A stretch of DNA of 45,872 nucleotides, taken from a virus. Positions 1 to 45,872 of the stretch are shown piece after piece; the stretch's first letter is position 1; each line of letters starts with the position of its first letter. The notes beneath the pieces were generated by a model. The model did no database searches and had not been told where the DNA came from. It was given only the letters and a program-made list of their open reading frames with translations. The position numbers and the translations under genes were made by a program. The stretch covers positions 1 through 45,872 of IMG/VR virus record IMGVR_UViG_3300009184_001846; one strand, written 5' to 3'.

Positions 1-390
1 AACATATGCAACAGTAGCAAGCCCGTCAATGATCACAAAGTGATGTTCGCAGTTGGACTGTACATTCACGTTGCGTTCAACGACCATTTCATCATAGCCC
101 ATCTTATTTGCAACAGTTGTACACTTAGGGAATGCTTCGTAATCAAGACCCCAAAAGATTTCGTTTGTATACATCTTAGCAACACGCTTTGGAGTGTCCA
201 CAAGACTGTCATCACTAAGATCAAGTCCTAGTGTTTCCATAATCTTTGCAAAGTGTGATTCGATAATTTCAATCTTGTCTTTACGATCAAGATTGTTTGG
301 CTTAGTAGGAGTTTCAACTCCCATTTGCACGAGATATTCGTGAACTCGTTGACCCAATTCGGGATCGGTCTTAGTTTTATTGTATGACAT
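1..390 (-). CDS. folE: GTP cyclohydrolase I, C-terminal part beyond the window
   Basis: FolE converts GTP to dihydroneopterin triphosphate, the first step towards folate and towards 7-deazaguanines (preQ0). I translated 130 codons from the ATG at 388-390. A purine-rich ribosome site (AAGGAAGGAG) lies 6 bases upstream. The segment SNCEHHF, followed by a stretch resembling the family's IAYIP region, is the zinc and active-site core; the helical N-terminal part with the DTPKRVAKMY element is also typical. The reading frame runs off the left edge, so the C-terminus is missing. It is the last visible gene of a leftward cluster with guaC, a QueD-like gene and a DpdA-like gene, which suggests preQ0 supply for DNA modification rather than folate. 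Family is confident; role is inferred. Confidence 0.93.
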   Translation of the reverse strand, partial: MSYNKTKTDPELGQRVHEYLVQMGVETPTKPNNLDRKDKIEIIESHFAKIMETLGLDLSDDSLVDTPKRVAKMYTNEIFWGLDYEAFPKCTTVANKMGYDEMVVERNVNVQSNCEHHFVIIDGLATVAYV

Positions 391-430
391 TATTATTCTC
401 CTTCCTTACACGGATAATTGTCAAATGTAG

Positions 431-448
431 CGTAACCGTTGTGTTACG
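431..448. other. Small inverted repeat between guaC and folE
   Basis: CGTAAC (431-436) and GTTACG (443-448) form a 6-bp stem with a 6-base loop in the 61-base gap between guaC and folE. No T-run follows on the minus strand, so it is a weak terminator at best. It may be a leader structure of folE. Confidence 0.3.
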
Positions 449-451
449 TTA

Positions 452-1519
452 TTATTTATTACCTACGAACACGTTATTAAATTGTTTGTTTACCCGAACA
501 AACGTTGTGCATTTGCTTAGATGCTTAAGTTCATTTGCACCAACATAAGTACAGGTGCTACGAATCCCTCCAAGAATATCAAGAATTGTAGCTTCTACTG
601 GGCCCTTGTATGGAATCTCTACGGTTCTGCCTTCGCTACTACGATAATTTGCAATGCCACCGTGATGCTTCTCCATAGCAGTACCGCTGCTCATGCCGTA
701 GAACTGAACTTTGCGATCTCCTTGTAAAATAGGATCACCTTCCTCAGTGTAGTATCCGGTTTGCTTCCAGCGAGTGAACATTTCTCCACCGCCTTCATCA
801 TGTCCGGCAAGCATCCCTCCTAGCATTACGAAATCCGCACCGGCACCGAATGCTTTAGCAACATCTCCTGGACAGGTGCATCCTCCGTCGGCGATAATGT
901 GTCCCCCAAGCCCGTGAGCAGCATCAGCGCAATCCATAATAGCACTAAGCTGAGGATAGCCAACGCCAGTTTGAATACGAGTTGTGCAAACGCTCCCAGG
1001 ACCGATGCCCACTTTAACAATGTCTGCTCCACGTAAAATTAACTCCTGTGTCATGTCTGCGGTAACAACGTTACCTGCAATAATTGTACGATCTGGATAG
1101 GTCTTGCGAACTAATTCAATGAAGTCACCGAATGCTTCGCTGTATCCATTAGCAACGTCAACGCAAATGAATTGAACTTGAGGATTTTCAGTCATAATAG
1201 ACTGCAAACGCTCAAAATCTTTTTCACTAGTACCAGTGCTTACTGCATAGCGATAAGGTGACAATTCAGAAGGAATCGTTGCATTGGTCTTTACTAGACA
1301 AGTAAACAAATTAAGTTTGTCTAGTGCAGTTGCCATTTCAATAGTGCCTACACCATCCATGTTAGCAGCCATGATAGGAATACCACGCCACTGAACACGA
1401 CTATGCTTGAACTTATAGGTACGCTCTAGTACAACATCCTTGCGACTAGAAAGAGTTGACCGCTTTGGACGAATCAACACATCACTAAAATCGAGTAGTA
1501 CCTCGTTTTCAATTCTCAC
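452..1519 (-). CDS. guaC: GMP reductase (GuaC-type)
   Basis: A 355-residue TIM-barrel enzyme of the IMPDH/GMP reductase family. GMP reductase turns GMP and NADPH into IMP and ammonia. The catalytic Cys is C178 in GPGSVCTTR, followed by the typical [10 protein letters not shown]. The MSSGTAM..HHGG segment and the C-terminal [14 protein letters not shown] block are those of GMP reductase, whereas IMPDH has a different flap and CBS domains, which are absent. The start (ATG at 1519) overlaps the stop of the upstream 73-residue gene by 4 bases, so the two are translationally coupled. A phage GMP reductase next to FolE, QueD-like and DpdA-like genes may rebalance the guanine nucleotide pool during DNA modification; that link is inference. 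Confidence 0.93.
453..460 (-). promoter_or_regulatory. Possible late promoter core AATAAATA upstream of folE
   Basis: The minus strand reads AATAAATA, matching the T4-type late core NATAAATA. It overlaps the guaC stop codon and lies about 60 bases before the folE start. The overlap with A/T-rich stop-codon sequence makes chance likely. Confidence 0.3.
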
Positions 1520-1737
1520 TGAATTGTAACTCCGTCATAACTAGGTTGAATGGTTTTAATTTGATCTCTGGACTCACTGATGGTATCTACGATGCCGTCA
1601 TAGTCTTCTTTAGACAGTACCGTTTTATAAATGCTAAGTGCCTGTGCTACAAGCACACCTGCAACTTCAAGTGCATCATGCCCCTCTTGTAGCTTGGTAG
1701 CATGAATAGTCAGATATTCAGCATATAGCTTTTCCAT
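1516..1737 (-). CDS. Conserved small phage protein, 73 residues
   Basis: A short acidic, mostly helical protein starting [10 protein letters not shown] chose the ATG at 1737 because it lies one base after the stop of the upstream glycosyltransferase; a longer frame to 1875 would overlap that gene by more than 130 bases. Its stop overlaps the guaC start (ATGA). No motif is recognised and function is unknown. Position suggests co-expression with the glycosyltransferase and guaC. Confidence 0.7.
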
Positions 1738-1738
1738 A

Positions 1739-2929
1739 TTAATACTTTGCTTCCTTAGAATGCTTTCGATAGTCAGTTGACATACGCAACCACTTATCAC
1801 CCTTACCTTCAATGATGTCAATGATACGATCAACCGTCTTGTCAGTCCAATCACTGATCTTTCCCATGTTAACATGTGCCTTACGAAGCAACGGATCCAG
1901 CTTGTTCACAGCATCGTCAATCGACCAAGGAATATACATACGCTCACAATCATTTGCAAACGTCTCGGGGAAGCTACGATAAGCAGGATAAAGTACATTA
2001 CATCCCAGAGCATCAGCTTCACTTACAGTATTCGATACCCAATCTTGTAGCGCACAGTTGAACACGACACGACTATCATTGAGGATTTCGTAATACTTCT
2101 GCTTGCTTAGATTTTCGTAGACAGTGAGTTTACCGGTATCTTGCATCTTACGAGTACGAGCCATGTAGCTTTCATTGTTTGACTTCAGCGAACTACCGCT
2201 GCAAACAACAAACTCTACATCCTTGCTAGGGAAACGTTCTTTCCATGCTTCAACAAGGTCCATATAGAAATCAGGCTGCTTCTCTTGATCCCAACGTGCA
2301 GAGAACACTACACGCAGACGGCGATCAATGAAGTTCCTAAGCTTGTCATCAAGACGTTGAATTACTTCATTCTTACCAAAAGCAAGACCGGAGATATTAT
2401 AGATGGGAGCAGTCCAACCTGCTACCTTCATGTGCATTACCATTTCTTCGTTAGTCGCAAGAACTGCACCACCTGAGATAGAAACGATTTCGTTGACCAT
2501 GCGCTCATAGTCACTCATCCACTTAGACATTCCCCAAACATGAACAAAGTCATCCGGATCAATTGCTTGAGCAAGGCAGCGAACAAAGATACGAGGGCGA
2601 AGATTATCGGGAACTTGGTTGATAATGTAGCCGAGGCTTTCAAAGCCTGGCTGGAACATGTCTTCGAAGTAGATTACGTCTTCATTAGTGACCTCACCTT
2701 GCTGCATCATCTTAACCAGATTCATCATCTGGCTCATCGCAAAGTAAGAGCGACCATGTGCATCAAGAACTTGACCGACTACAATCTTCTGACTGTCATC
2801 AAGAGTCTCTCCGGGAACATAAGTAACATCAAGCCCGCGCCGATCAAAGACACTCTTGTTCCAGTCGGTTAGTTGTAATGTATAACGAGCGTTATACGCT
2901 TCAAGTCCCATATAGTATAATCTACGCAT
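1739..2929 (-). CDS. GT-B fold glycosyltransferase
   Basis: A 396-residue protein with two Rossmann-like halves. The C-terminal half has the nucleotide-sugar-binding pattern of GT-B enzymes: VVFSARWDQEKQPD opening the second domain, then VSEADALGCNVLYP, where the Glu and Gly-rich turn contact the donor. The N-terminal half has VYFEDMF and GMSKWMSD elements. It sits directly downstream of a cytidylyltransferase-cupin gene (1-base gap) that could make a nucleotide sugar. The acceptor could be phage DNA (as for T4 glucosyltransferases, or a modified deazaguanine) or a host surface polymer. Fold is fairly certain; substrate unknown. Confidence 0.8.
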   Translation of the reverse strand: MRRLYYMGLEAYNARYTLQLTDWNKSVFDRRGLDVTYVPGETLDDSQKIVVGQVLDAHGRSYFAMSQMMNLVKMMQQGEVTNEDVIYFEDMFQPGFESLGYIINQVPDNLRPRIFVRCLAQAIDPDDFVHVWGMSKWMSDYERMVNEIVSISGGAVLATNEEMVMHMKVAGWTAPIYNISGLAFGKNEVIQRLDDKLRNFIDRRLRVVFSARWDQEKQPDFYMDLVEAWKERFPSKDVEFVVCSGSSLKSNNESYMARTRKMQDTGKLTVYENLSKQKYYEILNDSRVVFNCALQDWVSNTVSEADALGCNVLYPAYRSFPETFANDCERMYIPWSIDDAVNKLDPLLRKAHVNMGKISDWTDKTVDRIIDIIEGKGDKWLRMSTDYRKHSKEAKY

Positions 2930-2930
2930 A

Positions 2931-3686
2931 TTATTTTCTCTCTATGTCTTCTTCAATGCACTCTTCGCCGTATTGAATCTCAATGATCTTCAACGGTTGA
3001 TCTGTCTGATTAGATAGCCGGTGCCAGCTATCCTGTACTATATTAATATACTCGAACTGATTGTAATTTGCAACCTCTTCGGTGTCCGAAATCCACAGGG
3101 TTGCTGTTCCTTCTGCAACGAACCAAAGTTCGGACCGTTTGAAGTGTCGCTGCATACTTAAACTCTTACCCGAATCAACGGTGAGTTCTTTTAGCTTTAC
3201 TTGAAATCCATTTTCATGAAGTACACGATAGTAACCCCAGTCTCGGTTAGTTTTAGGGGACTTCCATTCTTCAAGAATCCAGCTAGAACTATTAGCCTTA
3301 TCTTCGCCACCTACACCGAACACAAATTCAAGATTGTCATCTTTAATATCCATTTCTGGAATATTATCAGCAGTACGATCACCGCCGTTTGCAAAGATAA
3401 TCTTAGCTTTGGGATAAGTGAGCCTAACCCATTTGATTACTGCTTTACCAGTTCCATCGCGGTCATTGAATTCCACTGCTTGGTCTACACCTTGTATAGA
3501 TGCAAGTATGTGACGGCGCTCACTAGAAGGCATGAATGACCGGCCCTTTTTACGGACCAGCCATTCATCACTGTTTACTCCTACAATAAGAAGATCGCCA
3601 AGATCACGGGCGGCTTTAATGTAACTTAAATGACCACTATGAAGCGGATCGAACCCGCCCGTGATAATGACAACTGTGTTATACAC
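2931..3686 (-). CDS. Cytidylyltransferase-like domain fused to a cupin
   Basis: The N-terminal half is a nucleotidyltransferase of the HxGH superfamily (GFDPLHSGHL, H16 and H19; then SSERRHILASI), the type that activates glycerol-3-phosphate or heptose phosphate with CTP or ATP. The C-terminal roughly 90 residues form a single cupin like that of type II mannose-6-phosphate isomerases (QRHFKRSELWFVAEG, then DSWHRLSN). I chose a GTG at 3686, which overlaps the upstream stop by 8 bases; the in-frame ATG at 3779 would overlap the upstream gene by about 100 bases. A fusion of activation and epimerase or isomerase-like domains beside a glycosyltransferase points to nucleotide-sugar synthesis. The exact sugar is unknown. 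Confidence 0.8.
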   Translation of the reverse strand: MYNTVVIITGGFDPLHSGHLSYIKAARDLGDLLIVGVNSDEWLVRKKGRSFMPSSERRHILASIQGVDQAVEFNDRDGTGKAVIKWVRLTYPKAKIIFANGGDRTADNIPEMDIKDDNLEFVFGVGGEDKANSSSWILEEWKSPKTNRDWGYYRVLHENGFQVKLKELTVDSGKSLSMQRHFKRSELWFVAEGTATLWISDTEEVANYNQFEYINIVQDSWHRLSNQTDQPLKIIEIQYGEECIEEDIERK

Positions 3687-3963
3687 GCTTGCGGAAACTC
3701 TGGGTCTTATAGCGGGGCGGTGCAAAACTCTTGCGCTGGGCATTTTGCTCCGCTTGTTCCTTGAATCGGATACGGTCAACTTCCCATTGATCCTTCACAG
3801 GCTTACCTGCAAGAGACTTTTGGTATTGACGCCAGACATAACTCTGACCGCTATACAAGTCTCGTTCATCGAACTTATAACCGTATTCCCTACAGAAATC
3901 ACGGTACAGCTCCAAATCGTTGAAAATCTGGTTAACGTTAGACTTGTTATTAAGATTTGCCAT
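3679..3963 (-). CDS. Conserved T4-like phage protein, 94 residues
   Basis: A basic, aromatic-rich protein containing LYRDFCREYGYKFDERDL and a WRQYQKS element, a pattern I associate with short uncharacterised proteins of marine T4-like phages. A good ribosome site (AAGGAG) precedes the ATG at 3963. It lies between the QueD-like gene (11-base gap) and the cytidylyltransferase (8-base overlap). Function unknown. Confidence 0.75.
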   Translation of the reverse strand: MANLNNKSNVNQIFNDLELYRDFCREYGYKFDERDLYSGQSYVWRQYQKSLAGKPVKDQWEVDRIRFKEQAEQNAQRKSFAPPRYKTQSFRKRV

Positions 3964-3974
3964 TGAAAAACTCC

Positions 3975-4451
3975 TTAGATGGCGATTGATTGTACAGGTT
4001 TAAAAATGTTGTAGTAGATTGTGGCACCGTTCTCACCGTCTTCTGAAACAGTAATCTCAATGTCACGCTTAGGATAACGAGTCGCAATCATGTCATATAG
4101 CTCATCGCTAACCATTTCACACGAACGATAGTCTAGTTGCATAAGCCCGTCGTTGAAACTCTTTTCGATCCAACGCTTGAACTGAATAAACTCGATGTCT
4201 CGGTCGTTGTGAAATACTTGAATCCCCACCTTGAAATGAAAGATGTGTCGGTGAGGGAAACCTAGAAAACTAACATCGAACTCATCGCCCGTTGCTAGTG
4301 CTGGATCAGTGTCTGCTCCAGGATACTTGTGAACACCTTCACGCTGAAAAGTTACCCAGATCATTCGCTTAGCCTGATCCTTAACTCTACTGCGTTGTTC
4401 TGCTTGAGCAGCAAACCTAGCTGCTGCCATGTCTTCAATATTCGTAGCCAT
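3975..4451 (-). CDS. QueD / 6-pyruvoyl-tetrahydropterin synthase-like protein
   Basis: A 158-residue T-fold protein. H41 and the pair H67-x-H69 (GFPHRHIFHF) match the zinc-binding His and HxH of QueD/PTPS. The next parts also follow the family: IEFIQFKRWI in place of VxDFxxLK, LDYRSCEMVSDELYDMI, and a final EITVSEDG with a candidate Glu (E137). The catalytic Cys that normally lies a few residues before HxH is not present, and the DH pair after the second helix is DY. The reaction may therefore differ from 6-carboxy-tetrahydropterin synthesis. Three ATGs stand in tandem (4457, 4454, 4451); 4451 has the best spacing from AGGA. Adjacent to the DpdA-like gene, with an overlap. Confidence 0.72.
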   Translation of the reverse strand: MATNIEDMAAARFAAQAEQRSRVKDQAKRMIWVTFQREGVHKYPGADTDPALATGDEFDVSFLGFPHRHIFHFKVGIQVFHNDRDIEFIQFKRWIEKSFNDGLMQLDYRSCEMVSDELYDMIATRYPKRDIEITVSEDGENGATIYYNIFKPVQSIAI

Positions 4452-5961
4452 CATCATATCCTGTTTCTTCTTCAGTATCTTCAACACTGAACAATTGATT
4501 AAACATCGTTTGAGCATTTATTGTCTTCTTACCAGAAAACCCTTGCCCTGCTTTCATCTGAGTCCAGAACTTACTATGTGATTCTAGCAAATCTAAACTC
4601 TTTTGTCTATCCTTAAGTGAGAAAATCTCATCAACAATTTGACCAAAAGTTCGACCATCGAACCGATCAAAGACCATCTTTGGCATGATACCTTGTTCGT
4701 AGCGACGATTTGCTTCCTGTACAGCAGTCATATGCTGATACACGTTATGTGCCTGAATGAGAGTATAGCTGAGAGTGTCCCAGCTAGTCTTAGTTTCTTT
4801 ACCGTGTTGACCTAAGAAACCCTGACCACGATAGCAAAGGTCCTTCATCACCATCATATCCGTTACCGGACTATCAGTAAACACCTTGTGAATACCATCA
4901 GCTAGTACACCGTCACTGAACTTACGTGTGTCAGTTGCATATCTCTTTTCTTCGGCAGTCTTCTCCATAGCATACGTCCACTTACTGTCGTGTTCAAACG
5001 TATTGTTATTATAAGCAAGACCCTTTGCAGCAGCAAAAAACGGCGATGCACAGTCAAACGTAATCTGTAACTTTGGATTATGATACTTGCGAACAGCTTT
5101 CTGAACATCAGTAAAGATGACAGCATACTCCATGATTGAAGTACCAAGACAGTGAATCAAATCTTGCTTACCTTCTTCAAGATAGCCGTCATGAATGATG
5201 TTGATGATTCGCTTAAGCATCAAGTGAACATCGATCTTGTTTTGACCACCGAATGCCCAACCGTTGAATGCCTTGTCTCCGTAGACGTTAGTATCGCAAT
5301 ACTTCTTCATTTCTTCATACCAGTCATCAGACTGTTTATGATTACGCCCTTGTAGAACGTTTAGAAACTTGCAACGACCGTCACGATTAGCAACAAAGTA
5401 TTCGTTGTTAATATGAGTAGCAGTGATTGCTTCTTCAATCGTGCTGATGCCGTGAGCAGACTTTCCGGTCTTCTTGTCAATGATGTGATACGTTGTCAAC
5501 GACTGCGATGGAATATCAAGACACATGCCATAGTCCATGTATTCATCCATCCACTTGAGGACTTCTGTCCGCTTCTTCATTGCACGGGGACAGTTAGGAT
5601 CCTTCCAGTCAGCAGGCCACTGACACTTGAGAATCTGGAAACCACCAGAGTCACCGAGTAAGAAAGTATTCTGCCGATCACGCTTACGAATGATAGATTC
5701 GTTGTTATCATTCTTTGTGATATCTAAGTTTGCGTGACCAGCAGAATACAGTCCCCACTTGTAAGTGTACAAGCCTTCCTTCTCATTGAGGAAATTTAGC
5801 TTCTCAACATCACCGTTGAATGCTGCAGGGATTCTCGCTGGGTCAAAATAGTTTTCACCTTCACGCTGCTTACCAAGCCCGGCGATGAAGAAAGACGAGA
5901 CTGCTGGCAAAAACAACGCCCAATCTGGGTCATGTGATGCTGAGAGATTTACTTGTTCCAT
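4435..5961 (-). CDS. dpdA: TGT-superfamily 7-deazaguanine DNA transglycosylase (DpdA-like)
   Basis: A 508-residue protein with the core of tRNA-guanine transglycosylases: GDSGGFQ at 103-109 (Asp104 for base recognition), LNVLQGRNH at 200-208, GWAFGGQ at 234-240, CLGTS at 271-275, and TFDCASPF with D303 as the candidate nucleophile. A terminal IQAHNVYQHM helix also follows TGT. The CxCxxC...H zinc site of bacterial tRNA TGT is absent, as expected for DpdA proteins that insert preQ0-type bases into DNA. The neighbours QueD-like, guaC and folE support a DNA-modification role. An archaeosine- or queuosine-type tRNA enzyme is the main alternative. The start overlaps the upstream stop by 13 bases. 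Confidence 0.85.
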   Translation of the reverse strand: MEQVNLSASHDPDWALFLPAVSSFFIAGLGKQREGENYFDPARIPAAFNGDVEKLNFLNEKEGLYTYKWGLYSAGHANLDITKNDNNESIIRKRDRQNTFLLGDSGGFQILKCQWPADWKDPNCPRAMKKRTEVLKWMDEYMDYGMCLDIPSQSLTTYHIIDKKTGKSAHGISTIEEAITATHINNEYFVANRDGRCKFLNVLQGRNHKQSDDWYEEMKKYCDTNVYGDKAFNGWAFGGQNKIDVHLMLKRIINIIHDGYLEEGKQDLIHCLGTSIMEYAVIFTDVQKAVRKYHNPKLQITFDCASPFFAAAKGLAYNNNTFEHDSKWTYAMEKTAEEKRYATDTRKFSDGVLADGIHKVFTDSPVTDMMVMKDLCYRGQGFLGQHGKETKTSWDTLSYTLIQAHNVYQHMTAVQEANRRYEQGIMPKMVFDRFDGRTFGQIVDEIFSLKDRQKSLDLLESHSKFWTQMKAGQGFSGKKTINAQTMFNQLFSVEDTEEETGYDDGYEY

Positions 5962-6662
5962 GTCTTATTCCGATTCATTACGTATGTTCTATAGCTCTTA
6001 ATCACTAACTGGCTAGCTACTTTACCAGTGAATTCTTTTAACTGCTCTAGGGCAACAAATGAATCACCTTGTTCTTTGTAGATATCACTATACTTCATTA
6101 TTAGTGTGTTGTCAAGAGAATCTTTAGGTACATGTACCTTGTAATACTTGCTAAAGTTACCGTATAAATCATTATCATCTTGATTTGACTTATACCATCT
6201 TTTAAGATCAATCTGTCGTTCTATTATCAGTTGTTTCCAAAGATCATCATTCAGGTTGTAACCTTTAGCCTCTAACTTTCCACGATAGTGTTTAGAAACC
6301 ATAGTGTTTTTTGTAATATGATTGAATGCTATTTCCGGTAGATCGTCTTCTTCTACTAATATGATTATCAGTTTAACATTCGGAAGGCGGGTCCGAATAA
6401 CATCGAACTCCGGATACATTTGAGTAGCTAGTATCCCATGATCGGAAAAACTCAACTCCTCAAACATATCTAGTCCAGCAAGATTAGGATCATTAGTAGC
6501 AGGATGCTTCCATGAACTCTCCCAAGGATATGACACGTGGGCAGAGTTTTCCGGAGTGAACAATATCTCCTCGTCTAAGTCATTAATCATCCTCCATAGC
6601 ACTTGCGCTATGAGTTTTCCTGAAGTACCAGGAAAGAATGAAATAATGTACTGTTCACTCAC
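5949..6662 (-). CDS. P-loop, sulfotransferase-like phage protein
   Basis: A 237-residue protein starting with a beta strand and glycine loop (ISFFPGTSGKLIAQVLWRM), the position where sulfotransferase-like and related P-loop proteins bind a phosphate group. A later strand, NVKLIIILVEEDD, and a charged helical C-terminus fit a P-loop alpha/beta fold. The loop is not a perfect Walker A. It resembles the proteins at 12116 and 13923 in size and architecture. It lies between a small phage gene (4-base overlap) and dpdA (13-base overlap). Substrate unknown. Confidence 0.55.
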   Translation of the reverse strand: MSEQYIISFFPGTSGKLIAQVLWRMINDLDEEILFTPENSAHVSYPWESSWKHPATNDPNLAGLDMFEELSFSDHGILATQMYPEFDVIRTRLPNVKLIIILVEEDDLPEIAFNHITKNTMVSKHYRGKLEAKGYNLNDDLWKQLIIERQIDLKRWYKSNQDDNDLYGNFSKYYKVHVPKDSLDNTLIMKYSDIYKEQGDSFVALEQLKEFTGKVASQLVIKSYRTYVMNRNKTWNK

Positions 6663-7030
6663 GCGGTAACGTCATCCTGTATCAAATTCCGAACCATCTT
6701 GATTTTGTGATCAAGATTCTTTTTCTGTTCAACCAAATCAGCGATAGTTGGATTAGACTTTGATAATGCTTCAATTTGCATTTCTTGATTGCGCTTTTCT
6801 CTAGCCCAGTCAAGTAACGACTCTGCTTCTGGAGTCAATCCAATCGAAGCGTGGGATGTATTCAACTCTCTCCACAGTTGACCATCATAAACTTCAACAT
6901 TCTGTGAGTTTGAATTGAAACGTAAATCACCTACGCCCATGTAGCCTGACATAGTGTTCATGTATGTGGTCGATGGCATTCCGCCGTTGACCATCACATA
7001 TCTTCCTGATCCATTGACAGTCTTGATCAT
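6659..7030 (-). CDS. Conserved T4-like phage protein, 123 residues
   Basis: Contains a Gly/Asn-rich beta-type N-terminal half (NGGMPSTTYMN, then LRFNSNSQNVEVYDGQLWREL) and a helical C-terminal half (SLLDWAREKRNQEMQ). The pattern 'values from a label plus WxxL' resembles small beta modules near phage fibre or virion proteins of marine T4-like phages. Its start overlaps the clamp stop (TAATG) and its end overlaps the next gene by 4 bases. Function unknown. Confidence 0.7.
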   Translation of the reverse strand: MIKTVNGSGRYVMVNGGMPSTTYMNTMSGYMGVGDLRFNSNSQNVEVYDGQLWRELNTSHASIGLTPEAESLLDWAREKRNQEMQIEALSKSNPTIADLVEQKKNLDHKIKMVRNLIQDDVTA

Positions 7031-7764
7031 TACTTAGCCTGTGCGGGCAAGAGATAACGATAAGTTGCAAGACCACTGTCTACGACGATTTCAACAGCAC
7101 CTGCGTCTGCCATGCGAATCTTCTTGTCGCCGGGAAGATCCATGATTGCAAGAAAGACCTTGACAGGCCAATTCCATGCACGAGACAACGTGCCAGCAAC
7201 TCCCGGCTGGAAGACGAAGTTACCAGAGTGAGTAGAAGGATCACCGAAGTAAATCTTAAGATCACCGTTCTCAGTCTTAGCATTGAACGTGAGTTCTTCA
7301 CTATTAGCAGAAGCCTGCTTCTTCAAACGACTGATGCCAGCAACAGTGGGTTCAAACTCAACGTCCCACGTAGCGCCCTTGAACTTAACGTTCTTTACCT
7401 TGTCTTCGACAATGTACTTGAGCATCAAGCGATAGTCATTAACGAAGTCGCCGGTTGCAGTCTCAAAGTGAATACGAACAGGAACATCCTTCTCACCATC
7501 ACGATCTTCTCGGACGAGATTGATCTTAGCATTGGCATCATATTCATCAAAGCCGATGATAGTCTTTAACTTAGATAGATTAGGCATACCAAACGTGCCT
7601 GCAAATTCTGGAATCGGAGTCTTAAACGAACCAGAGATTACAACAGTCTGGTCGTCTGAATACGCACCGAATTCTGTTTCTTCATCGGTTCCTACGATCT
7701 TAACCAGATCAATGATACCGAGAGCATGTGTATGTTCAACTAGGTCGAGCAAATAATCTTTCAT
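7030..7764 (-). CDS. 45: DNA polymerase sliding clamp (gp45-like)
   Basis: A 244-residue protein of the size and layout of the T4 gp45 trimeric clamp. It has two related domains with the PCNA-type beta-alpha-beta pattern, an acidic first half (LVKIVGTDEETEF), the central GVAGTL region and a C-terminal strand ATYRYLLPA. It tethers the family B polymerase encoded just upstream; in T4 it also activates late transcription through gp33/gp55. A ribosome site AAGGAAA precedes the ATG. An 81-base gap upstream carries a strong sigma70-like promoter, so the clamp leads the leftward operon down to folE. Confidence 0.92.
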   Translation of the reverse strand: MKDYLLDLVEHTHALGIIDLVKIVGTDEETEFGAYSDDQTVVISGSFKTPIPEFAGTFGMPNLSKLKTIIGFDEYDANAKINLVREDRDGEKDVPVRIHFETATGDFVNDYRLMLKYIVEDKVKNVKFKGATWDVEFEPTVAGISRLKKQASANSEELTFNAKTENGDLKIYFGDPSTHSGNFVFQPGVAGTLSRAWNWPVKVFLAIMDLPGDKKIRMADAGAVEIVVDSGLATYRYLLPAQAK

Positions 7765-7808
7765 TGTGTGTTTCCTTTATTAGAAGTATTTAGGTAGTTA
7801 TAGTGTGT

Positions 7809-7837
7809 ATAATAGTGGATTTTTTTACGAAAGTCAA
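7809..7837 (-). promoter_or_regulatory. Sigma70-like promoter before the clamp operon
   Basis: On the minus strand TTGACT (7832-7837) and TATTAT (7809-7814) are separated by 17 bases, near the bacterial consensus. It lies in the polymerase-clamp gap, 44 bases before the clamp start. It would drive the operon to folE with host RNA polymerase, early in infection. Confidence 0.75.
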
Positions 7838-7845
7838 TCTTTAGT

Positions 7846-10557
7846 TTAACCAAAGCTGAAAAGATCACTTACAGTACTATTAGTATTAGTATCCACGCGG
7901 ATATTCCAGTTTAGAACACCCAATAGATTGTCGATCTTCTCATCAACTAGCTTTCGTTCCATGTCTAGATCATCGAAAGGTAGTTCAAGGAACCATTGCG
8001 GAAGTCGAAGTTCGTCTGTGGGATATGCGACAGAAGTAAAGCCGAACATATTATCTTTGAGCGAACATACGATAACCTTCATTCCGTCAACGATCTTCTG
8101 ACTATACTGATCTCCGTTCATTCTGCGAAGATAGTTATAGTTGATAGCAGCTTTAGCATGACCAACTGCACACTTGCCAGTCTTCTCAAACTTGATAGTG
8201 TGATTGGTCAGATTGTTGACAGACTTCGGATTTCCCTTAGTCCAACTATCTTGCGTAGAGAGCCAAGTCTTGAACTCACGAATCTTGTCAACGACATCAT
8301 CGCGGTTCTTACCTTCTTGAATGACCATGCAAAGCACTTGCATCAAGAACTCTTGAACATACTTCGGAGTGTCTGCACGTTTTAGATCAAGACCCATTGC
8401 CTTGACAGAACCAAGCTTACCATCATTGTCTTGACGCTTGCCTTCCTTATCAAAGATGTTGATAGCATAACGCTTCTTAGTGATAAAGATAGCACGATCA
8501 CCGATCAACTCACGACCAGCTTTGATGATTTCACCGTTCTTACGAGGGGCGTGAAAAGCCTTCTCCATGAACGCAGGGAAGCTATCGTTAGCTTGGTCAG
8601 CGATGTTGTCATACAACTCAATGCATAGTTCCTTGCTCCACTCTAGCTCTCCCTTTTCAATTTGAGACTTGAGTGCAGGATACGCAGTGAAGTAGCAAGA
8701 GTCAGTATCTCCATAAACGATAGCTTTGCCATCATGCTGATAAGTACCTTCAACGATTTCATTGATTTGACTCATCATATGCTTGACAATCTGACGACCA
8801 GACAATGTAACGGACTGACCGATACGCTTATCGTAGAATCGGCAGTGTTCGTTCAAAAGTGCGCCGTATGCAGAGTTTAGCAGAATCTTACGAACAAGCT
8901 GACGCTTATCGTAATATTCAAACATATCTGTTCCATATGCTTCTCTGGCTAGCTTTTGAGTTTCTTTACGTTCTGAGTACCAGCGAGACAGAAGCCCTGG
9001 AATGATTCCTTCTTTCTCGTAAGTGAAGATGGTTCCATTAGCTGAAAGGATCCAAGGACGATGACTATCAAAGATCATCTTCCAGATTTCAGCAGCAGAT
9101 TTTTCTTCGCTACGACCATCAGCATAATCAATCGTGAGCGTAGTTCCACGCTCTTGGTTCATCACAGCAGTATACTCTAGTGAACCAAACAACCCTTCCC
9201 AAAGAACAGCACCAGTGACTGCTTCTGCATCATCACCGTTCTTCTTCTTACGCTTGTCTTTAGCTAGTGAGAGGCTTTTCTCGGTCATATATTGATCAGT
9301 GAGCGTTTGCCTAATCTGACCTACAATAGTTTCGGGGGCCATGTTCAACGCACGAATAGCAGAAGGATACAGAGAGTTAATGTCAACTGCTCCTACCCAT
9401 TCGTGAATGCCCTTGTGTGGAGTAGCAACATAAGCACCCGCAGCCTGTGAGACTTCGCCGTAAGATTCTTTACGCTTCTTGTCTGGAACGATGAATCCAC
9501 GAGCATGTGCTTCGTTCATGACTGCCATTTCAATCATTGCCACTGATCCCATAACAGTCGGAAGCAGTACAGTGTTCTCATGTGCTAGTGCATTTGCAAG
9601 GTCAAGAAACTTTAGCTTGTTATGAATCTTGAACACGAGCATAGTATCCTGACGGTTATACTCAATGAACTTTCTAAAGTCCTTGTTGTATAGCTGATCC
9701 AGCGACCCTTCGTATTGAGTCTTTCGCTCACCTAATTCATACTCACCGATTGCGTCAAGTGAATAACTGTGACGAGATTCGTAGTTATACTTCTTGTAGA
9801 GTTGTAGATAGTCAAGATGAATACGACCAACGAAGTCATATGTCTGTTCTTCCTTACCGAAACGCTCATATGTACGAGTCTTCGGAAGCTGTCCCATCAG
9901 ACAGAACCTGCGAGTATCATTCTTACTCATCACACGAGTAACACGATTCACCATGTAGGGAACGTCATACCCTTCCGAGTTCCAACCAGTAACAACATCT
10001 GCATCCTCGATAAGATCAAAAAACGTATCGAACATTTCGATTTCGCTTCGGAACAAGAACGTGTTCGGGAAGTCTTTGACCAACTCTTGTGCAGTCTCAT
10101 CCGTCATGTGTCTCGGAGGAATTGCAAGAGTGATCAGTTGATCCAGCCAATCAAGGTACAACGTGATTGCAGTCACTGGATTGAACGGATCATCTGTGGG
10201 ACTGAAACCACGCTCTGGGTCAAAGTCCACTTCAATGTCGAAGAAGCAAGTATGAAGGTTCGGAGGTTCTACGTTTAGGTAGTTTTCAGAAAGACACCTA
10301 AAGACCACATTAACGTCACTCTCGAACAATTGCTTGTTAGAGTGAATTCTGCGCTCCTTCTCGAATTCTGCACGTTTACGTGTAGAGAAACGAGTTACAG
10401 GGTCTCCGTAGATAGAACGTTGTTTCCCCTTTGGATCAGCGTAATAAAGAACATAGTTGGTACTATATTCCTTATAAGCCCGCTTACCCTCGGGAGTACG
10501 CTCTACTACGTAGACTCTATCCGCGCTCTGTTCTAAGATTGCGTCAATGTACGACAT
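7846..10557 (-). CDS. 43: Family B replicative DNA polymerase (gp43-like)
   Basis: A 903-residue polymerase with intact 3'-5' exonuclease and polymerase centres. Exonuclease motifs: DIE (D107, E109), VTGWNSEGYDVPY and YNRQDTM. Polymerase motifs: DINSLYPSAIR (A), KILLNSAYGALL (B) and VYGDTDSCY (C). Length and motif order match T4 gp43. No intein, split or frameshift is seen. The start overlaps the DsbA-like stop by one base (TGATG), and the clamp gene follows 81 bases downstream, giving the compact replication module typical of T4-like phages. The N-terminus MSYIDAILE happens to resemble the capsid-targeting pattern, but I see no reason to invoke it here. Confidence 0.98.
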   Translation of the reverse strand: MSYIDAILEQSADRVYVVERTPEGKRAYKEYSTNYVLYYADPKGKQRSIYGDPVTRFSTRKRAEFEKERRIHSNKQLFESDVNVVFRCLSENYLNVEPPNLHTCFFDIEVDFDPERGFSPTDDPFNPVTAITLYLDWLDQLITLAIPPRHMTDETAQELVKDFPNTFLFRSEIEMFDTFFDLIEDADVVTGWNSEGYDVPYMVNRVTRVMSKNDTRRFCLMGQLPKTRTYERFGKEEQTYDFVGRIHLDYLQLYKKYNYESRHSYSLDAIGEYELGERKTQYEGSLDQLYNKDFRKFIEYNRQDTMLVFKIHNKLKFLDLANALAHENTVLLPTVMGSVAMIEMAVMNEAHARGFIVPDKKRKESYGEVSQAAGAYVATPHKGIHEWVGAVDINSLYPSAIRALNMAPETIVGQIRQTLTDQYMTEKSLSLAKDKRKKKNGDDAEAVTGAVLWEGLFGSLEYTAVMNQERGTTLTIDYADGRSEEKSAAEIWKMIFDSHRPWILSANGTIFTYEKEGIIPGLLSRWYSERKETQKLAREAYGTDMFEYYDKRQLVRKILLNSAYGALLNEHCRFYDKRIGQSVTLSGRQIVKHMMSQINEIVEGTYQHDGKAIVYGDTDSCYFTAYPALKSQIEKGELEWSKELCIELYDNIADQANDSFPAFMEKAFHAPRKNGEIIKAGRELIGDRAIFITKKRYAINIFDKEGKRQDNDGKLGSVKAMGLDLKRADTPKYVQEFLMQVLCMVIQEGKNRDDVVDKIREFKTWLSTQDSWTKGNPKSVNNLTNHTIKFEKTGKCAVGHAKAAINYNYLRRMNGDQYSQKIVDGMKVIVCSLKDNMFGFTSVAYPTDELRLPQWFLELPFDDLDMERKLVDEKIDNLLGVLNWNIRVDTNTNSTVSDLFSFG

Positions 10558-10817
10558 CAGCTAGTCTTACCGACTGTCTCCAAAATAGTATTAAGTTCTT
10601 CGTTTTCCTGATTAGTCTCTGCAAGACGAGACTTATGGGCAACACGAATTGCCTTCTTCAATACGCTAGGCTTAACTTCAAGTTCCTCAGCGATTGCCTT
10701 AATCGTGTCACTGAGACCTTCGTTAAGGGTTTCAATCTCTTGCATTACAGCCATACCCTCATTTACGAGTTGGGTCAGCTTTACCTTAGCTTCATTATTA
10801 AAAGTACGAGTTGTCAT
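10557..10817 (-). CDS. dsbA: DsbA-like dsDNA-binding protein
   Basis: An 86-residue helical protein. The segment from LSDTIKAIAEELEVKPSVLKK through VAHKSRL to the C-terminal acidic helix matches the layout of T4 DsbA, a small double-stranded DNA-binding protein that binds near late promoters. It begins after GGAGAATCC, a good ribosome site, and is coupled to the polymerase gene. A sigma70-like promoter lies just upstream. Assignment rests on short-sequence resemblance and context. Confidence 0.65.
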   Translation of the reverse strand: MTTRTFNNEAKVKLTQLVNEGMAVMQEIETLNEGLSDTIKAIAEELEVKPSVLKKAIRVAHKSRLAETNQENEELNTILETVGKTS

Positions 10818-10839
10818 GGATTCTCCTTATAGTCTAGTT

Positions 10840-10867
10840 AGTATAACAGACTACGTAGAGAATTCAA
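10840..10867 (-). promoter_or_regulatory. Sigma70-like promoter before dsbA-polymerase
   Basis: TTGAAT (10862-10867) and TATACT (10840-10845) are separated by 16 bases on the minus strand, 22 bases before the dsbA start. A plausible early promoter for dsbA and the polymerase. Confidence 0.6.
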
Positions 10868-10881
10868 CTATATTGGTTACC

Positions 10882-11463
10882 TTATTGATAGATGTGATGA
10901 TTCTTTTCGCCGTAAATCTTCATATATTTACCAGCTAACATGTCAGCCATCGCTTCTATAGGCGATCCGGGATAAGAATCCCCAGGCTGAATCATACCCA
11001 ATTCGCCCTGACGGCAATGTACGATTTCGTGGAAGACGGTGCGAAGGATATCTACTAGATTACGATTTGCTGCGTAGACCCAAATAGTTGGATCACCCAT
11101 AGTGTGACGACCAGTGTGATGATTGTCTTGTGCTTCCTTAGTATCGTAGCTTAGATCAATCTTAATTGGGTTTTCTAGATGAACACGGCGCATTGCCCAT
11201 TCAGCAAACTTCTCGACTTCAGCCTTAATATCTAATTCGCTGCTGTCAACCTCTTCTTCCTTAACATCCTTGATCCAACTATCGGGAGTCTTCTTATACT
11301 TTCTAAGAAAAAGATCGTGTAGAGCCTTACCAGTAATATGATTCTTCTTGGCAATCTTACGCATCAACTTGTCAATGGAGTTGTAGTCATGCTTAGCCAA
11401 ACTGGGTAGTTCTTTGGCTAATTCCATAACGGCTGATTCGGCAAGTAGTTCGGTTGCTCTCAT
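10882..11463 (-). CDS. HExxH metalloprotease-like protein with capsid-targeting N-terminus
   Basis: A 193-residue protein with HEIVH at 145-149 and a downstream Glu (SPIEAMAD, E170), the zinc-binding set of gluzincin-type peptidases. The preceding strand (TIWVYAAN) supports a protease-like core. The N-terminus MRATELLAE-S matches the T4 internal-protein/Alt leader, which the prohead protease cuts after (L/I)xE. It may therefore be packaged and injected as an early protease. No Shine-Dalgarno sequence precedes the ATG, and a GATAAATA element ends 5 bases upstream. Zinc-site call is solid; packaging and substrate are inferred. Confidence 0.75.
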   Translation of the reverse strand: MRATELLAESAVMELAKELPSLAKHDYNSIDKLMRKIAKKNHITGKALHDLFLRKYKKTPDSWIKDVKEEEVDSSELDIKAEVEKFAEWAMRRVHLENPIKIDLSYDTKEAQDNHHTGRHTMGDPTIWVYAANRNLVDILRTVFHEIVHCRQGELGMIQPGDSYPGSPIEAMADMLAGKYMKIYGEKNHHIYQ

Positions 11464-11468
11464 TCAAG

Positions 11469-11476
11469 TATTTATC
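11469..11476 (-). promoter_or_regulatory. Late promoter core GATAAATA close to the start codon
   Basis: Matches the T4-type late core, 5 bases before the ATG of the metalloprotease-like gene and overlapping the upstream stop. If used, transcription would begin at or next to the ATG, giving a leaderless mRNA. Confidence 0.4.
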
Positions 11477-12119
11477 TTAACTTTTTTAGAAACTCAGAAG
11501 TCTTACTAGTTTTAATTCCAGTAATCTGAAATGTGACTCTAGGATGATGTCCGGCATTAGCAGTACAGTGCGGGATATTGGCCCAATCAAAAGAAGTCAC
11601 ATCGCCCGCTGACCAGTATTTCATATTATAGTTGCCGTACTCCCAAAATTGTCCGGGTTGCCAATCAGTGAGTTGGACAAGGATTCGCATAACTTTACTA
11701 GGATCTTCTGGATTCCACTTTTGTAGCTTGTCGATATGTCGGGTCCATACCTGTCCAGGCCATTGAACATGGATACGTTCCATACAATCATCCAAACCAA
11801 ACTGCTCAGTAATCTTGTGTAGACTTTCGGGTATGTCCCAGTTCAGATGCGTGATAATCATCTTTGGATCAGCCCCTGTCCGTTCAATGTCATACTCTTC
11901 GGCTATCAAGTCTTCTCTTGGGCCCGGTATTCCTTCACCCTTATATCCACGAGTTTCCCAAGTAGCCGGTCTACTGTTTTCAATGATAGCAGCAAGATCA
12001 TTTTCCCAAGTATTATCTATCCTACCGTGATGTTTGAGAACATCCCAAGAGAAGTCTGTTTTCTTTGGATCAAAATGATACGTACTGTTCGCTACAGTAT
12101 CGTTCCAGCTACTTTTCAT
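11472..12119 (-). CDS. 2-oxoglutarate/Fe(II) oxygenase-like protein
   Basis: A 215-residue double-stranded beta-helix-type protein. The iron-binding triad can be read as H128-x-D130 (TRHIDK) and H184 (IPHCTANAG), with R194 (HHPRVTFQITG) as the 2-oxoglutarate anchor. Bracketing strands (MRILVQLTDW, PGQFWEYGN, AGDVTSFDW) fit the aspartyl/asparaginyl-hydroxylase-like group common in cyanophages and pelagiphages. The stop overlaps the late-promoter-like site, and the start overlaps the next P-loop gene by 4 bases. The substrate is not known; a surface glycan, a nucleotide or a protein are all possible. Confidence 0.75.
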   Translation of the reverse strand: MKSSWNDTVANSTYHFDPKKTDFSWDVLKHHGRIDNTWENDLAAIIENSRPATWETRGYKGEGIPGPREDLIAEEYDIERTGADPKMIITHLNWDIPESLHKITEQFGLDDCMERIHVQWPGQVWTRHIDKLQKWNPEDPSKVMRILVQLTDWQPGQFWEYGNYNMKYWSAGDVTSFDWANIPHCTANAGHHPRVTFQITGIKTSKTSEFLKKLR

Positions 12120-12739
12120 ATCACTCCTACTTGTATGTCAGCACTTTTATAATTTTGCCAATATCTTTCAGGAGGTGTTTCGATAGTCAAATGAGCAGCT
12201 AGATCGATGTTAGTCTCAAGTTCTCGCACTTTGTATTTGTCCCAAGCAGCACGAATGTCTTTGTTTTGTTCATTGATCTTGTATGACATTATACGTAAAT
12301 CTTTATAGTATTGATTATACGTGGGATATGTGATATTGAAATGACCACACCGTACCCACCATCCTAAGCAAGCATCATCTGGACGATGCACTAACACGAT
12401 AGGGCATTCAGGCCAATTTTCTTTGATAAAGTCAATATGATGAGCAAAAACGTGGCTCTTGATGATACGCACACCCTCACCGTTGAATGGCTTATCGAAT
12501 TCTCTCTCACAATCTTCTTTGCTAAACGACCCTAAGTCATCAAAGAATTTACCAAACTCCATTCCAGGATCAAAGTATGCACCTAAGTGCATTAACTCAA
12601 CCGAACCTGATGCATCATGTCGATATGTTCTTTCTTCACTATAGTCAGTCTGATCTACTGAAGGACTAAAGTAGATATTCTTCACTACGCTGCTCCACTT
12701 TGAGCCAGGAGCTCCTGCTACGAATATATATTTTCTCAT
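12116..12739 (-). CDS. P-loop sulfotransferase-like protein
   Basis: A 207-residue protein opening with a beta strand and phosphate-binding loop (IFVAGAPGSKWSSV). A later strand-loop (CPIVLVHRPDDACLGWW) resembles the element that carries the 3'-phosphate-binding residues in sulfotransferases. The C-terminal TIETPPERYW is typical of marine phage versions. It is part of a run of similar genes with 3-4 base spacing. Likely transfers sulfate or a similar group to a small molecule or glycan; the donor and acceptor are not visible. Confidence 0.6.
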   Translation of the reverse strand: MRKYIFVAGAPGSKWSSVVKNIYFSPSVDQTDYSEERTYRHDASGSVELMHLGAYFDPGMEFGKFFDDLGSFSKEDCEREFDKPFNGEGVRIIKSHVFAHHIDFIKENWPECPIVLVHRPDDACLGWWVRCGHFNITYPTYNQYYKDLRIMSYKINEQNKDIRAAWDKYKVRELETNIDLAAHLTIETPPERYWQNYKSADIQVGVI

Positions 12740-12742
12740 GTT

Positions 12743-13288
12743 CTATCCTAATAAGTTTAGTATTTCATTTGGCAACCAAGGATCACTCATTCGTTCAGGA
12801 TGCCATACTATACCAGCTAGCTTGCCGTCAATGAATGCTTCTATGTTGCCCTGCTCATCAAAACAAAGAGGAGTTGCAGACCCGTGCAATCTTGTGATTG
12901 CCAAGTCATGATGACTGTTTACCTTAACCATGCTGTTATTGTATATAAGACTATGTTCTACGTTTCTATGTCCCTCTACGGGTTCTAATATTCCACCTAA
13001 CAAATCAGTAAGAAGAAATGCACCATGACACACCCCTAAGACAGGCTTGTTTCGTTGCATCATGTGAGTAGCGAGTTTGATTTCTACAGTTCTTCTCAGT
13101 GTGCTATCGTCTCCACCAGTAATAATGAACAAATCAGTGTTGTCTGCTAAAATATCAAATGGTATGTTTAAAGCATTTGGTAAGAAGAATAGTTCATGTG
13201 CTTGTAGAAAGGTATACCATCCATGCTCAATGCAATCATACGCAATGCCGTTATGATACATCAAGCGTTGGCTTAGTACTATTTTCAT
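12743..13288 (-). CDS. Class I glutamine amidotransferase-like hydrolase, intact triad
   Basis: A 181-residue enzyme of the PuuD/C26 and Cj1417-like group. The nucleophile elbow GVCHGA has Cys87 and the catalytic His163 and Glu165 lie in IVWHPERM. The N-terminus MKIVLSQRLMYHNG and ITGGDD also fit the gamma-glutamyl-CDP-amidate hydrolase group, which releases glutamate in phosphoramidate capsule synthesis. A paralogue of almost identical layout lies at 16927-17475. Its partners here are sulfotransferase-like proteins, so a role in decorating a surface glycan is plausible but unproven. Confidence 0.8.
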   Translation of the reverse strand: MKIVLSQRLMYHNGIAYDCIEHGWYTFLQAHELFFLPNALNIPFDILADNTDLFIITGGDDSTLRRTVEIKLATHMMQRNKPVLGVCHGAFLLTDLLGGILEPVEGHRNVEHSLIYNNSMVKVNSHHDLAITRLHGSATPLCFDEQGNIEAFIDGKLAGIVWHPERMSDPWLPNEILNLLG

Positions 13289-13962
13289 TCTAATCCTCTT
13301 TCCTTTTTAGGTTTGAGTCCATTCCAAACACGCTCATCTAACCAATACTCATCAACATACTTTACATATTTAGAATTAGCATCCTCATTACTATTAATAA
13401 ATCTCATTAATACTTCATTCTCGTAATCAATGGGGAAGTTTAGAATCTTACTAAGCCATTTCAAGTAATGCTCTTTGTGCAAAAAGAATGCCTCATGATC
13501 CACAAAGTGAACAGGAAAGTCACTATCTAGTAATCTTTCGTAGTATTGTAGAGCAGTGTTAATTGTTATTTCTTTCCTCACACGCTGTTGCTGTAGCTTA
13601 TTGATGTTTTGATCTCGGACGATTATACCTATAGAAACTTCAAAGCCAAGTTCCTTGGCTTGTTCGGCAAACTCTAGAATTTTAGGAACTTGCCTTACCC
13701 CATCATAGACGAAAGGAACAGATACGTTTGCTACCCAATGCTGATACGCTGAGAAGTCAAAGTCGGACAGTTGTTCAGGATGTACCCAATACTTTGCAAA
13801 CGTTTCTTGGTCGCTCGGTATCCAGTACTCATCTTGCAGTTCTTTCCAACCACCCACATCTTTATGAAGGCTAAACAATCTACTGAATAGATGGTTACCT
13901 GATCCCTGCGGACCCGTTATGATTAGGAGTTTCTTAGTTTTATCAGGTCGATCGGTAGACAT
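13285..13962 (-). CDS. P-loop sulfotransferase/kinase-like protein A
   Basis: A 225-residue protein with GPQGSGNHL at 17-25 as phosphate-binding loop, followed by LFSLHKDVGGW. A strand (VSIGIIVRDQ) and a QQQRVRKEITI segment match its neighbour at 14702, so the two are paralogues. The GPQxSGN loop is common in marine phage proteins grouped with sulfotransferases; lacking a clear PAPS 3'-phosphate motif, a nucleotide kinase-like reaction is possible. It overlaps both neighbours. Confidence 0.65.
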   Translation of the reverse strand: MSTDRPDKTKKLLIITGPQGSGNHLFSRLFSLHKDVGGWKELQDEYWIPSDQETFAKYWVHPEQLSDFDFSAYQHWVANVSVPFVYDGVRQVPKILEFAEQAKELGFEVSIGIIVRDQNINKLQQQRVRKEITINTALQYYERLLDSDFPVHFVDHEAFFLHKEHYLKWLSKILNFPIDYENEVLMRFINSNEDANSKYVKYVDEYWLDERVWNGLKPKKERGLE

Positions 13963-14705
13963 GTTTTAATCCATCTTCTGTAGTAAGTAGAGATAGCAGC
14001 TTCGTCAAACCCAGACAAGTTTAACCAGGTGTATAGTTTGCTAATCTCGTTGATAGTTCTTTCTTCACTAAAGTAAAGGTTATTGTCGAACCAATATACA
14101 TCTAATTCTTTATCACTTAGAAATTCTGACAATTCATTATCCCATAAGGTAATGCTATCTAACTTTTCATTTTCTGAATAAAAGGTCCCTGCTCGTAGTC
14201 TTCTAAAATTAGTAGTATTCTTAAACGCTATTATTTTAGCATTGCTCCATACAGTTAGCATATTAGTTAGATTGTTTATAACATGTGAACCTATGAAAAA
14301 CTTATAACGGTTATGTGATAAACGATCAACAGTATCGTTTAGCTTTAAAGTTACTCCTCTCACAGTTACAATCTTTGCTGCTGCGATGTAGGGCTTTTCC
14401 CATTCTAGGTTCACTTTTTTGTAAGGTGAATAATCAATTTCAGTGGAGCTGAATAGTTGAACACACCCCAACTTCAAGTCATTCCATAGTTTAGAAGTGT
14501 CGTAGCGATGGTTATCCAAAGCATTCATTATATAATCAATCTTATCTGAATTATTGAAGGTCCCTTCAAGTTGTTTGTCTGCTAGAATTGCATCTTGGAA
14601 TACTGCATCATCACTTAGACCCAAACAATTTACTAGAAACTTGCCCCCGGCAAAACGAGGGTACGATGATATCACTAAATTGTCAGTATTGAAATTTATA
14701 TTCAC
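13923..14705 (-). CDS. Degenerate P-loop, sulfotransferase-like protein
   Basis: A 260-residue protein starting with a strand and glycine turn (LVISSYPRFAGGKFL) where its relatives have a phosphate loop. Middle strands (NAKIIAFKN, DVYWFDNN) and the helical C-terminus follow the P-loop layout. Resembles the gene at 5949 in architecture. The long 40-base overlap with the next gene and the 4-base overlap with the previous one show strong coupling. Function unknown. Confidence 0.5.
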   Translation of the reverse strand: MNINFNTDNLVISSYPRFAGGKFLVNCLGLSDDAVFQDAILADKQLEGTFNNSDKIDYIMNALDNHRYDTSKLWNDLKLGCVQLFSSTEIDYSPYKKVNLEWEKPYIAAAKIVTVRGVTLKLNDTVDRLSHNRYKFFIGSHVINNLTNMLTVWSNAKIIAFKNTTNFRRLRAGTFYSENEKLDSITLWDNELSEFLSDKELDVYWFDNNLYFSEERTINEISKLYTWLNLSGFDEAAISTYYRRWIKTCLPIDLIKLRNS

Positions 14706-15346
14706 TGCGGTTTCTCTGTGAATGTAGTACCGAACTTGTTACCATTATCAAGTTCATTGTACTCTATATATTGAATGTATTTCTCATTAGGATCCTCTGC
14801 TAGTATTTCATCAATACGAGGGTCATCCCAAGCAACGGGAATGTTGAGTTTTAAACTCTTGAGATAGTCTTGCTTATAAAGATACAATAATTCATATGAT
14901 AAGAACACTGGATCATCTATGTCACTTAGTTGTGATAAGAGATACTGTATCGTCGTTCCAGTTCTGATTCTAGTTTGCTGATTTCGGAGGATCGTTTGGT
15001 CTCGTCCGCAAACGACAAAAGTAACATCAATACCGAAGGAACGCACAGTATCAGCAAAGCCACGTATATCAGGATTCCAAATGGGATTAATCTCAGATCC
15101 ATGTATGCCCAGGGGGCAACTGATAGAAGTAAAATATAAGTCTCTTTGAGACCAATCGAAAGTTTTGAGTAGGTCATGATTTTTCCAATGTTGTGCAAAG
15201 GGTTCGGAGAAGCGATGCGCTTCCCAATAGTTTTCTAAAAGCGATTTCCAGCCATACACTTCGGGATGAAGTGAAAAGATTTTAGACCAGAGATGATTTC
15301 CAGCTCCTTGTGGTCCGGTGAGAATAAGAAGTTGTTTTTCTGCCAT
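14702..15346 (-). CDS. P-loop sulfotransferase/kinase-like protein B
   Basis: A 214-residue paralogue of the 13285 protein: GPQGAGNHL at 11-19, then IFSLHPEVYGW, a strand (DVTFVVCGRDQ) and a TRIRTGTTIQ segment aligned with the other copy's VRKEITINTA. The C-terminal YIQYIEY matches the KYVKYVDEY of the other copy. No ribosome site is visible; the ATG follows a stable inverted repeat by 10 bases. The pair may act on two related substrates. Assignment to sulfotransferases is by resemblance only. Confidence 0.65.
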   Translation of the reverse strand: MAEKQLLILTGPQGAGNHLWSKIFSLHPEVYGWKSLLENYWEAHRFSEPFAQHWKNHDLLKTFDWSQRDLYFTSISCPLGIHGSEINPIWNPDIRGFADTVRSFGIDVTFVVCGRDQTILRNQQTRIRTGTTIQYLLSQLSDIDDPVFLSYELLYLYKQDYLKSLKLNIPVAWDDPRIDEILAEDPNEKYIQYIEYNELDNGNKFGTTFTEKPQ

Positions 15347-15356
15347 TATGTAAGTT

Positions 15357-15403
15357 GGGGACGGGACCCCCGTTTCAAGTGAGGGTATTGTTTGTCCGTC
15401 CCC
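15357..15403. promoter_or_regulatory. Stable stem-loop upstream of the 14702 gene
   Basis: GGGGACGG (15357-15364) pairs perfectly with CCGTCCCC (15396-15403) around a 31-base loop that itself contains G- and C-runs. It fills the gap between the ferritin-like gene and the P-loop gene. No T-run follows, and the downstream gene lacks a ribosome site, so it may be a leader structure rather than a simple terminator. Confidence 0.5.
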
Positions 15404-15412
15404 AGTCTTTCT

Positions 15413-16111
15413 TTACCAGCCGTATGCTTCGTTTACAAGAGCCTTAGCAGCAGGAACTTCAGTAGTGTTCTTGCACGAAATATCAAACAAGTCCTTACGC
15501 ATTGCTTCTACTAGAGTTGCAATACGAGTCTGTGTTGCTTCGTCGGTTGCGAGTTCTTCTAACTTACGAGCACCGATCTTGCTATGGAAACCCTCGTCCT
15601 TAGCGATCTTTGCATAACGTGAAGAAATGAATTCGTCTTCGATGCAATCTGCCATCTGATCCCAAACTGCTTCTGCACGGCCTTCAGCTACAAGCTGATA
15701 TGCAGCAAGAGCAGCTTCGTCAGCTTCGGCTTCGTACTTAGCAAGAAGGCCAGCGCCCTTTGCAGTTGGCGTTGCAGCTTCAGCAGCGATTGCGGCTTCT
15801 ACGTCAAGTTCTGAACCAGTGATATGTTCGATCACTTCCTTAACCATACGGAAGTGTACTGCTTCGTCATAAGCTTGCTTTGAGAGAAGCTGAAGCTCAA
15901 CAGGGTCAGTGTTAGCTGGAAGATTTGCTACCTGATTAGCAATTTCAACCATATTCATGCGCTCATTGACCATGCGGCCGATGAAGTGATCTACGAGAGC
16001 TTCCTTAGAGGGATTGCTTTCGAAATAAGCCTTAACGTTCATCTTTGATGCTTCAAAGAGTGCCTTGTTATCAGCTACGATCTTAGCTACGAAATCTTTT
16101 GATGTAGTCAT
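15413..16111 (-). CDS. Ferritin-like (possible di-iron) protein
   Basis: A 232-residue all-helical, Ala- and Glu-rich protein. Two ExxH pairs (E83-H86 in DEAVHF and E173-H176 in DEGFHS), with further Glu at 50 and 160, match the di-iron site of the ferritin-like superfamily, in the style of PaaA/MiaE-type oxygenases. It could be a hydroxylase or an iron/peroxide-handling protein. It is transcribed divergently from the methyltransferase at 16204 across a 92-base gap with an inverted repeat. AAAGGAAAACGC precedes the ATG. Confidence 0.65.
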   Translation of the reverse strand: MTTSKDFVAKIVADNKALFEASKMNVKAYFESNPSKEALVDHFIGRMVNERMNMVEIANQVANLPANTDPVELQLLSKQAYDEAVHFRMVKEVIEHITGSELDVEAAIAAEAATPTAKGAGLLAKYEAEADEAALAAYQLVAEGRAEAVWDQMADCIEDEFISSRYAKIAKDEGFHSKIGARKLEELATDEATQTRIATLVEAMRKDLFDISCKNTTEVPAAKALVNEAYGW

Positions 16112-16160
16112 TTGCGTTTTCCTTTAGTGAGTACGTTTCTATGATAAGTATTTAATAATT

Positions 16161-16175
16161 TTCTCATCATGAGAA
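16161..16175. promoter_or_regulatory. Inverted repeat in a divergent intergenic region
   Basis: TTCTCAT (16161-16167), one base, and ATGAGAA (16169-16175) form a perfect 7-1-7 palindrome between the minus-strand ferritin-like gene and the plus-strand methyltransferase. The position fits an operator controlling both. No regulator gene was identified. Confidence 0.4.
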
Positions 16176-16183
16176 TATTTATC
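16176..16183 (-). promoter_or_regulatory. Late promoter core GATAAATA before the ferritin-like gene
   Basis: Matches NATAAATA on the minus strand, 64 bases before the ATG and touching the inverted repeat at 16161-16175. Confidence 0.45.
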
Positions 16184-16203
16184 ATTACTTACGGGAAATT
16201 TGG

Positions 16204-16941
16204 ATGAACAACATAATTTTTGGACTGTTGAAGGAAAATTTGGAAGAAGCATTTAAGCTTCCTAAATTCTCTAAACTAGTGTTTGATAAGGACACTATAG
16301 TAGATGAATTACCTTGGACACCTGCACGGTATCGCAAGTTCAAGGATGCTATTGAGAATGAGTTAAACTTGAATTCTGACTTTGTAGGGTCACTTAGTGG
16401 GATCACTGATCAACTGAGCGAACGCTATATCAAACGCTTCTTCGGAGAGATTTGGAGGCCGCGCACTGACGAATTTACTTATACCGGTTGGCAGTTAGTG
16501 GAGGAAGTCAACAAGCTATTACCGCAATCAGTTCTTGACGTAGGTTGCGGCTACCATCCATTTAAGGGTAGAATTCAGAACATTGTGGGTATTGACCCCT
16601 ACAATAACTTAGCAGATTATCAAGTTGATATCCTAGAGTATCAAGTCAAGTCCGAATCACATGATGTTATTATTGCTTTAGGATCAATCAACTTTAACAG
16701 CAAAGATGAGATTGAAGCACGTTTTAGTCATTGCGTTGACCTATTGAAAAAGGGAGGAAGATTCTATTTGAGAGCTAATCCAGGTATTCCTCACAAGAAC
16801 GGACCCTATGTAGAAATCTTCCCTTGGTCTTTTGCTGTCGTTAATGAATTTGCTGAGAAGTATAGCTTGAAATTACTAGAATTCAAGAAGGATTCGAACG
16901 GTCGTTTATACTTTGTGTATGAGAAATTAGATTCTGAGTAA
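16204..16941 (+). CDS. Class I SAM-dependent methyltransferase-like protein
   Basis: A 245-residue Rossmann-fold protein with SAM-binding motif I LDVGCGYHPFKG (D112 to G116), an acidic motif II (VGIDPYN) and a motif IV-like HDVIIALGSINF. GGRFYLRANPG is the following strand-turn. The N-terminal about 100 residues are helical and unknown. It is one of only two plus-strand genes here and ends convergently with the 16927 gene (15-base overlap). The lack of an NPPY-type motif argues against a DNA base methylase; a small molecule or glycan is more likely. Confidence 0.75.
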   Translation: MNNIIFGLLKENLEEAFKLPKFSKLVFDKDTIVDELPWTPARYRKFKDAIENELNLNSDFVGSLSGITDQLSERYIKRFFGEIWRPRTDEFTYTGWQLVEEVNKLLPQSVLDVGCGYHPFKGRIQNIVGIDPYNNLADYQVDILEYQVKSESHDVIIALGSINFNSKDEIEARFSHCVDLLKKGGRFYLRANPGIPHKNGPYVEIFPWSFAVVNEFAEKYSLKLLEFKKDSNGRLYFVYEKLDSE

Positions 16942-17475
16942 CAATGCGATCTCGGGGGGAATCCAAGGTTTAATCATCCGTTCTGGATTCCACAACACAC
17001 CGGCAACATTATCTTTTATGAATGCTTCGGTGTACCCATTATGATCAGTACACAGTATCTCAACACCTGCTTCGTTCTTTAGAATACCGGTAGCATGATC
17101 TCCTGTTACTTCTAACACTTCGCCGTGATAGATTATAGGATAGTTTACTGTTACGTGTTTCTTTATTGGCTCTAGAGTAGCACCCAATATGTCAGCTATT
17201 GCTAATGCTCCCTGAGCAATTCCTACTACAGGCTTGCCGCGTTCCATCATCTTGTTTGCTAAACTTAGCTCTACGCTCTGTCTCAATTCAGAAGAATCGC
17301 CACCGGTAAGTATCAGCGAGTCTATGTTATCAGCTACAAGGTCGAACTGTTGATTATTTGTGTTGGGTAGAAAGTAAAGGCTATGTCCAGTAAGGATCGA
17401 ATACCAACCATGGTCGATGGCATCATGAGGTCTACCATTGTGGTTCAATATCTTCTGACTAAGACCAATTTTCAT
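16927..17475 (-). CDS. Amidotransferase-like paralogue lacking catalytic Cys and His
   Basis: A 182-residue protein colinear with the intact amidotransferase at 12743: MKIGLSQKILNHNG, LILTGGDSS and VLWNPERM all align without gaps. The nucleophile position is Ala87 (GIAQGA in place of GVCHGA) and the catalytic His163 is Asn (WNPERM), while Glu165 remains. It should not hydrolyse glutamine by the usual mechanism. The reading frame is intact, so it is a pseudoenzyme rather than a pseudogene; a regulatory or binding partner of the active copy is one possibility. No ribosome site is visible before the ATG. Confidence 0.8.
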   Translation of the reverse strand: MKIGLSQKILNHNGRPHDAIDHGWYSILTGHSLYFLPNTNNQQFDLVADNIDSLILTGGDSSELRQSVELSLANKMMERGKPVVGIAQGALAIADILGATLEPIKKHVTVNYPIIYHGEVLEVTGDHATGILKNEAGVEILCTDHNGYTEAFIKDNVAGVLWNPERMIKPWIPPEIALLLRI

Positions 17476-17498
17476 GTATGTATTTAATGCCCAAAAAA

Positions 17499-17526
17499 TA
17501 ACGGCGAGAATTTCTTCCCGCCGTTA
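17499..17526 (-). terminator. Intrinsic terminator after the outer-membrane protein gene
   Basis: TAACGGCG (17499-17506) pairs with CGCCGTTA (17519-17526), followed on the minus strand by six Ts (17498-17493). It closes the transcript of the barrel gene. Confidence 0.85.
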
Positions 17527-17548
17527 TATAGTCCACAGTTAGTTTAAA

Positions 17549-18148
17549 TTAAAACTTCTGTGCAATCGCAATGCCGATAGCATCGATGTTTGCAGTACCA
17601 CGAGTGCGGTAATAGTTTGCAGTTACCGAAGTATTTTCACGAAATGCATACGAAAGACCTGCATTGAGACGATCAGTTTTTACACCAGATGCATTCTCGA
17701 AACCCTCGCGGTGACGATAACCAGCTACAACCGAGACTGGACCATATACATGACGGCTAGCCTTTACACCAGCGCCCCAAAGTGTATAGTTTCCGCCAGT
17801 TACGACATTGCGGTTACCGACTCTAGTAGTTACCTTGTCAGCAAAAGCTTCACCAATCTCACCGTATGCAACAGTGTGGATTCCGAGAACTTCCGGAAGG
17901 ACGTAGCCTGCCTTCACTGATACTCTAGTCTTAGCAGAGCCGCCATCTTCTGGCTGACTCACCTGGACTTCAGCACCAGCTACTACATTAGTAGTTACAT
18001 CGGCCATGTACTCAAGCTTATATGATGTAGCGTCTGGACGACCTGAACGGACATCATTGAACTTCACTTCGCCTGTGATAGTGTCAGCCATTGCTGGGGT
18101 AGTTACAGCAGCCATTGCGAGTGCTGCGATTACAATTAACTTCTTCAT
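17549..18148 (-). CDS. Outer-membrane beta-barrel protein with signal peptide
   Basis: A 199-residue protein with a clear signal peptide (lysines, hydrophobic core, cut near PAMA-DT at residue 21-22). The mature part is a series of alternating amphipathic strands with aromatic girdles (YKLEYMAD, HTVAYGEIG, SVVAGYRHR, LNAGLSYAF, VTANYYRTR) and ends with AIAQKF, the terminal aromatic signature recognised by the BAM complex. About eight strands are expected, OmpA/OmpW size. A phage-made barrel could block adsorption of other phages or change envelope permeability. A strong terminator follows. Confidence 0.82.
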   Translation of the reverse strand: MKKLIVIAALAMAAVTTPAMADTITGEVKFNDVRSGRPDATSYKLEYMADVTTNVVAGAEVQVSQPEDGGSAKTRVSVKAGYVLPEVLGIHTVAYGEIGEAFADKVTTRVGNRNVVTGGNYTLWGAGVKASRHVYGPVSVVAGYRHREGFENASGVKTDRLNAGLSYAFRENTSVTANYYRTRGTANIDAIGIAIAQKF

Positions 18149-18178
18149 ACTTTTATGTTTCCTTTTAGGTTAAAAGTA

Positions 18179-18199
18179 CTGCACATTTTTGATATGCAG
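18179..18199 (-). terminator. Likely terminator of the curli-cyclase operon
   Basis: CTGCACAT (18179-18186) and ATATGCAG (18192-18199) pair with one G-T contact, and the minus strand continues TACTTTT. It lies between the cyclase gene and the barrel gene. Confidence 0.6.
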
Positions 18200-18250
18200 C
18201 TAATAATATTTAACTCTGTAAATGTGTGTGAATTTTTTTAACGGGCATAT

Positions 18251-20302
18251 TCATTTTGATGTTGCCCTAAATACTCCATCCCAATTTGCTGGGGGAGTGT
18301 TCTTGTATTCCTGGATGCGTTCTAACATCGCATCATAATACTTATTTAGCTCATTGTTCCAACATGTTTTCAAGTCATTAGCAAATCTTTCAGCCACATC
18401 CCAGTTACCCTTACGATATAACTCTAAGAACTTGTTATGCTGTTGTTCAGCCGATGCGTCACTAAATGGTAAAACTGTGTATATTCTAGCAGGCTCGGTC
18501 TTGCCCTTAACTGCTATCAAGTCTAATTCTACTACTTGGTACGTGTCCAAAACCGCGCTAGCAGTCTTGGGTCCAATGATAATTTTAACGCCATAAGGTT
18601 TGCTTTGGCCCTCGAGACGAGATGCAAGGTTAACGCCGTCCCCCAAACAAGTATAGTCGAAACGCTGATCACTACCCATATTACCGACAACAACAGTATC
18701 AGTATTAATACCGAGACCCATTCCAAAAGCTGGTACACCTTCTTCTTTAATTTCTTCATTGAATTTTTCCAATGCCTTCATCATTTCAAACGCAGTCTTA
18801 ACTGCATCTTTGGCGTGTTGATCGTTGTTGACTGGTGCATTCCAGAACGCCATCTGAGCATCGCCGATATATTTATCTAGCGTTCCGTTGTTCTCTAGAA
18901 TTGCTTTCGTCATAGTTGTCATATAACGGTTCATGATCTTTGTCAAGCCCTGAACATCTTTACCGTAGTGTTCTGAGATAGAAGTGAATCCACGAACATC
19001 AGTGAACATGATACTAAGTTCTACTTCGTCACCGCCTAGAGACAATAGTTCTGGGTTTCTCTGAAGTTTTGCAACAAGGTCTGGGCTTAAATAAGTGCCA
19101 AACTGCTTTTTAATTTGTTGCTTTTGTAGATATTCACTGATAAACTTAACACTATATACATGCATATAAATAAGAAGTGCAGCAAGAATGTTGAATGAAA
19201 TATCAAATAATATCTTGCTATGACTGAACAAATATATAGGTGCATACATATATCCCGCGATCAATAAACCGATCCATACGATAGAGTAACGCACGTTAGA
19301 CAGACCGATGACAGCAAGGGAAAGAACAACAAATGCTAAAAGATCAACAAGACCTACCCAGTTCGGAATCGACACTGCATCACCGTTTAGCAGAGTTTGA
19401 AGAACACTCGCTTGCAACTGATGGGGATACTGGGCACCTGAGGGAGTCGCTACAGGGTTACTTAGACCACTGGCGGTTACACCAAGAATTACAATTTTCC
19501 CAGTTAGATCAGGAACCTTCTCACCAACCTCAAATGACTGAAACTTATAATTTGGGTTGATAAATACTCTACCGTATTCATCGGTATCTATTTTTCCGAA
19601 TTGAGGAACACGCAATGCTTCAACCCCAGTTAGACTTATTTTCGCTTGATACGACGGATCACCCGCAGCAACACGCAACACTTCAAGAGCAAATGCAGGA
19701 TAGTATTCGTTCTTTGAAGTCCCTATTAGAGGGATTCGACGCACTACCCCGTCAGTCTCTGGAAGCGAAGTTGTTATACCGACGCCTGCAGCACCTTCTT
19801 GAAGCATTGAAATATTATCAAGAACACACGGATAATTCGGGAGAAACTCAGTCGGTTGCCCGTCTCCAATTACAGCAACGCCTGTACGACGAGTCTGAAC
19901 GTTATTCCTAGTACAAGTGTCAGATAGAGTCTGACTTAGTACAACTGGATATTGTTTTAAGGTATCTGATAGTACTCTGTCAGTCCCCATCCGATCAGGC
20001 TCAGACATAAGTATAGTAATGCCAACGATACCAGCGTTTGCCCCATAAAGATCCCTAATAATTTTGCTATATGTTTCCCTTGGAAACGGATACTGTCCAT
20101 ATTTTTCAATTGCCTTCTCCCCGATATTTGCAACTACAATTTGCTCTGACTTAACCGACTCACCCAACATCAAATAGTCATAGTACTTTAACTTCATACT
20201 ATCAACTAGGAACGGATTCATCAACTTTATTGATAGCAATAGCACTACTGTAGCTACAGCTAACCACGGTGATAATAAAATTTTACTCGCTTTGTTTAAC
20301 AT
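18251..20302 (-). CDS. CHASE2-domain transmembrane class III adenylate cyclase
   Basis: A 683-residue protein. An N-terminal membrane anchor (11-30) is followed by a periplasmic CHASE2 sensor (about 31-310), three more membrane helices (about 315-380), a short linker (FGTYLSPDLV) and a class III cyclase domain (425-610). The catalytic set is complete: metal ligands D435 (FTDVRGF) and D481 (IGDAQM), purine-binding K477 and D549, and N558 and R562 in GVNLASR. It should make cAMP. The start overlaps the FecR gene by 20 bases, making it the last gene of the curli-type operon. CHASE2 cyclases with FecR neighbours are known in bacterial chromosomes; finding one in a phage is unusual. Confidence 0.93.
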   Translation of the reverse strand: MLNKASKILLSPWLAVATVVLLLSIKLMNPFLVDSMKLKYYDYLMLGESVKSEQIVVANIGEKAIEKYGQYPFPRETYSKIIRDLYGANAGIVGITILMSEPDRMGTDRVLSDTLKQYPVVLSQTLSDTCTRNNVQTRRTGVAVIGDGQPTEFLPNYPCVLDNISMLQEGAAGVGITTSLPETDGVVRRIPLIGTSKNEYYPAFALEVLRVAAGDPSYQAKISLTGVEALRVPQFGKIDTDEYGRVFINPNYKFQSFEVGEKVPDLTGKIVILGVTASGLSNPVATPSGAQYPHQLQASVLQTLLNGDAVSIPNWVGLVDLLAFVVLSLAVIGLSNVRYSIVWIGLLIAGYMYAPIYLFSHSKILFDISFNILAALLIYMHVYSVKFISEYLQKQQIKKQFGTYLSPDLVAKLQRNPELLSLGGDEVELSIMFTDVRGFTSISEHYGKDVQGLTKIMNRYMTTMTKAILENNGTLDKYIGDAQMAFWNAPVNNDQHAKDAVKTAFEMMKALEKFNEEIKEEGVPAFGMGLGINTDTVVVGNMGSDQRFDYTCLGDGVNLASRLEGQSKPYGVKIIIGPKTASAVLDTYQVVELDLIAVKGKTEPARIYTVLPFSDASAEQQHNKFLELYRKGNWDVAERFANDLKTCWNNELNKYYDAMLERIQEYKNTPPANWDGVFRATSK

Positions 20303-21368
20303 TGATGATAGTTCCTCCGGCCGGTTCGTTTATTTCAATTAGAAATGATTTTCCATTACTGTCAATGAATAGTGTTTTATTTGAATCCTTCTTCACAACA
20401 ATGTCAACTGTTGTACTGAGTGTTCTGGCAAGTCGTAAATAGTCCCCTGACATGATAGTAGTAATCTGTGTAGTATTATTAAGACCAAATGTAGTTCCGC
20501 AAAGTTTCGTATTGTCTTTTGTCACACAGTCATTCCCATCAGCGGAATCAAGAAAATCTTCCGCTAAGAAGTCTGAGTTAATCGTATTGATGTCAAGTTC
20601 TGAACTGGCTAGCTGATTTTCCTGTAGATCATCTTTTGCGAGGTAATCGATATCAAGTTCTGACAAATCTAATATGTTAGCTTTAGCTTCAGCCATTTCT
20701 TCTGACTTAACTTCTTCCGCAGGAGATACAATTAACATATTGTCAATCTGATCAAGGGTTAGATTTAGAATAACAGGCTTAGATGGGCTACTATCTGCGG
20801 TAGAAACTATAGTAGCTTGAAATGCTTTATTAAGAATGACCACACCAGCAGCATTTGATACTGTGATTTCTCCGACTGAGCCGTCTGGTTCTGGAAGCAA
20901 CATTATGAGACTCTTTCCGAAATCATCTACTGTTGCTGCAAAGTCTGTACCTCTAACAGCTATAGTTGCTGTGGGTGTTCTAAGATTGATGTTACCTTTG
21001 TTCATCTTACCGGACTGTCCTGTCGCAAATCTAACAGTTCCGGATGCAAACTTGAGAGCCATTCTTGAAGTGGATGGCTTGCCACTGTATACGAAATCGT
21101 CAATCACGAGTTTAGAGTGTTCAGTAACTTTGACAGTGGAGTCATCTACGAAAGTTACTTCAACTCTACCATTACCAGTCTGCACCTTGTCCATTTTATC
21201 TATAGGTAATTGAGGTCGTACAGGCAGCTTTGTGACTTTCCGTACGACCTCGCTTACGCCTCGATTTTGCGTAACCTTACCTATATTAGCATGGGCCTCC
21301 GGCGTTGCACTGATTAATAGTAATAGTACTGCCGCTGCTCGTGCTATCGATCTTAAGTGTATCGACAT
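20283..21368 (-). CDS. FecR-domain periplasmic protein
   Basis: A 361-residue protein with a signal peptide (arginines, AAAVLLLLI core, cut near AHA at about 27), then a FecR domain (about 55-165: VEVTFVDDSTVKVTEHSKL, ALKFASGTVRF, LRTPTATIAVRGTDF), and an acidic C-terminal region of about 200 residues. FecR domains sense or bind periplasmic signals and often pair with CHASE2 cyclases. The start at 21368 overlaps the curlin gene by 83 bases; a later start would remove the signal peptide, so the long overlap is probably real. The next gene is the cyclase, 20-base overlap. Confidence 0.85.
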   Translation of the reverse strand: MSIHLRSIARAAAVLLLLISATPEAHANIGKVTQNRGVSEVVRKVTKLPVRPQLPIDKMDKVQTGNGRVEVTFVDDSTVKVTEHSKLVIDDFVYSGKPSTSRMALKFASGTVRFATGQSGKMNKGNINLRTPTATIAVRGTDFAATVDDFGKSLIMLLPEPDGSVGEITVSNAAGVVILNKAFQATIVSTADSSPSKPVILNLTLDQIDNMLIVSPAEEVKSEEMAEAKANILDLSELDIDYLAKDDLQENQLASSELDINTINSDFLAEDFLDSADGNDCVTKDNTKLCGTTFGLNNTTQITTIMSGDYLRLARTLSTTVDIVVKKDSNKTLFIDSNGKSFLIEINEPAGGTIINVKQSE

Positions 21369-21996
21369 TATTTGTACTCGTCTGCTTTATTTCTACCGTA
21401 TTAGTATTACCGGTAAGAATCATTTCAATGTTTTTTCCGGCTGTTCCATTTTGGAATGTATTAATATTGTTTCCATCACCTGCTATTGTCTTAGTGTTCA
21501 CTACGTCATCTGCGTTTATAGTAGATACAAGTGTGTTTGTATCACCGATTATCTCAATAGTTTGAGTAGCACCAGTAGCTGATGCCGCAGTGCCTTGATT
21601 GAATGTAAGATTATTTGTACTACCGGTAACTACTACTGTTTCAGACGATCCAGATACACTGGCAGCATCACCGCGATCATAGGTTATAGTGTTGCTATCA
21701 CCAGTAACCGTAGTATCAGATGAAAAATTATCTGCCTGAACAATAGCACCCTGAATAAGGTTATTGTTACCTTCTTGTGTTGTATTAAGTATCTGTCCGT
21801 TACCGTTAAGTATTAGTCTATTTTGTTCGGATCCGATTCTATTGTTCTGTCCTTTTTGAACAATAGTAATATTACTGTCATCCCCTACCTGTTCAATATA
21901 GATTGAATTAGTTGTTGATTGCGGCTGCACTGATTGTGCTAACGCCAACGAACTAGTCATCATAGCCATAACGAATACCACTGATTTAAAATTCAT
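21286..21996 (-). CDS. Curlin-repeat (amyloid subunit-like) secreted protein
   Basis: A 236-residue protein with a signal peptide (cut near ALA-QS at 20-21). The first repeats are true curlin type: IYIEQVGDDSNI, IVQKGQNNRIG, TTQEGNNNLI (spacing Q-x-G-x-x-N). They are followed by about five Gly/Asn/Thr repeats of the form xxGxxNTxxxxxG (VTGDSNTI, VTGSTNNL, IIGDTNTL, IAGDGNNI, LTGNTNTV), consistent with a beta-solenoid. It ends NQCNAGGPC. With CsgG and CsgF upstream it should be exported and form a fibre or coat. No CsgB nucleator or CsgE is visible. The last 83 bases also encode the FecR signal peptide. Confidence 0.85.
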   Translation of the reverse strand: MNFKSVVFVMAMMTSSLALAQSVQPQSTTNSIYIEQVGDDSNITIVQKGQNNRIGSEQNRLILNGNGQILNTTQEGNNNLIQGAIVQADNFSSDTTVTGDSNTITYDRGDAASVSGSSETVVVTGSTNNLTFNQGTAASATGATQTIEIIGDTNTLVSTINADDVVNTKTIAGDGNNINTFQNGTAGKNIEMILTGNTNTVEIKQTSTNNVDTLKIDSTSSGSTITINQCNAGGPC

Positions 21997-22787
21997 TGTT
22001 TTGTTTCCTTATATGTAAAGTACCCTTTCTCGACACCTTGCTTGATCAACTGTAAAACTGCTTCTTCTGTGGCCATCTTAACTGCCATTGTATTTGCTTC
22101 ATTCTCTGACATGCCAGCTTCTGCTTCAACTAGTTTCGTACCAACATCTACGAATTTGAAAAGAGAGAGGTCTCTTCCTACAGATAACACAGTTTTTGAA
22201 ACTTGCACGTTCAGAATTATTTCTCCGGTATTAGTATTTACCGCTCTTAATGCTACTACTACTTGATCTTTTCTATAACTAGTTGTCCCGCCTATACCGA
22301 GATATCTTGCCCCTATTCCACCGGTCTGTATATTAGTATCATAACCGATGATGCCACCCTGGACAATAAGACCAGCAAATAACATTGGTTGTAGTTTATT
22401 TGCACCTTCACCAACGTATTCTTCACGAGTTGTACGAACAATCTGACGCTCTTTTGCAAGATCATCTACACGATTACGCTCTACTACTCTAAACCATGTG
22501 CCGCCGCCTGCATCTTTAAGTGCAGCTATCAACAGAGTAGTTCCTCCTTGTGTAACAGCGGTTGATATACTTGCTATACCATCTTTATCTTTGCGTTGTC
22601 CTGTCATATCAGGAAAATCATATACTGCTACAACAGCTTGTTGTACTGGAGCAGGAAGATTATATAACTCTTTTATCTGTGTATTAATCCTCACTGGATC
22701 TTCTTTTAATTGAAGACCAGCAGGTCCAGACGCCACACAACCACTTAATAATAGTGGTAATACAAGAAGTTTCCAATTCATTACCAT
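21993..22787 (-). CDS. csgG: CsgG-type curli secretion channel lipoprotein
   Basis: A 264-residue CsgG homologue. The signal peptide ends in a lipobox, LLLSGC with the lipidated Cys at 17. CsgG-family blocks are clear: VAVYDFPDMTGQ, GGTWFRVVERNRVDDLAKERQ, the GYDTNIQTGGIGARYLGIG strand region that forms the barrel, and the C-terminal LIKQGVEKGYF helix. It forms a nine-fold outer-membrane export pore for curli subunits. The start overlaps csgF by 7 bases; an ATG two codons later would overlap by one base and is possible. The curlin gene follows with a 4-base overlap. Confidence 0.95.
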   Translation of the reverse strand: MVMNWKLLVLPLLLSGCVASGPAGLQLKEDPVRINTQIKELYNLPAPVQQAVVAVYDFPDMTGQRKDKDGIASISTAVTQGGTTLLIAALKDAGGGTWFRVVERNRVDDLAKERQIVRTTREEYVGEGANKLQPMLFAGLIVQGGIIGYDTNIQTGGIGARYLGIGGTTSYRKDQVVVALRAVNTNTGEIILNVQVSKTVLSVGRDLSLFKFVDVGTKLVEAEAGMSENEANTMAVKMATEEAVLQLIKQGVEKGYFTYKETKQ

Positions 22788-23221
22788 TTAAATCCGCTAG
22801 TAGGAACTATGATTTCTGTTTGATTGCCGTTGTCATCAATGATTATTAGTTTAATCTCAGTGTCAGTTTTCTCATACTTAATCACATTACCCTCAAGAGT
22901 AAATTCCCCAGAGTCTCCGGCTGTTTGTCCGAATAGATTGTTAGTTAACTGCTGAGCCAACTGTGAGTATATACGAGATTGTAGATTGTTCAAAAAGCGA
23001 TTTAGAATAGAGTTCTTTTCTTCAAGAGCTTTTGCTTTGAGTTCAGCTTCTATCTTATCCTGTATGGCTTTCTTGCGTAGAGTCTCTTGGTTTTCAATCG
23101 TTAGCCATTGCGCTCCGGCGTTATTGCCAGAGAACGATGGATTTTTAAATTGATATACTATCTCGGTTGCTTGCACAGGGCTGCATACAAGTAGCAATAA
23201 TACTGAAACTCTTTTCAGCAT
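22781..23221 (-). CDS. csgF: CsgF-type curli assembly factor
   Basis: A 146-residue secreted protein (signal peptide to about residue 18). The mature N-terminus TEIVYQFKNPSFSGN...GAQWL is the part of CsgF that inserts into the CsgG pore. A coiled middle (KIEAELKAKALEEKN) and the C-terminal beta region (IKLIIIDDNGNQTEI) also match CsgF. It sits at the neck of the CsgG channel and couples export to surface attachment. It starts 4 bases after the upstream small membrane gene. Confidence 0.9.
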   Translation of the reverse strand: MLKRVSVLLLLVCSPVQATEIVYQFKNPSFSGNNAGAQWLTIENQETLRKKAIQDKIEAELKAKALEEKNSILNRFLNNLQSRIYSQLAQQLTNNLFGQTAGDSGEFTLEGNVIKYEKTDTEIKLIIIDDNGNQTEIIVPTSGFKW

Positions 23222-23225
23222 AGCC

Positions 23226-23531
23226 TTATACCTTTTTATCCTGTTCTATTACTGCATTGATTATCTTTTCAGCTTCTATACGTTCACGTTCAATGGATTT
23301 ACCACGCAGATGTAGTACAGTGCTTACTTTCTGAGTTAAACGAATCAAATCATTGTCTAACATTCTGATACGATCAATCAAGGCGACGAGTGTGTTGTTC
23401 GCCTCACTCAACACAGGCTTAACTTCGGTAGTTGCCCACTTCCATACATAATATACAAAATATCCCATGCCGAAAGCAGCAACGATGGGAAACCCATACT
23501 CACTGATTAATTTAGCTATGTTTGGTCCCAT
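23226..23531 (-). CDS. Small single-span membrane protein with coiled coil
   Basis: A 101-residue protein: a hydrophobic segment at about 13-30 (FPIVAAFGMGYFVYYVW) followed by a charged coiled coil (NNTLVALIDRIRMLDNDLIRLTQKV). It has the same layout as its neighbour at 23531 (FPIxAAxxxGYFV), so the two are diverged duplicates. Resembles small holin-like or pore-associated membrane proteins found before phage csgF/csgG. Overlaps its neighbour by one base. Function unknown. Confidence 0.7.
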   Translation of the reverse strand: MGPNIAKLISEYGFPIVAAFGMGYFVYYVWKWATTEVKPVLSEANNTLVALIDRIRMLDNDLIRLTQKVSTVLHLRGKSIERERIEAEKIINAVIEQDKKV

Positions 23532-23812
23532 TAGTCTTTCCTCGCATCATCTTTACCGTCAGAACGTGAGATTCTGTCTACGTCTGGCTTGAGTCCGAGT
23601 GCATTAGAGACCACAGCATCAATACGAATAACGTCATGGTTCATTGTCTTAACACGATTGTCAAGCGATGTAATGATGTTTTTCATTCCACTGACGCTAC
23701 CGGTTACTCCGGCAAGAATAAATTTCAACGTCAGGAATACAAAATACCCTGCTGCTATTGCTGCTGCAATAGGAAAACCTACGTCGGCAACCAGTTTGAA
23801 AAAATCACCCAT
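23531..23812 (-). CDS. Small single-span membrane protein, duplicate of the next gene
   Basis: A 93-residue protein with a hydrophobic segment (FPIAAAIAAGYFVFLTLKFIL) and a coiled coil (NIITSLDNRVKTMNHDVIRIDAVV). Together with the 23226 gene it opens the curli-type operon. Candidate holin, membrane anchor or gate; no charge or length evidence decides. AAGGA lies 9 bases before the ATG. Confidence 0.7.
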   Translation of the reverse strand: MGDFFKLVADVGFPIAAAIAAGYFVFLTLKFILAGVTGSVSGMKNIITSLDNRVKTMNHDVIRIDAVVSNALGLKPDVDRISRSDGKDDARKD

Positions 23813-23840
23813 CCCACATCATCCTTCTTTTAGTAAAATA

Positions 23841-23864
23841 AAGCCCCAGCTTTCACTAGGGCTT
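23841..23864 (-). terminator. Terminator between the 23908 gene and the curli operon
   Basis: AAGCCC (23841-23846) pairs with GGGCTT (23859-23864); the minus strand continues TATTTTACT and the plus strand ATTTTTATTT, so it may work both ways. It lies 29 bases before the first gene of the curli operon. The only upstream promoter-like element, AATAAATA at 23902-23909, precedes it, so transcription of that operon may need read-through. Confidence 0.65.
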
Positions 23865-23907
23865 ATTTTTATTTAGTGATAGGAATGGGAAAATAACTAC
23901 ATATTTA

Positions 23908-24240
23908 TTAGTAGATGCTGCGGGGAGCAGGGGAGCGGTTGAAACCCTGAATTACAGAGATGAAATCATCTTTGCTCTTAGCAGCAACGCTCTGCATTTC
24001 TTCACGATCCATCGGCTTCAGGTCACTGTACTTATGCATGAATGCAAGGATGACGTTCATAGGAATGTTGAACTTCTTACCATCCTTGAAAGTGATAGGA
24101 TAGTTACCACCAACGTCAACAGCCTTCTTCAACTGCATCAGAATGTGAGGGATTTTATCCTGATCAGGATCACCGACGATTTCATCTTCATCGTCCCAAT
24201 CGTCGTGCTTAGATTCGTTGAGTACTTCTGCAATTTTCAT
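23908..24240 (-). CDS. Conserved phage protein with capsid-targeting-like N-terminus
   Basis: A 110-residue protein that begins MKIAEVLNE-S, matching the (L/I)xE capsid-targeting leader, followed by a very acidic stretch (DDWDDEDE) and a helical body (ILMQLKKAVDV, NVILAFMHKYSDL). It is preceded by an early-type promoter (24284-24312), a late core (24258-24265) and AAGGAACGC. A terminator follows. No enzyme motif seen. Probably a small internal virion protein. Confidence 0.65.
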   Translation of the reverse strand: MKIAEVLNESKHDDWDDEDEIVGDPDQDKIPHILMQLKKAVDVGGNYPITFKDGKKFNIPMNVILAFMHKYSDLKPMDREEMQSVAAKSKDDFISVIQGFNRSPAPRSIY

Positions 24241-24257
24241 TTTGCGTTCCTTTTATC

Positions 24258-24265
24258 TATTTATC
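24258..24265 (-). promoter_or_regulatory. Late promoter core GATAAATA
   Basis: Matches NATAAATA, 17 bases before the ATG of the 23908 gene, with a ribosome site between. Typical late-promoter spacing. Confidence 0.6.
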
Positions 24266-24283
24266 ACGAGCGACTGAATAACT

Positions 24284-24312
24284 ACTATAGCAGGATCCTA
24301 TCCCGATGTCAA
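24284..24312 (-). promoter_or_regulatory. Sigma70-like extended -10 promoter
   Basis: TTGACA (24307-24312) and TATAGT (24284-24289) are 17 bases apart, with TG one base before the -10. It shares TCGGG after the -35 and CTGC before the -10 with the promoter at 24504. It overlaps the stop of the 24309 gene. Confidence 0.75.
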
Positions 24313-24473
24313 CCTTTTTCTTCACCTTTTTCGAAGATTTCTACCTTCCAAGCAGCTTTGGCCTCATCACGCTTTGCCTTGCGGATACGCAGCTTGCGCT
24401 CCTTAGAACCGGGAGCAGGAAAGCAGCAGTTGCAGTTGACACCGCCGATTCCGACCTGAAGATGCTTGTTCAT
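24309..24473 (-). CDS. Small basic protein with a CNCC motif, 54 residues
   Basis: An unlisted short gene read from ATG at 24473 to TGA at 24309. The protein starts MNKHLQVGIGGVNCNCC, followed by FPAPGSKERKLRIRKAKRDEAKAAW and an acidic/basic tail. The three Cys could bind a metal or form bonds. It has its own strong promoter at 24504-24532 and is bounded by a second promoter at its 3' end. No homologue is recognised. The good promoter and codon structure support it as a real gene. Confidence 0.65.
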   Translation of the reverse strand: MNKHLQVGIGGVNCNCCFPAPGSKERKLRIRKAKRDEAKAAWKVEIFEKGEEKG

Positions 24474-24503
24474 GCTGTATTCCGTTGCGTCTGTCTATGA
24501 TTC

Positions 24504-24532
24504 AATATAGCAGAATGGGTACCCGAAGTCAA
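24504..24532 (-). promoter_or_regulatory. Sigma70-like extended -10 promoter
   Basis: TTGACT (24527-24532) and TATATT (24504-24509) are 17 bases apart, with TG one base before the -10. A near twin of the promoter at 24284. It overlaps the 3' end of the SleB gene and drives the 54-residue gene. Confidence 0.75.
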
Positions 24533-25638
24533 GCCTTTTTTACAGAAAAAAGCGGTCCCGACACATAATTTTCACGAGATTGGTTCATCATCCCGTCTTG
24601 TAACTCTTTGATTATATTGGGGGTAAGATGTCTAGCTCTCCACCCGTTTTTGAGCAGCAAATGAACTTCTACAGGATCGTCACCTTCTAGCTTTTGTACA
24701 GCTATCATACGATTGCGACCCTCATGGCCTGTGATCTTAGCAGGTCGTGTGAAGTCATCCTGCTCCCAATCGGAGGGGATATCTATATCTAGAAACGGGG
24801 CACCTAATGCTCCGCCCTGTTGAAGATAATTTACAATGTAATCTACGCTGCGCGGTTCTTTCAGCGGCAATGCTAACTTCAAGAATGTGCTAGGCTTCAT
24901 CATAACACGTAAACCCATGTAATCAACATTTTGATTATATGGAACTGATCCTAAACCTTCTACATTATCTACTTTATATTCTGATAATCTGTCCGGTAAT
25001 GTGTAAAATATGTGATTTCCAATAGTCGCTGCACGATCAAGTTTGGTCCTCCAGACTGGCTTAACACTAGTGGTATGATAATAAACTGCACCGTTAGTAG
25101 GATCAGGTGCGGTGCCAGCTACGATCTTTTTTGCAATATCTTTAGCTTCAAGCCAGGCTTTATAATCCATATAATCGCCGGTATCTTTAAACTTAGCGAA
25201 CCATTCATCAAATGGAGTACCATCTGGAGATTGTTTAAGTCTGATCAATTTATCATACTGCAATATTTCACTAAGACGATCTCTATTCGGATCCCCTTCG
25301 TTCCAGCAACTGAATTGTTTTGGTTTAAGAGCTACTCCGCGAATGCCGGAACCAAACATTTTTGCGTGTTCGACATCTTCTGCACGATTATTGATGACAT
25401 TCCCTACAGCTAACATTCCAGTAGGACCGTGACTACGAGCTTCACCCCAGATAGTCTGTGCTAATACTCTTACGTCAGGATTTTCAACAGTAGCAGCTAC
25501 AGGTGGCTTAACAGAAGCCTTGGGCGGCGCCATATGATTTGCACCCACGACTAAAGCACCAGCAGCACCTAGAGCACCGACAGTTTTCTTCCAGTCTTCT
25601 TCTAATTCTTGTTCGGTGATGAATTCAGAAAGTCTCAT
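24529..25638 (-). CDS. SleB-type cell-wall hydrolase with capsid-targeting-like leader
   Basis: A 369-residue protein in three parts. Residues 1-9, MRLSEFITE, match the capsid-targeting leader. A hydrophobic segment follows (TVGALGAAGALVVGA). Residues about 52-215 form a SleB/CwlJ hydrolase domain: IWGEARSHG with the catalytic Glu66, NVINNRA, and a C-terminal NGAVYYHTTSVKPVW. Residues about 235-369 form a second domain with GHEGRNRMIAV, resembling the GxHRxxA turn of ParB/sulfiredoxin-like folds. It could be a virion enzyme that opens peptidoglycan during entry rather than the lysis endolysin. Overlaps the 25635 gene by 4 bases. Confidence 0.85.
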   Translation of the reverse strand: MRLSEFITEQELEEDWKKTVGALGAAGALVVGANHMAPPKASVKPPVAATVENPDVRVLAQTIWGEARSHGPTGMLAVGNVINNRAEDVEHAKMFGSGIRGVALKPKQFSCWNEGDPNRDRLSEILQYDKLIRLKQSPDGTPFDEWFAKFKDTGDYMDYKAWLEAKDIAKKIVAGTAPDPTNGAVYYHTTSVKPVWRTKLDRAATIGNHIFYTLPDRLSEYKVDNVEGLGSVPYNQNVDYMGLRVMMKPSTFLKLALPLKEPRSVDYIVNYLQQGGALGAPFLDIDIPSDWEQDDFTRPAKITGHEGRNRMIAVQKLEGDDPVEVHLLLKNGWRARHLTPNIIKELQDGMMNQSRENYVSGPLFSVKKA

Positions 25639-26957
25639 CTTTTAGTTGTCCCTGCATTCCAATAACTGCTGCCTGGTGCTTTTCTAACGTAAATTTTATC
25701 TTTGATGAAATCTGCCATTCCGCCATCTGTGCTGTATTTACGAGAAGGAAATTCATCACGTACTCTGGATGCTATTACATCATTTACATAATCAAGAGTC
25801 AATGCGTCTTCACCGTCAAATTCACCGTTTTGAGTTGCTTCTTCAACATACTCTTTAAGTTCAGTTGCAGTAGGTCTTATTGCACCTCTGATATCTTTAA
25901 CGAATCGTCTTGCTTCATCATTATATTCAAGGTAACCTCCATCACTTTTTTCTACTTGTTCCCGGTCAATCTCGCCATTTTCGTCGGCATAGTTGTCTAA
26001 TAGATAATTTTGATATCCGTCATCATCGCTTTCCCATCCAGAAACTATTTCCCACATCTTGTCTTCGGCAATCTCAGCTATCTGTTCAATAAGAGGTTCA
26101 AGGACATCATCTGGTGTAAACAAAATCCAATTTTTAATTTCAGGTTCGTTCTTTAAGAAGAATTGTGTTAGTTCAGGAAATCTTTTAATTATGTGTCTAA
26201 ATGAAACTGGATCATCATTCTCATCCATAAATGAATTGGATTGGAAGTGTAGCTGATATTTCTCACCTTCATACTTTGGCTTCTTTGGAATAAGAATATA
26301 GAGTTTACCCTGACGATTGTACTGATCAAAGTAGTTCTGTCCCCTCGTAGCAGCAGTACACCAACGAGTGCCACGACCATATCTACATGAAGCAGCTTCA
26401 TCGTGCGGGACAATAACTTGAACATTTCCGTCTTCGTAAACCTTAGATGCACTACCCTGCTCTTGTTCTTTACCCTGTTCAACGTCATCTAGGTTGTTGT
26501 ATTCGTTCTCCATAGTATCTTCAAAGTCTTGATAAAACTTGAAACGATTTATATCAGCATGTTCGGGCTTGATCATTCTACGCTTCTTAGCAAGGTCGTA
26601 CAATCGTATCATGTCATTTCGGTTAATATCTTCTATACGCAAGCCGCCACCTGCTTTTGCGTACATTTTGGCTAACCAAGATGTATAAGCTTTATTTGGA
26701 GTAGGGTCTTTAGTTTCAATTGCACTGAGAATAAGATTAATCATAGCAGCACGTTTTTCAGGGGTTATCGATCCTGCTATTCTTTCAGGAGATACTCTAG
26801 ATAGTGTACGCAATTTGTTACTAAGTTCTCCTAAATTAGGAACCAACTGAGCTATCTCGGCGCTTGTATCTTTTGAGAAAGCCGAAATGATACGGTCACC
26901 GACTTGTTGAGCGGTTAGTTGCCTGTTATATTCAAGAAGGAACTCAATGGCTCGCAT
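25635..26957 (-). CDS. Capsid-targeted-type protein with C-x-WC domain, copy 1
   Basis: A 440-residue protein that begins MRAIEFLLE-Y, matching the capsid-targeting leader. The middle has a domain with SCRYGRGTRWCTAA, QNYFDQYNRQGKLYILIPKK and YQLHFQSNSFMDE, a strand-rich fold. The downstream gene has the same order of elements, so the pair arose by duplication. The C-terminal about 150 residues are acidic and helical. I do not recognise an enzymatic function. The ribosome-site region lies in a small hairpin (AGAGG at 26961, CCTCT at 26970). Probably an internal virion protein. Confidence 0.7.
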   Translation of the reverse strand: MRAIEFLLEYNRQLTAQQVGDRIISAFSKDTSAEIAQLVPNLGELSNKLRTLSRVSPERIAGSITPEKRAAMINLILSAIETKDPTPNKAYTSWLAKMYAKAGGGLRIEDINRNDMIRLYDLAKKRRMIKPEHADINRFKFYQDFEDTMENEYNNLDDVEQGKEQEQGSASKVYEDGNVQVIVPHDEAASCRYGRGTRWCTAATRGQNYFDQYNRQGKLYILIPKKPKYEGEKYQLHFQSNSFMDENDDPVSFRHIIKRFPELTQFFLKNEPEIKNWILFTPDDVLEPLIEQIAEIAEDKMWEIVSGWESDDDGYQNYLLDNYADENGEIDREQVEKSDGGYLEYNDEARRFVKDIRGAIRPTATELKEYVEEATQNGEFDGEDALTLDYVNDVIASRVRDEFPSRKYSTDGGMADFIKDKIYVRKAPGSSYWNAGTTKR

Positions 26958-26965
26958 GACAGAGG

Positions 26966-27961
26966 TTATCCTCTATCGCGGCCGAATAGATGATTCATAT
27001 CTTCTTGACTAGCAGTGTTTTCCGGAGTAGAGTTATATGCAGTTGGATAAAGTCTCTTGATTCTTGAAACTTCATCAGGGATATTCCAACCACCACGAGC
27101 GATATGCATATCGGCAGATGCTCTCTTTAATTCTTCTGAATGATCTGTTAATTTTTCTGCAATTTCTTTCATCAATCCAGGGAATAATTCAGTAAACTGT
27201 TCTTCACCTGCGTTATAATCTTGCGTAGCATTCTTTAATTGTCGAGTTCCAGTGTGCATCTGCCACTTGCCGTTTTTATTATTCATGTTCTTTTTATCAA
27301 TAATACTAACGATAGGACCATCCGCTGAATAACGAGAGAACCAACTTGCACCGGTGCTGCTTCCCGTGCAGAATTGACCTTGCGTGCCTTCTGCATTATT
27401 GAATGTATAGCAAGAGCCATAGTTCAAAGGAACGATAACATAATATCTGTCATTGTCAATAAGAACAACTTGCTTTGAATCCTTCTTCATTGCAGCGAGC
27501 TTTTCGGCGTCAGCAATCTTTCTTAGTGCATCACGGTACTTGTCTTTACGCACTACTTTTTGAAGTTGAGTGATTGAAGAAAAACGATTAAAGTCTTGGT
27601 CAATTGGATCAAGTAAGCCTCGAACGCTCAATGCTTTCCAAGAACCTAATGCGTCCCCGGCTTCACCGTTGATATCTTCATAATCAGCAGCATGATTCAT
27701 ATATAGTTTTGTCAACCAAGCGTCAAACTTACCTTCTCTTGATAAGTCACCGTAGTTAGTATGTGAAAGAGTTTGATCAATTAAGTCACTCCATAGTTGT
27801 ACTACATCTTCATCTTTTGGTTTAGGGCCTAATTTTGCAAGTGCAGGAGCAGGAAAGGTATGATCATGCTTGACAGCCAAAGCAATTAATTTTGCTGCTC
27901 TAGGATCCTTAAGAATCTTTTCTGCGGCGTTAGCTTCTACTATTCTTGTTGAGTGTTTCAT
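26966..27961 (-). CDS. Capsid-targeted-type protein with C-x-FC domain, copy 2
   Basis: A 331-residue protein beginning MKHSTRIVE-A, a capsid-targeting-like leader. Its central domain (YGSCYTFNN, GQFCTGSSTGASWFSRYSADG, then KWQMHTGTRQLK) repeats the element order of the 25635 protein: a Cys in a loop, an FC or WC pair, a W/Y-rich helix, a GPIVSII strand and a Q-x-H strand. The N-terminal about 150 residues are helical with no motif. A good ribosome site (AAGAAGGG) precedes it. Function unknown. Confidence 0.7.
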   Translation of the reverse strand: MKHSTRIVEANAAEKILKDPRAAKLIALAVKHDHTFPAPALAKLGPKPKDEDVVQLWSDLIDQTLSHTNYGDLSREGKFDAWLTKLYMNHAADYEDINGEAGDALGSWKALSVRGLLDPIDQDFNRFSSITQLQKVVRKDKYRDALRKIADAEKLAAMKKDSKQVVLIDNDRYYVIVPLNYGSCYTFNNAEGTQGQFCTGSSTGASWFSRYSADGPIVSIIDKKNMNNKNGKWQMHTGTRQLKNATQDYNAGEEQFTELFPGLMKEIAEKLTDHSEELKRASADMHIARGGWNIPDEVSRIKRLYPTAYNSTPENTASQEDMNHLFGRDRG

Positions 27962-27972
27962 GGCGGCCCTTC

Positions 27973-28992
27973 TTATGCGTGTAATAATGTTTGTTTTAGA
28001 TAATTCATGAGAGTTACCAATTTTTTATTATCGCCGTTTGCGATATCAGAGATTACTTTTCTTGGTCCCACATGATTTTGTGGTCCACCTGAACTACGAT
28101 AGCCGCTCGTAGACATAGTGAAGGTACCAGTGTCATCTGGGTAGAAGTGACTTGCAGTCATATACAATGCAGGTCGTAACTTAGTTTTGATATGATCAGG
28201 AATTGTTTTTGGATTGTCCATCAATTCCTCTTGCATGTTTTTTAATTTTTCTAATAGTTGTAGCTTCTGTTTTGCTTTATGATATGAATCATTCTTGATT
28301 GCCATACCAATAACACCTTTAACATCTGCTATCGCTTGTTGAATATATCTATTATATAGAGGGAGCAACTTAATCATAACCGCGTCAAAGTTTTGATTAT
28401 AGCCTGCATTCGGGTCTAATGAGTTTGGGTTCGTGATCGTTCTTGCGTCTTTACGTTCTTTGCGTTTTACGTCCACCGGTCCTATTGCATTATTAGATAC
28501 CCCGCGATACGATGATCTACCGGAGTTAACAGCAGACCAATAGCCTCTGACTTTACCGATAGTTTCTTTTATTTGTTTAAACAAAGTATTAATACTACCG
28601 TCACTGAATCTTTCTACGCCCTCTTTACTAGATAGCACAATTACCCACTGAGAACCATTCCACTTGACTGCACCAGTACCGTCTTGCCCTTGAATGAGTA
28701 CATAGTTAGGTGATCTGCTTTTAATATCTGCCCAGGTTATTTTTTGTTCTTCTTGCCATTGAAGATCATGTGGCATAGCTAATTCTTTGTGTACAAACTG
28801 GACGAGTGCATCAGAATATGGACTTCTACGAACGGCTGAATTGATAGTTGAATCTTCGTCAAGAATTTCTTCAAGTAGACTAGTCATAGTGCTGTGAAGT
28901 GCTAAACGAGCAGGATCATTCGCAGCAACTCTATGTGTCACTCTCGGCTTGAGGATTTTAATGTTTTCTTTAAATAGCTCTGTGCTTCTCAT
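27973..28992 (-). CDS. Unknown protein with capsid-targeting-like leader
   Basis: A 339-residue protein starting MRSTELFKE-N, close to the leader of T4 Alt (ending TELFDE) and therefore a candidate packaged protein. It has a helical N-terminal half, a GYWSAVNSGRSS region rich in small residues, a long helical segment (QKLQLLEKLKNMQEELM) and a Gly/Ser-rich end (STSGYRSSGGPQNH). No catalytic motif is visible. The Alt-like leader does not imply ADP-ribosyltransferase activity; I see no ART motif. AAGGG lies 8 bases before the ATG. Confidence 0.65.
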   Translation of the reverse strand: MRSTELFKENIKILKPRVTHRVAANDPARLALHSTMTSLLEEILDEDSTINSAVRRSPYSDALVQFVHKELAMPHDLQWQEEQKITWADIKSRSPNYVLIQGQDGTGAVKWNGSQWVIVLSSKEGVERFSDGSINTLFKQIKETIGKVRGYWSAVNSGRSSYRGVSNNAIGPVDVKRKERKDARTITNPNSLDPNAGYNQNFDAVMIKLLPLYNRYIQQAIADVKGVIGMAIKNDSYHKAKQKLQLLEKLKNMQEELMDNPKTIPDHIKTKLRPALYMTASHFYPDDTGTFTMSTSGYRSSGGPQNHVGPRKVISDIANGDNKKLVTLMNYLKQTLLHA

Positions 28993-28994
28993 TG

Positions 28995-29438
28995 TTACGC
29001 CCTTGTAGTCTTTAAGATGCTTCTAAGCATCCAGTTGTGTTTTCCGTGAGCGTCAATGCGCTCTGCGATAAAGTTAGCGATACCCTGTTCATCTGCTTCT
29101 TCAGCAATATGGAATACTTCTCTCCACATAGACAATATCTTTTGATTGTCTTCGTATAGTTCTTGCATCATGAGTTCAGCACGTGGAATCTTTAATTGAT
29201 CTTGAATCTGACCGAGTTCAGCATAACGAGTGATGCTGCCAGGAGTATATGAGTCAAGCTGACGGATTAGTTCCGCGGTACGATCAATAGTGTTGTTGTA
29301 TACTTCTTCGTAAAAATTACCGAAGAATTCGTGATATTGCGGGAAGTTCGGGCCCTCTACATTCCAATGGAAGTTCTGAGCCTTAATTGATAAGGCATAA
29401 GCCGTTGCTAAAAGTGTTTTAAGTGCATCTGCTAACAT
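28995..29438 (-). CDS. dps: Dps/ferritin-like DNA-protection protein
   Basis: A 147-residue four-helix protein. The Dps signature is clear: SIKAQNFHWNVEGPNF, then H36 in QYHEFF, and D52/E56 in NTIDRTAELIRQL. H24, H36, D52 and E56 are the intersubunit ferroxidase ligands. Dps forms a 12-mer that oxidises iron and shields DNA. A virus-encoded copy may protect phage DNA from peroxide or nucleases. It lies among putative capsid-targeted genes but has no (L/I)xE leader. Late core AATAAATA at 29457-29464 lies 18 bases before the ATG. Confidence 0.88.
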   Translation of the reverse strand: MLADALKTLLATAYALSIKAQNFHWNVEGPNFPQYHEFFGNFYEEVYNNTIDRTAELIRQLDSYTPGSITRYAELGQIQDQLKIPRAELMMQELYEDNQKILSMWREVFHIAEEADEQGIANFIAERIDAHGKHNWMLRSILKTTRA

Positions 29439-29456
29439 TGTTGATATCCTATAGAC

Positions 29457-29464
29457 TATTTATT
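29457..29464 (-). promoter_or_regulatory. Late promoter core AATAAATA before dps
   Basis: Matches NATAAATA, 18 bases before the dps ATG, just at the 3' end of the 45-residue gene. Standard late spacing. Confidence 0.6.
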
Positions 29465-29601
29465 CATTTGTGCAGAAGATCGCTAGCTTTTGTTTTCCAA
29501 ACGTTAGGGAATATACCATGAACTATTAAAACAATTGCTATCTTCCATGCACGAAATAAATGCTCAAAATAGCCTTTCTTTACTTCTTTCAAATGTGACA
29601 T
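29464..29601 (-). CDS. Small membrane-associated phage protein, 45 residues
   Basis: A short gene read from ATG at 29601 to TGA at 29464. The protein starts MSHLKEVKKGYFEHLFRAWK and has a hydrophobic stretch IAIVLIVHGIFPNVW, then a polar end. It resembles a family of very short phage proteins with a YFEHxxxA and HGxFP core. The ATG directly follows TATAAATA (29602-29609), which overlaps the stop of the upstream ParB-like gene. Likely peripheral or single-span at the membrane; function unknown. Confidence 0.7.
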   Translation of the reverse strand: MSHLKEVKKGYFEHLFRAWKIAIVLIVHGIFPNVWKTKASDLLHK

Positions 29602-29604
29602 TAT

Positions 29605-30267
29605 TTATATGTCACTGTCTTCTTCTTCACCTATATCAATATACTTGATCGGGCGCTTAGTTAATGCTGCTGCAATAGCACGATGATTACCGTCAACAAT
29701 ATAACCGTTATCCATTACAATAATTCTGTTTGATAGATTTGGATCGTTAATATATTTGTCAATGATTTCGTGTTGCTCTGGCTTCATTCTTTCGAACAAA
29801 TCTTCAAGGAACTCTACATTGTATTGTTCACACAAGTACATATCTAGTGTTCTTGGACTAATTATCTCTATTTCATATGGGTTGTCCCAGATCATAGTAC
29901 CATAATCCCAGATAGTTTCGTCGTGATCTGGCTTGTTATTCTTGTAAATTTGATTTAAGGTGATAGTCTGTTCATTCATATCTTCGCTAGTCATCGCAAT
30001 AATTCTGCGAGGGCCTTTACGCTTGAACATGTCATATTCTTGTTCATATGTAGTAGGGAAAGGTAGACCAAATGCACCACCGGTATGATGCTCACCATCC
30101 GGGTCTTCATTTAGATTGATAGATTCAATTATGCCTTCTTCTTGAAGTTCACGCATTGCTGCTATCAATGGATTAACAGATGGCTCGACGGGAGTATATG
30201 ATTCAAACGTTGGTGAATCATAGTCTTGTATCGAATCTATTCTAGCCATTAGGTCTCGGATGTTCAT
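29605..30267 (-). CDS. ParB/Srx-type nuclease-like protein
   Basis: A 220-residue protein. The C-terminal 40 residues hold the signature IIVMDNGYIVDGNHRAIAA (DGNHR at 192-196) of the ParB/sulfiredoxin-like fold, which binds a nucleotide phosphate. The N-terminal 150 residues are acidic with a loose EYDMFKRKGPRRI region. ParB-like domains act as nucleases, kinases or CTP-binding switches; no residue here decides which. It follows the 30275 gene with a 7-base gap. Function in this phage unknown. Confidence 0.7.
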   Translation of the reverse strand: MNIRDLMARIDSIQDYDSPTFESYTPVEPSVNPLIAAMRELQEEGIIESINLNEDPDGEHHTGGAFGLPFPTTYEQEYDMFKRKGPRRIIAMTSEDMNEQTITLNQIYKNNKPDHDETIWDYGTMIWDNPYEIEIISPRTLDMYLCEQYNVEFLEDLFERMKPEQHEIIDKYINDPNLSNRIIVMDNGYIVDGNHRAIAAALTKRPIKYIDIGEEEDSDI

Positions 30268-30274
30268 TTTAATC

Positions 30275-32017
30275 CTAACGACTGAGGCCCTTCATGATAG
30301 CACTTTCTTTTGGTACACAGTTGGGGACAGACTTTCCGCCCTTCTTTTTCATCCCAACTTGCTTGTGACTATCCCAGCACTTTTCATCAAGCTGTTCTTC
30401 TTTTACTGTTCCGGCCATCTTTGGCTTGAACTTGCGATATGATTGTCCAGCGTTACCGCCTTGACCCATGCCGCCGCCGTATGAGGTATCTTCTTCGATC
30501 TCACCAGCTGGCTTTGCTCTGTATATGCGACGACCGCCTTCTCCGCTAGCACCAGTAGGATTATCAGTTGGTGTCTCGTTTAACAGTTTATTCCAAAAAC
30601 GATTAATGCTTTCAGCTAATGCAGGGTAATCATTTCCGTACATTGCTTTAGTGTCTTTTGACAATTCTTGTTTAATTCTCTGTAACACTGCCTCTTCGTT
30701 CCCTCGCATTTGGCTAAGAAACTTTAAAGTAAGAATCGGATCTAATGGAACAGGTGAGTCATTGCGAATATAATGGAATAGTCTCGGTGCTACTCTTTTT
30801 AATTTTGCATAAGCGTCATCATATTCTGGTGTGATGAATCCACCTGTTTGATTTGTGCTTGTCTTTGTATCACTTATCTCACTGATAGCACCTCTGAACT
30901 GGCGATCCTTTAGACCACCGTATGGATTAATCTTTGCAGTCTTTTCTGCTGCATACATTCCGGTATAGTCTTCTTGCACTTCATCCGGGCTGATCTTAGC
31001 ATGTTGATATGCTTTTGCTTTAGCAGTATCAGTGAGTCTCCAATACTTTACATGATAACCATCTGATGACTTCCAACCAATCTGTTCTCCTGTCTTAGGA
31101 TCATTGTATGGCTTAACATATTGTTTGGCTTTCGCTTCTGACATGAAATCTTCGTCATCCTGCTCATAGCGTTGACGTTCTAGTGCTTCCTTGAATACTT
31201 CATCAAGCCCGTAGACTGCTGACTCTAGTGCATTGATTGCTGCATATACTTCATTCTCAGCGTCTTGTAATTCTTTTTCCGGAATGCCGGCCTTCTCAGC
31301 AAGCATCTGAATTTCAACAACGATCTCTGAAGCAGTCTGATCATACTTGATCTGCTTAGTGATTTGTCTTGCTTTTCTGTAGGCTTCGTCCATCGGCAAT
31401 TTGGTATCGCCGGGTGAAGTGTACGTTGCTTCATTCTTTGGCTTCTTGCCTGCTTTCTTCATGGCGATAGCAATAGCGGCTTGTTGTGCTGGGCTACCAG
31501 CTTCGTCAACAATGCCCTTCATGATAGAGCTTTCGTCTTTTTTGCCGCCTGTTCCCCAGTTACTTGCGCCCTTCTTACGGCATTGAACTAACGCACCTGA
31601 TGCATATGCAGAAGGCCATACTTTGTAACGTGACTTAACTTTGTGATAGCAAGCATCTTGCTTTTCATTCATCATTGATTCGTGAACAATAGGTCCGCGG
31701 CACTTTGGACATTCATTGAATGGTACGCCCTCATTAGTATTCTTTTTAGTAGCCACGTTCTTTGCCTTTCCTGTACGTTCTGGGTTTGGATCTTCTCTGC
31801 GCTTCTTTGAAGCTGCATACTTACGACCCTTCTTACCTAAGTTCTGTGCTTTCTTTTGTGGGAGGCATTTAGGCTTACCTTCGCTGTCATCACCTCTTGC
31901 ACAAGCTCCACGAATCTTGCCATCAGGACCAAAACGAACCCACTTCTCTTTGAACCACTTGTGAAGGTTCTCATCAAGTTCAGTTTCGTCAACTATGCCC
32001 TTCATGATGCTGCTCAT
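30275..32017 (-). CDS. Modular basic protein with repeated SIMKG motif
   Basis: A 580-residue protein. A short motif occurs three times: SSIMKGIVDE at 2-11, again near 165, and SAIMKGLSR at the end. Two small basic modules follow the first: IRGACARGDDSEGKPKCLP with a Lys/Arg tail, and a CPKC...C-H cluster with KVWPSAYASGALVQCRKKGASNW, both of a type shared by phage and giant-virus proteins (DUF5872-like). A SPAQQAAIAIAMKKAGKKP segment occurs in marine phages. The remainder is acidic, low in motifs. It is likely a DNA- or core-associated virion protein. The repeats could be processing or assembly signals. Confidence 0.65.
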   Translation of the reverse strand: MSSIMKGIVDETELDENLHKWFKEKWVRFGPDGKIRGACARGDDSEGKPKCLPQKKAQNLGKKGRKYAASKKRREDPNPERTGKAKNVATKKNTNEGVPFNECPKCRGPIVHESMMNEKQDACYHKVKSRYKVWPSAYASGALVQCRKKGASNWGTGGKKDESSIMKGIVDEAGSPAQQAAIAIAMKKAGKKPKNEATYTSPGDTKLPMDEAYRKARQITKQIKYDQTASEIVVEIQMLAEKAGIPEKELQDAENEVYAAINALESAVYGLDEVFKEALERQRYEQDDEDFMSEAKAKQYVKPYNDPKTGEQIGWKSSDGYHVKYWRLTDTAKAKAYQHAKISPDEVQEDYTGMYAAEKTAKINPYGGLKDRQFRGAISEISDTKTSTNQTGGFITPEYDDAYAKLKRVAPRLFHYIRNDSPVPLDPILTLKFLSQMRGNEEAVLQRIKQELSKDTKAMYGNDYPALAESINRFWNKLLNETPTDNPTGASGEGGRRIYRAKPAGEIEEDTSYGGGMGQGGNAGQSYRKFKPKMAGTVKEEQLDEKCWDSHKQVGMKKKGGKSVPNCVPKESAIMKGLSR

Positions 32018-32022
32018 GACTA

Positions 32023-32826
32023 CTAGCCTTTTTTGTTCTTATTGTCTAACATTCCGCGCTTATTAGCAGTTGCCCAGGCAATGTCAGATGCTTTGTCCTT
32101 AGACTTGCCTAGGTCACGCTCTGACTTTTCAATGTGCTTGACCATGCGGTCAACTTTAGCACCTTCAGCGGCGATACCACCAGCAATAACACCACCGGTC
32201 ATTTCTTGAACTTGCTTACCTTCAAGATACTGACGAACTGAGTTTAGATAGTCTGCTGCTTTAGTGATCTTAGCTTGTACCCAGCCTTCAAGACCTTCAT
32301 CTTCAGTAACGTCTTTGATCAACTTATGAATCTTGCTTGAATTCTTGTGAGCTTGATACAAATCACCTCGAGCCATCTCAACTTCATGGTCACGACGATC
32401 TTCAGCATGTGGAATAAAACCACCCTTTCTGTGTCCTTGACCAGGAACAATGATTAGGTCGTCTTCGTCTAACTTTGCTTCTCTGACTTCCTGCTTGAGT
32501 TCAAGTTTCTTATTAGGAAGCTTTTTCTTAAGAATCTCCAACTCTTTCTTTGCTTTAGTGATATCAGTATAATTTACAGCAGGCTTATTGTCTACATAAA
32601 GAACAGTTACGTTTTCCCCTTTATACTCTCCTGCCGCCTCATTCATCTTCTTGCTATTAGCAAATGGCTTTGAAGTCTTCTTGCCTGTAAACATACTATC
32701 TTTTGGTTCTTTTCCATACACGCCTTTTCCTACAGAAGAACGTTTTAGTGGTCCGCCGGTCATTGGGGCTGCTACAGTAGCAATTGAGCCTGCTGTTGTT
32801 GATTCGCAAATATCTGTAATTTTCAT
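32023..32826 (-). CDS. Prohead-core-like protein with capsid-targeting leader
   Basis: A 267-residue protein. I chose the ATG at 32826: it gives MKITDICE-S, a leader like those of the neighbours, and has a late core 26 bases upstream; the in-frame ATG at 32883 would sit inside the terminator. The body is charged and helical. The C-terminal DRMVKHIEKSERDLGKS and DIAWATANKRGMLDNKNKK blocks recur in T4-like marine phage virion or scaffold proteins. A GWVQAKITKAADYL helix is also typical. Probably an internal head or core protein. Confidence 0.65.
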   Translation of the reverse strand: MKITDICESTTAGSIATVAAPMTGGPLKRSSVGKGVYGKEPKDSMFTGKKTSKPFANSKKMNEAAGEYKGENVTVLYVDNKPAVNYTDITKAKKELEILKKKLPNKKLELKQEVREAKLDEDDLIIVPGQGHRKGGFIPHAEDRRDHEVEMARGDLYQAHKNSSKIHKLIKDVTEDEGLEGWVQAKITKAADYLNSVRQYLEGKQVQEMTGGVIAGGIAAEGAKVDRMVKHIEKSERDLGKSKDKASDIAWATANKRGMLDNKNKKG

Positions 32827-32852
32827 GGTGGTAATCCGTTCCGTTGATAATG

Positions 32853-32860
32853 TATTTATC
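32853..32860 (-). promoter_or_regulatory. Late promoter core GATAAATA
   Basis: Matches NATAAATA, 26 bases before the ATG at 32826, and lies just downstream of a terminator for the upstream gene. Confidence 0.6.
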
Positions 32861-32870
32861 TTAGAAACAA

Positions 32871-32898
32871 AAAGAGGCCCCATTTCTGAGGCCTCTTT
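32871..32898 (-). terminator. Intrinsic terminator after the 32923 glycosyltransferase
   Basis: AAAGAGGCC (32871-32879) pairs fully with GGCCTCTTT (32890-32898), and the minus strand continues TTTTTGTTT. It separates the glycosyltransferase transcript from the 32023 gene, which has its own late core. Confidence 0.88.
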
Positions 32899-32922
32899 AG
32901 TTTACGCTATACTACAGTATTA

Positions 32923-33840
32923 TTATGCTGTAGGTGGCGTAGCTTCGGGTGCAGCAGCTTGTGCTACTGCTTCTGCTGCCTTAGCTGCTTGAGCTTCGAC
33001 ATACATCGGACCAACAGTGTTGAGCAGATGCTCCTGATTTTCCATACAGAATACATAAGAGCCAGAGTGACGGAGAAGAACTCGCTTGTCAACCCAAATC
33101 TTACCACCGATATCACGCCAGTTTTCACAGAACGTCCAGTCTTCACTGTAGTAGCGATTCTGACGAACAGCAGTATCAAAATAAGTCTTCAAATACTGAT
33201 CGTACTTCGGATCAAGACCGATATCGTTCTTGTACTGCTTAACAGCCGGGTGACTGTTCATCTTACCGAATACATGCTTCTTCATGAGAAGGAAGCCAGT
33301 ACCTGCCTTTGATACTTCCTGAAGGCCATCAGCGCCTTCTTCTGCACCCTCAAACCCGTTGACAACCCACTTGATGGGCATCGTCTTCATTGGATAAAGT
33401 CCACCGATAACGTCAACGTCCCTGTTCAAGAGGACTAGCAAGTGCCAGGGCTCCCAACCGATATCAGCGTCAACGAAGAACAAGTGTGTTGCTTCGGGCA
33501 TGTCTAGGAACTTAGCAGTAAGAGTATTTCTAGCTCTGCTGATAAGTGATTCATTTACCATTGTTTCAAGTGTCCAGTCAATGCCTAACTGACGGGCAGT
33601 GTTTGCCCACTTGATGAATGACATGAATGTTGATTCAGTCAACATACCACCGTAGCAAGGCATTGCGATATGAACCTTAGTTGTACGTAGGAAATCTACG
33701 TTAACTTGAACTTGCCCCTGTTGTGGTTGTTCGTCCTGAGCTTGCTGTTCCGTGATTTCTTGAACAGCTTCCTGCAATTGCTCTACAGGAATGTTTGCTT
33801 CTTCCGAAGCGTTCTTAGTCTTTGTTGGTTTACGTGCCAT
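32923..33840 (-). CDS. GT-A fold glycosyltransferase-like protein
   Basis: A 305-residue protein from the ATG at 33840 (AGGAC ribosome site; a start at 33873 lacks one). After a Gln/Glu-rich tail at 10-45, a GT-A domain shows VHIAMPCYGG, SLISRARNTLTAKFL and FFVDADIGW with DxD at 124-126, the metal and nucleotide-sugar site. GGLYPMK and SEDWTFCENW follow as in phage GT2-like enzymes. The acceptor is unknown; a virion protein or glycan is possible. The C-terminus is an Ala-rich tail. A variant late core lies upstream and a strong terminator downstream. Confidence 0.78.
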   Translation of the reverse strand: MARKPTKTKNASEEANIPVEQLQEAVQEITEQQAQDEQPQQGQVQVNVDFLRTTKVHIAMPCYGGMLTESTFMSFIKWANTARQLGIDWTLETMVNESLISRARNTLTAKFLDMPEATHLFFVDADIGWEPWHLLVLLNRDVDVIGGLYPMKTMPIKWVVNGFEGAEEGADGLQEVSKAGTGFLLMKKHVFGKMNSHPAVKQYKNDIGLDPKYDQYLKTYFDTAVRQNRYYSEDWTFCENWRDIGGKIWVDKRVLLRHSGSYVFCMENQEHLLNTVGPMYVEAQAAKAAEAVAQAAAPEATPPTA

Positions 33841-33903
33841 GTAGTCCTCTTCTTGAAAATGTGCAACTAGCAATGATATTTACACGGTGAGGAGGGGGTG
33901 AAA

Positions 33904-36900
33904 TTATTTTTCTTCTAAATAATCGCTGTTTTCGGTTAAACTACTTTGTTCTACATGATGTTCAACGCCCAAAACATCACCTAGCATATTCAAACTTGCT
34001 AGATATTTCTTCTGTGATGCTGCGGCTCTTTCGGCTGACCAATGCGACTTGTCTCCGGTATAGTTCATGTAATTGTCACTATACTTTACCATCATAGCAA
34101 GAAGGTTCTTACTATTGATGATCTTGCGGATGTTGTCAGCATAGGATAACGACTTATCTTTAGTGAGCAACTGTACTGCTTCGATGACCGCTGGACTGAA
34201 TCCTCGTTCAGCTAGGTCCTCGGGTTTGTATGGAGTATCCTCTAGTACATCATGTAATAGAGCTACTTTAACTGCTTCTGAATTGAATCTAGGACCAAAG
34301 AACTTTCTACCAATCGCAGCAACTTGTCTAGGATGTGATGAGTATGGCTTATCGCCGTACATCTGACCTTGCTCTGTGTCGTGCGCTCGTTGAATAAATC
34401 TCTTAGTTCCTGGAATATTGTATTCATCTAGTTGAGCTTTAGCTTCACTCAATAACTTAACGAACTTAGCCTTCTGTTCTATCGTGGCTTCACTGATGAG
34501 AGGCTTAATTCTCTGAATGAATTCTTTAATCTCTTTGTGCTTTATTCCTGCTGATGCAGTGTGCATTAGCTTTTTGATCCAAGCTGTGCCTAGCTTATCA
34601 GTATCGAATGCTTTAGACCATAACTTCAGTTTTGCTTCTTCACTAGCATTTGGATCCTTTAGGATGTCACGTAGCATAGTAAAGCTAATACCAGTACCGC
34701 CCTTACCTGCTTCACGTTCTGTTCTAACAGTTTCAAAGTCTACTTGATCTTGTGTGCCGCCGTACTTAGCAATTGCTGCAGGATCCTTCATTCTTCTTTC
34801 AAGAGAATCCATCCAATTCTTCATGCCATCATAACGATCACTGCCTACAAGTAGAATGATCTTATTATAAGGGCTATTCTCAGGAAGAACGAGTTCCTTC
34901 TCAATTTTCTTCATTGGAGTACCCTGTGCATTCCATAACTGAATGTTATTAGCGTATTCAGGATAGAGCTTACGTAGAGTCTGCAACTTCATCTCAGGTG
35001 GAATAGGATCGTCATTACCAACTACTGGGCTAACAAAGATATACGGATCACCGCCGACTTGCTTCGCAGTATCGATAGTTTGATTGATTAATTGTTCATG
35101 ACCCTTGTGACCAACAAAGCTACCTACAGTAACAACTGCTGGTTTAGAACGATTATTCTCAGTTGGCTTTCTGTTAGCTGCTTGCTTTACAGCCATCTTT
35201 TCTTTCATGTCAGTACTAGTTACTTTAGCGAGTAATCCACTAGGTAGATTAAGGACAAGTCCTTCGATCATATTACCTAATTGATCCTTACCTTCTAGTC
35301 TTGGACTATGAATAATAGCATCACTTAATTGTTTACGAGCATGAGATAGAATCTCTTTTGCTTTAGTCTTCTGTTCTGATTCACCGCGTGACTTTACAGC
35401 AGCTAGTAATGCATTTGCATTTCTAACAACAGGGTTGATGATAGAGCTTACATCTAGGTCACGTTGCTTTAATTGATTGTTGACGATCTTGATTTCTTTA
35501 GTGCTATCTCTTAGCAATTCTTGCTTGATCTTAGCAGCATCGGGTCTTGGTTCGCCTGTGCTAAAAGTCTTCACGCTGAATGGAACTAGGGTCATGATAG
35601 TCCCTAGCTTCTTTTGATCGTATGGAATATTTACGAACGTAATACCATCTTCTGATTGCTTACCCATCGGCATGAATAGCATTTCTGCTTGAACGATAGT
35701 ATCAGCAGGAAGGCGCTTGATAAAGTCAGATGATACGATAGTCTTTAGAGCTTCGTCATACTTCTTCGTGAACTCAAGTCGTTCAGGATCCTGCCCCATA
35801 ACGTTACCGAATTGCTCAAAGTCACCGTAATTCTCAGCATACTTAGGATCAGTAACCTTAGAAGTCATAAAGAAGGGCTTACCTTCTTTGTCTTTACCGA
35901 AGCGAATGCCAGCACCATCTACTTTGAGATTGATGGGAGCACCGTCAAGCTTCCCGTCCATACCCGCAATCTCTTGACACATACGAATGAAGTCAGCGTC
36001 TTTCATTTCAACGCTGCTACCAGGATTGTAGATGTGCGGAATACCCTTGCGCTTATAGTTAGGAGCATCTTCGTCTAGTGCATTCTTTGCCATGCCCTTG
36101 ACAATATCGCTTGACTTCTCATCTTCGTCATCAGCAGAAGTCATCTTATAACCAGCATAGTAATCTTTCATCATCTGATCAAGATTGGCTGGCTTAGGTA
36201 CCTTCAATACTTTAAGTAAGTGATTAATAGCAGTAGATTTCTCTGCTTTATCTTTGTCAGGATTGTTCTTATACATACCCTGAGCACCAGGGCCAATTAC
36301 TTTCAACAGGAACGCTTGTACAATTTGATTCTTTTCTTCTGGAGAAAGTAATTGGTTCATTATATCAAGCAAGCCAGAGAATGACCAAAAGTTCTTTGAT
36401 AGTTCTTGTGCCTTCTTAGGATCTAAACGCTTACCAAGAACAGTTTGAAAAATCTTTCCAATATCTTGAATGTAGCCTGATGTAGGTGCTGCTCTCATTA
36501 CTGGTTTGCCGTCTTTGATTTCTGGCTTACCAGTAGTAGCATCCATGACTGGTTCATACTTTGCTCTTAGACCGCCACCTTCTTTAGATGACACAGCAAA
36601 GCTGTACATGTTGTCTACAGTAGGTACATCTTCTTCCTGTCGTGCTTTACCACGACCTACCATTTTACGCAAGTAAAAATCTTTACGAGTCAATGCAGTG
36701 AATGCTTGAATCAATAGCTTATGGAATACGCCCTTCACGCCTGCTTGTAGATCATCCCAAGCTGAACTATGACTGAAACGTGCCCAGTCTGTTGGCTTTT
36801 CACCCTCAAATTCTACGAATTCAAAGTCAATCTGAATCTTGATAGGAGGATTTTGAAGCTCCCAGAGTGAACTGAACTGTTCGTTGCCACGCTGAAAGCC

Positions 36901-37299
36901 TCTCAAGACTGCAGGGCCCACTTGCTTATCTTCGTTCTGAGTTAGGAACTGACTTAGTTCAGCCTCTAACTCTTTATTAACCATCGTGTCCATATCGCCT
37001 ACTGTAGGCTTCTTGGATACGAATGTTTCATCAGGAATACCCTGCACATTAAAGAAGTGCAAGCTAGACCCACTCAGAAACTCCCCGCTCTTTAATAGCT
37101 CAGGGCTCCACAAAGGCTTTTTGAATTGTTTAGCAAATGCTGCATCGATAGATGCTAGCAGGTTGTTCAGAATAGGAACAATGTAGCCTCTATTAGTTAC
37201 TTTAAGATCAAGATGTTGTGCCTCATGACCACGGATAGCAAGGTTTCCGCCTTCTACTAAGCGTTTGCGGTTTTCTACTATGATCTGAGAAATCTTCAT
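33904..37299 (-). CDS. Four-domain nucleotidyltransferase/ligase/HIGH/HD protein with capsid leader
   Basis: An 1131-residue protein. Residues 1-9, MKISQIIVE, match the capsid-targeting leader. About 70-210: Pol-beta-type nucleotidyltransferase core (GSS 77-79, D102-x-D104, third Asp D158). About 445-695: a covalent-nucleotidyltransferase (DNA/RNA ligase-like) region with K459-V-D-G, E539 in AEMLF and IEGLVLNL...AKV as motifs IV and V. About 718-915: an NMNAT/cytidylyltransferase-like domain with GHKGH at 730-734 and ISFTMLR at 871-877. About 960-1105: an HD domain (H989, H1016-D1017, D1075), like the RelA/SpoT hydrolase domain. Several (L/I)xE sites lie in linkers (410, 937, 952, 959). Overall role unknown; an injected repair or nucleotide-signalling polyprotein is an inference. 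Confidence 0.75.
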   Translation of the reverse strand: MKISQIIVENRKRLVEGGNLAIRGHEAQHLDLKVTNRGYIVPILNNLLASIDAAFAKQFKKPLWSPELLKSGEFLSGSSLHFFNVQGIPDETFVSKKPTVGDMDTMVNKELEAELSQFLTQNEDKQVGPAVLRGFQRGNEQFSSLWELQNPPIKIQIDFEFVEFEGEKPTDWARFSHSSAWDDLQAGVKGVFHKLLIQAFTALTRKDFYLRKMVGRGKARQEEDVPTVDNMYSFAVSSKEGGGLRAKYEPVMDATTGKPEIKDGKPVMRAAPTSGYIQDIGKIFQTVLGKRLDPKKAQELSKNFWSFSGLLDIMNQLLSPEEKNQIVQAFLLKVIGPGAQGMYKNNPDKDKAEKSTAINHLLKVLKVPKPANLDQMMKDYYAGYKMTSADDEDEKSSDIVKGMAKNALDEDAPNYKRKGIPHIYNPGSSVEMKDADFIRMCQEIAGMDGKLDGAPINLKVDGAGIRFGKDKEGKPFFMTSKVTDPKYAENYGDFEQFGNVMGQDPERLEFTKKYDEALKTIVSSDFIKRLPADTIVQAEMLFMPMGKQSEDGITFVNIPYDQKKLGTIMTLVPFSVKTFSTGEPRPDAAKIKQELLRDSTKEIKIVNNQLKQRDLDVSSIINPVVRNANALLAAVKSRGESEQKTKAKEILSHARKQLSDAIIHSPRLEGKDQLGNMIEGLVLNLPSGLLAKVTSTDMKEKMAVKQAANRKPTENNRSKPAVVTVGSFVGHKGHEQLINQTIDTAKQVGGDPYIFVSPVVGNDDPIPPEMKLQTLRKLYPEYANNIQLWNAQGTPMKKIEKELVLPENSPYNKIILLVGSDRYDGMKNWMDSLERRMKDPAAIAKYGGTQDQVDFETVRTEREAGKGGTGISFTMLRDILKDPNASEEAKLKLWSKAFDTDKLGTAWIKKLMHTASAGIKHKEIKEFIQRIKPLISEATIEQKAKFVKLLSEAKAQLDEYNIPGTKRFIQRAHDTEQGQMYGDKPYSSHPRQVAAIGRKFFGPRFNSEAVKVALLHDVLEDTPYKPEDLAERGFSPAVIEAVQLLTKDKSLSYADNIRKIINSKNLLAMMVKYSDNYMNYTGDKSHWSAERAAASQKKYLASLNMLGDVLGVEHHVEQSSLTENSDYLEEK

Positions 37300-37314
37300 A
37301 TTAATAACTCGGTT

Positions 37315-37500
37315 TTACTTCGCTTCTTTACGTGCGTTCTTCTCTTCGGTAATTTCGTTACGACGAGACTTGCAAAGCTTTGCAAGTTCACCAAGTGCCT
37401 TACGGGCACGAGTACCAGCAGCAGCATTTCCATTGTTGAACTTTTCGTTTTCTGCGAGGAAAGCTTCGAATTGAGCCTTCATGTTGATTGTTGTTTCCAT
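37315..37500 (-). CDS. Small basic histone-like protein with LxE leader
   Basis: A 61-residue protein. The N-terminal part MKAQFEAFLAE-N is close to the T4 internal-protein leader MKTYQEFIAE, here after six extra residues. The rest (NAAAGTRARKALGELAKLCKSRR and a Lys/Glu tail) is helical and basic and resembles histone-H1-like proteins of large viruses. It probably binds DNA and is packaged in the head. AAAGGAAG precedes the ATG. Confidence 0.7.
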   Translation of the reverse strand: METTINMKAQFEAFLAENEKFNNGNAAAGTRARKALGELAKLCKSRRNEITEEKNARKEAK

Positions 37501-37513
37501 TTTATTTCTTCCT

Positions 37514-37900
37514 TTAATATGATAATTTAATGTAGTTCACGCCGCCATTCTGAAAGTCTTCAACTTTAGCTCTCAGATAGACGAAATTGCCTTCAACGTT
37601 AGTGTACATTGAAGCGTTGGATGCGATTTGAGGGGCAGAATTAGCCGGAGCAAAAGCATTTGCTTCCAGTTCATATACTCTGAACCAATCAATTTCGTTT
37701 GGGGTTGTAGCAAGAGTAGCTTCGATAACAATGTTACCCACACAGCTAGTAAGACTGATGTTTACAGTCTGTAAGTCTCTATTACCTAGATAGTATCCTG
37801 CGCCAGGCTGCGAGTTACTAGTGACCGTGTAAGGTGCACCGTTGCCTGGATTAACATAGGCTGTTTGCGGCAGAAGGATCAAAGTAGTAGATTGAGCCAT
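37514..37900 (-). CDS. Predicted small virion protein, 128 residues
   Basis: A beta-rich protein (NISLTSCVGNIVIEATLA, DWFRVYELEA, GNFVYLRAKVEDF) without charged helices, resembling small beta-sandwich structural proteins of marine T4-like phages. It starts one base inside the stop of the 54-residue gene upstream (TAATG) and has no signal peptide. Likely a capsid decoration, neck or fibre-associated protein; not assigned. Confidence 0.65.
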   Translation of the reverse strand: MAQSTTLILLPQTAYVNPGNGAPYTVTSNSQPGAGYYLGNRDLQTVNISLTSCVGNIVIEATLATTPNEIDWFRVYELEANAFAPANSAPQIASNASMYTNVEGNFVYLRAKVEDFQNGGVNYIKLSY

Positions 37901-38064
37901 TACGCTTTCTCAACTTCTACCAAGACACCTTCGCCGGCTAGTTCCTGAGCTACTTGTTCTAATGCAGCTTGCACATCTTCTGTGACAATTGCAGTTGCGG
38001 TATCGCTGTCCTTAACAAGTTTAGATAACTTGATGACAACTACGTCCTCAATCATTTTGGCCAT
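37900..38064 (-). CDS. Small conserved protein, 54 residues
   Basis: A short gene read from ATG at 38064 to TAA at 37900, beginning MAKMIEDVVVIKLSKLVKD and continuing with an alternating acidic helix (VQAALEQVAQELAGEG) and a strand (VLVEVEKA). The alpha/beta pattern, the late core 23 bases upstream and the coupled stop/start with the next gene support it as real. Similar short proteins accompany virion genes in marine T4-like phages. Function unknown. Confidence 0.75.
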   Translation of the reverse strand: MAKMIEDVVVIKLSKLVKDSDTATAIVTEDVQAALEQVAQELAGEGVLVEVEKA

Positions 38065-38087
38065 AAAATACTCCGTTAGTATAAGAG

Positions 38088-38095
38088 TATTTATC
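38088..38095 (-). promoter_or_regulatory. Late promoter core GATAAATA
   Basis: Matches NATAAATA, 23 bases before the ATG at 38064. Drives the 54- and 128-residue virion-type genes. Confidence 0.65.
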
Positions 38096-38101
38096 TCATT
38101 C

Positions 38102-38785
38102 CTACTTCTTTTCTAATTTGTAGGATTTTCCCAGAATTTCCGGAAACATCAGATGCATCATCAAGATGTTTCTATCATCATTATAGTTAAAATAGTGACC
38201 TTCGTGAAAATATACATTCGGCCATTGCTGACCCAATGCTCTTTCTAATGTACTATTTGGAACCATATCAGGTGTGCGTTCCAAATAGTCAATTAGTTCT
38301 TGTCTGATGTGACCTGGTTTAGTCAAAGTTTTCAAAAATACTCTGTACGCAGCAGGAGGTTCCTTCTTAAACTTAATCACTCCGGCGGGCATAGGAACAA
38401 CACGAGTGACCTGAGAATTAGGACTAAAAGCTAGAACCTCATTAATGATATTCAAATCATTAGAATATATACACACTCCGTCTCCTTCACGACGAAACGT
38501 GAGATCCTTGCTCTTTTTATACTTTTTTCTGAAGGTTAGATAGCTACCTATAGCCTCATAATCAATCGCATTTAGATTGATCTTTCTTCGATAGGTAAAC
38601 TTATACTGTTCCTCTTCTTTCAATCGTTCTTCTACTCTCTCACGAAACTCATTTAAGTCATCCACATAATGAGCATGATACATCTCAGCAAGGTTAAAGT
38701 GTACCCTGTAGCTAAACTTGTTGAAGTAAAAGCGTCTAGTTTCTTTAACCTTGATTTTCGACTTGGATAATACCGTCATCACCAA
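38102..38785 (-). CDS. Unknown phage protein, 227 residues
   Basis: A basic, aromatic-rich protein (RRFYFNKFSYRVHF near the start, KKYKKSKDLTFRREGDG in the middle, WPNVYFHEGHYFNYND near the end). It overlaps the 3' end of the ClpA gene by up to 41 bases; a start at 38779 (MTVLSKSK) is equally possible. No motif is recognised. Coupling to the unfoldase gene may indicate an adaptor or a shared transcript only. Confidence 0.65.
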   Translation of the reverse strand: MVMTVLSKSKIKVKETRRFYFNKFSYRVHFNLAEMYHAHYVDDLNEFRERVEERLKEEEQYKFTYRRKINLNAIDYEAIGSYLTFRKKYKKSKDLTFRREGDGVCIYSNDLNIINEVLAFSPNSQVTRVVPMPAGVIKFKKEPPAAYRVFLKTLTKPGHIRQELIDYLERTPDMVPNSTLERALGQQWPNVYFHEGHYFNYNDDRNILMMHLMFPEILGKSYKLEKK

Positions 38786-41021
38786 TCCTTGCTGTTTGCT
38801 TATGCGTTACGTTGTATGCAATCTCGCCATTCTCCATGACTACCATGACGTTTGCGTTATTGATACGCTCAAAGAGAATCTTCTTTGATAGCGGAACACG
38901 AATCAATTCATCAATCTTACGAGAAAGAGGACGTGCGCCCATCTTACTATCATAGCCCTGCTCTGCAAGATAGTCAACTACCGGTTCAGACAGATTAAGA
39001 GTGATGGCATGCTTCTCAAGTAGTGGCTTCTTCAATTCTTCAACAAACTTGATGACAATCTTCTTGATAGACAGGTTGTCCAGCTTGTTAAACTTGCAAA
39101 CCATGTCAAGACGATTACGGAACTCAGGCTTGAAGAACTGCTTGAGAGCCTTGTCATCTTCTCCGGTCTTCTCTAGAGCACCGAAGCCAATATTGTTACG
39201 CTCGTTATCAGCAGACCCCAGATTAGAAGTCAGGATGATGATAGAGTTCTTCATTGATACTTCTTTGCCATTAGAACCAGTAACACGGCCTTCATCTAGC
39301 ATCTGCAAGAAGATGTTGAAGATGTCAGGATGTGCCTTTTCTACTTCGTCAAATAGTAGAATAGAATGCGGGTTCTTGCTCAGGTCTGAAATTAAGCGTC
39401 CGCCTTGTACTTGCGAATCACTAAAGCCCACGTAACCTGGGGGAGGACCAATCAAGCTGCTTACGCTATGCTTCTCACCGTACTCCGTCATGTCGTACTT
39501 TAGAAGCGGCATATCTAAGTTCTTAGACAGCAGCTTTGCCAATTCTGTTTTACCCGTGCCCGTTGGGCCCAAGAACAAGAAACTCGCAATCGGCTTCTTA
39601 TCGTTACCGATTCCCGCAAACGAGACATATACACGCTCAAGAACCTTATCTACAGTCTCATCCTGACCATAGAGCTTGTTCTTCACGTTCAATTCGAGGT
39701 TGTTGATACGATCAAAGTTATCACCGCTCAATTTATCAGCGGGGACACCTGTGAACTTCTCTACTTGCTCGTGGATCAATACCTTAGTAATATCAACGCC
39801 CTTGTTTTCAAGTACACGTTGCTTTGCACAAGCCGCATCAAGCAAGTCAATCGACTTATCAGGGTTCTTGCGGTCATGAATGTAACGATCAGCACTATCT
39901 ACTGCGGCTTCAATTGCTTCTTCTGTGATATTAACATCGTGGAAGTCGTTGAGTCGAGTAGCAAGTCCGCTAAGGATACGAACTGTAGAATCACGAGAAG
40001 GTTCATCGATAGTGACACGATAGAATCGACGCATCAATGCACGATCCTTTTCAAATGATTCGTAGAATTCTTCCCAAGTCGTAGAAGCGATAACCTTAAG
40101 ATGACCCTTCGTGATTGCTGGCTTCAACATGTTAGCGAAGTCTGTTCCACCGCCGCTGCCTGCATTTCCTGCACCTTGCATGGTGTGGGCTTCATCGATA
40201 AAGAGGATTGCCTTCTTCTTGATAGTCAATGCTTCGATTACATTCTTGACCTTTTCTTCGAAGTCACCGCGATACTTAGAACCAGCAAGCAACGAACCAA
40301 TCTCAAGAGAATACAACTCGTATCCCAGCAAGAAGTCAGGAACTTCGTCTTCGATGATTGCATTGGCAATGCCTTCTGCAATAGCAGTCTTACCGACGCC
40401 AGGATCACCGACCATCAGAACGTTTGACTTGAAACGCTTTGCGAGAACATTAATGATGTCATCAATTTCCTTAGCACGACCGATAACAGGTTCGAGCTTT
40501 CCTTGACGAGCAAGTTCAGTGAGATTGATAGTGTATTCTTCAAGAATCTCATCAGCTTGATTGGTGCTGATGCCACCCGAGAAATCTCCGCCCTTATAGT
40601 GCTTCTGCCAGTGAGCAAGAAACTCACCCTTAGTAATACCATACTTCAATAGGAAGTAATGAGAATGGCTGCTTCCCTCATGAATGATGCTCATGTAAAG
40701 ATCAATCGTCATTACTTGGCGACGACCAGTAAACAATACTTGAGTAACCGAACGATTCATTACTCGCTCAAGTGTGTTAGTGCGCTTCGGCTGACAATTA
40801 GGGTCTTTGGATTCGATAGCATGAAGACCATTGATGTAGGCTTCAACTTCTTGAATCATAAGATCAGTTTCTACACCAAAGCTGTTCAAGCACTTCTTAA
40901 ACGGAGGGTGAGAAATCAACGACCAAAGTAGATGCTCTACGGTGCAATATTCGTGCTGGCGCTGCTTCGCTGCGTCAATAGCACGTTCAATGATGTTTTC
41001 AATTTCAGGTGAAGTTTGCAA
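38745..41021 (-). CDS. clpA: ClpA-type AAA+ unfoldase
   Basis: A 758-residue protein, the length of E. coli ClpA. It has a Clp N-domain (1-140), a first AAA+ ring (Walker A GDPGVGKT 205-212, Walker B FIDEAH 274-279) and a second ring (GPTGTGKT 485-492, LLFDEVEKAH 555-564). There is no ClpB-type middle coiled coil. IGF at 611-613 lies where the ClpP-docking loop occurs, so it could feed a host ClpP. The start is TTG at 41021, supported by AAGGAC 8 bases upstream. It lies just downstream of a DnaJ gene, so the two probably work together on protein remodelling. Confidence 0.95.
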   Translation of the reverse strand: MQTSPEIENIIERAIDAAKQRQHEYCTVEHLLWSLISHPPFKKCLNSFGVETDLMIQEVEAYINGLHAIESKDPNCQPKRTNTLERVMNRSVTQVLFTGRRQVMTIDLYMSIIHEGSSHSHYFLLKYGITKGEFLAHWQKHYKGGDFSGGISTNQADEILEEYTINLTELARQGKLEPVIGRAKEIDDIINVLAKRFKSNVLMVGDPGVGKTAIAEGIANAIIEDEVPDFLLGYELYSLEIGSLLAGSKYRGDFEEKVKNVIEALTIKKKAILFIDEAHTMQGAGNAGSGGGTDFANMLKPAITKGHLKVIASTTWEEFYESFEKDRALMRRFYRVTIDEPSRDSTVRILSGLATRLNDFHDVNITEEAIEAAVDSADRYIHDRKNPDKSIDLLDAACAKQRVLENKGVDITKVLIHEQVEKFTGVPADKLSGDNFDRINNLELNVKNKLYGQDETVDKVLERVYVSFAGIGNDKKPIASFLFLGPTGTGKTELAKLLSKNLDMPLLKYDMTEYGEKHSVSSLIGPPPGYVGFSDSQVQGGRLISDLSKNPHSILLFDEVEKAHPDIFNIFLQMLDEGRVTGSNGKEVSMKNSIIILTSNLGSADNERNNIGFGALEKTGEDDKALKQFFKPEFRNRLDMVCKFNKLDNLSIKKIVIKFVEELKKPLLEKHAITLNLSEPVVDYLAEQGYDSKMGARPLSRKIDELIRVPLSKKILFERINNANVMVVMENGEIAYNVTHKQTARIGDDGIIQVENQG

Positions 41022-41050
41022 TTATTAGTCCTTCTTACTTTATATAATAT

Positions 41051-41869
41051 TTAGTTCGGGTGATTACGCTTAATAGCATCTATTACTTCAGTATCAATAC
41101 TAGCAGGAATATAGGGCTTTAGCAAGAGTATTTGGTCGCCTTTTCCACCGTTTTGTGATGGCATACCGTGCATTGCTAACTTAATCTGTTGATAAGGCTG
41201 TGTATTGGGAGGAATAGTTACTTGTAGTGTATTTCCTGCAAGAGTAGTGAACTCTATCTTAGTACCTACAATCAAGTCAAGTACCGAGATAGGAACGTTT
41301 GAATATAGATTGTCTCCCTCACGAGTGAAGTTTAAATCAGGTTGAATGATGAATTCGATTATCAGATACCCATCTTCAATTAGATTCTCGTATCTAATAC
41401 TTGTGCCAGATTGAATACCCGGTGGTATTTTAATGTTTACAGTCTTTACTCCTTTAGGAGTACCTAACTGCAATATCTGTTCAGCGCCGTTGTGTACATC
41501 TAACAGAGATACATTAACTCGTGTGCGAAAGAGTTGTCTTTGTGGTTGCTGTTGTTGAAATGGGTTAGCTCGTTGACCGAACGCTGCACCGAACATTTCA
41601 TTTAGATCGAACCCGTTCACGTTGAATGAGAATCCACCTGGATGTTGAGCGAATCCACCGAAATGATTCTGTTGAGGAGGATTGTCGTAGGCAGCACGTT
41701 TCTGCGGATCACCTAGCGTATCGTATGCCGTCTGTACTTGATGAAATACATCTTGATTACCGCCTCGGTCAGGATGATGCTCCATCGCAAGTTTGCGATA
41801 AGCCTTTTTAATTTCTTCGGGCGAGGCTGAACGTGGAACGCCCAGTGTGTTATAATGATCCATTGTCAT
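41051..41869 (-). CDS. dnaJ: DnaJ/CbpA-type co-chaperone
   Basis: A 272-residue class B J-protein. The J-domain (1-70) has the HPD motif (EHHPDRGG); a Gly/Phe region follows (GGFAQHPGGFSFNV), then two beta-sandwich substrate domains (LFRTRVNVSLLDV, TKIEFTTLAGNTLQV, QQIKLAMHGMP). There is no Cys-rich zinc domain. It stimulates a DnaK/Hsp70, presumably the host one. An ATG two codons downstream (41863) is an alternative start; a promoter at 41870-41898 would place the transcript start at that codon. Confidence 0.93.
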   Translation of the reverse strand: MTMDHYNTLGVPRSASPEEIKKAYRKLAMEHHPDRGGNQDVFHQVQTAYDTLGDPQKRAAYDNPPQQNHFGGFAQHPGGFSFNVNGFDLNEMFGAAFGQRANPFQQQQPQRQLFRTRVNVSLLDVHNGAEQILQLGTPKGVKTVNIKIPPGIQSGTSIRYENLIEDGYLIIEFIIQPDLNFTREGDNLYSNVPISVLDLIVGTKIEFTTLAGNTLQVTIPPNTQPYQQIKLAMHGMPSQNGGKGDQILLLKPYIPASIDTEVIDAIKRNHPN

Positions 41870-41898
41870 ACACTAACACACCGGGCATGTATTGTCAA
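41870..41898 (-). promoter_or_regulatory. Promoter-like element upstream of dnaJ
   Basis: TTGACA (41893-41898) and TAGTGT (41870-41875) lie 17 bases apart on the minus strand. The -35 is perfect and the -10 is weak. Six bases separate the -10 from the ATG at 41863. Confidence 0.5.
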
Positions 41899-41901
41899 GA
41901 G

Positions 41902-42477
41902 TTATTTGCCTAAGAACGCACTCGCTGGACCAGCCGGAGCGCCAACTGCGGTGTCAACATTAGCTGCACCTTCAATCTTTTCTTTAGTACGACCATACGC
42001 AGCGATACCAAGAACAGCACCCATTGCGATGTGGAATAATCCAGCGCCCTGAAGTGAGATTGGTTGCCAAGGAGTCGTCACGCTACCTGAACTAGCAGCC
42101 TGAAGGATAGACCATGCGATTGGGAACAGAATAAAGTCGAATACACAGACCGCCATATACATCCAGCCCATTGCCGGACGCCACTTCTTATTGATCCAGT
42201 CTTCACTTTCCTTGTCATGCTTTACAAGCACTTCTGCATTTTGTGCTGCGTTATTGCCAGCTTGTGTTAATGCAGCATTGTTTAGATTCATAAGCTGGTT
42301 GGCTTGTTCATTTCTTTCGTGTACTTGTGCCATAAAACCCTCGTCATGTGCCATCGATTCGTGATGATCGTCGTTCTTTGCGACTAGTTGTAATTCTTCA
42401 CTGGCATTTGGTTTAGATAGCACTAGACCAAATACTGATTTTCCGGGTAGTCCGGTGTTTTCTTGTTCATCTGTCAT
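41902..42477 (-). CDS. Holin-like membrane protein
   Basis: A 191-residue protein from the ATG at 42477, one base after the upstream stop and 8 bases after AGGA. The N-terminal 100 residues are polar and helical (HERNEQANQLMNLNNAAL). Then two or three membrane segments: KKWRPAMGWMYMAVCVFDFILF, IAWSILQAA and GLFHIAMGAVLGIAAYGRTKEK. The RP..GW entry and the GxxAYGRTxEK exit resemble three-span holins of the gene-transfer-agent type. A role in lysis is plausible. Confidence 0.6.
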   Translation of the reverse strand: MTDEQENTGLPGKSVFGLVLSKPNASEELQLVAKNDDHHESMAHDEGFMAQVHERNEQANQLMNLNNAALTQAGNNAAQNAEVLVKHDKESEDWINKKWRPAMGWMYMAVCVFDFILFPIAWSILQAASSGSVTTPWQPISLQGAGLFHIAMGAVLGIAAYGRTKEKIEGAANVDTAVGAPAGPASAFLGK

Positions 42478-42478
42478 A

Positions 42479-43018
42479 TTAAATTCCTGCCATATCTTTG
42501 ATGCTTCTAATGTATGCATCCTCTTCGTATATAGGCTTAGTTGCTAAACCAGCAATAGTTCTGAATTCATTCAGTTCTTTTTCTGATTCCTTTTCAGCTT
42601 TATACACGTTTGGATTCAATATCATTTTATCAGCAATTGCTTCGGGGTCAGCGGGACAGTCTTCGCCCTCAATTTCTACATTCCAATCTTCTAGTTTTAG
42701 ATCAGTAAGTGTTTCTAAATCAGAAAGTAATGTACAAATACGTGAAGGTACCTTAGAACGACGGTCCATTTCAACGAACACGAGGTATTTTCCTGGTTCT
42801 AATTCACCATCGCTAACACTAGCATCTAGTACCCAATCATACCCACGCTCAAACCAAGTTACTAAATCTGTTGCTGCTAACTTAGAATATACGGTAAACG
42901 TGATAGTTACGATAGCATTGTCAGGACCCATCTTTGCTGCATATTCGTCAACGGTGACTTCGTTTTTCAACTGGTCCTTGAGGTCCATATAGTCGAGGCT
43001 TTCGTTAAGTTTCATCAT
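42479..43018 (-). CDS. Conserved phage protein, 179 residues
   Basis: An acidic alpha/beta protein (NAIVTITFTVYSKL, GKYLVFVEMDRRSK, DWNVEIEGEDCPADPEAI) of a kind found in T4-like marine phages. It begins one base inside the upstream stop (TAATG). No motif. The N-terminus MMKLNE-S shares the LxE pattern but is much shorter than the capsid leaders. Function unknown. Confidence 0.7.
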   Translation of the reverse strand: MMKLNESLDYMDLKDQLKNEVTVDEYAAKMGPDNAIVTITFTVYSKLAATDLVTWFERGYDWVLDASVSDGELEPGKYLVFVEMDRRSKVPSRICTLLSDLETLTDLKLEDWNVEIEGEDCPADPEAIADKMILNPNVYKAEKESEKELNEFRTIAGLATKPIYEEDAYIRSIKDMAGI

Positions 43019-43620
43019 TACACCTGCGGGGCTAGTCCACCGGCTGCTGCATCAGGTTGTGCTTGTTCCTGTTCAGTGTCCGGTCCTTGACCGTCTGCCT
43101 TTGTGGAGTCATCTAAATCTTCATTGTATGCGTCTTCGATCTCGCTCAAGTCAATTGTATCATCAGCAATATCGATGCTACCTTCCTTGATGTCATCCAT
43201 GAGTTCGAACGGAATTTGGATCTCAACGAACCAAACTTTACGCTTGTTCATCTTTGGGTACCTAGTACCGGGAACGAAGTCTTCGTAATCTGCAACTTCT
43301 ACTGGAACTTCAAGTTCTGACTTTCCGAATCTCACTTTGCAACCGATCGTGTGTAGTCTCAACGCACCTCTAGGATCGGGCATCAGCTTATGCGGCCACA
43401 TGAATATACAAGTAGCTGAATAACGTCCCACTACAGGACCTTGTACTAACTCACCGATCAACCAGTTTTTATAAGCGTACAGATCGGCTTCATCAAGCAC
43501 ACGCTCGAAATCAAGCAAAGTGGACATAGAACCATCACTCATGTAGACATTGCGAATGGTATCTACAATGCTAACAAAGTCTATGTCATTAAAGAATTTA
43601 TCTGCTGGTAAACTTTTCAT
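43018..43620 (-). CDS. Conserved phage protein, 200 residues
   Basis: A protein with DLYAYKNWLIGELVQGPVVGRYSATC, MWPHKLMPDPRGALRLHTIGC and a FELMDD region, a pattern I recognise from uncharacterised proteins of marine T4-like phages. The C-terminal 60 residues are acidic and disordered. The ATG has no ribosome site; a GATAAATA core ends 5 bases upstream and a second lies at 43685. Function unknown. Confidence 0.72.
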   Translation of the reverse strand: MKSLPADKFFNDIDFVSIVDTIRNVYMSDGSMSTLLDFERVLDEADLYAYKNWLIGELVQGPVVGRYSATCIFMWPHKLMPDPRGALRLHTIGCKVRFGKSELEVPVEVADYEDFVPGTRYPKMNKRKVWFVEIQIPFELMDDIKEGSIDIADDTIDLSEIEDAYNEDLDDSTKADGQGPDTEQEQAQPDAAAGGLAPQV

Positions 43621-43625
43621 GAATG

Positions 43626-43633
43626 TATTTATC
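43626..43633 (-). promoter_or_regulatory. Late promoter core GATAAATA close to the start codon
   Basis: Matches NATAAATA, 5 bases before the ATG at 43620 in a true intergenic region with no ribosome site, suggesting a leaderless late mRNA. Confidence 0.5.
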
Positions 43634-43684
43634 TTTGGTAAGACTGAAACGAGGAAAGCATTTCTTACTCAGCAGTCGAAAATA

Positions 43685-43692
43685 TATTTATC
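43685..43692 (-). promoter_or_regulatory. Second late promoter core GATAAATA
   Basis: Matches NATAAATA, 64 bases before the ATG at 43620, tandem with the core at 43626. Confidence 0.45.
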
Positions 43693-43752
43693 ACCGGAAA
43701 CTATTATTCACGTACTCATAGTTTACTCAATGAACCTTTTCTAAGTAAGAAT

Positions 43753-43768
43753 GAGAACAAAAGTTCTC
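43753..43768 (+). promoter_or_regulatory. Hairpin in the phoH leader
   Basis: GAGAAC (43753-43758), AAAA, GTTCTC (43763-43768) form a perfect 6-bp stem with a tetraloop, 33 bases before the phoH start. It could stabilise the leader or act in attenuation. The wider 43621-43801 region (181 bases) holds two late cores on the minus strand and no other gene I can support. Confidence 0.4.
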
Positions 43769-43801
43769 TAGTGAAACGCAATATATCTTAGGAGATCAAA
43801 C

Positions 43802-44569
43802 TTGCCTAAAAGAAGAACAAGCGCACAACCGAGAGACAGAGAGAGAAAACGATACTCAGACGAAAGGACATTCTATATGAAAGAGTCCAAGACTATCGAC
43901 TTTAGTCAAACCCAACCCAAGAAAGTACGAAAACCAGTCGAATTAGTGCCACAGAGCATAAATCAGGAAAAATACATAATCTCATTGACAGACCCTGAAA
44001 CAGATATCGTAGTGGTTAGCGGACCTGCGGGAACAGGTAAAACATATCTAGCAATGCTAGCAGCAATTAAAGCGATGAGACAAGGAGAATGTAATAAGAT
44101 TTTACTAACAAGACCAGCCGTAGCCGTCGATGACGAGAAACACGGATTCTTACCTGGCGATCTAAATTCTAAAATGGAACCGTGGGTAAGACCTCTATTT
44201 GACGTATTAAGAGAGTTCTATACTACAACAGAACTTGAATATATGGTTAAAGAACAAGTTATTGAGATTGTCCCACTAGCATTCTGCCGTGGACGCAATT
44301 TCAAACACAGTTGGATCATTCTAGATGAAGCTCAAAACGCTACACCTAGCCAGATGAAAATGCTGATGACTAGAATTGGTGAGGGGAGTAAGATAGTCAT
44401 TACTGGAGATGTAGAACAGACTGATCGTAAAACACCTGAGAACGGCTTACTAGACCTGACGCACAAGATTGAAAATTATCGTGTGCCCGGTATGGCAGCT
44501 TGCAAATTTGATATGAAAGATATTAGAAGACACGAAATCATTGAACACATCCTGACCATGTATTCATGA
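43802..44569 (+). CDS. phoH: PhoH-like P-loop ATPase
   Basis: A 255-residue PhoH family protein: Walker A GPAGTGKT at 74-81, TRPAVAVDDEKHGFLPGDL, the FCRGRNFKHSWIILDEAQNAT Walker B region and ITGDVEQTD. PhoH proteins are ATPases linked to RNA handling and phosphate stress, and are a common marker gene of marine phages. A TTG at 43802 with AGGAG 7 bases upstream is the preferred start; an ATG at 43877 with AAGGAC is an alternative that would drop 25 residues. Opposite strand to its neighbours, with a terminator after it. Confidence 0.94.
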   Translation: MPKRRTSAQPRDRERKRYSDERTFYMKESKTIDFSQTQPKKVRKPVELVPQSINQEKYIISLTDPETDIVVVSGPAGTGKTYLAMLAAIKAMRQGECNKILLTRPAVAVDDEKHGFLPGDLNSKMEPWVRPLFDVLREFYTTTELEYMVKEQVIEIVPLAFCRGRNFKHSWIILDEAQNATPSQMKMLMTRIGEGSKIVITGDVEQTDRKTPENGLLDLTHKIENYRVPGMAACKFDMKDIRRHEIIEHILTMYS

Positions 44570-44577
44570 TCACTATG

Positions 44578-44603
44578 GTAAACGGGGCAATTGCCCCGTT
44601 TAC
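44578..44603. terminator. Palindromic bidirectional terminator after phoH
   Basis: A perfect 26-base palindrome (GTAAACGGGGCAA and its complement) lies between the convergent phoH and 44603 genes. The T-rich tract is modest on the plus side (TATTTCTTCTTT) and weak on the minus side. Likely stops both transcripts. Confidence 0.75.
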
Positions 44604-44905
44604 TATTTCTTCTTTGGGGGAGCTATCATAGCAGCTAACTTTTCCTGCTTCTTCGTGATAATTGCTTCCTTCTCTAACTGTTCAACTAGAGTAGGATAGA
44701 CCCTCGCATAATACTGCTTCATTAGATCGAATGTAGTGTCATGTTCCCTACCTTCAATAACACACTTGACCACCTTTTGGTCAGCAAAGTCCATGATAAC
44801 ATTCTGCGAGTTCATATCCGATGTACGAACACGCTTACTGACAGAGACCATTTCGTCAATCTGTCCGTTATCTTTTCTCATAAATGAAATCAATAGGTAT
44901 CTCAT
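44603..44905 (-). CDS. Conserved T4-like phage protein, 100 residues
   Basis: A short alpha/beta protein (RYLLISFMRKDNGQ, SQNVIMDFADQKVVKCVIEG) with a basic helical tail ending PPKKK. Found with the clamp-loader gene in T4-like marine phages. It overlaps the upstream 93-residue gene by 4 bases. Function unknown. Confidence 0.7.
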   Translation of the reverse strand: MRYLLISFMRKDNGQIDEMVSVSKRVRTSDMNSQNVIMDFADQKVVKCVIEGREHDTTFDLMKQYYARVYPTLVEQLEKEAIITKKQEKLAAMIAPPKKK

Positions 44906-45183
44906 TCATATTTCTCCCAACAATTGTTTTCATAATCCCAATGACGATTATCATAAAGGTTGATGATGAAAAAGTGTCTGAAAAGTTCTATCTCAAACAT
45001 CAGTCCTGCATGGTCACGCCCAAATGGTGCAAAGTGAATATCAGCACCTAGCAAAGAATTTCCTCCTCGGCTAAACTGTACTTCTAAACTCTTGTTCTTA
45101 CTTATCTTCCAAGTATTTACAATATAATCTTTTTGACTGATATCCTTAAAAGGCCAGCTAAGGGTGAAGCCTAAGTATATCAA
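44902..45183 (-). CDS. Conserved phage protein, 93 residues
   Basis: An aromatic-rich protein (GFTLSWPFKD, FAPFGRDHAGLMFEIELF, HFFIINLYDNRHWD) with no charged helix, of a type seen in marine T4-like phages. It overlaps the clamp-loader gene by 4 bases and the next gene by 4, so all three are coupled. Function unknown. Confidence 0.7.
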   Translation of the reverse strand: MIYLGFTLSWPFKDISQKDYIVNTWKISKNKSLEVQFSRGGNSLLGADIHFAPFGRDHAGLMFEIELFRHFFIINLYDNRHWDYENNCWEKYE

Positions 45184-45872
45184 GACGTAAGTTCCACAAG
45201 TGTTGCTGCAAGACTGATTTCAGTAATGCCTACGAGTGGCAGATTAGCAAGACCATTACGAATAATAATGATTGCTGCATCCTTCTTCTCTTGCGACTTG
45301 CCCCAAAGATCGAGGTTGTCGTACATGAAACGATAGCAATCTTCAACACGAGTTGGATACAGACTAATATACTGCATCAATTGCTGACGGCCCTCAAGAA
45401 TCTTTCCTGCCTTGAACAATTCTGTAGCAGAGATAAGAATCTCATCTTCACCTGATCCTTCAGAATGCGTAGGAACCAGCTTGCTTGAAGTTGAATTGTT
45501 CTGTAGCTGATTGAGACACTTGCGAAGATCAGGATAAGTCGCACGAACATACGTATCAAGATCATCCAATTCAAACTCAATGTTTTCAGAGAGAAGAACC
45601 GTAGCTGCACGAGCAGTGAAGTCAGTCATATCGGGCTTTGCGATATGAAACTCATGACAACGAGACTTTAGTGCAGGGATGATCTTGTGCTGATAGTTGC
45701 AAGTCAGAATATAGCGAACAGTGCTTGCATACGCTTCCATGTCGTTGCGAAGTGCTGCCTGAAACTCAGCGGAAGTGTAGTCAGCTTCGTCAAGCAGAAC
45801 GATCTTCATTCTGCCGAAAGGCATAGTCTGTGCAAAAGAGTTGATCTTGTCTTTGACGATAGCAACACCGTT
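45180..45872 (-). CDS. 44: Clamp-loader large subunit (gp44-like), 5' part cut by window edge
   Basis: The last 230 residues of an AAA+ clamp loader. The Walker B region MKIVLLDEADYTSAEFQAAL, the sensor/arginine region (TCNYQHKIIPALKSRCHEFHI) and the helical C-terminal collar match T4 gp44, which loads the gp45 clamp onto primer-template DNA. The Walker A part lies beyond the right edge; the frame is open to base 45872. It belongs with the clamp and polymerase found 35 kb away. Confidence 0.9.
   Translation of the reverse strand, partial: NGVAIVKDKINSFAQTMPFGRMKIVLLDEADYTSAEFQAALRNDMEAYASTVRYILTCNYQHKIIPALKSRCHEFHIAKPDMTDFTARAATVLLSENIEFELDDLDTYVRATYPDLRKCLNQLQNNSTSSKLVPTHSEGSGEDEILISATELFKAGKILEGRQQLMQYISLYPTRVEDCYRFMYDNLDLWGKSQEKKDAAIIIIRNGLANLPLVGITEISLAATLVELTS

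Follow-up and report, generated by a model that had tools for sequence, protein, structure and literature searches.

Why do several unrelated proteins encoded on one viral DNA fragment begin with such similar short peptides? The fragment, hereafter the window, is the whole stretch analysed (45,872 nt; positions 1 to 45,872 of IMG/VR virus record IMGVR_UViG_3300009184_001846). In phage T4, a capsid-targeting sequence directs proteins to the prohead core and is removed by the gp21 protease after L/I-x-E, and this leader is by itself able to load foreign proteins (PMC9026906). An earlier note on the window had listed nine peptides ending in (L/I)xE or close to it and read them as leaders of the T4 type on an injected enzyme kit.

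All nine listed peptides are encoded in the window, every one on the minus strand. The positions quoted for them mark the low (3′) end of each open reading frame, not the position of the leader; they serve here as protein names, and the leader coordinates are given in Table 1. Two peptides, MKITDICE and MKAQFEAFLAE, do not lie at the first ATG of their open frame. In its strict form, M[KR]xxx[FLIVM][LIVF]xE, the leader occurs at five N-termini in the window, where within-protein shuffles predict 0.09 (P<0.001); at internal M[KR] sites, 41 in all, there is no match. The same motif picks up the T4 positive controls ipII and ipIII. The count of five is conservative because gene 23908, with a sixth strict leader, is absent from the automatic gene set, where a longer opposite-strand ORF (24034-24459) masks it. 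The window's leader is genuine and clustered, at a frequency far beyond chance.

The DNA polymerase of the window starts with MSYIDAILE, a chance near-match that is absent in most relatives and was rejected as a leader; leader conservation across relatives was therefore taken as the deciding filter for true carriers. Proteins 10882, 23908, 24529, 25635, 26966, 32023 and 33904 passed it. The leader of 27973 is kept in contigs G001 and G002, and its Glu is gone in contig G020 (MRATELKKG). The histone-like protein 37315 was dropped, since its Pfam Hc1 domain (PF07432) spans residues 1-55 and encloses the motif, which the G020 homolog lacks. Eight of the nine listed peptides thus survive, and with 30275, which had been overlooked, the window again holds nine carriers. 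Their leaders, 8-16 residues long, are short N-terminal extensions like those of the T4 type (about 10-19 residues). The L/I-x-E ending is strict in seven of them (LAE, LNE, ITE, LLE, IVE, ICE, LVE), and the other two deviate at P3, with F in LFKE and V in IVDE.

Table 1. Leaders, carriers and promoter-like elements of the window
Feature	Position	Strand	Remarks
Leader MRATELLAE, then S	11437..11463	-	193-aa metallopeptidase-like protein, CDS 10882-11463
HExxH zincin-like leader carrier with N-terminal helical, HTH-like part	10882..11463	-	Alignment, AlphaFold, Foldseek
GATAAATA, T4-type late-promoter-like element	11469..11476	-	5 nt before the 10882 ATG
Leader MKIAEVLNE, then S	24214..24240	-	CDS 23908-24240, 110 aa, no function assigned
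GATAAATA element before 23908	24258-24265	-	Sequence match
Leader MRLSEFITE	25612..25638	-	CDS 24529-25638, SleB/Hydrolase_2 domain and C-terminal domain
Leader MRAIEFLLE	26931..26957	-	CDS 25635-26957
Leader MKHSTRIVE, then AN (more divergent)	27935..27961	-	CDS 26966-27961, paralog of 25635
Leader MRSTELFKE, then N	28966..28992	-	CDS 27973-28992, no function assigned
Leader MSSIMKGIVDE, then T	31985..32017	-	CDS 30275-32017, overlooked in the earlier note
Leader MKITDICE, then STTAGSIATV	32803..32826	-	CDS 32023-32826, from Met20 of ORF 32023-32883
GATAAATA, late-promoter-like element	32853..32860	-	26 nt before Met20 of 32023
Propeptide MKISQIIVENRKRLVE, then GGN	37252..37299	-	1131-aa protein, CDS 33904-37299
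33904 carrier: N-terminal domain phrog_19290, cytidylyltransferase-like part, C-terminal RelA/SpoT-type HD hydrolase	33904..37299	-	
MKAQFEAFLAE, rejected as leader	37450..37482	-	Inside Hc1 domain; Met7 of 61-aa ORF 37315-37500

The family of the metallopeptidase-like protein 10882 provides 15 distinct homolog N-termini, of which 14 have E9 and 14 have S, A or T at position 10; position 6 is F, I or L in all 15 and position 7 is L, I or V in 14. Positions 2-4 drift, with letters that vary and residue classes that persist. Conservation concentrates at the putative cut, that is, at E9, the hydrophobic positions 6-7 and S/A/T10. Residues H145, E146 and H149 are invariant. The AlphaFold model (pLDDT 83) predicts a helical leader, and its best Foldseek matches are abylysin and Wss1, with probabilities of 0.97-0.98 and a weak E of about 0.2. 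Sequence searches of the PDB with the 10882 and 25635 families returned no significant match, nor did a Foldseek search with 25635. In an alignment of ten sequences of the 25635 family, which includes the 26966 paralogs and falls to 18-19% identity, M1 and E9 are invariant. Relatives of 26966 itself begin with MRRLIKTRLTE, MKQLSRTKLSE and MKLRRKITE, each followed by AN.

Homologs of 23908 in G001 and G020 read MKINELLNE followed by S, and those of 30275 have the leaders MSNILKGIVNE, MSNILTGILNE and MSSILRGILQE. The C-terminal domain of 24529 occurs alone, without SleB, behind the leaders MRAHEFLTE and MRATEFITE in G001 and contig G021; this domain thus follows leaders both with SleB and without it, which shows that the leader is a module. 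For 32023, Met20 is the likely true start: the homologs share this start, and 26 nt before it there is a GATAAATA element. The residues past its putative cut resemble an arm of the capsid protein that reads E, then S..AG.TTAGNIA.

The large protein 33904 holds as a leader carrier with a shifted cut point. Most homologs read have LxE followed by GGN, for example MKLSELMFILE then GGN in Campylobacter phage CP220, and the homolog in Vibrio phage Va1 lacks the leader and starts exactly at M then GGN. The better-conserved putative cleavage point is Glu16 (RLVE then GGN), not Glu9. T4 nrdC.11, considered as a leaderless homolog, shows no similarity. The enzyme labels of three carriers hold or are plausible, namely SleB in 24529 (PF07486, E 6e-19), the zincin-like metalloprotease with its conserved H145/E146/H149, and the RelA/SpoT-type HD hydrolase part of 33904.

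The T4 late promoter is TATAAATA, and GATAAATA resembles it. By sequence match, GATAAATA precedes 10882, 23908 and 32023, and it is kept close before the ATG in most 10882 homologs; it was not found before the remaining window carriers. A sigma-70 promoter scan of the region gave matches at chance level.

Among cultured phages, the window DNA polymerase is nearest to those of jumbo T4-superfamily phages such as Phosso and Atu_ph07. Far nearer relatives are IMG/VR contigs of up to 333 kb, and in these the leader narrows to MRAxEFITE. Searched as a degenerate DNA pattern, this peptide gave at least 120 IMG/VR stretches, against one for a permuted control. ORF reading behind the pattern covered 87 ORFs from 80 loci; in 78 of the 87 an in-frame stop precedes any upstream ATG. 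Behind the leaders, BLAST groups the mature sequences, the cargo in these relatives, into 12 clusters (GNAT acetyltransferases, a protease, small basic proteins and others). The leader codons vary synonymously at almost every position, and selection therefore acts on the peptide. Strict leaders outnumber the shuffle expectation in G001 (6 vs 0.14), G005 (5 vs 0.18) and G021 (4 vs 0.26), as well as in the 333-353 kb relatives G020 (9 vs 0.49), G029 (7 vs 0.44) and G030 (9 vs 0.46), and only 0-1 internal M[KR] sites per genome match. A search of INPHARED for cultured homologs of the dominant leader protein (118-139 aa) found none. Many carriers are small proteins in which no enzyme domain is recognised. 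Kinase-like paralogs also occur among the relatives' carriers; this likeness was judged by eye and has no Pfam match.

Links to head assembly come from the same relatives. A gp21-family protease (PF03420) is encoded in all eight leader-carrying contigs of at least 150 kb and in 9 of 17 contigs overall; the shorter ones mostly lack it, as fragments would. The relatives G014, G015 and G020 encode both the gp21 (S77) prohead protease and the gp23 capsid protein. Neither gene was found in the window fragment or in the nearest contigs, G001 and G002, which are also fragments; going by the relatives, the window's phage probably has both. Contig G020 has a T4-like gene order (portal, small core protein, acidic core protein, gp21, gp22, gp23), and just past gp23, with one ORF between, lie three paralogous leader carriers that start MRINELLNE, MRITEIITE and MRINEIINE, each followed by S. 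The putative cut sites of the capsid protein in relatives, taken from the alignment, are LLAE then S, YLAE then S, YLKE then N and ILFE then T. This putative pattern, LxE then S/T/N, is the same as that of the leaders. The capsid protein of phage RaK2 reportedly runs a little below its predicted size (PMC3622015), as expected if it is cut.

In the cultured phage PA5oct (Arenbergviridae), EST35_0205, a homolog of 25635, was detected in virions by ESI-MS/MS, as was EST35_0150, which is encoded between portal and gp21 and starts MKINDIITE then GYYN. Leader-like starts of a loose form occur in 6 of 93 MS-detected PA5oct proteins versus 6 of 318 (P=0.03, weak), and those of a stricter form in 2 of 93 versus 2 of 318 (P=0.22); a loose LxE test did not discriminate (18 of 93 MS proteins versus 47 of 318). 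RaK2, Atu_ph07 and Phosso have gp21, and they were rejected as leader-rich relatives because none shows an excess of strict leaders over shuffles. The Atu_ph07 virion proteome has been described by gene cluster (CDS 31-76, 170-215, 284-329; PMC6102473), and CDS 284-329 is the syntenic ClpA/DnaJ region.

We consider it very probable that the N-terminal peptides are T4-type capsid-targeting propeptides, used in a standardised, modular form by an uncultured jumbo lineage within the T4 superfamily. At sequence level, a T4-type leader on unrelated proteins is well supported by the statistics, conservation, gp21 co-occurrence, capsid sites, late-promoter-like elements and one MS-detected homolog; in this form the proposal of the earlier note stands in part, without its histone-like carrier. 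Loading into the head, cleavage after the Glu and injection of the carriers we infer; the capsid sites and the start of the Va1 homolog lend the cleavage indirect support. Proteins bearing M-[KR]-A-x-[ED]-[FLI]-[ILV]-x-E would be expressed late in infection, and the leader would bind the assembling prohead core, with the carriers enclosed upon capsid formation. A gp21-type prohead protease would then cut behind the Glu, as at the LxE then S/T/N of the capsid protein. The freed proteins would remain beside the DNA in the head, to be passed into the next host when it is infected. The tag itself is a module ahead of unrelated domains, so that the cargo set differs between relatives while the tag persists. 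Points against this explanation are that gp21 and gp23 are absent from the fragmentary window, G001 and G002, that cultured RaK2, Atu_ph07 and Phosso have no leader excess despite their gp21, that the MS link through PA5oct is weak, that Glu stands at position 9 and not at T4's 10, that the Glu of 27973 is gone in one relative, and that V or F occurs at P3 of two window leaders.

Compared with known systems, the leader appears to fit the T4 capsid-targeting type in every testable sequence feature, lineage-wide and scaled up in jumbo phages. Like the sequences on T4 IPI, IPII, IPIII and Alt, it is a short N-terminal peptide with a hydrophobic-x-Glu end that is common to unrelated proteins; MRAxEFITE resembles MKTYQEFIAE of T4, and the relatives, like T4, encode a protease of the gp21 family along with the gp23 capsid protein. 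Unlike in T4, the leader has a fixed MRA start with its Glu at position 9 instead of 10, the large contigs read hold 7-10 carriers per genome versus a handful, and the cargo includes large multi-domain enzymes, in jumbo genomes of uncultured phages. The propeptides of inner-body and ejection proteins in phiKZ and SPN3US are a further parallel, since these too are jumbo phages in which several head proteins are cut by a prohead protease. In SPN3US, the first 15 residues of gp53 and gp54 are identical, although the bodies of the two proteins have diverged (PMC5694885). However, the phiKZ/SPN3US propeptides are mostly longer than 100 residues and have S/A-x-E sites, whereas those of the window have LxE (P3 is L, I, V or F) after only 8-16 residues, and the protease here matches the T4 family model PF03420. 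PA5oct is similar in its virion-detected homolog of 25635 and its core-position MKINDIITE protein. It differs from the window lineage in having no clear genome-wide leader expansion, with six MS-detected proteins that have leader-like starts.

The main alternative, which we consider rather unlikely, keeps the targeting to the prohead and confines the carriers to assembly, as core or scaffold proteins instead of an injected enzyme kit. The three G020 carriers within the head cluster would suit such a role, as would the position of PA5oct EST35_0150 where T4 has core-protein gene 67 and the many small carriers without a recognised enzyme domain. However, GNAT acetyltransferases, a SleB hydrolase, a RelA/SpoT-like HD hydrolase and a zincin-like protein would make an odd scaffold, and the cargo varies among relatives. 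It is improbable that the leader addresses proteins to another destination, such as the membrane or a replication compartment, with a terminal Glu that is no protease site. In its favour, the leader is short and amphipathic-looking, and the 10882 model has it as a helix. Against it, conservation is among the strongest at the Glu and the next residue, which match the putative capsid cut sites; the Va1 homolog begins exactly at the predicted mature end, and gp21 co-occurs.

Conservation could also stem from the mRNA start region through translation initiation, given that the motif invariably sits at the start codon and often near a promoter-like element. This we regard as highly improbable, because nearly all leader positions show free synonymous codon variation, and within the metalloprotease family nucleotides and amino acids both change while the residue classes stay. 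Finally, the set could be a chance product of a loose (L/I)xE motif chosen by eye; the motif is short, and the DNA polymerase start and the Hc1 protein do look similar by chance. As an account of the set, chance is scarcely credible and is refuted by the shuffle tests and the DNA-pattern count; it still applies to 37315.

If the T4-type propeptide reading is true, a short sequence rule identifies what giant phages bring into the host: proteins mostly without an assigned function, which would be plausible factors of first-minute takeover or counter-defence. The T4 capsid-targeting idea, known from a few small proteins, would then cover 7-10 carriers in each genome, enzymes among them, and new tags would be at hand for putting proteins into phage heads. 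We lean slightly towards a bolder version, in which one standard nine-residue tag serves the lineage as a universal label for loading, and the enzymes behind it, swapped and fast-changing, form an arsenal of injected effectors; if so, the tag alone would predict the injected proteins of the whole lineage from sequence. The enzymes named for such an arsenal, by their predicted roles, are acetyltransferases, a RelA/SpoT-like hydrolase, a cell-wall hydrolase and a zincin-like protease.

The predicted product of the leader carrier at 32023, once cut after the Glu of its T4-type capsid-targeting-like leader, would begin with STTAGSIATVAAP, a stretch near in sequence to the mature capsid-protein arm SATAGATTAGNIA. 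A similar VEE/TASAGASSAGGIASVAKP (slash, predicted cut) is present in EST35_0203 of phage PA5oct, a protein itself detected by MS. Judged from sequence, the post-cut stretch of 32023 may mimic the capsid arm. In the neighboring 580-aa carrier at 30275, the leader phrase SSIMKGIVDE is found again internally and the final residues are ESAIMKGLSR; both are possible additional protease sites.

Among IMG/VR loci L264-L343, the most frequent carrier of the tightened leader MRAxEFITE is a 118-139-aa protein ending in SPV/IxxFKGYxK, its genes frequently in tandem pairs. The cultured phages searched contained no match to it. Elsewhere, adjacent genes of Salicola phage SCTP-2 begin MKVKHITQYLFE/S, VKITELFE/S, MKIRHLYE/N and MKVKHILFE/N, possibly a second, lineage-specific leader set. 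The N-terminus of T4 gene 61.1 (NC_000866 18966-19130), MKTFKEFIKED, strongly resembles the T4 internal-protein leader MKTYQEFIAEA.

The window also harbors a phage-borne curli-like gene cluster, in which genes 18251 to 23812 had no counterpart among the relatives compared. Its members are listed below with other window genes.

Coordinates of leader carriers and other genes in the window
Feature	Position	Basis or remark
Leader carrier 32023	32023-32826 (-)	start MKITDICE; leader at 32803-32826
Leader carrier 30275	30275-32017 (-)	start MSSIMKGIVDE
CsgG	in curli-like cluster, 17549-23812	PF03783, E 1.5e-48
CsgF	in 17549-23812	PF10614
Curlin-like repeat protein	in 17549-23812	likeness judged by eye; no hit in Pfam search
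FecR-domain protein	in 17549-23812	
CHASE2-guanylate/adenylate cyclase	in 17549-23812	
508-aa protein	4435-5961	conserved; no hit in Pfam search
IMPDH/GMP reductase-like enzyme	452-1519	PF00478
Ferritin-like/Dps protein	28995-29438	PF00210
ClpA-like ATPase with DnaJ	38745-41869	ClpA/DnaJ assigned by similarity
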